This document shows, piece after piece, positions 1 to 64,000 of a stretch of 64,000 nucleotides of DNA. A program made the translations under genes and the position numbers. Source of the DNA: Patiria pectinifera (lineage: Eukaryota; Echinodermata; Asteroidea; Valvatida; Asterinidae). The notes under the pieces are model-generated. The model did no database searches and was not told the origin of the DNA. It was given only the letters and a program-made list of their open reading frames with translations. The stretch is from positions 11,736,643 to 11,800,642 of the forward strand of contig CM057140.1 in NCBI GenBank assembly GCA_029964075.1, read 5' to 3'. Numbering within the stretch: the first letter of the stretch is position 1; every line of letters begins with the position of its first letter.

Positions 1-1112
1 GTTTTTGATTTACACATATTTTTTACATTTGCTGTTTGATTTTTTAAGTTTGATTTTTATTTCTTTTTTGTATTCTTTTGTGGTTTTTATTTTTGGAAGT
101 AGGCCTATGTTATAATTCATTTTTACTATATTCTACCCAAATATTTTGATTGCCCACCCGATTTTAGTTAGTTTATATATACATATTCCTGTTTTAATAT
201 TTTAAAGCGATTGTGGATTTTATATGGGTTATGTGACCTTTTCCACAACCCCCGACAGAAATGTCGAAGTAAATAAATATATAATATATAATATATTTCG
301 TGTATATGACATGTGGCATGATCGTTCCTATAAGATTTCTGGGCAGTGAAAGTACAAAGGCTCACTTTTCAATCATCCCTTTAACCAATGGTTCTTTAAT
401 GGCTGGCTGTCACCCCATACAAAACATACAAATCTGGGACGCACAAAGCCACAAACCTATAAACCAGTAAGTATTTTAAAGTATTAATGTTTTAAACAAA
501 AACAACTTCAAACCCAAAAGTAAGAATTTCAAATTGTTAATATTAAAACGAAAACAAGGTCAATGTTAAACTCTAACTACGAAGAAGTAATTTTGTAAAA
601 CCGTGGAAAAAAACCCACACACACAAAGTCTCAAAAGTGTAATGAAATAAAACCGCGAAATCACCTAAAAAACCTGACAACTCGAAAGTAAACTGTTAAA
701 ACACATCAACGAAACTGTAAAAGTCACAACCAACGGTATACCAACCAATACAGGAATAGGCTTCGTGTTCAAGAAAAACTAAAGGCCACGTGACACCAAT
801 GTGTGCTTTTAACATGCAATGGCATTGCATTGGGCAACAGTAAACATTATTTATACTTTTAAACACAATTGTGTTTTTTTATATATTAAAACAATGCACT
901 CGGAATATTAACGACAGTAGGGCAATAACTAGAGCGTTATCCGCCCACTGTACTCCTGCTACAAAAGCTTGCAAAAACATGTCTAACATAAAAATCACTG
1001 AGTGTTAGAAGCCATTTTCTAACCATTTCCCCAATTAATCACCTTAACCACTTCGCCATGTAAAAAAAAAAAGAAACTCCGGAACTTTGATGGGTTATCA
1101 TGACTTGGCAAT

Positions 1113-1134
1113 GCATTCGTTCAAAGGCACCAAC
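1113..1134. repeat. 22-bp direct repeat of the terminal coding exon
   Basis: The 22 bases at 1113-1134 are identical to 1317-1338, which lie inside the last coding exon of the methyltransferase gene on the minus strand. The copy lies just beyond the stop codon at 1305-1307. It looks like a short local duplication of exon sequence into the 3' flank. Confidence 0.7.
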
Positions 1135-1154
1135 GCACGCTGCGCCATCACTGA

Positions 1155-1198
1155 GGATAGGTTTTGTCATTTAAATAAATAGGGAACAAAACCTATCC
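1155..1198. repeat. Small perfect inverted repeat (hairpin)
   Basis: GGATAGGTTTTGT at 1155-1167 is the exact reverse complement of 1186-1198, with an AT-rich loop of 18 bases. It lies about 110 bases beyond the methyltransferase stop codon. It may be a small fold-back repeat or a 3'-UTR hairpin; function is unknown. Confidence 0.6.
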
Positions 1199-1304
1199 AC
1201 TGCTGTGACGTCAGAGACAAGGGGTCTTAGCTTCTCTGTGTATACCCATTGCTTGCCCTCCGCCCAGTAGGGCGTTGCTGATGTCACATTATGATGTACT
1301 ATCG

Positions 1305-4300
1305 TTACCCAGCGACGCATTCGTTCAAAGGCACCAACTTGAAGCCGGAGGTTTCCACCAGGTAGTCCATCATGAAGACAGAGTTCATATAGGTGTCTGG
1401 TAAGTCTGTGTCTATTGTTAGGACGCCCCCTTCGTTCTTGACGAGCGCGTCGTGGATCAACCGCAGGGCCTTGGGCACGCGCTCTACGTCACGGTTTCTG
1501 TAGTAGTTCTTCACCGTAAGTTGCCCTACAGAGCCTGAAGAGAAAAAAAACACATAGTAGAGTCAAACATGAACAACTACGAACAGGTGCATCCAATCAG
1601 ATTCAAATGAGTAAACAAACAAACAAACTTAAACTTGTTTATTAAGATGGTATGATATCAACTAGATCATCTCAGAGGTAAACCAATAACTTGATGTCTC
1701 GCATTCGGCAGTAGACCGTTTGCACTGCAGCCACATGCGAGGTGTGTGCTTTTGTTCAAGAGATGAGCATGAGTCTAGATCTCCTGCAAATTTATTGTTT
1801 TTAACAAAACACACTTTAAAGATGGAGGCTGATTGCAATCGGTCTGTATTGCTGTTAGATTTTGTCGGATTTGGGATTATAGATGGGAACAGGAGAATAA
1901 AGAACAAAGTTTTCCAAAAAAGTTACCCGAATTTGGAAATTCTCGAGTTAAGCCTAAAGAGGGAGGTCTGGACTGTACAGAAACAAAACTCGTTGGGTGA
2001 TTAACAAAATAGATTCCATTGGTCTCTTTAATTTTAATTACCATTTTTTGCAGGAAATTCTACGACGGGCTTAATAATCCTCAGCCCCCTTGCAGCAGCT
2101 TGTGCTTTGATTGTGGGAATAATATCCCTCACCACCGACGGCAGATAGTAAGAAGTCGTGATCCCAATCTCCTCCAGACGCAAGATGCTACTGATCAGAC
2201 CCATACGGACCCAGTTACCGGGCATCATCTCCAAGTGACCCGGCGGATTGTAGCCGTCCTCCCGTATGGCAATGTTGAAGTGCTGGGCCCAGGACTTGAC
2301 TGTCTCGGGGAAGATATGAACGAAGTCGCCATAGACAAACAGCGTGGTGGGAACCAGGGGTTTGTGGGCCGCTAGAGTGGCCACCACCCGGTGTGCACGC
2401 TTGAAGTTCATGCCGACTGCGACAGTGACGGCCACTGAGCCGCTCTCGCAACTCGAGTAGATCTCGCCAGGTTTGCCAGGGGTGTCTGCTGGGACCTAAA
2501 CGCAAGATGATAGAAAAAGAAGGAAACTGAGGATGACAAAATATATCTAAGTTTTACCTACTAAAATTTAACCCTTATAACCCTGCATTCTTAAAGAATG
2601 CTAGACATCTCTCTGATGGACCGGATACGGCTTCCAGACGTTCGAGCTAAAATTAGAGAATCAAAAACTTGCTCACTAAAAAAAAAGGACCAAGTTGAGG
2701 TGATGGGGCCACTCTGACAGAGTGAATGATAATGAAGAGATTGACAAGGAGGCATACAGACTGGCAGCCACAAAACAGCCAGAGCAGAAGAGGAAGACCA
2801 AAGAAGTGGTGGAGATACGAGCTGGCACACTACAAAGAAGATTGGTAACACCGGGCCAGAGATAAGAAAATGTGGAAGACCTTGGAGGGGTGATATGTTT
2901 TGCAGCGGACTGCTATATCCTAACTGCACTCTAAAAAAACAAAAAACCGTTGTCAGATTGACACGGAATCCGGCTTCTGTTTATAGCCTAAAACTTTTCA
3001 GGGTAAAAAATGTCACTTTTGCGGTTCAAAATGACACTTGTCAGTACATTTACAGACGATCATTTTGATACCAAATTTGTCATTTTGACCCAGAAAAGTG
3101 TCACTGGTGACCAGAACAGAATTAAGCCAAACAGAATCGAATTCCTGGTGCCATCTGGCCAGTGACTTTCTGACGTAATCGCTCCCTAGATTGTCCATAC
3201 CTTGATCGGGTTCATTCGATCGATATCACCGTATGTTCTTGTCTCCCCGACCCATTTGATCATCGTGAAGCCCGCCCTCTGGATGTCCACGCGTATCTGA
3301 TGCTTGCCCTGCGACGACCAGCCCGTTGGTTGACCGTCGTGATATTCGCCATAGTATCTGTCCGATAAAAAAAGCAACCAATGAGGCTTCGTTTTTTTGC
3401 AACTTAGTCGAAATTTGGTTAGCCACGTTTGTAACAAGCTATCTAAAAAAACACCTCATCTCATTTACAAAGAGAATGTGTAAGCCGACGTTCAAATATT
3501 CTTACTTGTCGATGTAGGCAAATGCTTTGTCGTCTATCATCTTCCGTAGGATGTTGAATTCGGCGCCCTCAACGTCTAGTTTTAGGATTACGTAATCGTC
3601 CACTGAAAAGTTCTCGATGATCCATTTTGAAAGGTCGACGACCGGAATTGTCTTTCGATATGACAGCTTTCGAGAACCACCTGTCAGATAATATTCATGT
3701 TTTCAAAGTAAAATCATGTGTTTTCCCAATACTTGAGCCCTGGACTGCCGCACCGTATACATTTTTGTTTTACCAGTGTAGGCCTATTAAAGTAATTCAC
3801 ACATCAAAAAACAAAACTCTATATGTTTGTAATTTTGACCTTTATAGGTAGGTTTTTTTTATGTTCGGACCAAAATCAAGCCACTACTTGTCAATGCCTC
3901 CTGTGTCAAGTATGATAGAAGTAATTGTAATTGAATTGTTTCAAGGGTATTAGACGTATAATCACCTGTTACATTATCTTTCAGTTCTCTTTCGGATACG
4001 AAGAGCGAGCCTCCTCCCCACTGCATGTCTTTGCCGTGATTCTTTCCCTTTTTGGGTCCCCAAACCATCTCCGAAAAAGCTGTCATGTTTCCTGCAACAA
4101 CAAAGAAAAGCAGCAAGTTTGTTGTGAGTTTGTTATTTAGTTGCTACCGTGTTCGAAGAGTATGGATCTAAATCCCCAGATATTTCCAAGGCATGTACCG
4201 CGATTTTAATCAACATCACATCATCACACAAGCTTGATCCCATACGTACCATCCTTGCCCGCTACGCCAACAGGGCAGTGTAGATGATGTTTGTCGTACG

Positions 4301-5200
4301 GGCTGAAGTACGGCGACAGCCGGTCGTCAATTTCGAACGAGTGGATGGTGAAATCTCTTCCCCCGGGGTAGGTCTCTCTGAACAGCAGGACCGTGGAGGC
4401 CACGTTAGCACCGCAGTCCAGCAGGATTTTCCTGGGTGATGATCGTGACGCGGGCTGGCCTACCTTTGGCTCTGGCTCCTCCTTGCTTCCGTCTTGAAAG
4501 TTCCTTAGTGGTGAAAACTGATGGGAAGGCCTGTTGTAAATCAAGTCAAAGCAATCTTTCGTCACACTAGCTTTACCTGCACTGATCCGTTAACTTAGCC
4601 CTCGTAGGCATCTTCAATCATATATTTGTATAAAACGATTAAATAGGTTTTAGCATATATCCCCAAAAATGTAGCACAGATAAACCCACGAGTCATAAAA
4701 GCAAGAAGATTAATTGAAATACGATAAAAAATTTACGGTAGCACCATGTGACACATCTCGGTTTTGAGTTTGTGAGGTTCGGAAAGGAACCGGGGGAAAC
4801 TCAACGTTTTGGACAGTATGCCCGTCGTCAGAGATTAAAAAACATTTGTAGTCAACGTTTTTCAAGCAGTGACGTAACTTAAGGAACCACGGGGAACCGT
4901 GTCCCTCCACGGTCGAAGCCTGTTTGCCCACCCCACTCAGAATTTGAAGGAATACAGAAATGAAACTTCCAGATGATGACATCAGAACTGATGCCTCCCT
5001 GCATACTGGACCTCACGCCACTGTACCAAAGGCCAGCAGCAATACCATACTCACCACACGGGGCGATTTGTCTGCAGACTCTTCCTCATTTCACAGCGAC
5101 TGAGATCATTGCGGGAACCGCCCAATAAAATGGACGGTACAAGACCAAGGAAGAAACCCATGGCAAATCCCAGGAATGCTGAACGGTTGATCGGCCGCAT
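1305..5200 (-). CDS. Membrane-anchored FkbM-family methyltransferase (7 coding exons)
   Basis: Predicted 522-aa SAM-dependent methyltransferase of the FkbM (Methyltransf_21) type. Coding exons on the minus strand are 5200-5055, 4530-4250, 4091-3966, 3680-3506, 3357-3201, 2495-2042 and 1534-1305; every junction has GT-AG ends and matching phase. The ATG at 5200 follows an in-frame TAA 18 bases upstream. Residues 8-27 form a hydrophobic segment (FLGFAMGFFLGL), suggesting a type II anchor with the enzyme in the Golgi/ER lumen. The SAM-binding motif LLDCGAN ends at residue 91, and the family signature KLDVEGAE lies at about 218-225. A C-terminal region of some 200 aa (last two exons) follows the canonical domain; I do not recognise it. 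The intron between 3200 and 2496 holds an antisense LINE fragment. It is head-to-head with the receptor array. Substrate is not predictable. Confidence 0.85.
2740..2920 (+). pseudogene. Degraded LINE reverse-transcriptase C-terminal fragment
   Basis: From 2792 the plus strand reads GRPKKWWRYELAHYKEDW, then a stop, then HRARDKKMWKTLEG. This resembles the usual end of non-LTR retrotransposon ORF2 proteins (GRPxxRW, then W, then RA-DR-W-xLGEA). At least two in-frame stops show it is dead. It lies antisense inside a methyltransferase intron. The call rests on motif resemblance only. Confidence 0.5.
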
Positions 5201-6998
5201 AATAACTTGTCGGAGTTATGGAGATGAAGCGGCAATGGATGTTGGGCCTCGTGTACAAGTGAATGATTCTTACACGTTATGGCTCCTACTGTGAAAAAAA
5301 TATTTCTCAAACGAGCCAGCAAAAGATACTCTCACATCTACAATGATCTGTTGGCTCCTCTGATATGTCTGCAACACCACAGGGGAATCAGATACGATGT
5401 TCCACTAATACTTCTCCTCTATATGGTGGTTCGGTAAAACCACGCCTGTATTCTTGTGCGCCATGATTTACACTGTATATTTGTGATTTAGAGCACACAG
5501 ACTTGTTTAGCTTCCAAAACTGAATGCAACAAGAACGAACGCTGGGAGCATACGTTGCATGAAGCTATATAGAGAGCGAGTATAATGGGAATCTATTCAT
5601 GAGGCCAACACAAAAAAAAGTCGGTCTCTAGTCAGCGCGTGCGTCGATTTTTTTTCTTCAAATTTATCGCGGTAGCTACAACAGCGATCTCTATTGCCTC
5701 ACCACCTCAATTTTTTTTTTACCAAGGAGCACCAAGGACTGGGGAAATTGCACAAAGGCAAGTGATGGAGGACACCAAGGCAAATGATGGGGACACCAAT
5801 GCATATCAGGACACACACAAAAAACCGCGTCGCCACATCAATTCCGGAACTTTGGTCTGACGAGAGACCGACTATTATTTTTTTTGTGGCCTAGGCCTTA
5901 TTTGTCTCAGGTTCACGATCGCTCCGGTCAATGAATAATATGAAGTGGTTGTTAACGAATGAGTGAACGACAATAGTACGTTGTATAGGGAATGGAAATC
6001 GTGTATATTGTCCTCATTTTTTTTCTTTCTATCTGGTACACTTCATCGTCCGCGAAGTGTCGTGTGTGTTTTAACACGGCAGACCGTGGTAGAAAACTAC
6101 GAGTCAGTCCGTATTGGCAAAACGTCACGCAGTCTGATTCAGTACACAATGGGCCTCAAAACACAGAAACAACACAAACATGTAAGTCACAGGGTTCGAC
6201 CTTAACCTTTTTTGGTCACTAGCCAGCCGGGCTATTGAAACAGACTCTTAACTAGCCCGCGATTCATTTCAGCATAATATAAAAGTGATTTGCGAATAAC
6301 CTTCAACACGGGCGTCGCCGATAAAACGGGCAGAAATGAACGGCCAGATTTCCCTTAACATATTTCCCAAACTTCGGTAATTCGAAAAGTTGGGGATATT
6401 TTCTGGCACAAAGGGGCGCTGCTCAGTACGTAAAGGACTGCACACTGTCAGACTTAATATAGGTTTTCCGGGATGTTCATTCGCTTCTAAAAATCAGTCA
6501 TTCATTTCGTCTGAATTTGAGAATCGCTCTAAACACGCGTTTCATTTTCGCTACCAGAGCATTCGATTCCATTTCAATTCAATCAATTTAGTGATTCAGC
6601 AGCACCTTTCGTTTACGTCCAGGATTTAAAAAAGGAAGAAAAAAACACGAACTTAAAAGACATAGAATCTTTGATTCATATTTTAATTATTTATTGTCGA
6701 TGATGGATGTACAACCTGGGTATGCACATAATCAATTACAAGCATGCGCACTTCTATCATCAACAGCGCCATCATGTGGAAGAAGGTGTTCAACCCTTAA
6801 CCCCTGTCCCCAAAGCATCCACCCATTCGTCAAAATTGAATACAAAAGATGTTTTTTTTTTACATCGGGAACTCCCGCAACGAAACCCCTTGAACCGTGC
6901 GACATTTTATTGTTATTGAAATGTCCGTACCGGTACCGACGTGCGTGAAAAGTGTAAGTATTTATTTAAGGTGAAATATAATTATAACCATGGAACAA
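5201..6998. other. Divergent intergenic region between methyltransferase and receptor R1
   Basis: About 1.9 kb separate the two start codons. It contains a TIR element (5609-5888) and, from about 6690, sequence shared with the upstream regions of R2 (10.5-10.8 kb) and R3 (14.3-14.6 kb), so the receptor duplication unit begins here. No coding exon is convincing; small ORFs between 5950 and 6950 lack any recognisable domain. Confidence 0.55.
5609..5888. mobile_element. MITE-like element with terminal inverted repeats
   Basis: The left end (CACAAAAAAAAGTCGGTCTC) and the right end (GAGAGACCGAC, then a T-run and GTG at 5881-5888) are imperfect inverted repeats of about 27 bases. The 280-bp body has no meaningful ORF. 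A target-site duplication is not clear. Confidence 0.6.
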
Positions 6999-7017
6999 GG
7001 AAGTGAACTTTATAAAA
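6999..7017 (+). promoter_or_regulatory. R1 core promoter: GGAAGTG plus TATA box
   Basis: GGAAGTG (6999-7005) is followed by TATAAAA (7011-7017), about 127 bases before the R1 start codon. The pair recurs at the same distance in R2 and R3, which supports a real TATA promoter with transcription starting near 7040. GGAAGT is an ETS-type core. Confidence 0.65.
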
Positions 7018-7137
7018 CTGTTCACGTTACTGGTAATGGGAGAAAGAGCAAGCAGTCATTGGTGCTATATGCATGTAGTCGACAGTGAAGTAAGTATAAT
7101 GAAAGTATTGTCTTTCGGTGTCCTGGAAGATGTTAAG

Positions 7138-8900
7138 ATGACCGGAGAGAAATATGTCATCTTCTTACTCCTCACAATAACAACAGTGACAACATCTTTG
7201 AGAGTCAGTGCTCCGGGCACGGTGACCGTTCGGAGAGGGGAACCATTGCAGTTGTCATGTGACATCACACTTGAAGCTGGTGATGATATCAAGAAGGTTC
7301 AATGGAACCGAATGCAGGATTCGGGTTTAACAATCTACGGTGAAATCGATGTTTCAAACGGCTGTGGTTTGGAAGACCTGCCGTGCGTTGTTGGGAACAC
7401 TACTGACAATCGTGGAAAAGTGCAATACGAAAGAGGCATGTCTAACGATGCAACGTTGAAGCTTACAGTCGCTAAAAATCACCTTGAAGACAACACTGTG
7501 TTCCGTTGTGTTGTTTCTAGTGGAACATCGTTAACCATAGACCTAGCAAATGTACAGGTGAACATTAATTATTTTTCAAATGCAACCTACCCGAAGTGTT
7601 TCGTGTCTGAAACATCCGCATCGTCACCTTCCATTCTGTCATGCTCGTCTGAGTTCGCTCGACCAAGTGTTTCCCTTTCATGGACAACTGTGGTCAATTC
7701 AACAGACCTGACCCACGGAGGGACCACAGACGTTGCAGGCGATCAAGTCGAAAACAAGCTGCATTTAAACCAATCCTGGACCTTCACTAGGTACGTTTGT
7801 CACGTGACAAGCGAGGCCTTCCCTGGAATCGAAAGAAACTGCTCCGTCGATATCGGACCAACCGCCATCTCCACCGATCCTACATTAGTATCGGCAACAC
7901 ATGACTTACCTACCACGGATTCTTCTATGCCAACTCTCCACGTTACTGACTCAAGTCCAACAAAGTCAAACCCTTCCTCGTTTAGTACAGTTATAATTGC
8001 AGTATTGTCAGCTGCGGGTGGTGTGATCATCATTTTTGTTATCATCGTAATATGTCTCGTGCCGTCAAGGAGGAAGTCAAGAAGGTGGGAAGACAGAGGA
8101 ACGAACCTCCAACAACCCACTCCCGTCATACAAGGCAGTATCAGAGTCGTAGGACCAACCGATCGGGCACCACCACAGTCGGCACCCGAGGGCGTCTTCG
8201 TTGTGCAAACAGTCCGCTCAGAGCAACCGCCACCTCAGAGCATCTCACTGCAAACTCTACCCATCGATACAACGAACAGAATCAAGTCTTCACACCACTC
8301 CTACGAAACCAGAATAGGATGTACTGTAGCCGAACTGCACCCACGGGAACCAGACCAGAGACAGCAAAGCAATACCCCGGTGACCGGCCCCACGGTCGAT
8401 CGACTGCGGCCCCAGTATACGGAGGATGGATATACACAGTACATCGTGGAGGGTAACAACGGGAACCAGACTACATCCAATACAGACTACATGTCACTCT
8501 CAGCTTACGAAAAAGGTAATGACTGGTTCCTTTTCTCTTGTCTTAACAACAGTTCGTTTCGCTTGAAACTACAGTTAGGTCATGTACCAAATGGCAAGAG
8601 TGCAGTAAAGGCATCACAAATCAATTGTAAGTCACGAGTAAGTTGATGTTACAGATTAAAATATAAATGTTAAGCAATGAAATGGACACTGGAATGGAGC
8701 TTATGCGTAAATTGACTTTCTTAAAAGTCGGAGTAATCATCATCAAGTCGTGGGCACATTTTGAAACATCTTCCGTCGCATTATTCTAAATGTTCTTTCA
8801 CTCTACCTGAATCACAGAAGCTACAACAAATGGTTCTTGTTTATCTTTCACAGTCGGCAATGCAGCGCCGTTTGACTATGAACATCCCAACGGACAGTGA
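7138..8900 (+). CDS. Receptor R1: two-Ig transmembrane receptor, clade a, tail A
   Basis: Exon 1 7138-8515, exon 2 8854-8900 (phase 1 junction), 474 aa. The signal peptide is residues 1-20. Ig domain 1 has C41, W56 and C124, with an extra C76/C83 pair (GCGLEDLPC). Ig domain 2 has C154, C169, W182, C221 and C235. A Ser/Thr stalk precedes a helix at about 284-308 (GGVIIIFVIIVICLV) and a basic stop-transfer. The tail carries SYETRIG, QYTEDGYTQYIV, DYMSL and, across the splice, SAYEKV. The terminal exon reads VGNAAPFDYEHPNGQ, with F where paralogs have C. ATG 7138 is chosen because it aligns with R2 and R3; an in-frame ATG at 7036 would add 34 residues that are a fused copy of an upstream ORF. 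Function as a surface receptor is inferred. Confidence 0.85.
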
Positions 8901-9106
8901 GTTCTACATTTACCGGACCTCCGTGACCGGAGAAATTCTGACACAAAAGAAAGCTCCCCACTGAAAAGACAATGTCAGTGCCTCATCATCAGTCAGAACT
9001 TCACATTTATTTAAAAACTGCATGTGAACAGTGGAGTGTCCTGGCGCGGCTGGCGTTCTTTTGTATTCTTTAACTGTGAGGTTTTATTCACTTCTTGGAG
9101 TGACAC

Positions 9107-9444
9107 AAGGGCTGATCCAGAACACTATTTTGCGGATGGGGGCAAAAAAACCCCAATTTGGTCCCCCAAAATTTGGTCCAAAAAAAATGACGGCGTGGGG
9201 TAAGGGAAGCGCTTAAGGGCCCCGAAAACAACTTTGGATTCTAGATGCTCTGTAGTGCGATCTGAGGCAACTTCTGACCACTTTAACCAATTGGTTTGAG
9301 AAAAAAAAGATGGTGGTGTACGCAGTGCCTGCCTGAATTCCGACATCACTAAATACAATGGGGTTCGTTTTGTTTTTATTTTTTTTTGGGGGGGGGGGAC
9401 GGGGGCATGACCTCCGTTGCCCCCCCCCCGGATTCGCCCTAATA
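9107..9444. mobile_element. Non-autonomous element with 10-bp target duplication, copy 1
   Basis: The ends are inverted (AGGGCTGATCCAG at the left; CGGATTCGCCCT at the right) and the body carries long G and C runs. GGAGTGACAC flanks it at 9097-9106 and 9445-9454. A second copy sits at the same place in the next unit (12934-13280), so it inserted before that duplication. Its class is uncertain. Confidence 0.6.
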
Positions 9445-9899
9445 GGAGTGACACGCTTTTTTGCGAAAGTGTTATAATACACTTTTACCTTTCTCCTTGG
9501 CAGCCCTTAACCGTCTTTTTTGGTCCTGTTTGCTTGCTTGTTGTTGCCCCTTTAGTCATATCCTGTAGTTGTTTTCTTCAGTATTGTTTTTTTTTTACCG
9601 GATTGTATTTACTTTTTTTATATGTAAATTTACCTGAACAAAGTATCATCATTATGTTTATTGACCATTTACATGCTCCATTCTATTATAAACTGATGAC
9701 ACTGAAATACAGTGAGGCCACCACTATACACTGTACCACGTGATATGTATAGAATGTGTTCTAAGATCCTCTGTTCATTAGGTAAATGAGTTGGGATATG
9801 ATGATGTTTAAAAACACTGTGATTTCAACAAACCACATTCGTGCCAACAGTTTCAGAATGTAAGGGGGCCTATACCGAAATTGTGATGGTAAAAATGCT

Positions 9900-10045
9900 T
9901 TGATCTGGACTAGTTGTCTGATGGATTTACCACATGATTGTCTTGACTGGTCCGATTTATAGGTTTCGCTGTATATATCTGTATAAAACAATATAAGTGT
10001 TTGTATATGGATCATATTTGGAGGTTTAAACAAAACAGTAGTAAT
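9900..10045. repeat. Recurrent intergenic module, copy 1
   Basis: The segment from TGATCTGGACTAGTTG through TGTATAAAAC to GTAATTTTTACGG is shared, with divergence, by intergenic regions across the array. It is non-coding and contains a TATA-like TGTATAAAAC. Confidence 0.65.
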
Positions 10046-10388
10046 TTTTACGGTGAGTAGACATACTTGTTAAAACAAATCACTCTTTTCCAAACAATAA
10101 AGACGAATGAGCGCGTCGTCAACCTCTCAATTATCTATGGCCTGTCAATCAATTAAGCCGAAATGTGCTGACCGTTTTTTAAGCAGTTGATTGAGTCACC
10201 AAGTACAGTAACTGTCAAAGACACTCGGTGATGTGGAAAATTAACTGGCATCATGTGCTGTTGATCAAATGATTTTGCGCCCTTGATATTTCAATGACTG
10301 CGACATTGAAACGTAAATTTTGATTTTAGTCTTGTATTTAACAAATTATCCAAGGAGTTAAAATTAAAGGGAAAGAAACAAAACACAG

Positions 10389-10503
10389 AATCCAAGCCAC
10401 TGTTGAATTCTTGTTTTTGTTTTTGCTTTTTCCCCTGTAACTAAGAATCCAAGCCACTGTTGAATTTTTTGTTTTTGTTTTTGCTTTTTCCCCTGTAACT
10501 AAG
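10389..10503. repeat. Two-copy tandem repeat, 57-58 bp unit
   Basis: AATCCAAGCCACTGTTGAAT begins at 10389 and again at 10446, each followed by a TTTTTG-rich tract and CCCCTGTAACTAAG. The R3 upstream region has one copy (from about 14230), so this is a recent local duplication. Confidence 0.8.
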
Positions 10504-10857
10504 TGGATATAACGCCTGCTGTATACATTAATTTTATGAGCACGCGCGCTTCGAACATGAACAGGACCACCGTGTGGGAGGTGTCCAACCTTTAACCCCG
10601 CCCCAAAAGCACCCCCCCCCCCCCTGTTCGTCCAAAAAACTTTACGCCAGTAAACACAACAAAACAGTTTTTGTATATCGGGAATTCCTACATAGTGCGC
10701 AAGAAACCCCTTGAACATATACATGTATCGTAATGGGACTAGTCTTGCCATACCTTATTGTTAACCAAATTTCAAATCCGTACCGAAGTGCGTGCATCAA
10801 AAGTCTCAGTATTTATTGGAGGTGAAATATAATACAACCGTGGAACAAGGAAGTGAA

Positions 10858-10868
10858 CTTTATAAAAA
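10858..10868 (+). promoter_or_regulatory. R2 core promoter TATA box
   Basis: TATAAAAA at 10861-10868 follows AAGGAAGTGAACTT and lies 128 bases before the R2 start codon, the same position as in R1 and R3. Confidence 0.65.
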
Positions 10869-10887
10869 CACGTTCACGTTACTGGTA

Positions 10888-10929
10888 ATGGGAAAAGAGC
10901 AAGCAGTCATTTGTGTTGTATGCATGTAG
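10888..10929 (+). CDS. Short upstream ORF in the R2 leader
   Basis: A 13-codon ORF (MGKEQAVICVVCM, stop at 10927-10929) lies between the TATA box and the R2 start codon. The same ORF is intact upstream of R3 (14678-14719), but in R1 an indel joins it in frame to the receptor. It could act as a leader ORF limiting translation if transcription starts upstream of 10888. Confidence 0.4.
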   Translation: MGKEQAVICVVCM

Positions 10930-10988
10930 TCGACAGTGAAGTACGTTAAACGAACATATTCTCGTTCCGTGTCCTGGAAGAGGTTAAA

Positions 10989-12725
10989 ATGGCAAGAGAA
11001 GTAATTATTAACCTGTTACTCATTACAACGGCAACTGTCACAACTTCTGTGAGAATCACTGCTCCGGTCACGGTGACTGCTCGGAGAGGGGAACCACTGC
11101 AGTTATCATGTGGCATCACACTTGAAGCTGGTGATGACATCAAGGAGGTGCGTTGGGTGCGAATGCAGGATTCGGGTTTAACAATCTATTGTTATTGTGT
11201 ATTGTTGGGAACACTACTGACAATCGTGGAACAATGCAATACGAAAGAGACATGTCTAACAATGCAATGTTAAAGCTTACAATCAGTAAAAGTCTACTTG
11301 TAGACGACGGGCTGTTTAGATGTGTTATTAGGAAAGCACATACTTCACACGCTGCACCAATAGCGGTGACAATTTACTACTTTCCAAATGCAACCTACCC
11401 GAAGTGTTTCGTGTCTTCGTACATGCCCGGACCATCCGCATTACCTTCCATTCTGTCGTGCTCGTCTGAGTTCGCCCGACCAAATGTTTCCCTTTCATGG
11501 ACAACTGTGGTCAATTCAACAGACCTGACCCTCAGAGGGACCACAGACGTTGCAGGCGATCAGGTCGGAAACAAGCTGCATTTAAGCCAATCCTGGACGT
11601 ACACCAGGTACGTTTGTCACATGACAAGCGAGGGCTTCCCTGGAATCGAAAGAAACTGCTCTGTCGATATCGGACCAACCACCATCTCCACCGATCCCTC
11701 ATCAGTATCGGCAACACATGACTCTACCACGGATTCTTCTTCGTCAACTCTCCGCATTACTGACTCAAGTCCAACAAAGTCAAACTCTTCCTCGTTTAGT
11801 ACACTTTTTATTGCAGTATCATCAGCTGCGGGTGGTGTGATCATCATTCTCCTTGTCATCATAATATGCCTTGTGTCGTCAAGGAGGAAGGCAAGAAAGT
11901 GTGAAGAGAGAGGGACACACCGTAGGCTGTCCACTCCCGCCATACAAGGTAGTGTCAGAGATGTAGGACCAACCGATCAGGCACTTCCGGCGCCCGAGGG
12001 CACCTACGCTGTGACAACGGTCAGCTCAGAGCAGCCTCCCTCTCAGAACATCTCCCTGCAAACTCTACCCAGTACCAATTCTTCACACCACTCCTACGAA
12101 ACCAGAATTGGATGTACTGTAGCACAGCTGCACCCACGGGAGCCAGACCAGAGACGGCAAAGCAATACCCCGGTGACCGGCCCCACGGTCGATCGACTGC
12201 GGCCCCAGTATACGGAGGATGGATATACACAGTACATCGTGGAGGGTAACAACGGGAACCAGACTACATCCAATACAGACTACACGCCACTCTCAGCCTA
12301 TGAAGAAGGTAATGACTGGTTCCTTTTCTCTTGTCTTAACAACAGTGCGTTTCGCTTGAAACTATTAGGTACATCAACCGAATGGCAGTAGTGCAATAAA
12401 GGCATCACAAATCAATGCAAGTCACGAGTAAGTTGATGTTACAGATGAAAAACAAAGTTTAGCGATTAAATGGACGCTGGAATTGAGCTAATGCATGAAT
12501 TGTCTTTCTTAAAAAGTCGGAGTCATCGTGGGTACATTTTGAAATATCTTCCGTCGTAATCATCTTCAAGTCAAGGGCACATTTTGAAACGTCTTCCGTC
12601 GCATTATTCTTAATGTTCTTTTTTTCTCTACATGAATCACGAAAGCTACAACAAATGGTTCTTGTTTATCTTTCACAGTCGGCAATGCAGCACCGTGTGA
12701 CTATGAACATCCCAACGGACCGTGA
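10989..12725 (+). pseudogene. Receptor R2: frameshifted two-Ig receptor, clade a, tail A
   Basis: Exon 1 would be 10989-12308 and exon 2 12679-12725. The first 66 codons (signal peptide, first half of Ig domain 1) match R1. At about 11188 some 37 bases are missing relative to R1; they encode the segment with the extra cysteines. The frame shifts and stops at 11271-11273. The rest (second half of Ig 1, Ig 2, stalk, helix, tail A) stays open in the other frame for over 380 codons, with donor and terminal exon intact. The last residue would be P, not Q. Either the loss is recent or it is an assembly error or allele. Gene conversion from neighbours could have kept the downstream frame clean. Confidence 0.75.
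12395..12400 (+). terminator. Poly(A) signal inside the R2 intron
   Basis: AATAAA lies just after the stop (12389-12391) that the unspliced exon 1 would meet. The position is conserved in R7, R8, R9 and R11. Confidence 0.5.
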
Positions 12726-12831
12726 GTTCTACATTTACCGGACCTTCCTGACCCGAGAAAGTTCTGACACAAAAGAAAGCTCCCCACTGAAAAGACGATG
12801 TCAGTGCCTCATCAGTCCGAACTTCACATTT

Positions 12832-12837
12832 AATAAA
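12832..12837 (+). terminator. Candidate poly(A) signal after R2 exon 2
   Basis: AATAAA 107 bases beyond the terminal-exon stop. A similar signal follows R4 exon 2 (20590-20595). Confidence 0.45.
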
Positions 12838-12933
12838 AAAAATGCCTGTAAAAAGTGGAGTGTCCTGATATCGGCTTGCGTTCTTTTCGTATTCTTTTAC
12901 TGTTTGGTTTTTATTCACTTCTTGGAGCGACAT

Positions 12934-13280
12934 AAGGGCTGATCCAGAACACTATTTTGGGGATGGGGGCAAAAAAACACACAATTTGGTCCCCCCCCCA
13001 AAAAAAAATTGGGTCAAAAAAATGACGGCGTGGGGTAAGGGGAGCGCTGAAGGGCCCCCCAATAAACTTCGCATTCTAGATGCTCTGTAGTGCGATCTGG
13101 GGCAACTTCTGACCACTTTAACCAATTGTTTTGAGAAAAGATGGTGTACGCAGTGCCTGCCTGAATTCCGACATCACTAAAAATGAAATACAATTGGGTT
13201 CGTTTTGTGTTAATTTTTTTTTGGGGGGGGAGGGGGAATGACCTCCGTTGCCCCCCCCCCCCCCCGGATTCGCCCTAATT
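12934..13280. mobile_element. Non-autonomous element, copy 2
   Basis: Same element as 9107-9444 in the equivalent position of the next unit. The right flank keeps GGAGTGACAC (13281-13290); the left flank has mutated to GGAGCGACAT (12924-12933). Confidence 0.6.
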
Positions 13281-13741
13281 GGAGTGACACGCCAGTTTTG
13301 TGACAGTGTTATGGTACACTTTTACCTTTCTCCTTGGCAGCCCTTAACCGTCTTTTTTGGTCCTGTTTGCTTGCTTGTTGTTGTCTCTTTAGTCATATCC
13401 TCTAGTTGTTTTCTTTAGTATTGTTTTTTTATCTGATTGTATTTGCTTTGTATTTTTCATATGTAAATTTGTCTGAATAAAGTATCATCATTATTTTAAT
13501 TGACCATTTACATGCTCTATTCTATAAGAAACTAATGACACTGAAATACAGTGAGGCCACCACTATACACTGTACCACGTGATGTACATAGAATGTGTTC
13601 TAAGATCCTCTGTTCATTAGGTTAATGAGTTGGGCTATGATGATGTTTAAAAACACTGTGATTTCGACAAACCACATTCGTGTCAATAGTTTCAGAATGT
13701 AAGGGGGCCTATACCGAAAGTGTGATGGTAAAAATGCTTTT

Positions 13742-13893
13742 GATCTGGACTGGTTGTCTGATGGATTTACCACATGATTGCCTTGACTGGTCCAATTTAT
13801 AGGTTTCGCTGTATATAGCTGTATAAAACAAGATAAGTGTTTATATATAGATCATATTTGGAGGTTTAAACAAAACAGTAGTAATTTGTACGG
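13742..13893. repeat. Recurrent intergenic module, copy 2
   Basis: Close match to 9900-10045. It has TGTATAAAACAAGATAAGTG, where AGATAAG is a GATA-type site. Confidence 0.65.
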
Positions 13894-14650
13894 TGAGTAG
13901 ACATACTTGTAAAAACAAATCAATCTATTTTCCAAACAATAAAGACGAATGAGCGCGTCGTCAACCTCTCAATTTTCTATGACCTGCCAATCAGTTAAGC
14001 CGAAATGTACTGACGTTTTTTTTAAGGCGATTGATTGAGTCATCAAGTGCAGTAACTGTCATAGACACTCGGTGATGTGGAATATTTACTGGCATCATGT
14101 GTTGTTGATCAAATGATTTCGCGCCCTTGATGTTTCAATGACTGCGACATCGAAACGTAAATTTTGATTTTAGTCTTGTATTTAACAAATTATCCAAGGA
14201 GTTAAAAGGGAAAGAAATAAAACACAGCATCCAAGCCACTGTTGAATTCTTGTTTTTTTTTTTTTTTTTCCCTGTAACTAAGTGGACGTATAACGCCTGC
14301 TGTATACATACAGTCAATTATAAGCACTCGTGCTTCTAACACGAACAGCACCATCGTGTGGGAGGTGTTCAACCCTTAACACCTCCCCAAAAGCACCACC
14401 CCCCCCCCCCGCCCCCGTTCGTCCAAACAACTTTACGCCATTGAACACAACAAAACACTTTTTTATATCGGGAATTCCTGCATAATGCGCAAGAAACCCC
14501 TTGAACATATACATGTATCGTAATGCGACTAGTCTGGCCATATCTTATTGTTAATCACATTTCTAACCCTTACCGAAGTGTGTGCATGAAAAGTCTCAGT
14601 TTTTATTGGAGGTGAAATATAATACAACCATGGAACAAGGAAGTGAACTT

Positions 14651-14658
14651 TATAAAAA
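14651..14658 (+). promoter_or_regulatory. R3 core promoter TATA box
   Basis: TATAAAAA preceded by GGAAGTGAACTT, 128 bases before the R3 start codon. It matches the R1 and R2 promoters in sequence and spacing. Confidence 0.65.
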
Positions 14659-14677
14659 CACGTTCACGTTACTGGTA

Positions 14678-14719
14678 ATGGGAAAAGAGCAAGCAGTCAT
14701 TTGTGTTGTGTGCATGTAG
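14678..14719 (+). CDS. Short upstream ORF in the R3 leader
   Basis: Encodes the same MGKEQAVICVVCM peptide as the R2 leader ORF, at the same distance from the TATA box. Coding status is unproven. Confidence 0.4.
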   Translation: MGKEQAVICVVCM

Positions 14720-14778
14720 TCGACAGTGAAGTACGTTAAACGAACATATTCTCGTTCCGTGTCCTGGAAGAGGTTAAG

Positions 14779-16766
14779 ATGGCCCGAGAAGTAATTGTCT
14801 ACCTGTTGCTAATAACGACAGCAACTGTCACAACTTCTATACGAGTTACTGCTCCAGGCACTGTGACCGTTCGGAGAGGGGAACCCTTGCAGTTGTCATG
14901 TGCCATCACACTTGAAGCTGGTGATGTTATCAAGAAGGTGCGATGGGAGCGAGGGAAGGGGTCTCATTTTAAAATCTGCGGTGAAATTGACGTTTCAGAC
15001 AACTGTGGCTTCGAAAACGTGTTGTGTAATGTTGGGAACACTACCGACAATCGTGGAACAATGCGATACGAAAGAGGTATGTCTAACAATGCAATGTTAA
15101 ACCTTACAATCAGTAGAAGTCAACTTGAAGACGACGCTGTGTTCCGATGTGTTATATTCCCTGAAGAAAACGGTTCACATGCTGCAAGTTTAGTGGTGAC
15201 CATTAACTTCTTTCCAAATACAACCTATCCAAAGTGTTTCGTGTCCTCATACAGCCACGGACCATCCGCATTACCTTCCATTCTGTCATGCTCGTCTGAG
15301 TTCGCCCGACCAAACGTTTCCTTTCTATGGACAACTTCGGTCAATTCAACGATCTTAACCCTCGGAGGGATCACAAACATTGCAGGCAATCAAGTCGAAA
15401 ACAAACTGCATTTAAATCAATCTTGGACCTACACTAGGTACGTTTGTCACATGACAAGCGAGGCCTTCCCTGGAATCGAAAGAAACTGCTCTGTCGATAT
15501 CGGACCAACCACCATCTCCACCGATCCCTCATCAGTATCGGCAACACATGACTTGTACAACACAGATTCTTCTACGCCGACTCTCCACTTTACTGATTCA
15601 AGTCCCACTAATTCAAACCCTTCCCAATTTAGCACAGTAATAACTGCAGTATCGTCAGCTGTGGGCGGTGTGATCATCATTCTCCTTGTCATCATAATAT
15701 GCCTCGTGTCGTCGAGGAGGAAGACAAGAAGCTGGGAGAACAGAGACGCAACCCTCCAGCTATCCACTCCCACCAGACCAAGTGATGAGATTAGCAGGCA
15801 GGCAGCTCACATCTACGACAATCACAACTACTATAACCAACCTACGAGCCACAGAGCTAGCGGGCATAGAGTCAAAGACGCGGGGCCAACCGATCGAGCA
15901 CCCCTACCACCGCCCGAGCCCGAAGGCGCCTACGCTGTGACAACGGTCGTCTCAGAGCAGCCTCCGCCGCCACCGGTGTATGCAGTACTGGATCCTGAAG
16001 CGTCACGAGATGACGATACAGGTGTATCGGGCGTCTACTCGTATGCCACTGTGCAGAAGATGACAACACCTTCTCATGACGGCAAAATGAAACAAAATGG
16101 TGAGTATACTTAATATTATATACAGTTGTATTTGTAGGTAAGCCAACTCACTAAGTCCAGTTATAATTGTGGTATATACCTATGGGTCTTAACTGTTCAA
16201 GCTTTTGAGGAATGGCAAAAAGGAATTTCGTGGGCAACTCATATTTGCAGTAAATACATTTAAAAAAAAAAACGGACCCATTCTGTAATTTATCAAGATG
16301 GCCAGTTTCTCAACCAAAAACTGAAGAATGAAAGTTGGTGCGAATTGCACAGATAGCGGACGGCGGACGAAACGCGCAGGAAACGAAAGGAACCCTCGGG
16401 AAGATCAGATTATATCCCAAGAGTGTATGGCAAGCTAAAGGCCTTTGAAAACTACACGGAACTCAAATTTTCCTATCGTTTTCTTCTTGTGCACTGCCTG
16501 GAACAAGCTGCTTGCAAATAGCCGTTGTTCACAAGGCCCAATTTTCCCATCTTTCGTTTTCAGTTCAGAAAGCGGCTGACCTGCACAATCGGAGTACCGT
16601 GGGAGACTACTCCGAATTAGTGGGGCAGCTCCAAGCCGGTGGCCCGCTTGGGCAACGTCTGGGCGATGGAAACACCAACGGGGGTTACAACGACGATAAC
16701 TGCACTACAGTATTCGTCGACAATATACTGTATGTTGCTTCATTGGATGATGCACTACAACTTTAG
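14779..16766 (+). CDS. Receptor R3: two-Ig transmembrane receptor, clade a, tail B
   Basis: Exon 1 14779-16099, exon 2 16564-16766, 507 aa; donor TG|GTGAGT, acceptor TTTTCAG, phase 1. The signal peptide is residues 1-20. Ig domain 1: C41, W56, C124, extra C76/C83, and an unpaired C67. Ig domain 2: C153, C171, W184, C223, C237. Helix at about 286-310. The ectodomain is close to R1 and R2, but the tail is different: proline-rich with PPPPPVYAVLDP, YSYATV and, from exon 2, GDYSELV and VDNILYVAS. Such YxxL/V motifs could bind SH2 proteins, and the proline runs SH3 domains. The 68-codon terminal exon is homologous at its end to that of R5. It is the only clade-a member with tail B. Confidence 0.85.
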
Positions 16767-16897
16767 GCCCGATCTAAAGTGACGTCATTTCAACAAAGGT
16801 CAAAGTTCATGCAATATTGCCGGTAATATAAATAGCTCGGCTGCTGGATACGACGTGCGCTTTTTAAATTTCATGCATTTTGTTCATTTCAAAAAAA

Positions 16898-16903
16898 ATA
16901 AAA
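16898..16903 (+). terminator. Candidate poly(A) signal of R3
   Basis: AATAAA about 130 bases after the R3 stop codon, the first such hexamer on this strand. Confidence 0.5.
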
Positions 16904-17689
16904 CCATTCCAATCTAAAAAAAACAGTGTTGAAAACCTAACCCGTTAAAGTTTCATGTACAACCTTTTTAATTCCGTCGATATTAATATAGGTTTACAAG
17001 GAGTAGAAACATTTATTTCAATGTTGCCATTTGCACACTATAAAATGTTACAATGTGGTGAAAACTTATTATACAGAGCAAAATGCAATGAATTATGTAA
17101 TGGTGTATAATGATGTACATTGATCAATACTAAAACACATTTACGACAACATTTAGGTATAAGGTGAAGCGTCATGCTTTTGTACGTTATATAACTCTTT
17201 ATTTCCAATCGACTGATCGCTGGAAATCACCTACATATCTTGATTTCTTCTAAATGACAGCAAGCCGGACGGGGTGTTTAATATACGAAAAATAAGCGTT
17301 TTGATAATAACTTTTGAGATAAAACATACCTCGATACATGAAATGTGAATTCAAGCTTGGAATCTTGACACATGCTCGTCCAACCAAAATACATGTAATG
17401 TGGTTACATTACATGTATACATGTAATGAATAGGAGGGTATGCATGTAGGGAAGGGGTCAAATAATGCAAATTGCTTGGAGTAAAAACATTGCTTCTGAT
17501 GTAAAATTGGTCTTCGAAGTTCAGCCGTTTATCTCGTTCGACTCCGGAACCACAGACTGTATCATAGATTGTATATGCGGAACGAAATCTCATGTGCACT
17601 TTATTTTAAGTCCATGTATTGTAAACAAGACAATTTTGTTATTCAGACTCAATTGTAAGCAAAAGAAACTGTGAGGAAAATTTGAAAGT

Positions 17690-17990
17690 TTTAGGAACGT
17701 TCTTAACTTGTTGGCCAATGGATTTATGATTATTTCAAAACAAATAATTTTCAATTAAACTGTGTATAGATGTATAAACCAAGATGCATGTTTGCATATA
17801 GATATATCTTGGAGGCTTAAACATAATGATAGTAATTGTGTATGGGTGCTCTCTTGTGTAAAAAAATATCACTATTATTTACTCCAACTATAATGATGAA
17901 AGTAAATTAATGACAGTGTCGATTTGCATTTTTACCGCTGAGGCCGTATTAATATACACGCAGTCCTCACACCACTTTACTTGTATAGGC
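17690..17990. repeat. Recurrent intergenic module, copy 3
   Basis: Contains TGTATAAACCAAGATG (near 17770) and the second block GATTTGCATTTTTACCGCTG (near 17920), in the same order as in later copies. Confidence 0.55.
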
Positions 17991-18407
17991 CTATTGTATG
18001 ATATTTGTTTTTATTCTGTGTGCTCCGAAAAAAATACTTCCGTCATTTACCGAATTTTATCTTCAATGCGGGCATTCGTCAAGATCTTGACCAAATGTCA
18101 TTATCAGGACACTACACATGTTAATGATGAATCTTAGTATTACTCAGATTATTGATAATGAAAGAAATTGCTTCAAAGTGTGACGCTAATTTCGATCAAT
18201 TTGATTACATTACTGCCTTTCATTTTTATACAATAAGGTGTTGACTGAACGAGGTCATGGGCAACCCACAACATTTCTCCCTTAGGCCAATTTTCTCACA
18301 TGAAAGTATGCATTATTGTGTTTATTCAAAAGCATTCCCTGTACGGTAGGCGTTGTATGACTGTATTTTGATCGTGCTGAGTCAATTGCGTGCGAATAAG
18401 GAAGAAT

Positions 18408-18415
18408 GAGGAAGT
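18408..18415 (+). promoter_or_regulatory. GAGGAAGT box upstream of R4
   Basis: GAGGAAGT, an ETS/PU.1-type core, lies in a block TGCGTGCGAATAAG...GAGGAAGTTGTG shared with R5. It is about 390 bases before the R4 start codon. Binding is inferred only. Confidence 0.4.
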
Positions 18416-18796
18416 TGTGTTATTTATTTAGTATAACGTCTTTTGAGAACAAAAATAGCCTGATTTGTGTTTCAGTGTGAATTAGTTTCGTTCACAGCCA
18501 CCTTGTGAAAAAGATATTAAAACAAAATCCTCTCGACGGCACACACACCAGTTGAGCTTTTATTTAAGCAACAGTCTAATGAAAATTTGCCAGTATATAT
18601 ATATATATATATCGTGATCGTGCATCATGAATGTTTGCCTGTGTGAAGACTTTGTGCAGTGTTGGTCGGTAAGGTTGATGTTTAACACGGAGGGAATTAA
18701 GATGTTTTTTTCCCCCTGAATGCAGTTGTGACCTAATGACGGTAGAAGTGTTTTCATGCTGACATTTATCTGATGTGGCCATGGATAATTGGAAAT

Positions 18797-20482
18797 ATGG
18801 CTTCCAAATTAAAGCTTATATTGGTATTTGCCCTGCTTGTAAACTTCACAGGATCGTTACAGATTACGAATCAACCATTGGTGTCAGTACGCAGAGGTGA
18901 GGAGTTGTACTTGGCGTGTGACATTAAACTCGAAGTTAATGTTTCTTTATCGTTGGTTGGATGGTTCCGAGCTATTGAGGCAGAACCGTATGGTGCGATT
19001 GATGTTTCAAATGGTTGCGGTTTACAGGAATTTCCATGTCTTGAACTTAACACTGCAGATAGTCGTGGTGTTGTCCACTATGCGAAAAAAGAGAACAGTG
19101 ATGCAAGATTGGCATTGACAATTCATAGCACCACACTACATGAGAACACGCGCTTTTGGTGTGTGTTTCTGGAAGGAAGAATTCAAAATTCCGCAAGTGT
19201 AATGGTGACAGTCTACTACCTGCCACAAATGGGATATCCAACGTGTACTTTGTCGTTGCACTCCGCCGACAACTCAAGTGCTGCGCTGAATTGCTCCTCC
19301 GAGAAAGCCCAACCAGTGGTTTCTCTGGAGTGGACAACCCTGGTTGATTCGTCCAGAGTATCACTCTCAAGCGATACAGTCATCGTCGGGGATCAAGTCC
19401 AAAACACTTTCCATGTAAACACTTCCTACAGTAATTCGGTATTCACCTGTTACATGAGGAGTGAGGCCTATCCTGGCATCAGCAGAAACTGCTCTCTTGG
19501 ACAAAATAGTTTCATTCCGACCACCATTTTAACATCTCAAAAAATCAAGACATCCCAAGCATCAGCAGTTACAATTTCACAGGAACACGGTATCACATCT
19601 GAAGATCAGTCCGATCAAGATACGACCTTGCTGACCGCGACCGTCGATACCCTTGGCCCTATCCCAGTCAAGGCATCCGTGTTTACAGCAGTATCAGCAA
19701 CTTGTGTCTCCGTTATTATTGTCCTCCTCCTCCTCCTCGTTGCATATCTGGCTGCATCCAGGAGAAAGCTGCAGAAACAATGTAATGATTTACGCCAGCA
19801 CCTTGCAACTGTCAATCCATCTAACACAAGGAGCTCAGATGGTCACGACCTCGGGGAACCTCAACGCATCTCACTGCACACTCTACCCAGCGGTACAAGG
19901 GACAGTACCAACTCCTCACACTCCTATGAAACCAGAATTGGATACACTGTAGCAGAGCTGCACCCACAGGATCCAGACCAGAGACAGCAAAGCAAACCCC
20001 TGGTGACCGGCCCCACGGGCGATCGACTGCGGCCCAAGTACACGGAGGATGGATATACACAGTACATCGTGAAGGGTAACAACGGGAACCAGACTACATC
20101 CAGTGCAGACTACACGCCACTCTCAGCTTATGAAGAAGGTAAAGACTGGTTTCCTTTTTGGGGTTCTCAAAACCAATTTGTTTTGTATAAAACTGCAATT
20201 AGGCATATGTATACCAGAAGTCCAGCAAAGGCTAAAGAGCAATGAATGCATCATAAATCAATTAGTCACCATAGTTAGTTGATGTTGCGGATCAACAAAC
20301 GTTTGTTTTGCCTTTAAATTGACACTGGGATTGAGCTAATTTACTCAAAATGTCTGCGTCATCGTGGATACTATATTAAACATCTTCTGTCGTATTCTTC
20401 TCAATGGTCAACGATGCTCTTTTTCTCTTGCACAGTTGGTCACGCAGCACCGTGTGACTATGAACATCCCAACGGACAGTAA
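18797..20482 (+). CDS. Receptor R4: two-Ig transmembrane receptor, clade b, tail A
   Basis: Exon 1 18797-20138, exon 2 20436-20482, 462 aa. ATG 18797 begins a typical signal peptide (MASKLKLILVFALLVNF) and aligns with R5; an in-frame ATG at 18773 would add 8 residues. Ig domain 1: C41, W56, extra C74/C81, C122 (TRFWC). Ig domain 2: C150, C166, W179, C218, C232. Helix at about 295-320 (VIIVLLLLLVAYLAASRRK) is of the clade-c type, unlike R5. Tail A carries SYETRIG, YTEDGYTQYIV, DYTPL and, across the splice, SAYEEV. The terminal exon reads VGHAAPCDYEHPNGQ and stops with TAA where paralogs have TGA. Confidence 0.85.
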
Positions 20483-20589
20483 ACTTGACCATACCTCTTC
20501 ATGCATGGTGCGAGTCATTCTGATATACATGTATGAACATTGAAACTCCCACTCACAAACGATGTCAGTCTCAACCAAACTTCACAGTT

Positions 20590-20595
20590 AATAAA
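20590..20595 (+). terminator. Candidate poly(A) signal of R4
   Basis: AATAAA 108 bases after the R4 terminal-exon stop, matching the position in R2. Confidence 0.5.
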
Positions 20596-20809
20596 AACGG
20601 AAATAATAGGCTGAGAACAATGGAGTGTCGTGGCCTGCATGATATCAGCTTGCGTTTTTTTTGTGTCATTTACCCTACTATAGTGTGGAACGAAATCTCA
20701 TGTGCACTTTCTTAAGGTATTGTAAATAAGACGATTTACTTATTCAGACTCAATTTAGAAAAAGAGACCGTTAGCAAAATGTGTGAAACTCTTAGGAACG
20801 TTCTTGACT

Positions 20810-20890
20810 GGTTGACTGATGGACTAATCACCACATGATGGTCTCGAATGTTCCGCACATGCAGTGTATAGAGGTATAAAACAAGACGAA
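20810..20890. repeat. Recurrent intergenic module, partial copy 4
   Basis: Contains GACTGGTTGACTGATGGAC and GGTATAAAACAAGACG, aligned with 17690-17790. Confidence 0.5.
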
Positions 20891-21414
20891 CGCAAGGCAA
20901 TTAAATGCGGTTTTATTCACTCCTTGACCCTTGGCATCACAGTTAAGACCATTTCACTTGTGACGTTGTCATACCAACCGACAGCCAATGCAAACATTTA
21001 AGCATCTTTTGTGTGTTATTTTGCCCACATTAAACAGTTTATGTCACCAATTTTACACCAGTCACATATCAAGAGGCATGCAGTACAGAAGAGGACAATT
21101 TGCTGAAACTTGACAACAATATCCAATTTTGTAAACAAATGTAACATGGCCTGTACCATTGCTGTTGCAATCCGGGAGGTTAACCATCACGATGCAGCAA
21201 CGTGCAAACCACAGTGAAGCCACCAGTATACTTACACTTGATATTATTTAAAGTACAATGTATTTTTTAAAGATAGTTTGGGGCTATGATTACGCTGTGA
21301 TTTCGAAAAATCGAAACTCTTGTAAAAAAAAAAAAGGTTAGCATATTAAAAAAATTCATGTAGCTGTTCAATAAATACAAAATACCGGGCATGCGATAAA
21401 ATGGTTTTTTTTTA

Positions 21415-21735
21415 CTTGTACTGGTTGTCTAATGGATTTATCACATGATTGTCTTGTATGTTCCGTGTTGGCAGTTTTCCAGTGAACATAATTTCCGCTG
21501 TATAAAGCTGTATAAGATACAGATCTTTTTAAAGCTTAAATATAAAAAAGTAATTTGTACGGTGGGTACTCGTAAAACAATAAATCAACATAGGCCTAAT
21601 TCGCTTCAACTAATGATGGAAGTAGCATATTGTAATATTAAAACTCCTATAGCTGAGTCCGTCAATGACGTTGGTGATTTGCATTGTTACCGCTGAGGGC
21701 GTACTAATGCAAGGTGTCCATACACCACTTTACTA
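21415..21735. repeat. Recurrent intergenic module, copy 5
   Basis: Contains ACTGGTTGTCTAATGGATTT, TGTATAAGATAC and then GACGTTGGTGATTTGCATTG with CGCTGAGGGCGT, the two-block order seen in clade-c units. Confidence 0.6.
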
Positions 21736-22165
21736 TTTTTATTTTACGCCCCCTCAAATTACTGTATATACTGTTATTTTATGACCTCTCTAAATGTTTT
21801 CGTTTGAAGTGCGCCCTCAAGGTGAGTGTAGGTCAAGATCCTGTCCGAATGTCATGAGTTAGCTGCACAGTATATAGCCGACATGTTTCTCGACGATTCT
21901 CTGTACACAGATTTATAGGTAAATAAAAACCCGCTTCAAATCTAACGTCAATCAGTTGGCATGCATTTCTGTCTTTGGAGTTCAGAGGTAAAAGGCGCGT
22001 GAACGAGGTCATGGGGAATCCCCCTTTTCCCCTCGATCATCCCTTCCTCGAATGATGCATCACTCGACAATTGCAATTCAATAGCTTTCACTGTGAGTTT
22101 AATAGGCGTTGCATGTATTTTGATCCTTTTGTAAAGAGTCAGCTGCGTGCGAATAAGTGCAGAAC

Positions 22166-22173
22166 GAGGAAGT
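22166..22173 (+). promoter_or_regulatory. GAGGAAGT box upstream of R5
   Basis: Same GAGGAAGTTGTG block as upstream of R4, about 355 bases before the R5 start codon. Confidence 0.4.
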
Positions 22174-22524
22174 TGTGATATTATAAATATTGTTTCATGA
22201 CGCGAATTTATGAACATCATATGCTTAGTTCAGTTTTCTGCACACAGTCACAGTATGAAAATGAAATTAAAAATTATCTTCGTCGCGTTGGCACAAACAG
22301 TTGGAAACAACTATTATTCAAGGAACGGTCCACTGAAGAGACTTGCATGATAATACGTGTAGATGCGCCACGAATTTTCTCCGTGTGACGTGAATACCTT
22401 GCGTGTGATGTGCACTAGTGTTGGTCGACATGGTTGATGTTTAACACGGAGGGATTCTTTTTTGCGTGCAGTTCAGTCTGACTGGGGGTCGATTTGGACT
22501 GTTTACATCTTGACATTTGGAAAG

Positions 22525-24455
22525 ATGGCTTTCAAAGTAAGTGTCATTTTGGTAATTGCACTGAGTGTAAACATCGCAGTATCGTTAGAAATCATACGCC
22601 TACCAACGGTGGCAGTACGGAGAGGTGAAGTGTTACACATGCCATGTGGTATTAAATTAGACGCTGATGTTTCTTTAACGTTGGTTCGATGGCTCCGAGT
22701 TACCGAGGCAGAACCGTACGGTGAGATTGATGTTTCAAGAGGCTGTGGTTTGCGAGAACTGCCATGTCCTGTAGTGAACACTGCAGATAGTCGTGGTGTG
22801 GTCCAATATGTCAAACTTGAAAACAACCATGCAACATTAGCATTGACAATTCATAACACCACTCTAGATGACAACACGCGTTTTGATTGTGCTTTTCTGG
22901 AAGGGGCAATTCAACATTCCGCAAGTGTAATGGTGACAGTCTACTACCTGCCACAAATGACTTATCCAACGTGCACTTTGTCGTTGCACCCCACCGACAA
23001 CTCATGTGCTGCGCTGAATTGCTCCTCCGAGAAAGCCCAACCAGTGGTTTCTCTGGAGTGGAAAACCTCGGTCAATTCATCAATGATATCACTCTCAAAC
23101 GAAACGGTAATCGCCGGAGATCTAGTTGAAAACATTATGCCTCTACAGGCGGTGGATGCTCTCTACAATAACACAATATTTACCTGTTACATGAGGAGTG
23201 AGGCCTATCCTAACATCAGCAGAAACTGCTCCATTGGACCACAAATCCTTATCCCAGTCAGTCCTACCACGCAAAACCACGAACCATCTGAACGCACTTC
23301 AACAGCAACTCCGCTCCACCCCACACCTATCTTTCAAACCACTACTGTACTGGCGCCCGACCCCGTCCCCTTCCCAGTCAGCACTATCGTCATTGCAGTC
23401 GCAGCGAGCGCTGGTGGCTTCATCATTATCGTTCTCCTTGCCATAATCGTTTGTCTTGTCTCGAGGAAGAAACCGGAGGGGCGTGAGGACAGAAACATAT
23501 CCTTCCGCCTTTCCAACGCCACAGCATCGAACACCGATGGCAGTAATCAAACGACCAACGACTACGAGGAACATGCCATGGGGAGCATCGGGTTGACAGG
23601 TCCGCCGCAGCCACCTTGCCAGTCCGCCTACGCCTACGCCGTGATTCCAGGGACTAGCCTCCACCAGCCACCGCCACCGGAATACGCCGTGCTGGATCCT
23701 GACAACCCATCGGAAGAAGTAACCAGCGATGAGTACGCATACGCGTACGCTCATCTAAGGCCTACCACCCAGCAGGCGATGAGACAACAAGGCTTGTATA
23801 AGGATGCGGCGTCGGGTCATGGAGGAACCATCGAAAGGGATGTTGAAAGAGGTGAGTCCAAACCAATTCTGACTTGAGACTTCACAGAAGAGGGAGGTTA
23901 TGAGTTGAATCAGTTGTACCACTGCACTAGAATCTGTGTATGAACGGTAGGTGGCCTGACCACTAGTCTAGCTGCCAAGTCTGAAAAAAATCTTAACACG
24001 ATGTTCAGTTTTAAAGCAGAGAGAACGCCCCCCCCCCCTCATCCAACCGGGAAAAAATGAAATTAGAAAGGTGGAGGTCGAACCAGAGTCAGAACATGGA
24101 AGGCGACCAAAGTACAACTGCGCAAACACGACTCCCCTGACCTACTTCACTTGTGTTCTTTCTTTTTTTAATAGGTGAAGATCCCAATGAGTCCAGAGAC
24201 CAAGCGACAACCAACTATTACTACGCAGAAGTCACGCCAGTCAGTGCAGGAGATTCTTCGGGGATCCCGCTTAGCGACGACGGTGGCAATCACGGCAAAG
24301 ACAACGACGACGACAAATGTGACAGTGAGTTTGTGGACAACATCCTGTACGTGGCGTCCTCAGACGATGCCATCATCAATGAGCAAAGATTTGTTAATCG
24401 TGACGTCACCTCTCAAAAGAAGGTCAAAGGGAAACCCAGACTTGACCCATTCTAA
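22525..24455 (+). CDS. Receptor R5: two-Ig transmembrane receptor, clade b, tail B
   Basis: Exon 1 22525-23851, exon 2 24175-24455, 535 aa, phase 1 junction. ATG 22525 starts a clear signal peptide; upstream in-frame extension has only TTG. Ig domain 1: C41, W56, extra C74/C81, C122. Ig domain 2: C150, C166, W179, C221, C235, plus an extra C161. A short Pro/Thr stalk precedes a helix at about 286-312 with the AGGFIIIVLLAIIVCLV pattern of R1-R3. Tail B is long: SAYAYAVIPG, PPEYAVLDPD, YAYAYAHL, and from exon 2 NYYYAEVTPV and VDNILYVASSDDA, ending KGKPRLDPF. Eleven or more tyrosines make it the richest tail here. The ectodomain is closest to R4, but the tail is not. Confidence 0.87.
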
Positions 24456-25837
24456 ATCAGATAATATTGGTTGAATTTAAGTGTTTTGAGTGTCGCATGT
24501 ATAAAATGCAAAATACGGTTGGGTTCTCGCATCTCGTTTCTAAGATCTAGTGGTTAATCAGAGGACTTTTCTTATTACTTACAAAATTGTATATGCTTAA
24601 TTGGAAATGTGTTAACATTTTATTTTTTTTGCTCGAACTTCAAACCTGAATCGTGTAATTGAAAGGCAAAGTCGACCTTTCATGAACAGGTTTGCTTATG
24701 CGATGAAATCCTAATTGATAGACCTCAGAGCTAATGACGTCACGATTTGTTTACATGTGCGCTTTCCTATGAGAGCGGGACGCGTCCCACCTGGCTCTTG
24801 CTGTTCTTAAATTCGAAAAATAAAAATGCAATCGCATGTTTCGGATTATTATAGCGACCACACCTGCTTAAAAAACATAATCAGGATGTGGCTTTGATGC
24901 GTTCAAACTTTCCCACGCTCCGGAAGATTTACTTTGATAATGTTTCATTTATTTATTACATTTTTTACCCAGGGTGTGCCCAAACAGTTCAAAAATTGTT
25001 TCAATTGGGGCCCTGCATACACTACTATTATACACACATGTACAAATACAATACATTACAAATACACACTGTTATTTCGGTTGTGTACTATATGAACCTA
25101 GCAACCAGTTGTGTAAAAAAAAATTGAACAAGTTGTGTAATATTTTACACAAGTTGTGTAAACAACACTTTACACAACGGGTTGCTAGGTTCATATAGTA
25201 CACAACCGTTTGATTTTTGCACAACCGAAATAACAGTGCAGTACACCACAATAAAATATAATAAAAGCATAAAGGATTACTTTGAAAGCAAACATTACTT
25301 GTCACGCGCTGTGTCAAAAGTGAAAGTGTAACAACAAAGTGCTGTAGTTTCTCGAACAGAAAATAAAATATTGCACTCTCACTTCGCGTTAAAGCTAAAT
25401 TAATAAGTAAAATATTCCAGTGAAAAAGATGCAAATCATTCCACTGCGCCACCAACCAAATAAAATGAACGATGTGAATTTCTTACCCATCCCTATATAG
25501 TCTCCAACATCAATTGTGTTTGGTTCTTGGTAGATTTTTTGCTTTGAATTATTTGAAGAATTTTTTAAAATTATATTTCTTGCATTAAGAATACCAATCT
25601 AACGCTTTTCAAACAGAAGAAAAGCCTGGTTTGGATACACAACAAGGAAGTGGTTTAAACTGCTGGGATTTTTTTCACACGATTGCAGGTTGTTTTTAAA
25701 GGGAGATTGGTTACAGTTGTTGATGTAATCCAGTTTTAGTAATCGGTCTTGGAACAGTATTTGGAAAACGTATATCGACAAGAATGAGTTTCGTTTGACA
25801 GACATGATGTGTATCACATGAGTACACTTCACTTTTC
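24456..25837. other. Intergenic region R5-R6
   Basis: No gene seen. A segment near 24800-24900 resembles 59690-59790. A palindromic MITE sits at 25067-25238. From about 25440 the sequence aligns with upstream regions of other clade-c receptors. Confidence 0.55.
25067..25238. mobile_element. Palindromic MITE
   Basis: CACTGTTATTTCGGTTGTG at 25067 is inverted at the right end (CAACCGAAATAACAGTG, ending 25238). The inner sequence, including TAGTACACAACC and GGTTGCTAGGTTCATATAG, folds back on itself around a short loop. No coding capacity. Confidence 0.75.
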
Positions 25838-25917
25838 ATTTTACGCGCCGTCTTTGATGAAAACTGACAACTCCGGAGATATAGTGACATTATCTGATAG
25901 CACAGTAACAAAGCAAC
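25838..25917 (+). promoter_or_regulatory. Clade-c 5' conserved block of R6
   Basis: From TTTTACGCGCCGTCTTTGAT to the start codon the sequence matches the same region of R7-R11, with CTCCGGAGATA in the middle and TAACAAAGCAAC just before ATG. It probably holds the core promoter and leader; no TATA box is evident. Confidence 0.5.
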
Positions 25918-27589
25918 ATGGCAGCCCTAGTAGTATTTGTCTTCTTCCTGGTTACCAGGATGGCAACCATGGTAACGTCTGTCACAGTTTCGGCTGCGAA
26001 TGCGGTGAGCGTTAGCAGTGGTGAATCATTACATATATCGTGTGATGTCTGGTATGAAGATGATGCCAAAATCACTTGGGTTCGATGGTACAGGCAGTCA
26101 GAATCGAAACCATATGGTGAAATCGATGTTTCAACAAGTTGTGCGCAAATGACTTGTCCCGTAGCACTCACCACTGACAATCGTGGCAGAATCCGATACG
26201 AAAGAAGTAGCATGAACGAGTCAACGCTGTCATTGGCAATTGGTACCAGCACATTAGAAGACAATAGAGATTTCATTTGTGGATTCTTCTCAAGGATAGT
26301 TGGGTATCCGTTTCATCATGCTGCAATTATATCTGTGAGTGTGATTTACCCTCAAGATGAAATCAATCCAGTGTGTGATGTTTCGAGTCCTACTGAGCTG
26401 ACTTGCTCATCTAAGATAACTCAACCAGTGGTTTCTCTGGAGTGGACAACCTTGGTCAATTCATCAATGATATCACTCTCAAAAAACACAACCGTTGTCG
26501 GGGATCAGGTTGAAAACACTCTGCATCTCGACACAATCTTGATTTCTTACGACAGTAAGATATTCACTTGCTACATGACAAGCAAGGTCAACCCCGTCTT
26601 CAAAAAAAATTGCTCCATCGGACCCATCACAGTTCCCTCCACTTCAACAATTGTGCATAATGGTCCAACCGAGACTACCACAAGACACCAGACTACAATC
26701 AGACTGAGCACTTTTGACCCTAAAGCCTCCGTGTTAACAGCGGTGACAGCAACTTGTGTCACCGTCATGTTTGTCCTCCTCCTCCTCCTTGTTGCATATA
26801 TGGCTGCATCCAGGAGAAAGCTTCAGAAACATTTATATGAGGAGCAGGAAATATGTAAATATTACCGCTACCAACTTGCAACCGTCAATCTATCTCACAC
26901 GAGGAACTCAGATGGTCACGACCTTGGGCAAGCGCAGAGCATCTCAATGCAAGTTCTGTCCAGCGATACAAGGAACAGTACCAACTCATCACACCACTCC
27001 TACGAAGCCCGAATTGGATGGACTGTAGCAGAGCTGCACCCACAGGAACCAGACCAGAGACAGCAAAGCAATACCCCGGTGACCGGCCCCGCGGTCGATC
27101 GACTGCGACCCCAGTACACGGAGGATGGATATACACAGTACATCGTGGAGGGTAACAACGGGAACCAGACTATATCCCATACAGATTACATGCCACTTTC
27201 ACCTAATGAAGAAGGTAATGACTGGTTACTTTTTTTTGTGATCACAATTCCAAGTCGTTTTGCTCAAAACTGCAATTAGGTTATTGAACCCAATGACAGA
27301 AGTGCGATAAATGCATCAGAAACTTTTCACAAGTCACGAGTTGGTTGATATTACAGATTAATATTTTGCCATTAAATGGACACTTTGGTTGAGCTTATGC
27401 ATGAATTGACTCTCTCAAAATGTCTCTGTCGATCATCGCGGGTATAAGTTTGAAACATCTTCCGTCGCATTGTTCTTACTTTTCTTGTATGCTAAATGCA
27501 TCACACCAGCTACAAGAAAAGGTTTTCTTTTCTGTTTCACAGTCAGCGATGCAGCTCCGTGTGACTATGAACATCCCAACGGACAGTGA
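25918..27589 (+). CDS. Receptor R6: two-Ig transmembrane receptor, clade c, tail A (tyrosine lost)
   Basis: Exon 1 25918-27214, exon 2 27543-27589, 447 aa. An in-frame TAA 12 bases before ATG fixes the start. Signal peptide about residues 1-25. Ig domain 1: C42, W57 in WYRQ, extra C75/C80, C121 (RDFICGF). Ig domain 2: C153, C163, W176, C218, C232. Short stalk; helix at about 272-296. Tail A carries SYEARIG, QYTEDGYTQYIV and DYMPLSPNEE, where the last-exon-junction tyrosine of the paralogs is N, so the SxYxxV motif is gone. Terminal exon VSDAAPCDYEHPNGQ. It has one of the shortest stalks in the array and no 66-bp repeat. Confidence 0.87.
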
Positions 27590-29716
27590 ATTCTACCAGA
27601 CCTCTTAATGATCTTGGATATTCTGATTCGGAAACCAAAAGGGTTCGCTACTAATTAACAATATCATGTGCACTGAAGTCCCATCTCCACATTTAATTTT
27701 TAAAAAATAGCTTTACTTAATACCTGTGAACAATTGAGTGCCCCGATATCGGCTTGCGTTCTTTTCGTCATGAACCCTTAAGGTGTGGTTAATTAACTCA
27801 TTGACCTTCTGGCACCACGACAATGCTACCTGTGACGTCCTATACCAACGCGCAACCGTACCGACAGGCAACTCAACATCGTGTTTAAGTTTTCAACGTT
27901 TCATGAACAGCGTTTTGTTTAACCATACTAACGCTGATGTTTAACAGGTTTTTTTTTATAGCTGCGGGATAGTAGCTCAACAACACATCATGTCTCTCCG
28001 CTAGTCCGACAAACGTTGACATTGTCTAGTATTGCTCCTACTAATTTTGACCGATTTCAACCAAACTTTGTCAAAAAGTATCAGTAGCCCAGCCCCAACA
28101 TGTCACATGACCAAATTGGGGTCAAAGGTCATTATGGGCTCACTGGGTATAAAACCTGATTTTTTTTTCATCAAAACACTACTTCCAGAAAAAAAAATGG
28201 CACAATCACGTGACTCATGCATAAACACGAATTCATTGGCCCGCTACTTCCGAGATTCGATCGAGCTTGTTAAAAGTTGATTGTTATGACGTCAAACACA
28301 AGGCGTTTACAATGTAATCGGGATGTTTGTAATTGGTTATCCTGAAAGTCAGATTTCATTACAAGCAGCTGCAACACTTCTACCGGCTGTTTGAGGCTTT
28401 GTTTTTGGTACATGAATACCTTCATAATGAATCCGACTCAAAATTGAGCCCGTTAAACTCGTTCGTTATACACTTACAGTGTGCACTTGACATATCTGAA
28501 GTTTGATGTATTTGTTAAGTTCCCTTTGGGTCTATGATGTTTACGCTGTGATTTTCATTTTCAGATCTAGTGCAACGCATGACAATTCTTATTACTGACA
28601 AAAATTGCGTTGCTTGATAAAAATGTTTTATGAAGTTGCTTTTTTACGTGAATGTAAAATATTAGTCATGTTATATTGAACGACGAATTCAGCCTTTCGT
28701 ATGTATTATATATTCTTACTATTATGAAACTAATTCTTAATTATGAAGAGCTCATTTTGGTCAGGAAAATGTTTAAATATACTCCGTTATAAAATAAAGA
28801 GTTATGTACATACACAAAACGGAACTATTTTATGCAAACATTGTTATATGAAAATAAATAATCAAGCATTTGTTACAAACTGTATACAGTATACTTCTAT
28901 ACATTTGTTGGATGTGGATTTCTTTCATTACATGTATTATTTGTGCCGATTTCAGGGACCCCAGCAAATTCTAAAGCAGGATGTTAAATTGTTTATAATT
29001 GCTTATTTTAATGTATAAGTGTAATATACATTCTTTTGCTTTGGTTTTGGTTTTGCTTTTTATATTGGCTGCTTTTTTCAGGTCAGTGCTACTGTTTGTT
29101 AACATTTATTTTGTAAACAAATACAGTAAAAAGGATATACTTTCATTTTTTCAGCCAAAATGCACAAAGACTACTGAAGTACAAGCCACATTTGAAATAG
29201 AAAGTAATAACGAAGTACATGTGTCACTCGTCCATCCTATAATCTTATCAATTCTATCCTATATTTGCAATTTTTAGTGCGGTAATTTATTGTCAATAAT
29301 GACCATAAAAATGTTTGTGTTTGACCTGTTTAGTGCCATGGTAAACATGTTTGGTAAATTTAGTAACAATCTGGGCCACTGTCGGTGCGTTGACTATTGA
29401 GCGTCAGGAGAGGCGGTGACGTAACTTGGGTCAAAATGTGCAGGGGGTACGTGCAGGGCGGGGCTTTACTGAAGAGGACAGTCGGTGAGATGCCAAGAGA
29501 TTTGGCATTCAAAAAATCTGTCTGGGGTGATCACACTATCGAAGCATGTTTTTATAGGAAGATTTATCGTAGTTATTGTATTTGTTTTCAAAATAAGTGA
29601 TCTTTGACATCATTGCTAAAGTGCATGGATCTACGAGAACCATAGTTTCGTTTTACAGTCCATGACGAAGTTTCCATTTGTGTTTGTGTATCATATGAAT
29701 AAATATCACTGTTAAT
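27590..29716. other. Intergenic region R6-R7
   Basis: No gene seen. 28390-28560 aligns with 39130-39360; the recurrent module that should follow is missing. Around 28978 lies an empty TTAA site matching the insertion site at 34178. 29390-29540 aligns with blocks upstream of R8, R9 and R10. Confidence 0.55.
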
Positions 29717-29815
29717 TTTACGCGCTGTCTTTGATGAATACGAACATAACCCTGGAGATAAAGAGAAGTCAGTGTCTGTTATTGTCATTATCTGGGAGTA
29801 CAGTGACAAAGCAAC
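29717..29815 (+). promoter_or_regulatory. Clade-c 5' conserved block of R7
   Basis: TTTTACGCGCTGTCTTTGAT, then GGAGATAAAGAGAAGTCAGT and TGACAAAGCAAC before ATG. The same block stands before the other clade-c genes. Confidence 0.5.
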
Positions 29816-31470
29816 ATGGCAGCCCGAGCAGTATTTGTCTTCCTCCTAGTTGCCATGATGGCAACCATGGTAACGTCTGTGACAGTTTCTGCTGCGCATG
29901 CGATAAGCTCTAGCGGAGGTGAGCCGCTACAGATATCATGTGATGTCTGGTATGAAGATGGTACAGAAATCCTAGCGGTTCGATGGTACAGGAAAACAGA
30001 TCTAACAGTAGGCCTATACGGTGAAATCGATGTTTTAATAAGTTGTGCGCATATGAATGTATGTGAAGCACACACAGCTGACAATCGTGGAAGAATCCGT
30101 TACGAGAGAAGCAGCAGAAACATAGCAACGCTGACATTGGCAATTGGTACAAGCACGTTAGAAGACAATACAAAGTTCATTTGTGGATTCTTCTCAAGGA
30201 GAGGAGTTGGTACTTCAATTCATAATACTGCAACCATAGATGTGAGTGTTATTTTTCCTCAAGATAAAATGAATCCAGTGTGTGCTGTTTCAAGACCCAC
30301 TGAGCTGACTTGCTCTTCTGAGATAACTCAACCAGTGGTTTCGCTGGAATGGACAACCTCTGTCAATTCATCCAGGATATCCCTCTCAAGAAGCACAACC
30401 AGCGTCGGTGATGAAGTTAAGAACATTCTCCATCTCGACACCCTCGAGATTCCGTACGACGGTAACATATTCACTTGCTATTTGACAACCGAGGTCAGTT
30501 CCGTCTTCAAAGGAAATTGCTCAGTCGGACCCATCACCGTTCTCTCCACTTCAACAACTGGGCATAATGGTCCAACCGAGACTTCCACAAGACACCAGAC
30601 TACAATCAGACTGAGCACCTGTGACCCTAAAGCCTCCGTGTTAACAGCGGTGATAGCAACTTGTGTCACTGTTATTTTTGTCCTCTTGCTCCTCCTTGTT
30701 GCATATATGGCTGCATCCAGGAGAAAGCTTCATGAGGAACAGAAAATATGTAAATATTACCGCTACCAACTTTCAACCGTCAATCAATCTCACTCGAGGA
30801 ACTCAGATGGTCACGACAATGGGCAAGCGCAGAGCATCTCAATGCAAGCTCTATCCAGCGATACAAGGAACAGTACCAACTCCTCACACCACTCCTACGA
30901 AACCAGAATTGGATGGACTGTAGCAGAGCTGCACCCACAGGAACCAGACCAGAGACAGCAAAGCAATACCCCGGTGACCGGCCCTACGGTCAATCGACTG
31001 CGGCCCCAGCACACGGAGGTGGAATATACACAGTACATCGTGGAGAGTAACAACGGGAACCAGACTTCATCCAATACAGATTACATGCCACTTTCACCTA
31101 ATGAAGAAGGTAATGACTGGTTTCTTTTTTGAATACCAATTGTTTCCCTTTATAACTGCAATCAGGTAAATGGAATTACAGAAGTGCAATAAAAGCATCA
31201 GGAATCAAATGCAAGTCACGACTAAAGTTGATATTACAGAATAAAAAAAATGTTTTGCAATTAAATGGAGACCGGGATTGAGCTAATGCATGAAATGACT
31301 TTTTCGAAATGTCTGAGTCTTCGTGGGTATAATTTGAAACATCTTCCGTCGCATTGTTAATTGTATGGTATGCTACATGCATCACACCAGCTACACCAAA
31401 ATGTTCTCTTTTCTGTTTTACAGTCGACAATGCAGCACCGTGTGACTATGAACATCCCAACGGACAGTGA
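29816..31470 (+). CDS. Receptor R7: two-Ig transmembrane receptor, clade c, tail A (tyrosine lost)
   Basis: Exon 1 29816-31109, exon 2 31424-31470, 446 aa. In-frame TGA lies 12 bases before ATG. Ig domain 1: C42, W57, extra C77/C83 (CAHMNVC), C123. Ig domain 2: C156, C166, W179, C221, C235. Short stalk, helix at about 275-299. Tail A resembles R6: SYETRIG, DYMPLSPNEE (tyrosine replaced by N), terminal exon VDNAAPCDYEHPNGQ. One tail segment differs: QHTEVEYTQYIV in place of QYTEDGYTQYIV. It is probably the nearest paralog of R6 by stalk and tail. Confidence 0.87.
31188..31193 (+). terminator. Poly(A) signal inside the R7 intron
   Basis: AATAAA in GTGCAATAAAAGCATC, 55 bases past the stop of the unspliced reading frame (31130-31132). 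Confidence 0.5.
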
Positions 31471-31553
31471 ATTCTACCAGACTTCTGCATGATCTGAGAT
31501 ATTATGACTCCGACACAACGAGGTTCGGTACTAATTGACTGCGTTTTTTTCTT

Positions 31554-32130
31554 TTAAAGGGCCCATGAAGTGTATTTTTAATGCAATCTTTAAAAAATCA
31601 CCTTCGTGTCCCTTTTAATCTTATTTTCAATTTTCATTTAGCCATTTCCAAGGGTATTCTGCTGCCTTTTTGGTTTTTATGTTAATGCAAGTTTTTATAT
31701 TCATGAGCAAATGTGTGATGTCATATTAGGCATGAAACCTCAATGTTGCAATTATTTTATGCACAAAACGTTGCCACAATTTAAGATATTTCGCTGTCGT
31801 AAACTTTCTGTTCTTTAGTGATTCACTGTTGTAGTACATGGCAGTAAGCCAATGAGCAAACTTGTCTTACAAACGTTTTCAGTGGGCATTTGTTTTAGTT
31901 CACTATGTCAACAGAAAACCCCTAAACTGAACAGTGTCTCCCTGTAATGTAATCACGACAACGGAGCCCTCAGTGGTCCGGAAAAGCATGGGAAATTAAT
32001 GTTTAAAGAAGTGCACTTTTCAACAAAGTTAACCAAAAAGGAATATCAATTAGGTTTCATACAATTATAGGAGGATTAGAAAGTAGCACAAAATATGCTC
32101 CTAAAATGTGTTTTCTTAATGAGCCCTTAA
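31554..32130. mobile_element. TTAA-flanked TIR element (piggyBac-like MITE)
   Basis: TTAA then AGGGCCCATGAAG at the left, CTTAATGAGCCC then TTAA at the right; the ends are imperfect inverted repeats. The 577-bp body has no ORF of note. TTAA duplication is the hallmark of piggyBac-type insertion. Confidence 0.6.
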
Positions 32131-32589
32131 ATTCGTCCTCACTGTGTGATTTTATTCAGTTTTATTTACAGTTTTGCAGCCTTTTCGGTTTCACGAACTA
32201 ACACTCATCATTTTTTCTCTTATTTCTTGTTTATTTAATACACAAACAGGTGAAAAACAGTAGATATAATTAATTCAATTCATCAAGTGTCCACAACGAA
32301 AAACCCAACTGAAAATACTCTCTCGTTTTGACGCAAAGTGTTGTTTTAGAAGGCGTTCAATTTTAGTTGCCGTTTTCTCCAATTGCTAGTTTTTACTGGT
32401 ATGTAGATGGGTGTTACTTTGTGGTGTCGGGGACGAAGTGTACACGCGAAATTTTTGATGTAAAGATTTTGTTAAGTTCCCTTAATTGGGGCTATGATAA
32501 TACGTTGTGATATCGAGAAACCAAAAGTCGTGTAGCACAGATCCAAAATGGCAGCGGTTAAAATGATGAAATATACTGAAAGTATAATA

Positions 32590-32800
32590 AAATTGCTTTT
32601 TATTTGGACTGGTTGTCTAATGGATTTATCAAATGTTCTTGAACGATCCATGTATAGAAATGTATAAAACACGATATACGCTTGTATGTAGATCTTTTGG
32701 AGGCTTAAACTTAATTTTAGTAATTAGTATAAGACTGAGTCCGTTAATGACGTTGGTGATTTGTACTTTCACCGATGAGGGCGTGAGGGCGTAGTAATAC
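32590..32800. repeat. Recurrent intergenic module, copy 6
   Basis: TGGACTGGTTGTCTAATGG, TGTATAAAACACG, then GAGTCCGTTAATGACGTTGG and ACCGATGAGGGCGT. Both blocks in the same order as copies 5, 7 and 8. Confidence 0.65.
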
Positions 32801-32824
32801 ACAACCCTTTACCATTATAGGAAT

Positions 32825-32900
32825 AAGTAAATTATTTTGTAATCATGACGTCATTTATCAGAAAAAGGTCAAAGGGAAACCGAGGCTTGAATCATTCTTA
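32825..32900 (+). pseudogene. Relic of a tail-B terminal exon downstream of R7
   Basis: Reads NHDVIYQKKVKGKPRLE, aligned to the end of the R5 terminal exon (NRDVTSQKKVKGKPRLDPF). The stop codon is lost and nothing upstream is recognisable. It suggests that this unit once ended in tail B. Confidence 0.65.
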
Positions 32901-34177
32901 TACAGATGATACATGTAGTGTACATAGTTTTTTTCTTATTGTGAAATCTTTATAAAGAGTTTAATGTGGCCACGAACGTATTAATAATAAGCGCCGTTAC
33001 GAAATGCAGGTTTTGAAACGATATTACCTGTATGCAAATAATTATGCAGATTTACGTAATCAAGCTTTTGTTGAAAACTCCTAGTGTGTATTTTATATGT
33101 GGCTGTATTGTATTGCATGTTTTGTTTTGTACCAACTCAAGGAACTCCAGCAGTCACATTCTAAAGAAGGATATTTAAATTACAAGTGCTTATTCAAATG
33201 TACACAATTATTGCATCTTGATCTAAATAATGGTTTCGCTTTCTATATTGGTTATATTGACAGATTGGTGTTATTTTTCAACACATTCTTTTCCATTGCA
33301 TGAGAAATACAGAAAAGTTAAATTTCATTTTTTATTAAAAAACACTGTATATCTAGAAGACATTTTAGTCTCTTATTTACTTTTCAATTTTCATCCAATG
33401 ACCGACAGAAAATTATTTTATATATTTTCATCTGTGTACGAACACACCGAGTTCGGTTTTTCAGATTTTCGAGGGTGAGAGATCAATGTTTGGCACGATA
33501 TTTTTCTTTCCCGTGCACTCTGAATACTGTTTTAGGTTTGAGCATCATGTTCATCATGAGGTGAAACGAACTTCTGAAAATATAAAAAGTATAATGAATG
33601 TTTAAGTTTATGTATTATTAATACCTAACTTCCGGTTTGATGACGTAACATTTTTGGAAGCCCAAGGAATCATTGTAGATTTATACCGGATGTCATTATT
33701 TGTGCTACGAACATAGTCACTCATGACACGGATCAAAAATGACGGATTTCAATTTAAAGAAAGCAAAAGAGAACGATAATTTTCAAATTCTCTCTACAAT
33801 AACTTCCGAACCCTAGCAAAGACATTTGCAGTTTTCCACAGAATGTCGAGGGGCAACTTTGTGAGTTTTTGACAAATCCTTTTTAAATAAAAAGAAAATA
33901 AACTTTTTGGGACGTGCCACTTAAATATTAATCATGTTATTGAAAGGCATTTCGATTGGCCTTTCGTAAGTATTTATGCTTATTATGAAACCAAATCCTG
34001 ATACGGAGTTCACTTTGGTCAGGATAATATAAAAATAAGCTCGTTTTGAAATAAATAATCAAGCTTTTATTACAAACTGTAAACAGTATAATTCAATAAA
34101 GTTTGTGCTATATGGATTTCGTTTCGTGTATTATTTGTACCGATTCCAAGGACCCCAGCAAATTCTAAAGCAGGATG

Positions 34178-34694
34178 TTAAAGGGAATATACAACATTTG
34201 TAAACATCGAAAATATAAATACCCAGTTTTTACGAAATACCTTACTAGGATGTTAGTAAATGACAGTGTAAAGCACCCTGTAAAATTATGGCACCTGGTG
34301 TGAAGTCATTTTCAAGAAAAGTGCTATTTTTTATACATTTCCAACGGTGGTTGGAAAAACCTAACTATTTTGTAACTACTGTGCCAAATTTACCATTTAC
34401 TCAGACCAAATTTTGTTTGCTATTGGTTACCTGTTCATGAACGGTTGCAGGCCAACTAGACTGGTTCCCTCACCTTACAATTTTCCGGTATCTATAAATT
34501 GATACATTTCATCTTTAGTGGAGTCAGGAAACCAGACTACTTGAACATTTTTGTTTTTCTTGATTTTTCCCAGCATTTTCGAACACAAAACTACAAACAT
34601 GTCAGTGTAACAATATTTGATCTATTATACTAACCCCTCAAATAATTCATTTCTGAAAATTACAGCAAAACCCAATGATGTACATTCCCTTTAA
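34178..34694. mobile_element. TTAA-flanked TIR element, copy 1
   Basis: TTAA then AGGGAATATACAACATTTG at the left; ATGATGTACATTCCCT then TTAA at the right. A 517-bp non-coding body. An empty, paralogous site with one TTAA exists at 28978 (GCAGGATGTTAAATTG). A second copy lies in the R11 intron. Confidence 0.8.
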
Positions 34695-36063
34695 ATTATT
34701 TAATTGTTTAGTTTACTGCGCATGCATAACTGTAATTTGTTTCCTCTTGCTTTGGTTTAGGTTTTGCTTTTAATATTGGCTACTTTTTCAGGTCAGTATT
34801 ACTTTTTGTTAACGTTTTTTGTAAACAAATACAGTCGAAAGGGTATACTTTCATTTTTCACCCAAAATGCACAAAAACTACTGAAGTACAAGGCCCATTT
34901 GAAATAGAGAGTAACAACGAAGTACATGTGTCACTCATCCTATAATTTGTATCTCATACATTCTATTCTATATTCGCATTTTTGTGTGCGGCAATTAATT
35001 GTCAATAATGACTATAAAAATGTTTGTGTTTGACCCGATTGGTGCCATGGTAATCATGTTTAGTAACAATCTAGGTCACTGTCAGTGCGTTGACTATTGA
35101 GCGTCAGGGAAGGCCGTGGCGTAACTTGGGTCAAAATGTGCAGGGGTACGTGCAGTGCAGGGCTTATTTACTGAAGAGGACAGTCGGTGAGATGCCAAGA
35201 GATTTGGCGTCAGAAAGATCGGTCTTGGAGGAACCCTGCAGAGTAAACACATACAATCCAACTTCCTCTCATTTCGAGAAAATATTTTGCGAGTAAGAAC
35301 AAATAAGCGTGAAAATCAAAAGACACAGGTAAAACACAATTGTGTTATCAACTGGAGCCATTAGAAAGACACCGATGTGCCTTCAATGGAGGTTGTGGGA
35401 GGAAGGCTTCGCAAATGTATACAGCTTGATGCTGCCTGTTAGGCGTAAGGAAGCACATTCATTCACAATGACCATCTCTACCCTCACAGATACCCATTTT
35501 ACTCCTGGGTGGGGAGAAGCAATGAGTGACAAAGTGCCTTCCCCAAGAGCATACGCACCACGACCACGGGCTGGACTCGAACCCACAACTCCGGCATAAC
35601 TGGAAAGACCTGTGTTTTTTCCTCGTTAAAATAGGGCCTATTGGACCGTTGGCGCACCATTGAACAACCTTTGCAAAATATTGCACAGCGCCACCATCCA
35701 AATAAAACGAGCCATGTTAATTTCTTAACCATCCCCCTTCAACTTAGATTGTTTTTAATTGGAGCCAAATTTTTTAATTCCTCCTTGACTTTCGAAGAAA
35801 TGTTAGAGTGGGTTCTCTGTCTGTATAGCCGCCGATAGAAAAACATAGGTTGGGAATAACAAGGAAGTTGAATAAAAAGGAAGATTTATTGTATTGATTG
35901 CATTTGTCATCAAAGTAAGCGAGCATTGACAGCATCAATTGTTACAGCTTATATCAACAAGAACTATAGTTTCGTTTCACATATGTTATTTTGATTTATA
36001 GAAGTGATTGGGGAGAAGCTCCCATTTGTGTATGTGTATCACATGAATACAAATCACTGTTCA

Positions 36064-36162
36064 TTTTACGCGCTGTCTTTGATGAATGCGAGCATAACCC
36101 TGGTGACAACGAAAGTCAGTGTCTGTTATAGTCATTATCTGGTAGTACATTAACAAAGCAAC
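36064..36162 (+). promoter_or_regulatory. Clade-c 5' conserved block of R8
   Basis: TTTTACGCGCTGTCTTTGAT through GTCATTATCTGGTAGTAC to TAACAAAGCAAC before ATG. Confidence 0.5.
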
Positions 36163-38624
36163 ATGGCAGCCCAAGCAGTATTTGTCTTCTTCGTGGTTAC
36201 AAGAATGGCAACCATGGTAACTTCTGTCACAGTTTCGGCTCCGCATTCGGTGAGCGTTAGCGGTGGTGAACCATTACAGATATCGTGTGATGTTTGGTAT
36301 GAAGACGGTACAGAAATCACTGAGGTCCGATGGTACAGGCAGGCAGATCAATCAACATTCGGTGCAATCGATGTTTCAACAAGTTGTGCTCAAATGACTG
36401 TATGTGAAGGTCATACAGCTGACAGTCGTGGCAGAATCCGATACGAAAGAAGTAGCAGGAACGAAGCAACGCTGACATTGGCAATTGGTACCAGCACATT
36501 AGAAGACAACAGAAAGTTCATTTGTGGATTCTTCTCAAGGAGAGGAGTTGGTAATCCAACAGAGAATACCGCAATCATATCTGTGAGTGTGAATTACCCT
36601 CAAGGTGAAATGAATCCAGTGTGTGATGTTTCGAGTCTCTCTGTGCTGACTTGCTCATCTGAGATAACTCAACCAGTGGTTTCTTTGGAGTGGACAACCT
36701 CGGTCTATTCATCCAAGATATCGCTCTCCAAAGATACAATCATCGTCGGGAATCAAGTTAAAAACATTCTCCATCTTAACGACCTCGAGATTCCTTATCA
36801 CAATAAGATATTCACTTGCTATTTGACAACCGAAGCCAGTCCTGTCTTCAAAGGAAATTGCTCCATCGGACCGATCACCGACAGTACTCCGGGCAAAACA
36901 GCACCCGAGCCCACTCAAGAAACAAAACTGTCCTTTCCCAGAACCGACAGTACTCCGGGCATAACAGCATCCCAACCCACTCAAGATACAGAACTGTCCT
37001 TTCCCAGAACCGACAGTACTCCGGGCATAACAGCATCCCAACCCACTCAAAATACAGAACTGTCCTTTCCCAGAATCGACAGTACTCCGGGCGTAACAGC
37101 ATCCCAACCCACTCAAGATACAGAACTGTCCTTTCCCAGAATCGACAGTACTCCGGGGATAACAGCATCCCAACCCACTCAAGATACAGAACTGTCCTTT
37201 CCCAGAACCGACAGCACTCCGGGCATTGCAGCATCCCAACCCACTCAAGATACAGAACTGTCCTTTCCCAGAACCGACAGTACTCCGGGCATAACAGCAT
37301 CCCAACCCACTCAAGATACAGAACTGTCCTTTCCCAGAACCGACAGTACTCCGGGCATAACAGCATCCCAACCCACTCAAGATACAGAACTGTCCTTTCC
37401 CAGAACCGACAGTACTCCGGGCATAACAGCATCCCAACCCACTCAAGATACAGAACTGTCCTTTCCCAGAATCGACAGTACTCCGGGCAAATTAGCACCC
37501 AAGCTAACTCAAGATACAGAACTGTCCTTTCCAAGAACCGAGAGTACTCCAGGCATAATTACATCTACACTCTTTCAAGATACAGAACAATCCTTCACCA
37601 GACCCGGCAGCACTTCTCCTGCAGGGCTAAGCAGGCCTACTACATCGACGACAGATGCTCGGTCAACCTTCACATACACAACTTGGCATAATGGTCTAAC
37701 CGAGACTTCCGCCAGACACCAAACTACAAACGTGACCAGGCTAAGCACCTTAGCCACTATCCCAGTCTCCGTGTTTACAGCGGTGTTAGCAACTTGTGCC
37801 ACCGTTCTTATTGTCTTCTTTCTCCTTGTTGCATATCTGGCTGCATCCAGGAGAAAGCTTCAGAAACATTTACATGAGGAGCAGGAAATATGTAAATATT
37901 ACCGCTACCAACTTTCAACCGTCAATCCATCTCACTCCAGGAACTCAGATGGTCACGACATTGGGCAAGCGCAGAGCATCTCAATGCAAGCTCTATCCAG
38001 CGATACAAGGAGCAGTACCAACTCCTCACACCACTCCTACGAAACCAGAGTTGAATGGACTGTAGCCGAGCTGCACCCACGGGAACCAGACCAGAGACAG
38101 CAAAGCAATACCTTGGTGACCGGCCCCGCGGTCGATCGACTGCGGCCCCAGTATACGGAGGATGGATATACACAGTACATCGTGGAGGGTAACAACGGGA
38201 ACCAGACTACATCCAAGACAGACTACATGCCACTCTCACCTTATGAAGAAGGTAATGATTGGTTTCTCTAGTTTTGTTTTGCTTAAAAATGCAATTAGGT
38301 ATATGTGCACAATTGTTGAAGTGCAATAAAGGCATCAGAACTCAATCACAAGTCACGAGTTAGTTGATATCACAAATAAAAAAAAGTTTTGCGATGAAAT
38401 TGACTCTGGGTTTGAGCTAATTTATGAATTGACTTTCTCAAAATGTCTGGGTCATCATGGGTATAATTTGAAACATCTTCCGTCGCATTGTTGTTAATTT
38501 TAATGGTATGGTATGGTTAATGGTATGCTACACCATCACAACGGCTACAACCAAATCTACTCTTTTCTGTTTCGCAGTCGGCAATGCAGCACCGTGTGAC
38601 TGTGAACATCCCAACGGACAGTGA
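36163..38624 (+). CDS. Receptor R8: two-Ig receptor with repeat-expanded stalk, clade c, tail A
   Basis: Exon 1 36163-38251, exon 2 38578-38624, 711 aa, the longest in the array. In-frame TAA lies 12 bases before ATG. Ig domains as in R6/R7 (WYRQ, CAQMTVC, FICGF; then C-C-W-C-C). Residues 240-481 are eleven 22-aa repeats of the form DSTPGITASQPTQDTELSFPRT, rich in Ser, Thr and Pro, giving a long, probably O-glycosylated stalk. Helix at about 537-561. Tail A: SYETRVE (not RIG), QYTEDGYTQYIV, DYMPLSPYEE, spliced SPYEEV. The terminal exon reads VGNAAPCDCEHPNGQ: the conserved tyrosine is C. All six frames are open through the repeat because its unit is a multiple of three. Confidence 0.87.
36880..37605 (+). 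repeat. Coding minisatellite, 11 x 66 bp
   Basis: Eleven in-frame units; the first, tenth and eleventh are the most divergent and the inner eight differ by few bases. R9 has one related unit, R10 three and R11 four degenerate ones, so the array expanded from an ancestral stalk unit. The homogeneous core points to recent unequal exchange or slippage. Confidence 0.92.
38325..38330 (+). terminator. Poly(A) signal inside the R8 intron
   Basis: AATAAA in GTGCAATAAAGGCATC, 54 bases past the stop of the unspliced frame. Confidence 0.5.
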
Positions 38625-38941
38625 ATTCTACCAGACCTCTTCATGTTCCGAGAAATTCTGACTCCAAAACAAAGAAGCTACCGACTCCACATTTAATTTT
38701 GTTTTTAAATTGCCTGAGAACAATCGAGTGCCCTGATATCGGCTTGCGTTCTTTTCGTCATTAACCCTTACTGTGTGGTTTTATTCACTCCTTCATTAAT
38801 TGGCACCAGGCAAGCAACCGACAATCGTGGTTAACTTATCGCTTCGTGAACGGTTCTGTTTAAGAACACCGAACATCCTGTTTAACTAACAAACACTTCA
38901 TGAACGGTTCTGATTGGGTACACCCAACATCGTGTTTAACT

Positions 38942-39026
38942 AATAAACGCTTATGGGTTTAAAGTGTTTGAAAGTTGAACGTTATAACGTTCAAACTTTA
39001 AACCCTGATCAACATAAGCGTTTAGA
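38942..39026. repeat. Palindromic element
   Basis: TAAACGCTTATGGGTTTAAAG is mirrored by CTTTAAACCC and ATAAGCGTTTA around GAACGTTATAACGTTC. A copy lies in the next unit (about 44968-45053). Two direct repeats of about 54 bp (GTGAACGGTTCTG) precede both. Confidence 0.65.
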
Positions 39027-39444
39027 AGCTAAACACCTGTCACACACTGGGCTTTTACAATGTAATCAGAATGTTTGTAATTGGTTTTCCTAAAATCAAA
39101 TTTCATTTACAGCAGCTATAGCACTGCTATAGCAGCTGTTTAAGGCTTTGTTTTTGGTACATGGATACCTGCATAATAAATCCGACTCGAAACAGAGCTC
39201 CTAAAACGCATTACAATGTTTATAACTGTTGCGAAAAAGCGTTTAAATTTAAACACACTAGGTTTCACAGTGAACACTAACACCTTTGGAGTAGGCCTGT
39301 TAAATGCATTTTTGTTTACTTCCCTTAATAGGGACTATGATGTTTACGCTGTGATAACGAGAAACCAAAATTTGTGGCAAATAGTTTCCAAAGTGGTGGC
39401 GGTTAAATGATGCAAGCTACCGGAAGTGTGATATTGTGTTTGAT

Positions 39445-39735
39445 CTAGACTGGTTGTGTAATGGATTTAACAAATGATTGTCTGATTTGTATACAGGTGT
39501 ATAAAAAAAGATAAGTGCTTGTATATTATTTTATGTGCATCTAGACGCTTAAACTATTAGTAATTTGTACGGTGGTTAAACCTTACTCGTAAAAAAAATC
39601 AATATAATTTCTTCCAACTATATGATGAACGTTACATATCATAAAACTCCGATAACTGAGTCCGTTAACGACGTTGATGATTTGCATTTTCACCGCTGAG
39701 GGCGTAGTTAAACACGAGGTGCACATACACCAGTT
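39445..39735. repeat. Recurrent intergenic module, copy 7
   Basis: GACTGGTTGTGTAATGGATT, TGTATAAAAAAAGATAAGTG, GAGTCCGTTAACGACGTTG and CACCGCTGAGGGCGTAGTT. Confidence 0.65.
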
Positions 39736-39744
39736 TACCACTTT

Positions 39745-39824
39745 AGGTAGAGTATATTTGGTAATCGTAACGTCATTTCTCAGAAAAAGGTCAAATGGAA
39801 ACTGAGACTTGACCCATTCTAAGG
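39745..39824 (+). pseudogene. Relic of a tail-B terminal exon downstream of R8
   Basis: From about 39759 it reads NRNVISQKKVKWKLRLDPF followed by TAA, very close to the R5 C-terminus, with the stop codon kept. Upstream of it the frame is interrupted by TAG. R8 itself uses tail A. Confidence 0.7.
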
Positions 39825-40319
39825 CAGATGACACAAACAGTTTCTTCTTATCATAAAATATTTATCAACAGTTAATGTGGTGTGGAAAATGTTTAAATAA
39901 GCCCCGTTCGAAATCAAGAGTTAAAATGTTTATAAACTGAAACGATTGTATACAGCAATATTTATACAGATACATTATCCAACTTTTATTGCAAACTCTA
40001 AGTTTATATTGTATGGATCTCTTTCCTTATATATGGTTGTGCAAACTTAAGGAGCTCCAACAGTCCAACTCTAAAGAGGGATAGGCCTAGTGCCTATGTA
40101 ACTATTACAAAAACATCTAAAAAAAAAATCTATGCATCTCCCGGGTACCTGTAAATTATATCCTCTTTCTTATACGGATTTGCTTTCTATATTGGCTACT
40201 TTTTCAGAGTATTGTTGTTGTTTTTTAAACCGAAAAAAATAAGTAATCTTTCAATCCAAAACACAAAATGTACTGAAGAGCAAGGAACATTTAAAATAGA
40301 AAGTAATAATGAATTATAC

Positions 40320-40981
40320 AGGGTGAGTCAAAACGGAAGTGATCCGGATTAAATGTTTTCCCCCTCAAACAAGCAATGAAATTTGACACACAAATGAGGT
40401 ATGTCTTTATAGAGCATGTCCTTTCACTTATCTGAAGAAACAAAAAAGAATTTCTGAAATTGATCCATGCTATCAGACGTTATGCATGTCATACCCATTT
40501 GTATAGCTGTCCGTGGAATGCCATTGGAAGCTATGGAGCAGGTTACACAAAAGCATTCAAATATACAAATGAGATTTAACATTCAAACAAGACTAAAACG
40601 TTATTTTTATTGTCAGATTTTGTGTTTTAAATATGAGGAAAAGTCAACTTTTCCTTAAAACATGAATGGCGATTTTTGTAGGTTTTCCTTTGCAAGTCCT
40701 CGTTCACCCATTGAAGTTGAAAGACGTCAATGATTCATAGTATTTGAGGGGTTTTCATCAGTTGGTAAAACTGTAAATTGATCAGTGGTGGACAGCTGAA
40801 TTTCGTATTATTGAATTATAGTCATAACTTGGCAATAAAGTATGCAAATTACATGAAATGTTCACAGGTACTGGTCAATAACATGTACTTTATGCATATT
40901 ATGTCATTTTTATGAAACGGAGCGAGACACTTTGTTGGACTATTTGTTTCTAATTGGGTCACTTTCATTTTGATTCACCCT
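40320..40981. mobile_element. TIR element, 662 bp, copy 1
   Basis: AGGGTGAGTCAAAACGGAAG at the left; TCATTTTGATTCACCCT, its inverted match, at the right. No ORF of note. A second copy sits at the same place in the next unit (46360-47021); R6-R7 and R7-R8 intergenic regions lack it at the corresponding place. Confidence 0.7.
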
Positions 40982-41086
40982 CAGCGGCATAGCTGGGGGC
41001 GGCGTGGGGGTTTTGGGGGAGCGCACCCCATCCCCCCCCCCCCAAAAAAAAATCGCCCCCCTCCCGGTCGTCTCCTCCCGCTACTG
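40982..41086. mobile_element. Short hAT-like MITE
   Basis: CAGCGGCATAGCTGGGG at the left and CCCGCTACTG at the right, with G and C runs inside. It abuts the 662-bp element, so flanking duplications are unclear. Copy at 47022-47130. Confidence 0.4.
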
Positions 41087-41390
41087 AAAATTTGGTGACG
41101 GGGAAAAGCAGATGTCGATAAGTTACCATGATTTACGGCTTTAACATAAATTTCCTTTTACACGCTTCCTGTTTATTTTTTTCAGAATTTCCCACGATCA
41201 ACTCGTTCTTTATATTACGTTGCGCAAGATTTTGTTTAGATATTCTTTACAGGCAAACAACTTCCTTATCATGTGCAATATCAGGAGTGAAACTGTGAAA
41301 TACATGCTGAAATTTCTCAAACAGAAAGTCAAATATGGCACTTTCATCGAAGTTGAACCTTAAAAGCTGTGCAATTTGTATAGCCTGACG

Positions 41391-41788
41391 CAGGCGCGGT
41401 TCTACGGGGGGGGAGGGCTAGGGGGGCTGTAGCCCCCCCCAAAAAAAAATGTTGTATAGCCCACCCCCCCCCCCAAATAAATTCCGTTAAAAAAAAGTTT
41501 CATTAGCAAAAAGAAGGATTGTGATGTACATGCGAACGGTCTCCCCCTAAAGAAATAGTCGTGACAATGGTGCATTAGTTAATATAGTGTGAATGATTTT
41601 ATGATTGTATTGGCGCTCCCCATTGAAAATATGGCATGAGCCCCCCCCCCCCCTCCCACCTATTGATTTTCTCGGAGGCCTAAGTGTCTGGAAAAAATAA
41701 CTGGTCAACATTTCAGCACGCCTCCCTGAAAAAATTCTGGATCCACCGTGCTAGCCCCCCAAAAATATTGGTTCTAGAACCTCGCCTG
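41391..41788. mobile_element. hAT-like element with 8-bp target duplication
   Basis: CAGGCGCGGTTCTACGG at the left is inverted as TTCTAGAACCTCGCCTG at the right. GCCTGACG flanks both sides (41383-41390 and 41789-41796). The paralogous region near 47430 has a single GCCTGACG and no element. A truncated copy lies at 56512-56680. Confidence 0.85.
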
Positions 41789-42730
41789 GCCTGACGTAAA
41801 TTCTTATACATTTTATTGCAATTTGTAGTGCGGCAAGTGTTATCGTCAATATGACCGAATAAATCTGTGTTTGAGTGCTACCTCTTTAGTGCCGTGGTAA
41901 CCATGGTAAACTGTGTAACAATTTGGGCAACTTCCTGAGCGTCAGGAGATGCAGTGGTGTGACTTGGGTCAAAATGTGCCGCGCAAGCGTGAGTAGTGGG
42001 GACTTATTTTCTGGAGAGGAAACTCAGTACGTTGCTGGCAATTCGGCATTCGAAAAGGTCTGACTTGGATGATTCGTACAAAATAAATACACACAATAAA
42101 AATTCCCCTGATTTTGAGAAAACATTGTGTGTATCAGAACAAAACAAAACGTGTACATATCAAAAGTAATGGATAAAAAGACAAAAGTGTGTAAAAAAAT
42201 GAAGCCATAAGAAAGACACTGAGGTGCCTTCAATGGAAGTTGTATAAGGAAAGGTTCAGCAGCGCCTCCTCTCCCCCAAACTCCTTAAAGCCATTCAGAA
42301 AACTTGGAATAAAATATTGCATAGCGCCACCAAGCAAATGAAATGAGCTATGTTAATTTCTGACCTGCCAACTCTCGAAATGTTTATTCTACCCAGATTT
42401 GTTTTTGGAGTTTTATTTGACAGTCGGAGAAACGTTACAGGGTGGGTTATTTTTCTGTGTAGCCGCAGTAACCCCTCTCATAGCTTTTAATACACGGTCT
42501 ATTGCTCGAGAAACCTGCTGCTCTTTCCAGTCGAAAGAGAAAAGAATACGTGGAAATAAATTTGTTTGAACCAACCTGGTGATGATACATAAGTAATAAT
42601 CTGACACATCATTGCGAAAGTGTATCGTCAAGAACAAGTTTCATTTTTTAAAAACGTACTTGTTATTTAGCAGTACGTAAGGAAGTTTCCATTTGTGTAT
42701 GTGTATTACACCAGTGCACTTCCTAATTCA

Positions 42731-42824
42731 TTTTACTCTCTGTCTTTGATGAATGCGAACATTACTCCGGAGATAAAGAGAAGTCAGTGTCTGTTATAGT
42801 CAATAAATACAGTAACAAAGCAAC
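42731..42824 (+). promoter_or_regulatory. Clade-c 5' conserved block of R9
   Basis: TTTTACTCTCTGTCTTTGAT, CTCCGGAGATAAAGAGAAGT, then TAACAAAGCAAC before ATG. About 140 bases before ATG stands GGAAGTTTCC (near 42671), an NF-kB-like palindrome not strictly kept in paralogs. Confidence 0.5.
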
Positions 42825-44649
42825 ATGGCAGCCCAAGCAGTATTTGTCTTCTTCTTTGTTACCAGGGTGGCAACCATGGTAACGTCTGTAACAGTTTCGG
42901 CTCTGCATGCGGTGAGCGTTAGCGGAGGTGAACCGTTACAGATATCGTGTGATGTCAGGTATGAAGATGATACAGAAATCACAGGGGTTGTATGGTACAG
43001 GCAGGCAGATCCAAAAACATACGGTCAAATCGATGTTTCAACAAGTTGTGCACATATGACTGTATGTGCATGTGAAGCACACACATCTGACAATCGTGGA
43101 AGAATCCGATACGAAAGAAGTAGCAGGAACGAAGCAACACTGACATTGGCAATTGGTACCAGTACATTAGAAGACAATAGAAAGTTCATTTGTGGATTCT
43201 TTTCAATGAGAGGAGATGGTAGTACAATTCAATATACCGCAACCATATCTGTTAGTGTGAATCACAATCCGGTGTGCTATGTTTCAAGTCCCACTGAGCT
43301 GACTTGCTCATCTGAGATAACTCAACCAGTGGTTTCTCTGGAGTGGACAACCTCGGTCAATTCATCAATGATATCACTGTTAAACGGCACGGTCAGCACT
43401 GGGAATCAAGTTAAGAACATTCTCCATCTCGACACCCTCGGGATTCATTATGACAGTAGAATATTCACTTGCTATTTGACAACCGAGGCCAGTCCTGTCT
43501 TCAAAGGAAATTGCTCCATCGGACCCATCACCACATCGTCCACTTCAACGACCGTGGATACGGAATCTACCGAAGCTTCGATAAGCACCACCAGGGAAAC
43601 TAAAACAGTGAGTACTGCCTCATCTGATCCAACAGCTATAGACACTAGGGCATCTCAGACTTCTAGAAGCATCTCACAGCAAGGCGAAACATGGGGAACG
43701 CCTAGTACTTCAGGCACAACAGCATCCGAACCCACTCAAGATACAGAAGTGTCCTTCAGGAGAACCGACAGCCTTTCTACCATCAGGCTAAACACCTTTG
43801 CCACTGTCCCAGTCAAAGTCTCCATTCTAATAGCAGTGGCAGCAACTTGTGCAACCGTTTTTATTGTTCTCTTCCTCCTCGTTGCATATCTGACTGCATC
43901 TAGGAGACAGTTTCAGAAACGTTTTCATGAGGAGCAGGACAAATGTAACGGTTACCAGCATCAACTTGCAACCGTCAATCCATCTGCCGCGAGTAGCTCA
44001 GATGGTCACGATCTCGGGGAACCTCAGAGCATCTCCCTGCAAGCCCGATCCAGCGCTACAAGGAACAGAAACCACTTCTACGAAACCAGAATTGGATGGA
44101 CTGTAGCCGAGCTGTACTCACAGGAACCAGACCAGAGACGGCAAAGCAATACCCCGGTGACCGGCCCCACGGTCGATCGAGTGCGGCCACAGTATACGGA
44201 GGATGGATATACACAGTACATCGTGAAGGGTAACAACGGGAACCAGACCACATCCAATACAAACTACATGTCACTCTCACCTTATGAAGAAGGTAATGTT
44301 TGGTTTCTTTTTTTATGACCAATATGTTTTGCTTAAAAATGCAATTGGGTATATGTACACAATTGCAGAAGTGCAATAAAGGTATCAGAAATCAATCACC
44401 AGTCACGAATTAGTTGATATTACAGATTAATGATTTGCGATGAAATTGACACTGGGATTGAGCTGATGCATTTACTTTCTTAAGATGTCAGAGTCTTCGT
44501 GGGTATAATTTGAAATATCTCCCGTGGCATTGTTGTTAATTTTATGATATGCTACACGCATCACAACGGCTACAACCAAATCTTCTCTTTTCTGTTTCGC
44601 AGTCGGCAATGCAGCACCGTGTGACTATGAACATCCCAACGGACAGTGA
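42825..44649 (+). CDS. Receptor R9: two-Ig transmembrane receptor, clade c, tail A
   Basis: Exon 1 42825-44292, exon 2 44603-44649, 504 aa. In-frame TAA 12 bases before ATG. Ig domain 1 has WYRQ and an enlarged extra-cysteine loop CAHMTVCAC, with three cysteines instead of two. Ig domain 2 begins directly at NPVC after a shortened linker. The stalk of about 90 residues holds one copy of the 22-aa unit (GTTASEPTQDTEVSF). Helix at about 331-357. Tail A: FYETRIG, QYTEDGYTQYIV, NYMSLSPYEE, spliced SPYEEV, then VGNAAPCDYEHPNGQ. All tail-A tyrosines are kept except that DYM is NYM. Confidence 0.87.
44375..44380 (+). terminator. Poly(A) signal inside the R9 intron
   Basis: AATAAA in GTGCAATAAAGGTATC, 57 bases past the stop of the unspliced frame. 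Confidence 0.5.
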
Positions 44650-45469
44650 ATTCTACCGGACCTCTTCATGTTCCGAGAAATTCTGACTCCAAAACAAGAA
44701 ACTCTCGATTCCACATTTAATTTTGTTTTAAAATCGCCTTTGAACAATCGAGTGCCCTGATATCGGCTTGCGTTCTTTTCGTTATTAACCCTTACTGTGT
44801 GGTTTTATTCATTCCTTCATTAATTGGCACCAGGCAAGCAACCGACAATCGTGGTTAACTTATCGCTTCGTGAACGGTTCTGTTTAAGAACACCGAACAT
44901 CCTGTTTAACTAACAAACGCTTAATGAACGGTTCTGATTAGGCACACCCAACATTGTGTTAAACTAATAAACGCTCATGGTTTTATAGTGTTTAAAAGTT
45001 GAACGTTATAACGTTCAAACTTTAAACCCTGATCAACACAAGCGTTTAGAAGTTAAACACCTGTCATACACTGGGCTTTTACAATGTTATCAGAATGTTT
45101 GTTCAACTAATTGGTTTTCCTAAAAGTCAAATTCATTTACAAGCAGCTATATAGCACTGCTATAGCAGCTGTTTGAGGCTTTGTTTTTGGTACATGGATA
45201 CCTGCATAATAAATACGACTCAAAACAGAGCTCCTAAAACGCATTACAACATTTATAAACTTTTGCGAAAAAGCGTTTAATATTAAACACACTAGGTTTC
45301 ACAGTGTACACGTGACACATTTGGACTATATAATGTATTTGTTAGGTTTCCTTAACAGGGACTATGATATTCACGCTGTGATAACGAGAAACCAAAATTT
45401 GTGTCAATAGTTTTCAAAGTGGTAGCGCTTAAATAATGTAAGCTACCGGAAGTGTGATATAATTGCTTG

Positions 45470-45775
45470 GGATCTGGACTGGATGTGGAATGGATTTAAC
45501 AAATGATTGTCTGGAATGTTCCAATTTGTATACAGGTGTATAAAACAAGATAAGTGCTTGTGTATAAATGTGCATCTAGACGCTTAAACGATTAGTAATT
45601 TGTACGGTGGGTAAACCCTACTCATAAGAAAAAAATAATCAATATAATTTATTCCAACTATATGATGGACGTTACATGTCATAAAACTCCGATAACTGAG
45701 TCCGTTAATGACGTTGGTGATTTGCATTTTCACCGCTGAGGGCGTAGTTATGCACGAGGTGCACATACACTGGTT
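45470..45775. repeat. Recurrent intergenic module, copy 8
   Basis: TGTATAAAACAAGATAAGTG, GAGTCCGTTAATGACGTTGG, CACCGCTGAGGGCGTAGTT; nearly identical to copy 7. Confidence 0.65.
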
Positions 45776-45782
45776 TACTTAC

Positions 45783-45862
45783 TTTAGGTAGAGTATATAT
45801 GGTAATCGTAACGTCATTTCTCAGAAAAAGGTCAAATGGAAACTGAGACGACCCATTCTAAT
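45783..45862 (+). pseudogene. Relic of a tail-B terminal exon downstream of R9
   Basis: Reads GNRNVISQKKVKWKLR and then loses frame by a small deletion before the former stop. Homologous to 39745-39824. Confidence 0.65.
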
Positions 45863-46359
45863 GCAGATGATACATGTAGTGTAAACAGTTTATTTCTTAT
45901 TGTAAAATATTCATGCAGAGTTCAATGTGGTGAGGAAAATGTTGAAATAGGCCCCGTTTCGAAATCAAGAATTATAATATCTATAAACTAAAACGATTTT
46001 ATACAACAATATTTATGCAGACACATAATCAAGCTTTTATTGCAAACTCTGAGCTTATATTATATGGATCTATTTCATTGCATGTTTTGTTTTGTGCCAA
46101 CTCCAGGAACTCCAACAGTCAAAGTCTAAAGAAGGATAGTGCTTATTTAACTATTACAAAAACATATAAAATAATCTATGCATCTCCTGGGTACCTGTAA
46201 ATGATTCTTATACGGATTTGCTTTCTATATTGGCTACTTTTTCAGAGTATTGTTGTTGTTTTTTAAACCAAAAAAAAATAAGTAATCTTTCAATCCAAAG
46301 CACAAAATGTACTGAAGAGCAAGGAACATTTAAAATAGAAAGTGATAATGAATTATACA

Positions 46360-47021
46360 CGGTGAGTCAAAACGAAAGTGATCCGGATTAAATGTTTTCC
46401 CTCTCAAACAAGCAATGAAATTTGACACACAAATGAGGTATGTCTTCATAGAGCATGTCCTTTCACTCATCTGAAGAAACAAAAAAGAACTTCTGAAATT
46501 GATCCATGCTATCAGACGTTATGCATGTTTTACCCATTTTTATAGCTGTCCATGGAATACCATTGGAAGCTATGGAGCAGGTTAACAAAAGCATTCAAAT
46601 ATACAAATGAGATTTAAACATTCAAAAAAGACTAAAACATTATTTTTATTGTCAGATTTTGTGTTTTAAATATGAGGAACAAGTCAACCTTTTCTTAAAA
46701 TATTGATGGCGATTTTTGTATGTTTTCCTTTGCAAGTTCTCGTTCACCCATGGAGGTTGAACGACGTCAATGTTTCATTGTATTTGATGGGTTTTCATCA
46801 GTTGGTAAAACTGTAAATTGATCAGTGGTGGACAGCTGAATTTCGTATTATTGAATTATAGTCATAACTTGGTAATAGAGTATGCAAATTACATACATTT
46901 TTCACAGGTATTGGTCAATAACATGTACTTTATGCATATTATGTCATTTTTATGAAACGGAGCGAGACACTTTTTTGGACTATTTGTTTCTAATTGGGTC
47001 ACTTTCATTTTGACTCACCCT
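46360..47021. mobile_element. TIR element, 662 bp, copy 2
   Basis: Same element and same insertion point as 40320-40981, inherited through duplication of the unit. The left end has GGTGAGTCAAAACG, the right end TTTTGACTCACCCT. Confidence 0.7.
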
Positions 47022-48400
47022 CAGTGGCGTAGCTGGGGACGGCGTGGGGGTTTTGGGGAAGCGCACCCCGCCCCACCCCCCCCCCCCAAAAAAAATCGCC
47101 CCCCCCTCTCAGTCGTCTCCTCCCACTACTAAAAATATGGCGACGGGGAAAAGCAGATGTCGATAAGTTACCATGATTTACGGCTTTAACATAAATTTCC
47201 TTTTACACGCTTTCTGTTTATTTTTCAGAATTTCCCACGATCAACTCGTTCTTTATATATTACGTTGCGCAAGATTTAGTTTAGATAATCTTTACAGGCA
47301 AACAACTTCCTTATTATGTTTAATATCAGGAGTGAAACTGTGAAATAAATGCTGAAATTTCTCAAACAGAAAGTAAAATATAGCACTCTCATCGAAGTTG
47401 AACCTTAAAAGCAGTGCAATTTGTATAGCCTGACGTAAATTCTTATACATTTTATTGCAATTTGTTATTGTCAATATGACTGAATAAAATCTGTGTTTGA
47501 GTTCTGCCTCTTAAGTGCCGTGGTAACCATGGTAAACTGTGTAAAAAATTGGGCAACTCCCTGAGCATCAGGAGATGCAGTGGTGTAATTTGGCTCAAAA
47601 TGTGAAGTGGAACGTGGGGTTAGGGCTCATTTTCTGAAGTAAGTTGCTGGCGTTTTGTCGTTCGAAAAGGTCTGACTTGGATGATCCCTACTGATTAAAT
47701 ACATACAATAAACCTTTCACTTATTTCGAGAAAATATTGTGATTATCAGAACAAAAAACGTGTACATTATCAAAACTCAAGAATAAAAAGGAAAAAAATG
47801 TGTTAAAAAAAAGCCGAAGCCATAAGAAAGACACTGAGGTGCCTTCAATGAAAGTTGTAGGAGGAAGGGTTCGGAAGTGCCTCCTCTCCCCCAAACTCCG
47901 GAAAGCATTTTTAGAAAACGTAGAAAAATACTGCATGGCGCAACCAACCAAATAAAATGTGAATTTCTAACCTGCCAACCTTCGAAATGTTTATTCTATC
48001 CATACATTTTTCATAGTTTTACTTGACATTCGAAGAAATGTTACAGGGTGGGTTCTTTTTCTGTGCAGCAGCTGCAACCCCCTCTCATAGCTTTTAAATG
48101 CACGGCCTATTGCTCGAGAAATCAGCTGCTTTCCAATCGAAAGAGAATAGAATACGTGGGAATGAACTTGATTGAACCATCCTGGTGATGATACATAACA
48201 AGAAGTCGTATAAACAACATGTGTTTATACCGAGATGTGTTGTAGGTATTGCATTTTTTTCAAAGTAACGATCTGCCACAGCATTGCGAAAGCGCATAGC
48301 GACAAGAACTAGTTTCATTTTTAAAACGTAGCTGTGATTTAGCAGTACGTCAGGAAGTTTTCATTTGTGTATGTGTATCACATCAGTACAATTCACTGTT

Positions 48401-48491
48401 CATTTTACTTTCTGTCTTTGATGAATACGAACATTACTCCGGAGATAAAGAGAAGTCAGTGTCTGTTACAGTCATTATTTGGTAGTACAAC
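48401..48491 (+). promoter_or_regulatory. Clade-c 5' conserved block of R10
   Basis: CATTTTACTTTCTGTCTTTG, CTCCGGAGATAAAGAGAAGT, then TAGTACAACATG. The TAACAAAGC segment kept by most paralogs is missing just before ATG. Confidence 0.5.
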
Positions 48492-51140
48492 ATGGCAGCC
48501 CAGGTCCAAACAGTATTTGTCTTCTTCCTGCTTACCAGAATGGCAACCATGGTAACGTCTGTAAGAGTTTCGGCTGCGCATGCATTGAGCGTTAGTGGTG
48601 GTGAACCGTTACAGATATCGTGTGATGTCTGTCATGAAGATGGTACAGAAATCCTAGGGGTTCAATGGTACAGGCAGGCAGATCCAATAGCATACGGTCA
48701 AATCAATGTTTCAACAAGTTGTGCACATATGACTGTATGTGAAGCACACACAACTGACAATCGTGGAAAAATCCGATACGAAAGAAGTAGCAGGAACGAA
48801 GCAACGCTCACATTGGCAATTGGTACCAGCACATTAGAAGACAATAGAAAGTTCATTTGTGGATTCTTCTCAAGAAAAGGAGCTGGTAGTCCAATTTACA
48901 ATACCGCAACCATATCTGTGAGTGTACATTACCCTCAAGATGAAATGAATCCAGTGTGTGATGTTTCAAGTCCCACTGTGCTGACTTGCTCGTCTGAGAT
49001 AACTCAACCAGTGGTTTCTCTGGAGTGGACAGCCTTGGTCTATTCATCTGAGATATCACTCTCCAAGGATACAATCATCGTCGGGAATCAAGTGAAGAAC
49101 ATTCTCCATCTCGAAAAGCTCGAGATTCATTATGACAGTAGAATATTCACTTGCTATTTGACAACGGAGGTCAGTCCTGTCTTCAAAGGAAATTGCTCCA
49201 TTGGACCCATCACCGTTTCATCCACTTTAACGACGGGGGATACTGAACCCACTGAAGCTTCGATAACTACCACAAAGGAAACTGAGAGTACTGCCCCATC
49301 TTATCTAACAACTGTGGGCACTACTGGGGCTTCTCAGACTTCTCAGACTAGAAGCACCCCACAGCAAGTCGAAACACAGAGTAGGCCTAGTACTCCAGGC
49401 AGAACAGCATCCGAACCCACTCAAGATACAAAACTGTCCTTCACCACAACGGACAGTACTCCAGGCAAAACAGCATCTGAACCCACTCATGATACAAAAC
49501 TGTCCTTCACCACAACGGACAGTACTCCAGGCAAAACAGTATCCAAACCAACTCAAGATACAGAACTGTCCTTCACCAAATACAGAACCGACAGCCTTTC
49601 TCCTGCAAGGCTAACCACACCTCCTTCATCGACAAAAGCTGTTCAATCCACCTTCGCACACACAACTTGGCATGATAGTCCATCCAAGACTTCCACCAGG
49701 CACCCGACCACAATCAGCTTGAGCTCATCTGATGAAACAACGCCTTCTACAATATTGACAGACCCCTACTTGTTATCTGGCAGTACTTTGCTCATCGTAG
49801 TATGGGCTTCATTGGGTGGTGTCATCATCTTCCTGCTAGTCATCGTAGCTTGCCTAGTATCAAGGAGGAAAGCAAACAAGCGACAAACTAGAAACGTGAG
49901 CATATCCATGGCCAGAATATCGGGAACATCGGAGACTGGTAGGCTGGGAATTGTGTACGGCCATCGATGCGATGACCAGCGTAGCAGTCAAAGAGCATGC
50001 AGTTACAGCGATTTACCAGTGGGGGATAATAGACCGACAAGTCCCCATCAGCTAGTGCCCGCGTACGCTGTGGTTCCTGTGTTGGGCTTACAGCAGCAAC
50101 CACTGCCTGAGTATGCTGTGCTAGATCCAGACATCTCATCGGAGGAGATATCTGGTGATGACGACACGTACGCGTGTGCTATCGGGCAGAAGGTGAGAGG
50201 ACGATGCTTGAATGAAGATGCAGCATTGGATGGAGTAAACTTTGGACACGACGGTGAGCAAACCTTTTTTAAGCAAACTATCGTGGGTTAAGCAAACGGA
50301 TTATGAAAAACGAGAGGTGGATACGGTTGCGATGCTTAATTTGGCAGCACTGTTTACTTTAAGGGTAATGATTTATAAGCCAGTTGATCAGGGGTAACAA
50401 TGGTGTAATGAATAGGGCGTGGTGGTACTGTTGCTCACCCTGTCTACGTGCAACAGAGTTACCTACATGTAATTACATCTGAAAACGTTTTAATTATATT
50501 TTACTAGAGAACAGTCAAACATGCACCACCTGACCCCAGGTGTAGTCAGCTGGGTGCAAGTTGGACTGTTTTTATAGACCTTTATCATGCTGCCACCATT
50601 TCAGTTGTGCTCCCTGCATCCTATAACAGTACTGAATGATACTTTTTCGTGCAAAAGGAACCAGACTATTATTCCTTCCAACCTCACTTTGGTTACGTTG
50701 ATTTAGATGGGAAATAATCAAGATGGCCGCAACATGATCTATAGTCAAACCTACCTAACTGTTTTCACAGCGTAAAGAGCACAAAACGTCAGAACTTATA
50801 GTCACCTGTTTAATTAGATAGTGATGATGATTTCGATGATCTTCTTCACACAGCTCCAGAGCCTCCATGGTCTAGAAACCAGAAGACGGACGTTCCCTAC
50901 GCGAAGATTGGACTCTCCACCACAGCAAGCTCCTCCGTGTCACCTCGTCACAATGCAGGCGACAGCGACGATGACAGGAAGGCAGCGATAGAGTCGAGAC
51001 CACAGTATCCGAGACCAAAACCAAAACCAAGATCGAAAAGTGTTGGTCCGAAACCGATTCCGAGACCGAGACCGAAGACGAGACCGACAACTGAGGTTTC
51101 GAGACAAGACCGAGACTTTTGTGGCCGAGACCGAGACTAA
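48492..51140 (+). CDS. Receptor R10: two-Ig transmembrane receptor, clade c, tail B (last exon interrupted)
   Basis: Exon 1 48492-50253, exon 2 50854-51140, 682 aa; in-frame TAG 9 bases before ATG. Ectodomain of clade c (WYRQ, CAHMTVC, FICGF). The stalk has three 22-aa units (SEPTQDTKLSFTTTDSTPGK type). Helix at about 430-457 has the GGVIIFLLVIVACLV pattern of clade a. Tail B: SYSDLP, PLPEYAVLDPD, TYACAI, and from exon 2 VPYAKIGL, an exact ITIM (V-x-Y-x-x-I). After RKAAIES the exon runs into a GAGACC-rich repeat giving a basic PRPKPKPRSK tail. The native end (GNILYTAS) lies beyond at 51601. The present C-terminus is therefore derived from a repeat. Confidence 0.8.
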
Positions 51141-51600
51141 GACAAGACCGATAGGCCATGCCCATTAATGAAGTAGCCTATAAATGCCTTGCTTATTGTG
51201 TCAGCTTATACTCATCAGAAACAGTTTATTCCACTAGTTTCTTATTCGCTTTCAAGAAATAAACTGAAAGAGAATACCTCGTGTAGAAAAACACTCTAAA
51301 TAAAATTTAGACATCTGCTTGTTGTTAAGCGATTAGACTTAAGTTGATCAACCACAAGTCATAGCTGTCCAAAGTGGTCCATTGGCATCAAAGTGTGGTC
51401 GGTTTTTTTTTATTTACGAACGAGTAGTAAGTGATCAATTAACCACAGTGCACAGACAAACTAGCGCCAAACGTACACGCCACGCCAGGACGTACCATAC
51501 TACCTTGAAGTCCGATACCGAGATAAGACTGAGACTTATCCGAAAAAAAGACTGTCTCGAGACCGGTGTCTCGAGACGGAGACCGGTCTCGAGACCTCCT
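50988..51600. mobile_element. GAGACC-rich repeat inserted in the R10 terminal exon
   Basis: Sequence full of CCGAGACC at the left and TCTCGAGACCGGTCTCGAGACC-like palindromes at the right separates the two halves of a tail-B exon. Exact ends and target duplication could not be fixed by eye. Class unknown. Confidence 0.55.
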
Positions 51601-51731
51601 TTACTGGACAGGAGGTTGGTGGGTAACATCCTGTACACGGCGTCTTTGAATAATGGCATCATAACATTTGGTTATGACGTCATCGCTCAGAAAAAAGGTC
51701 AAAGGGAAACCCAGACTGGATCCGTTCTAAG
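51601..51731 (+). pseudogene. Stranded 3' half of the R10 tail-B exon
   Basis: GNILYTASLNN and, in a shifted frame, sequence matching SQKKVKGKPRLDPF of R5; DNA identity is evident to the stop region (CAAAGGGAAACCCAGACT). Displaced from the R10 frame by the insertion. Confidence 0.7.
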
Positions 51732-53292
51732 ACCGACGTGAAAAACTGCGCTTATTCACTCGTGAATGAGCTTCGATGTCAAACTATATACTCGTATAAG
51801 TCTACCGTGTATTGTAGAAACTGTATGTGTAACTCTGTCATTTCGCGCATTTCAAAGAGTTCAGCTGAAGATTATTGCTTTAGGCCTAACGGTGTTTTTT
51901 CACTTCAGAATAACTAAGTAAAAAATGTCAAAGCATTTAGGCCTATACTCAAGAAACTATCGTCTATTGTGTAATCACGATATTACTGCAAAAGATATAC
52001 AGCGTGCGTCAAGCGGATTCGTTAGTGGCGCTGTTATTTTGTAAAAAGCGTTATTGGTAAAAGAAACAGCAGTTATTAAATAAGAGTTTACATTTTTTAA
52101 TTTAAACAAGGTCAAGTTCATTAATTAGTTGTGGATTTGTATATCAAGAGTATCCATTAACGTAGTAGTCTCAGTCCAAGACTGGATTTGAATTTGTATT
52201 CTCCCGTTTTGCAGCCAGTCCCGTGACAAATGCAGTAAAGTTGCCGCGGCAGCGGGGTCTCTAACGAGATGAATCAAGTCCAGTCTTGGCAATAGCGGCA
52301 GCGCTACCTGGGAAGATCCGAGCATACCTCACGCGCGTGCATTAGCTTGAATACAATGCGCGTGAGGTATGATCGGAATTTCTGGGTAGCGCTGCCAATA
52401 TTGCCAAGACTGGAAGTTGATTCATCTTGTTCATAGCGACCTTTCTTGTCACGGACCGGCTGTAAAAAGGGGACTACAATCTATACACAGCAAAGAGTTA
52501 TAACGTAGCTGTGTCAGGGTCGGAGTTCCAACACCCCTCCCTGTGGGTGGGGGAAGAAACAAGATGAAAAGAAAGAGTGAAGACCATTTTTTTGGCTTCG
52601 CGTTTCCTACGCTCGGGAAAACGTTAAAAAATGGTTGTTTTCCTCCCATTGGTTGTACATAATTTAGATCCATACACAGGCTGAAATAACCAGAATTGAG
52701 TCTTCGTAGTGTTTAAGCAAGTGTGTGCAGGGAGTTATTTCTGAATGTAATTTGTGTCAAACATTTAAGTATTGACCGGATTCGGATCCCCGAAGAGGAA
52801 AATAAATGCTTACAAATTTAGTCATGCCATCGGCTATACTCAACTGTTTTATTTACAAACTAACACAGTTCGATAGTGAGTTTTGCCTTTCACCGACGTT
52901 TATTTCTATTTTATCACCCCGGATTCCATTTTAGGAATAAACTAACAAAGCCCCGACTGAAGAGATCAAATAATAATGCCTGCGTAATACATTACAATAT
53001 TATATCAGTGACAAATCAGGAAACGATGGCGGAAATTCGAGCGTTAAGAGTTTCGCTTGCCTCATATTATGAATACTTTAGGTAAAATATAATGATGTCA
53101 TCTCGGGCATCAGCATGAGGGCGCTATACACTCATACAAGGTAGAGCCGCACAGGTGCGAAATTTGTCTCTTTTGCTATGGACAAAAGTGGATTTAAATT
53201 CTAACAAACAAGTCTGCCCGCAGCCCAGTGCATTCAGGACCCAATTTTATGACTCCCTTTATTCGCCGGTGGACACCATCGTTGCCTACCTG
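51732..53292. other. Intergenic sequence 3' of R10
   Basis: No gene seen. The only clear structure is the long inverted repeat at 52268-52426. Short ORFs around 52.1-53.1 kb show no domain. Confidence 0.55.
52268..52426. repeat. Long hairpin-forming inverted repeat
   Basis: GATGAATCAAGTCCAGTCTT at the left is inverted at the right end (AAGACTGG...TTGATTCATC). Arms of about 70 bases, including GGCAGCGCTACC and ATACCTCACGCGC, flank a short loop. Likely a MITE; a hairpin RNA cannot be excluded. Confidence 0.75.
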
Positions 53293-53475
53293 CAGTGGGG
53301 TAGCCAGGAATTTTTCAGTGGGGGCGCTGAGGGGGGCTGGAACATTACAGGGGGGGTGGCGTCATGTAGATCAATGATATTTTTTTTTGAAACTCACAAT
53401 TTCAGTGGGGGGGGGGGGCGACTGGGGGGCGACAAGGTTTCATGGGGGCTGTCGCCCCCCGTGGCTACGCCACTG
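53293..53475. mobile_element. hAT-like MITE with 8-bp target duplication
   Basis: CAGTGGGGTAGCCAGG at the left is inverted as GTGGCTACGCCACTG at the right. CCTACCTG flanks it at 53285-53292 and 53476-53483. 183 bp with G and C runs, no coding capacity. Confidence 0.85.
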
Positions 53476-53496
53476 CCTACCTGGGAGGTCCGAGGC

Positions 53497-54275
53497 TGAT
53501 CAAAAACGCGGACTAAGCTGTTGATTGGTCAGTTTGGCTACCATGTTTTTGTAATACAACAACAAGTTACAGAAGACCCGATAGTAGGACTCCGCTGAAT
53601 GGTCAGAATCTGGTGATGCAGACATAGTCTTGTTTTGCATAATAATTAAATCGCCGAATCTGCTCGCACATCATAGACCCTTGCTGCGCAAGAGGATATT
53701 CCACAGACTACAAAACAAGCGTGTATGTATCTAAAATCATGGATAAAAAGACAATTGTGTACAAAAAAATAAAGCCATAAAGAACACACTGATGGAAGTT
53801 GAAGGAGGAAGAGTTCGGAAGCGCCTCCTACTCGCAAAGTCATGAAAGACAGCAAAGATAGATTTGTTTAATGTTAGATATTGGACCGCCGGCGAGGCCA
53901 TTAAAAAGAATTGGAAAAATATTCCGCAGCGCCACCAACCAAATAAAATTAACCATTCGATTTCGTTACTCCTCCCTGCCAACCCTCGAAAGTTTTATTC
54001 CAGCCAGATTTTTTTAAATTTTGTTTGACCTTCTTAGAAATGCCAGGGTGGGTTCTTTTTCTGTGTAGCCGCCGCAACAACTTTTATTTTTATGCGGCCT
54101 GTTGCTCGTGAACGGCTTTTCCGATAGAGAAAGAGAAAAAGCATATGTGGAAATAATGTTTATTGAAACAAACCTGGTTTGGATACATAACAAAAAGATT
54201 GTATAAAATTGCTGGGATCGTTTTCACTATCTCCGAATTTATTAATAAGAAGATTTATTGTATTATTGTATTTGT
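53497..54275. repeat. Direct repeat of a clade-c upstream region, copy 1 (no gene follows)
   Basis: Aligns with 60175-60945, which precedes R11. Shared landmarks: ACGCGGACTAAGCTGTTG, GGACTCCGCTGAATGGTCAG, GCGCCACCAACCAAATAAAA and GGGTGGGTTCTTTTTCTGTG. No receptor follows this copy; a large inverted repeat does. Confidence 0.75.
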
Positions 54276-54298
54276 ATTAAGTGAAGGGGAATAGACAA

Positions 54299-54357
54299 GG
54301 AACTGTAGATTCGTGCTAAGAAGCCGAGTCCATTCTTGCACGAATCTATACAGTTCC
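54299..54357. repeat. Short inverted repeat
   Basis: GGAACTGTAGATTCGTGC is mirrored by GCACGAATCTATACAGTTCC. It lies between the truncated upstream region and the large inverted repeat. Confidence 0.55.
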
Positions 54358-54559
54358 GAGTCTATTCTCCGACTTAACCTATTTCATAAAACAACAATAG
54401 TTTATGCAAATAAGATCCCTGGTACCGCAATCGCCACATTTGTGAATAAGTGTATAGATTCCTACAATCTATTCAACTTTGCCTGGCCCTGTGTCTGCAC
54501 CAAGACAAGATCCTATTGTTAACCCTCCGGTATGGTGTTCCATATGTGCCAACGGCCTC

Positions 54560-54860
54560 GCATTTTTTTTTGTGTTCGCATTTTTTTTTGTGTTCGCATT
54601 TTTTTTGTGTGTTCGCTTTTTTTTTTGTGTTCGCATTTTTTTTTGTGTTCGCATTTTTTTTTTTTGTTCCCATTTTTTTTTTGGCGGCGCATTTTTTTTT
54701 TTTGGGTCGCATTTTGTTTTTTTGGTCGCATTTTTTTTTTGGCGGCGCATTTTTTTTTTGGGCGGCGCAGTGTTTTTTGGGCGGCGCATTTTTTTTTGGT
54801 CGCATTGTTTTTTGGGCAGCGCATTGTTTTTTGGGCGGCGCATTGTTTTTTTTGTGGCGT
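54560..54860. repeat. T-rich tandem repeat in the left arm
   Basis: Units of about 18 bp: GCATTTTTTTTTGTGTTC, changing to GGCGGCGCATTTTTTTTT inward. It is mirrored at 58380-58602. ORFs across it are low-complexity Phe or Lys artefacts. Confidence 0.85.
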
Positions 54861-55868
54861 CGCCTGAACAAAAATATAACAAGCAACTGTTTCAGCTCGG
54901 CTCAGCTTACTTCAACAAAACTAATGAAAGTAGACAAAATAATACTGAAACTTTCAAAAAGTATTACTGAATTGTTGCTTTACAGAAAATAGCCTGCTGA
55001 GCTCAATGTTGCAGTATTCTAATGGAAAGTGATTGTACACAGGGGCAGGTACATAAATAGTTTGCATAGTGGCTGGTTTTGAATAGTGCCCCTATTTTGA
55101 ATGATGGGTCCCGCCCCCCCCCCCCCCCCCCCACTATTTGATTTTACGGAGGCCAGGTGTACGGTGAAAAAAAGTGCCAACATCAGCAGAAAATGTAGCC
55201 CCCCCAAAAAAGTGTCCCTGTTGTGTGATGCCCCCACCCCCCTTTTCAATTACGAGAGCCTTAGAATTTTGAATCCCCCCCCCCGCACATGAGTTACACA
55301 TTTTGCAAGTGGTTACAGCTGCTTTCATGATCATTCCAACCTCTAACTCTTCTAAAGCAGGCTCTGTCTGTGGGCACAGGCGTATTAATAATTGTTTTTG
55401 GGTGTCAGAGTAGGGGGGCGGAGTTAGCGTTAATTTTTTTCCAGGCATTTCTTTGGAAATGGACATAATAGCCCCACTTGTGTGGCCTCCGTATTGCTGA
55501 GCTGTACGTTTAGGCCAAACGTCTGGTTTTCCAACAGTACTGAGGAGTTTAGTCCAAACACTGGCGCATCCTTTTTTGGCTTTTTATTGCATACCACTTT
55601 ATATAGTTGTATTCTATGATTTCTCAGCTTTTGCCCTCCGGGTAGATTAGGTAATCTTTGTGCCATTTTTTCTGGAAATTTGGGCATCTTCCTGGAGTCC
55701 ATATGCGCCAGTTTGGACTAAACTCCTCAGTAGGTTGGGAAACCAGACGTGTGGCCTAACGTACATCGCAGCAATACCGAGGCCACACAAGTGGGGCTAG
55801 AAATGGACAGAGATGTGGAGTTTGTTTACCCCCCCCAGCCACGCCTTGAACGAAAGGAAATAATGTTG

Positions 55869-56682
55869 CAACCTGACGCTGCTTTTTTTTATTCATATAT
55901 CATCTCAATGAAGGTTACTCATTGCAAAAAAATGATGATATGACATGAATCTGGGACTGAGAAATATTTCCATTTTTTTTAGGAAATAATTAAAACAAAT
56001 TCTTGACTCTCCAAACACTTTGTACACAATAACTGCTGAAGTAGCGTCACTGCAGGTTGCAGCAGTCTTTCCCATTTAATTGCGCGTGTCTGCGGTTCTG
56101 CGCGATCAGTCGATAGACGCGATATTATCAGTGGATCCATCGCATCACCGGCTGTCGATTGATCATGATGTATCAGTCGAACCCGCTGCCTCAAGCCGAA
56201 TACAACAATTTTCTTTCTCATGCTACTACTGTGGACTGGACGCGATCGACCGATCGCGCAGATCTACCGATCCCGCTAGTCCCTGCATAACATGAATTAC
56301 ACTTTACAGATCCGGGAGGGAGTATATTTCAACACTTATTCCACAGCACTTTTCCCCAACAGACTATGAATATATCGTTTTTCCTAATCATTATATTTAA
56401 GTCGGATCACAAACAAACCTAAATATCTGCAGGATCTAGGGCACTGGCGTACGGTCCCACCGCTGTGGCTGCAGTGTCAGTAGTACCGGGGCACGCCGTA
56501 TTCCTTCAACGCAGGCGCGGTTCTACGGGTAGGCCCCCAATTTGTTTTGTGTCTAGCCCCCAAAAAATAAATTCCGTAAAAAAAAGAAAGGCATTAGCAA
56601 AAAAAGGATTGTGATGTACATGCGAACGGTCTCCCCCTAAAAAGAAGAAATAGCCGTGACAAGGGTGCATTAGTTAATACAG
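55869..56682. mobile_element. Insertion in the left arm of the inverted repeat
   Basis: The right arm is continuous (GTGATACAACATT) where the left arm is split by 814 bases. The last part (56512-56680) is a truncated copy of the hAT-like element at 41391, starting CAGGCGCGGTTCTACGGG. The rest is unidentified. Confidence 0.65.
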
Positions 56683-58379
56683 GTATCACAAGTCCTAAGT
56701 TCCCCCAACATTATTCTTAATTAATGAAATAGAAATGCACGATTTCAACAATATCCCAAATGCAAATGACAGAGGACACTCTTCTGCCCATCTTGTGAGA
56801 AAATGATAGAAATCCAATCACGCATACCAACACGAAGCTCATTTGAATGTAAAAAGTGCCAATAAAAAAAGTTGCAGTAAACAGCATTGCTCCAATGTAC
56901 TGGTTTGAGTGATCCTGCAAGGCAGGGTGGACTTTCATTAATTAATAACTTTACCTTACAAAAGTGTCCTTGTTTAAATGGATGTTTAACTAAAACAAGA
57001 CGCAATCTTAGTAATCTAACAGATAACTGCAGACCTTTTAATGCAAAGATGACAAAGAAAATGCTGTGTAATCCTATTACTTTTAGATTAGATACAAAAG
57101 GGATTAACATTTTACCTTTTAAAGCGTGATCAAACCAGTACATTGGAGCAATGCTATTTACTGCAACTTTTTTATTAGCACTCTTTTCATTCTAATGAGC
57201 TTCGTGTTGGTATGCGTGGTTGGATTTCTATCATTTTCTCACAAGATGGGCAGAAGAGTGTCCTCTGTCATTTGCATTTGGGATATTGTTGAAATCGTGC
57301 CTTTCTATTTCATTAATTAAGAATAATTTTTTTGGGGAACTTAGGACTTGTGATACAACATTATTTCCTTTCGTTCAAGGCGTGGCTGGGGGGGGGGGTA
57401 AACAAACTCCACATCTCTGTCCATTTCTAGCCCCACTTGCGTGGCCTCGGTATTGCTGCGATGTACGTTAGGCCACACGTCTGGTTTCCCAACCTACTGA
57501 GGAGTTTAGTCCAAACTGGCGCATATGGACTCCAGGAAGATGCCCAAATTTCCAGAAAAATTGGCACAAAGATTACCTAATCTACCCGGAGGGCAAAAGC
57601 TGAGAAATCATAGAATACAACTATATAAAGTGGTATGCAAAAAAAAAGCCAAAAAAGGGTGCGCCAGTGTTTGGACTAAACTCCTCAGTACTGTTGGAAA
57701 ACCAGACGTTTGGCCTAAACGTACAGCTCAGCAATACGGAGGCCACACAAGTGGGGCTATATGTCCATTTCCAAAGAAATGCCTGGAAAAAATTAACACT
57801 AACTCCGTCCCCCCCCTACTCTGACACCGCAAAACAATTATTAGTACGCCTGTGCCCACAGACAGAGCCTGCTTTAGAAGAGTTAGAGGTTGGAATGATC
57901 ATGAAAGCAGCTGTAACCACTTGCAAAATGTGTAACTCAGGTGCGGGGGGGGATTCAAAATTCTAAGGCTCTCGTAATTGAAAAGGGAGGTGGGGGCATC
58001 ACCAAAAAAGGGACACTTTTTTTTGGGGGGGGGGCTACATTTTCTGCTGATGTTGGCACTTTTTTTCACCGTACATCTGGCCTCCGTAAACTCAAATAGT
58101 GTGGGGGGGGGAGGCTGGTACCATCTTTCAAAATAGGGGCACTATTCAAAACCAGCCACTATGCAAACTATTTATGTACCTGCCCCTATGTACAATCACT
58201 TTCCATTAGAATACTGCAACATTGAGCTCAGCAGGCTATTTTCTGTAAAGCAACAATTACAGTAATACTTTTTGAAAGTTTCAGTATTATTTTGTCTACT
58301 TTCATTAGTTTTGTTGAAGTAAGCTGAGCCGAGCTGAAACAGTTTCTTGTTATATTTTTGTTCAGGCGACGCCACAAAA

Positions 58380-58602
58380 AAAACAATGCGCCGCCCCCAA
58401 AAAAATGCGCCGCCCAAAATAATAATGCGCCGCCCAAAAAAAAATGCGCCGCCAAAAAAAAAATGCGACCCAAAAAAAAAATGCGACCAAAAAAAAAATG
58501 CGCCGCCAAAAAAAAAATGCGCCGCCAAAAAAAAAAATGCGCCGCCAAAAAAAAAATGCGAACACAAAAAAAAAATGCGAACACAAAAAAAAAATGCGAG
58601 GC
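58380..58602. repeat. A-rich tandem repeat in the right arm
   Basis: Reverse complement of the 54560-54860 array; unit lengths differ by a few A residues and fewer units are present. Confidence 0.85.
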
Positions 58603-58623
58603 CGTTGGCACATATGGAACACC

Positions 58624-60174
58624 AACACGACGCGCCCACATTCACAATCACTGGTGTTTAGTGTGAACACGCTGTCTGTCCTTACTACCTAAGCCAAATG
58701 GAGTATACTTGTGTGCTACAGCTATGGGATTATATACTGGATTCTGAAAACTATACTCAGTGCTTTTGATACTATCTTTTATGGGATTGATCTGAGGAGT
58801 TTTAACACCTGCCATAAGAAAAGGTTGGCCAGCACCTGTGCATAGAGCTCTTTGTTTTGTGGAACCACATGATGACCATGGAGTACACGTCGGAATATGA
58901 CCATCTCACTCACCACAGGAAATAATTGTGTTTGAAAATACGTTGCTTTGGAATATCTTCTGAAAGTGTTGATTGGGTAAGTTTCATTGAACTTCTTTAG
59001 TTATTCGTCCATTGTCTTTCTGATTGTCCTTTTGTTAATGTTTTTTTGCACAGGCTATTTCTAATATTCAATAAAAGAGGAAATAATGATAAAACTCAAA
59101 TTAAATGGGTTAAGATTCGATGTGAACATAAACTTTAACAAAGGGATGTCTATTGATTTTTCAATAATGCAAATTTGTAGACAAACAATTAACAATTAAG
59201 TTAAATTTACACAAAAATATACATAATAAACATAAAAATATAAAACTAAGAAATGGAGTAAAAACTGGTCTTTAAGTTAAAATTTATAATCGCCACCGTA
59301 CATTAAATACACAAATGTTAAAAAGAACACTTTATGTAAAAAAAAATCTAAGAACTATGATTGTTCGCTATTTATAAAAATCAGTAACATGTCGAATTGT
59401 TTCGAAAAAAAATCCCACATTTGTTAGGAAATTTCTATTCTTTTCATTGGAAAATAAACTGTTACTTTATCCAGAAGGCCTCTAAGTCCCGTTTATACAT
59501 GGATTTTTTGCAGAGGCTATTCAAAACAAAAGCTGTAGATTCTTACAATAATCTGCAGTTAAGTGCAGAATCGTAAAATAATGTACAGAAAACTGTAGAT
59601 TCGAACAAAAAATCTACAATTTTAATATTAGAGAATCGCCCCAGAAATAGGTTAATGCGGCAGAAGAAAGCATTATGTCTTGTTGTTCTTAGATTCGAAA
59701 AATAAGGTACAATCGCATGGTTCGGATTATTATAGCGGCCACACCTGTTCTAATAACATAAAAAGGAGGTGGCTCTGATAACGAGGGTGTGGCTATTGTT
59801 CTTTGAAGGTAAACAATCCTTGTCGGGTGCAGTATCAGGAGTGAAAGTGTTTTCAACCAAAACAAATCATGTAGTTTCTTAAACATATAATACAAATATT
59901 TTACTTTCATTGTACGTTAAAGCTAATAATTATCTTTCCAGCTATAACTCAGTTTGAGATGTTTAAAGCACACAACATCTGACTTGATCCCTACAAAATA
60001 AACACATACAATAAAACTTCCTCTCATTTCGAAAAACATTGTGTGTATAACAGAACAGTTGTCTGGGTATCAGAAAGTCACAGTGCAGTACAGATGTCTA
60101 ATATATCCCAGCATGCAAATTGTATGCGACCCCGCCCTACAGCCAATCAGAGTCAATTGTAGACATTGTTACGT
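58624..60174. other. AT-rich sequence between the inverted repeat and the R11 upstream region
   Basis: No gene seen. 59690-59790 resembles 24800-24900 after R5, so it may be the remains of a receptor 3' flank. Confidence 0.5.
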
Positions 60175-60945
60175 CATTTTGATCAGAAACGCGGACTAAG
60201 CTGTTGGTCAGTTTGGCTTCCATGTTTTTGTAATACAATAACGGGTTACGGAAAACCCGATGGTAGGACTCCGCTGAATGGTCAGAATCTGGCGATGAAG
60301 ACGCAGTCTTGTTTGCATAATAAATCGCCGAATCTGCTCGCACATTAAAGACCCTTGCTGCGCAAAAGGATATTCCACAGACTACAAAACAAGCGTGTAC
60401 GTATCAAAAATCATGGATAAAAAGACAATTGTGTACAAAAAAATGAAGCCATAAGAAACACACTAAGGTTCCTTTAATGGAAGTTGTAGGAGGAAGGGTT
60501 CGGAAGCGCCTCCTCCTCCCAAACTAATGAAAGAAAGGAAAGACATGTTTTTTTTAATGTTAAATGTTCGACCGCCGGCGCGCCATGCAGAAAACCTGGG
60601 GGAAATTTCGCAGCGCCACCAACCAAACAAAATGAACCATTCGAATTTTGTACTTCTCCCTGCCAACCCTCGAATGTTTTATTCCAGCAAGATTTTTGTT
60701 TGATTTTTGTTTGACCTTCTAAGAAATGCCAGGGTGGGTTCTTTTTCTGTGTAGCCGCCGCAACAACTTTTATGCGGCCTGTTGCTCGTGAAATCTGCTG
60801 CTTTTCCAATGAAAGAGAAAAAGGCATATGTGGAAATAATATTTATTTAAACAAACCTCGTTTGGATACATAACAAAAAGATTGTATAAAATTGCTGGGA
60901 TTGTTTTCACGATCTCAGCATTTATTAATAGGAACAGTTATTTTA
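60175..60945. repeat. Clade-c upstream region, copy 2 (before R11)
   Basis: Matches 53497-54275 over its length. It precedes the R11 promoter block, as comparable sequence does before R8, R9 and R10. Confidence 0.75.
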
Positions 60946-61099
60946 ATTATTGCATTCGTTTTGAAAGTAAGCGATCTTTGACAATATTGCCAGAGCTTAT
61001 ATAAACAAGAACTATAGTCTCGATTCGCAGACGTTGTTGTGATTTAAAAGTGCATAAAGAGGTCTCCAGGTACGTGTATCACATGAATACAATTAACTG

Positions 61100-61203
61100 T
61101 TCATTTTACGCGCTGACATTAACGAAGACGGTCATAACTCCGGAGATAAAGAGAAGTCAGTGTCTGTTCAAGTCATTATCTGGTAGTACAGTAACAAAGC
61201 AAC
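61100..61203 (+). promoter_or_regulatory. Clade-c 5' conserved block of R11
   Basis: TTCATTTTACGCGCTGAC, CTCCGGAGATAAAGAGAAGT, GTCATTATCTGGTAGTAC and TAACAAAGCAAC before ATG. Confidence 0.5.
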
Positions 61204-63848
61204 ATGGCAGCCCAAGCAGTATTTGTCTTCTTCCTTGTTACCAGAATGGCAACCATGGTTGCGTCTGTAACAGTTTCGGCTCCGCATGCGGTGAGCGTTA
61301 GCGGTGGTGAACCGCTACAGATATCGTGTGGTGTCTGGTGTAGCGATTGTGCAGAAATCATTGGGGTTCGATGGTACAGGCAGGCAGATCCAATAACATA
61401 CGGTCAAATCAATGTTTCAACAAGTTGTGCACATATGACTGTATGTGAAACACACACATCTGACAATCGTGGAAGAATCCGATACGAAAGAAGTAGCAGG
61501 AACGAAGCAACGCTGACATTGGCAATTGGTACCAGTACATTAGAGGACAATAGAAAGTTCATTTGTTCATTTTCTTCAAGGAGAGGAGTTGGTAGACCAA
61601 CAGAGAATACCGCAACCATATCTGTGGTTGTGAATTACCCTAAGGATGAAATGAATCCAGTGTGTGATGTTTCGAGTCCTACTGTGCTGACTTGCTCGTC
61701 TGAGATAACTCAACCAGTGGTTTCTCTGGAGTGGACAACCTTGGTCTACTCATCCAGGATCTCACTTTCCAAAGATACAGTCATCCTCGGGAATCAAGTG
61801 AAGAACATTCTCCATCTCGACACGCTCGAGATTCATTATGACAGTAAGATATTCACTTGCTATTTGACAACCGAAGCAAGTCCCGTCTTCAAAGGAAATT
61901 GCTCCGTCGGACCCATCACCATATCATCCATTTCAACGACTGGCAATATGGAATCCACCGAGGCTTCGATAAGCACCACAAGGGAAACTGAAACACTGAG
62001 TGCTGCCCCATCCAATCCAACAGCTATAGACACTAGTGCATCTCAGACTTGTAGAAGCACCCCACAGCAAGGCGAGACACAGAGTAGGCCTAGTTCTCCA
62101 GGCACAACAGCATCCGAACCCACTGTAGAACTGTCCCTTCCCAGAACCGACAGTACTCCAGGCACAGCAGCACCCGAGCCCACTCAAGATACAGTGTCAT
62201 TTCCCAGAACCGACCGTACTCGAGGCATAACAGCACCAGAGCCAACTCCAGAAACAGAACTGTCCTTTCCTAGAGCCGACAGTACTTCAGGCAAAACAGC
62301 ATCCGAACCCACTACAGATACAGAAATGTCCTTCATCAGACCCGATAGCCCTTCTCCTGCAGGGCTAACCACACCTACTCCATCGACGGCAGATGTTCGA
62401 TCCACCTTCACATACACAACTTGGCATGATGATCCAACCGAGACTTCTATCAGACACCAGTCTACCATCAGGCTGAGTACCTTTTCCCCTATCCAGGACA
62501 AATTTTACTTGTTAACAGTGCTGCCAGCAACTTGTGCCACTGTTATCATTGTCCTCCTGCTCCTCGTCGTTGCATATCTGGCTGCATCCAGAAGAAAGCT
62601 TCAATATGATGTACAAGCACAGGGAAAACGTAAAGATTATCACACGAGGAGCTCAGATGGTCACGCCCTTGGGGAACCTCAGCGCATCCGTCTGCACACT
62701 CTATCCGGCGATACAAGGTACAGTACCAACTCCTCACCCCACTCCTACGAAACTCGAATTGGTTGTACACCAGCAGAGCTGCACCCACAGGAACTAGACG
62801 AGAGGCAGCAAAGCCAACCCCCGGTGACCGGCTCCACGGTCGATCTACTGCGGCCCCAGTACCCGGAGGATGGAGATACACAGTACATGGTGATGGGTAA
62901 CATCGGGAACCAGCCTGCAGCCAATACAGACTTCATGCCAATCTCAGCTTACAGAGAAGGTAATAACTTGTTTCATATTTTTCTGGTCTCAATTCTACTT
63001 CGTTTTGCTTAAAACTGTAATTAAAGGGAATATACAACATTTGCAAACATCAAAAAATAAACCTACCACGTTTTTACGAAATACCTTACTATGATTTTGG
63101 AAAATGACAGTCTTAAGCATCCTGTAAAATTATGGCACCGGGTGTGAGGACATTTTCAAGAAAATGGTATTTTTGTATGCATTTCCAACGGTGATCGGCC
63201 GACCATCGTTGGAAAACCTCACTATTTTTCAACTGCTCCAAATTTACGAATTTGTTTTCAGTCCAGATTTTGATTGCTATTCGTGAACGGGTGCAGGCCA
63301 ACTAGACTAGTTTACCATACATTTTTCCGGTATCTATAAATTGATCCATTTCATCTTAAGTGGAGTCAGGGAACCGGACTACTTGAACGTTTTGGTTTTT
63401 CTTGTTTTTTCCCCCAGCATTTTCGAACACAAAACTTCAAACATGTCAGTGTAACAATATTTGATCAATTATACTAACCCCTCAAATAGTTTATTATTGA
63501 AAATTACAGCAAAAGCCAATGATGTACATTCCCTTTAAATGCATGTATATATCAGGTACATCTACCTTTATTGTAAAAGTGCAATAAAGTCATCACAGCT
63601 CATTGAGAGTCCTGAGTTAGTTGATGTTACAGATTTAAAGAAACTTGGTTGCGGTTGAATAAACACTGGGATTTAACTAATACTTCCTCAAAATGTCAAT
63701 CCCTCAAGTCATCCTGAATATGATTTGAAACATCTGCCGTTGCATTATTTTTTATAATGCATTTCCTGCATGCTACATGCATCACAACAGCTCTACAGCA
63801 AAAGGTTCTCTTTTCTGTTTCACAGTCGACAATGACGTGTGGCTGTGA
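61204..63848 (+). CDS. Receptor R11: two-Ig transmembrane receptor, clade c, damaged tail A
   Basis: Exon 1 61204-62959, exon 2 63826-63848, 592 aa. In-frame TAA 12 bases before ATG. Ig domain 1 has C42 but also CSDC in the loop that is YEDG in paralogs, and FICSF where others have FICGF. Stalk with four degenerate 22-aa units. Helix at about 434-459. Tail A has drifted: SYETRIGCTPAEL, QYPEDGDTQYMV, DFMPISAYRE; the DYM tyrosine is F, but the spliced SAYREV keeps SxYxxV. The terminal exon has lost several bases and now ends VDNDVWL, without YEHPNGQ. The intron contains a TTAA-type element. It may be decaying or diverging in function. Confidence 0.78.
63021..63538. mobile_element. TTAA-flanked TIR element, copy 2, in the R11 intron
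   Basis: TTAA then AGGGAATATACAACATTTG at the left; ATGATGTACATTCCCT then TTAA at the right. Same family as 34178-34694. It lengthens this intron to about 870 bp versus about 300-340 bp in other tail-A genes. Confidence 0.8.
63593..63598 (+). terminator. Poly(A) signal inside the R11 intron
   Basis: AATAAA in GTGCAATAAAGTCATC, the counterpart of the signals in R2, R7, R8 and R9, displaced downstream by the inserted element. Confidence 0.45.
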
Positions 63849-64000
63849 ACATCCGAACGGAAGTGAATTCTACCAGACCTCTTCATGATGTGAGATATTC
63901 TAAACTAAGAAACAAAGCGGTTCGCTTCTACCAGGATACACAATGATACAAATTTTAGTATTGTATGAGCGGTAGTGTTTAAGAACACCAAACGTTGTGT
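63849..64000. other. Start of the R11 3' flank
   Basis: Resembles the flank after R8 and R9 (TTTAAGAACACC near the end). The array may continue beyond the window. Confidence 0.5.

Follow-up and report, generated by a model that had tools for sequence, protein, structure and literature searches.

A tandem array of two-Ig surface receptors in the sea star Patiria pectinifera: a candidate germline paired receptor family with two alternative tyrosine-rich tails

What kind of receptor system is encoded by a head-to-tail array of immunoglobulin (Ig) genes in the genome of the sea star Patiria pectinifera? The window analysed here, a stretch of 64,000 nucleotides, contains eleven head-to-tail loci on the forward strand between positions 7138 and 63848, each with a large frame (Table 1). 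The sequence-only reading had counted eleven genes and this count stands, with the corrections that g2 is broken and that the array exceeds the window, continuing past it on the left and on the right. The window is part of a cluster of ~113 kb with about 21 genes, at least two of which are broken. Ten of the large frames start with an ATG, while that of g2 begins within the V domain; g2 is broken there at about 11189, where the frame is lost and roughly 15 codons are missing. The ectodomains fall into four classes, I to IV, each of which is a well-supported clade. A scan of the window for tRNA and Rfam families found none.

Table 1. Features of the receptor array (positions within the window)
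Feature	Positions	Strand	Remarks
g1 large exon	7138..8515	+	class I, tail A
g1 last exon	8854..8900	+	VGNAAPFDYEHPNGQ, stop
g2	10989..12308	+	class I, tail A; broken, V in two frames near 11189
g2 last exon	12679..12725	+	P. miniata counterpart P0005
g3 large exon	14779..16099	+	class I, tail B
g3 last exon	16564..16766	+	C-terminus ..FVDNILYVASLDDALQL, stop
g4 large exon	18797..20138	+	class II, tail A
g4 last exon	20436..20482	+	VGHAAPCDYEHPNGQ, stop
g5 large exon	22525..23851	+	class II, tail B, YAVI-x12-YAVL
g5 last exon	24175..24455	+	
g6 large exon	25918..27214	+	class III, tail A
g6 last exon	27543..27589	+	
g7 large exon	29816..31109	+	class III, tail A
g7 last exon	31424..31470	+	
g8 large exon	36163..38251	+	class III, tail A; stalk 66-bp tandem repeat 36877-37614
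g8 last exon	38578..38624	+	
g9 large exon	42825..44292	+	class III, tail A
g9 last exon	44603..44649	+	
g10 large exon	48492..50253	+	class III, tail B
g10 further exons	50847..51681	+	P0001 tail matches 50847-50978, 51607-51681; splice sites approximate
g11 large exon	61204..62959	+	class III, tail A; two shared-motif Tyr replaced by Asp and Phe
g11 last exon	63826..63848	+	shortened, VDNDVWL, stop

The division of every gene into one large and one small terminal exon, as first proposed, holds for eight of the eleven loci and fails for g3, g5 and g10. In these eight, donor G/GTAA and acceptor AG/T.. define a short terminal exon of 47 nt (g1, g2, g4, g6, g7, g8 and g9) or 23 nt (g11), and the C-terminus of the Patiria miniata protein P0005 is the spliced peptide predicted for this exon. 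The other three have an alternative, longer 3' end instead, formed by one exon in g3 and g5 and apparently by two in g10. The receptor plan that had been read from the sequence was found in the ten open genes, where the large exon encodes a leader (called from hydrophobicity alone), a V-type Ig domain, a second Ig domain, a Ser/Thr stalk, an uncharged helix and a tail with tyrosines. Pfam, searched with ten of the eleven proteins (g2 left out), lists V-set above the cut-off for g3 and g6 (2/10), below it for g1, g8, g9, g10 and g11 (5/10; E 3e-5 to 0.015) and not at all for g4, g5 and g7 (3/10); all ten nonetheless align as one family. Pfam detects the second Ig domain only weakly, listing Ig_2 or C2-set_2 under the cut-off for 3/10, and its structure model is poor (pLDDT 47-67 for the block, 35 for the end), but its Cys and Trp are conserved. 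The stalk is 37-301 residues long with 28-46% Ser+Thr in the ten open genes; in that of g8 a 66-bp unit is repeated about 11 times. In all eleven genes the best 21-residue helix is free of D, E, K, R and H, so that no DAP12-type partner is implied, and each gene has 5-10 tyrosines downstream of the helix within the open frame.

That the genes could not be matched to a named family was also borne out, as Pfam and PDB profile searches place the V domain generically. A match to a vertebrate family in particular was sought, and Pfam, PDB profile and fold searches all give this generic placement. The PDB profile matches are few and weak (nine, best E 6e-4) and include CADM4 and Sidestep VII, while in structure comparison antibody, TCR and nectin domains all match the V fold, as does a Necl-5 structure; an origin independent of the vertebrate families, as first proposed, would thus be only one possibility. 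KIR, LILR, CD300 and SIRP are absent among the 50 entries listed of 999 VIA-align chains, which excludes none of them; NCBIfam, a library of bacteria and archaea and thus little informative, returned nothing for four proteins. A literature search by title and abstract start, in which subscription papers are thinly covered, found no paper about this sea star family.

Two dissimilar tyrosine-rich tails, A and B, occur in the family, each of them in all four ectodomain clades, an observation that is new here. Tail A carries the motif TDYMPLS.YEEV, which is completed through splicing (Tyr-motif stretch, TDYMPLSPYEEV; predicted end, VGNAAPCDYEHPNGQ), and tail B mostly carries YAxV/I-x12-YAVL, with a distal NILYV motif besides. 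Tyrosine motifs of tail B include YAVVx12YAVL, VAYAEI and DNILYVAS. The earlier remark on ITIM/ITAM-like tails was therefore half right: tail A is ITIM/ITSM-like and tail B mostly has ITAM-like spacing, but the existence of two tail types had been overlooked. Six A tails contain [SIVLT]xYxx[IVL] 9 times, compared with 2.1 in shuffled tails, and six B tails contain Yxx[LIV] 20 times compared with 7.4 and ITAM-like spacing 4 times compared with 0.3, the sequences in each set being related and not independent. The strict ITIM, [SIVL]xYxx[IVL], is present in 4/6 A tails (5/7 with g11; 4 compared with 1.5 expected, p 0.057), no ITAM was found in tail A, and the ITAM-like pair is missing from g3 and from one B tail of the unplaced contig C642 described below. 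The motifs of the two tails differ, and the motif alone does not fix an activating or inhibitory sign.

On a 26-row ectodomain tree, with tail types assigned by eye, there are nine tail changes versus a shuffled mean of 8.2, at least six of them forced by well-supported branches; tail type is no more clustered than chance and is untied from ectodomain lineage. This tree, pairwise identities and Asterias all show similar ectodomains that carry different signalling tails, a feature of paired receptors. Along the stalk or close to the helix, identity falls or climbs in the pairs g1/g3, g4/g5, g9/g10, g4/g8 and g1/g8. Distal tail A shows a dS of 0.066 in g4/g8, 0.074 in g1/g8 and 0.135 in g1/g4, against a V-domain dS of 1.56, 1.17 and 2.06, respectively, and in the C-half of g4/g11 synonymous change affects 1/35 sites versus 21/109 non-synonymous. 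Dual coding of this stretch was considered and is unproven: the +2 frame is free of stops through much of the stretch but terminates within it in 8/8 genes, with an earlier stop in g4 and g8.

Amino-acid change concentrates on the GFCC' face of the V domain in the four classes, which is likewise new here; pN/pS is 0.80-1.07 on the face versus 0.42-0.68 in the remaining V, with limits of the face that were chosen after the class III windows had been inspected. For face, rest of V and Ig2, the values are 0.97, 0.68 and 0.47 in class I, 0.80, 0.45 and 0.59 in class II, 1.07, 0.42 and 0.42 in class III, and 1.07, 0.57 and 0.29 in class IV. Taken by itself, pN on the class II face shows barely any rise (ratio 1.13; 25/120 shifts as high), class IV without g15 gives 1.90 for the face and 1.02 for the rest (22/124 shifts as high), and a window off the face, residues 23-33, likewise has pN/pS >1. 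A value of about 1 fits relaxed or mixed selection equally with positive selection. Of four likely orthologue pairs, two have changed most in the V domain, g13/P0001 (identity: V 72/121, Ig2 78/90, stalk 134/138, TM 21/21) and P0007/P0008 (V 88/120, tail 173/188), and there is no V excess in c642d/P0002 (V 91%, Ig2 89%) or P0003/P0006 (V 90%, tail 92%).

Relatives in the databases, all annotated 'uncharacterized', belong to P. miniata, Acanthaster and two Asterias species, and the named protein matches to Patiria, Acanthaster and Asterias support an invertebrate deuterostome as host. The gene g2, which has tail A, agrees with its counterpart P0005 of P. miniata at 217/239 aligned residues. Asterias shows a similar two-tail pattern, newly described here, in which one tail has a strict ITAM: P0009 of Asterias amurensis shares 168/226 aligned residues with P0008 in Ig2 and stalk versus 34/137 in the tail. 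The ITAM, YQAL-x9-YTKL or similar, is present in P0009, P0012 and a further protein, P0011, and its first tyrosine is compatible with an ITIM too; ITIMs occur in 3/4 Asterias B-like tails. An Asterias 'Ig kappa' gene has reportedly been claimed, and no paper on it turned up in the literature search. Elsewhere in the P. pectinifera genome we found about 90 further long V-set frames in 26 groups, also new here. C642, an unplaced contig of 25 kb, aligns colinearly with 7-24 kb of the window at about 68-93%, and C22:19.63 Mb is colinear at about 80-86% with 64.7-73.1 kb from the window start, just past its right end. In P. miniata, P0002 lies on a 28-Mb record, apart from P0001 and P0005 on a 48.5-Mb one, which favours C642/C22 as a second locus; the alternative is a strongly diverged haplotype, for which reason trans-species polymorphism is not claimed.

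From these comparisons we believe that the array probably encodes a germline 'paired' surface receptor family of the sea star. On the best reading it would be of immune or allorecognition type, like the NK-receptor families, Hydractinia Alr and Botryllus FcoR, yet a separate family; the change focused on GFCC', the tail swapping and the broken copies are features of immune-type receptors. Each open gene provides a V head with a most variable predicted GFCC' face, a more conserved second Ig and a stalk of variable length, linked by one uncharged helix to either of two tyrosine-rich tails. The V face may bind variable ligands, on microbes or on cells of other individuals. Src-type kinases would phosphorylate the tail, and tails A and B might recruit different SH2 proteins, through which heads of like specificity would elicit opposed or distinct responses in coelomocytes. 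Recombination within the stalk or close to the helix would re-pair heads and tails.

We regard it as rather unlikely that this is an allorecognition or gamete-recognition array, in which V heads discriminate conspecific individuals, not microbes, and tails set acceptance or rejection. Allorecognition after metamorphosis is reported in P. pectinifera (PMC9763293); a review on Botryllus describes its FcoR as V-Ig receptors that carry ITIM, hemITAM or core motifs and serve allorecognition, and it names ITAM/ITIM for Hydractinia candidates. Furthermore, g13/P0001 and g3 with its C642 gene diverge far more in V than elsewhere, whereas V is kept at 90-91% in two of the four orthologue-like pairs and one recognition locus needs fewer than the about 90 other V-set frames in 26 groups. 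The matches of the V domain to nectin and Necl-5 structures, and CADM4 and Sidestep VII among the nine weak profile matches, would suit sea-star-expanded molecules of cell adhesion or neural wiring of nectin/CADM/Sidestep type, an account to which we give very little probability.

It also seems improbable that gene conversion and relaxed constraint in a redundant array produced the GFCC' and tail patterns as side effects, with no functional pairing. Given how old the classes are, distal tail A has very little synonymous divergence, which fits gene conversion, g2 is broken, the g11 tail has lost two tyrosines and face pN/pS is about 1, not clearly higher; however, frames are open in 10/11 loci, Ig2 and the part of V outside the face are constrained in the full classes (pN/pS 0.29-0.68), the two-tail pattern is seen again in Asterias, and g2 and P0005 agree as closely as given above.

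The paired-receptor reading may be widened, tentatively and with rather low confidence, to a germline NK-like system in which single-exon Ig receptors, spread over many clusters, would number roughly a hundred or more, whose V heads, spacers and two tails would be re-paired by genomic recombination and which may underlie allorecognition and pathogen recognition. Such re-pairing of modules would allow specificity and signal sign to evolve independently. Echinoderm immunity is usually told via the TLR, NLR, SRCR and 185/333 expansions. If the paired-receptor reading is true, sea stars would be a third setting for NK-like paired recognition, besides chordates and cnidarians. They are easy to challenge, graft and sample, they are hit by epidemic wasting disease, and the array allows a direct test of whether head and tail are modules that evolve separately in recognition receptors.

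The teleost NITR and KIR, LILR, CD300 and SIRP form tandem arrays with activating and inhibitory tails over like Ig heads, and the sea star family resembles NITR and the vertebrate NK-type paired receptors in its tandem array, Ig heads and differing tails. Unlike the NITR V domain, of which the J-like G-strand motif [FW]GxG is typical, the sea star V domain is without it in 26/26 cases, and in contrast to the exon per domain of vertebrate NK-type receptor genes there is one large exon. Hydractinia Alr, of a cnidarian, are likewise clustered Ig receptors with ITIM/ITAM-like tails, a likeness of description; they have several divergent Ig-like domains and multi-exon genes. Sea urchin Sp185/333, without an Ig domain, and amphioxus VCBP, a diversified immune family, share with the sea star array that they are diversified gene families of invertebrate deuterostomes. 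VCBP are secreted and have a chitin-binding domain, whereas the sea star proteins have a transmembrane helix and domain searches of the window proteins and alignment members list no chitin-binding domain.

In FcoR of Botryllus, also an invertebrate deuterostome, the Botryllus review describes a similar order of leader, V-type head, more Ig, one helix and a long tail, in clustered genes whose tails carry ITIM, hemITAM or Yxx[ILV] core motifs, the motif type being exchanged. FcoR differ, as described there, in having sushi and two C2 Ig domains; the sea star array has one second Ig, and no sushi domain is listed in 10 window proteins and 13 alignment members. According to the same review, some FcoR loci swap motifs via alternative splicing, whereas the sea star swap would be genomic, within one large exon.

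Eleven large reading frames, all on one strand, bear out the sequence-only reading of eleven head-to-tail genes (g1-g11), and in 10/11 the frame stays open between a hydrophobic leader and a splice donor. The exception, g2, is broken, the first half of its V-type Ig domain (V) lying in a different frame with roughly 15 codons lost; P0005, its Patiria miniata counterpart in the protein database, likewise starts only within the second Ig domain (Ig2). The same reading had split every gene into a large exon and a small terminal exon. This holds for eight genes, which have in common a phase-1 intron and a 47-nt last exon (23 nt in g11), and P0005 ends in ..DYMPLSAYEEVGNAAPCDYEHPNGQ, the peptide predicted from the 47-nt-exon splice. 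It fails for g3, g5 and g10, which have a different 3' end, with FVDNILYVASxDDA or similar close to it, as also found in database proteins P0001, P0002, P0003 and P0004.

Stalk length differs among close relatives, from 37 to 301 residues, and a related 63-66-bp coding unit is repeated in the stalks of g8 (~11 copies), g10 (~3) and g11 (~4). Between g10 and g11 lies a fold-back element of ~4 kb. Most of its longer inverted arms are 95-98% complementary, 19-bp A/T-run tandem arrays sit at its two outer ends, and its appearance suggests a recent insertion or inverted duplication.

Coordinates of features in the window and of related loci
Feature	Location	Description
Window	C12:11,736,643-11,800,642	
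Stalk repeat, g8	window 36877-37614	tandem coding repeat
Stalk repeat, g10	window 49389-49578	coding repeat
Stalk repeat, g11	window 62092-62333	coding repeat
Fold-back element	window 54560-58600	inverted arms
Main cluster	C12:11,729,874-11,842,816	about 21 genes
g15	L012:3729-6533	right-hand cluster gene
Single family gene	C22:19.63 Mb	
Other clusters	C6:0.89-1.02 and 1.89-2.10 Mb; C12:1.85, 2.35 and 8.5 Mb; C15:20.75 and 22.16 Mb; C1:8.9-9.3 Mb	long frames with V-set or faint family similarity

All named protein matches are 'uncharacterized' and from sea stars, namely P. miniata (P0001, P0002, P0005), Acanthaster planci (P0004), Asterias rubens (P0003, P0007) and Asterias amurensis (P0006, P0008, P0009, P0012); since the search depends on shared 5-residue words and scored the best ~8000 candidates, this restriction applies among the matches listed. 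P0010, P0011 and P0013 (distant) came without a name. The public gene model P0002 joins a tail-A gene end to the leader and V of a tail-B gene, likely an annotation error, or else a read-through transcript.

The two Tyr-rich tails are dissimilar in sequence along their entire length. Tail A is carried by g1, g2, g4, g6, g7, g8, g9 and g11, and tail B by g3, g5, g10 and the right-hand cluster genes g12, g13, g14, g16 and g19; types were called by eye, g15 and g17 being entered as A given repeated tail-A-like modules. The g15 tail is 382 residues long and consists of some five repeats of a two-tyrosine module resembling the one in tail A. The ectodomain tree has 26 rows, of which 4 belong to other species; on it tail type changes 9 times (bootstrap 8-10) against a shuffled-label mean of 8.2, 435/500 shuffles giving no more changes than observed, and the starred branches by themselves require at least 6. 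Both tails occur in each of classes I, II, III and IV, all starred clades; g14, gm1 (another row of the tree) and P0003 fall outside these classes and all have tail B.

Join points of head and tail were read from pairwise identity in 60-bp bins. Identity of g1 and g3 is 65-97% up to and into the juxtamembrane part, then 33-50%, and in g9/g10 and g4/g5 divergence begins in the stalk. Between g4 and g8 it is 38-63% in V, 60-86% across Ig2 plus the stalk, and 72-92% in the helix and the sequence that follows; between g1 and g8 it is 32-55% through the proximal tail and 85-100% thereafter. Because dS is low in distal tail A (g4/g8 0.066, g1/g8 0.074, g1/g4 0.135) and high in V (1.56, 1.17 and 2.06), tails have been transferred between heads, or converted, much later than the heads split. 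The intron adjoining distal tail A has diverged more than the synonymous sites (differences of 0.30-0.41 among g1, g4 and g8 pairs), which means that short conversion tracts or tail-exon constraint were also involved. A similar two-tail design is present in Asterias: P0009 and P0008 match at 82/118 positions in V, 168/226 in Ig2 and stalk and just 34/137 in the tail, and P0012, which lacks the second Ig, has a tail resembling that of P0009 (85/132).

The tail A motif is TDYMPLS.YEEV (TGYMPLTVYEQI in class IV); its final V is encoded in the last exon, so the second tail-A motif is complete only after splicing. Against shuffled tails, whose use overstates significance as the sequences are kin, six A tails hold 9 [SIVLT]xYxx[IVL] motifs (2.1 expected) and 4 strict ITIMs (1.5 expected, p 0.057), and six B tails (g3, g5, g10, g13, P0003, P0004) hold 20 Yxx[LIV] (7.4 expected) and 4 ITAM-like pairs (0.3 expected). 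Pair spacing is 12 in g5, g10, g12, g13, g19, the C22 gene, one gene on contig C642 and P0001, and 6 in P0004; the motif scan found no pair in g3, another C642 gene or P0003. Strict ITAMs occur in g5 and one C642 gene, with a spacing-9 version in P0009, P0011 and P0012, and ITIMs in 3/4 Asterias B-like tails (P0003, P0006 and P0008; none in P0007).

With the g6 protein, 53 stretches of the genome (613.5 Mb, 1020 contigs) were matched; this genome is near to the P. miniata reference and distinct from it. The main cluster has 2 genes to the left of the window (minus strand), 11 within it and 8 to the right, where g18 is broken across two frames; a family-47 glycosidase (mannosidase) exon lies about 10 kb past the last gene. 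The same search found five or six sequences, either genes or fragments, on C642, an unplaced 25-kb contig, a single gene on C22, and faintly related sequences on C6, C17 and C1; the g13 protein matched 45 stretches distributed much alike. C642 (L017-L019) and C22 (L020) carry colinear second copies of cluster parts, about 68-93% identical, which may be either a separate locus or a haplotype that has diverged strongly. A whole-genome V-set search gave at least 150 stretches, 90 of them in frames of at least 380 codons (26 groups; 3 with a stop within the match); none of these 90 lies in the window among the matches listed. By eye, eight V-set loci and four other 10-kb stretches mostly have, in a single frame, a leader, a V domain with one or two additional Ig domains, a helix and a Tyr tail; locus L003 has a single Ig. 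Strict ITIMs are present in some of these tails, such as that of L002 (LTYQSL, LTYMDL, VRYKNL), and absent from others. On C20, C21 and C3 most V-set matches lie in short frames (about 97-218 codons), built differently.

Tandem growth, broken copies, amino-acid change on the GFCC' face of V, a better-conserved second domain, stalks that vary and a pair of exchangeable SH2-type tails together resemble paired immune or allorecognition receptors, and the reading of the array as such receptors is reasonably probable. Our confidence is slightly reduced by class IV without g15, in which pN/pS is raised in the rest of V as well. Membership of the NITR, FcoR or VCBP families was rejected, each failing one tested feature; KIR, LILR, CD300 and SIRP lie outside this rejection. 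P. pectinifera shows post-metamorphosis allorecognition (PMC9763293), and the word 'receptor' never occurs in that paper's main text; the Ig array is a natural candidate for this process, and no more than a candidate. According to a Botryllus review, splicing swaps motifs in some FcoR loci, whereas in the sea star array the swap is fixed in the genome.
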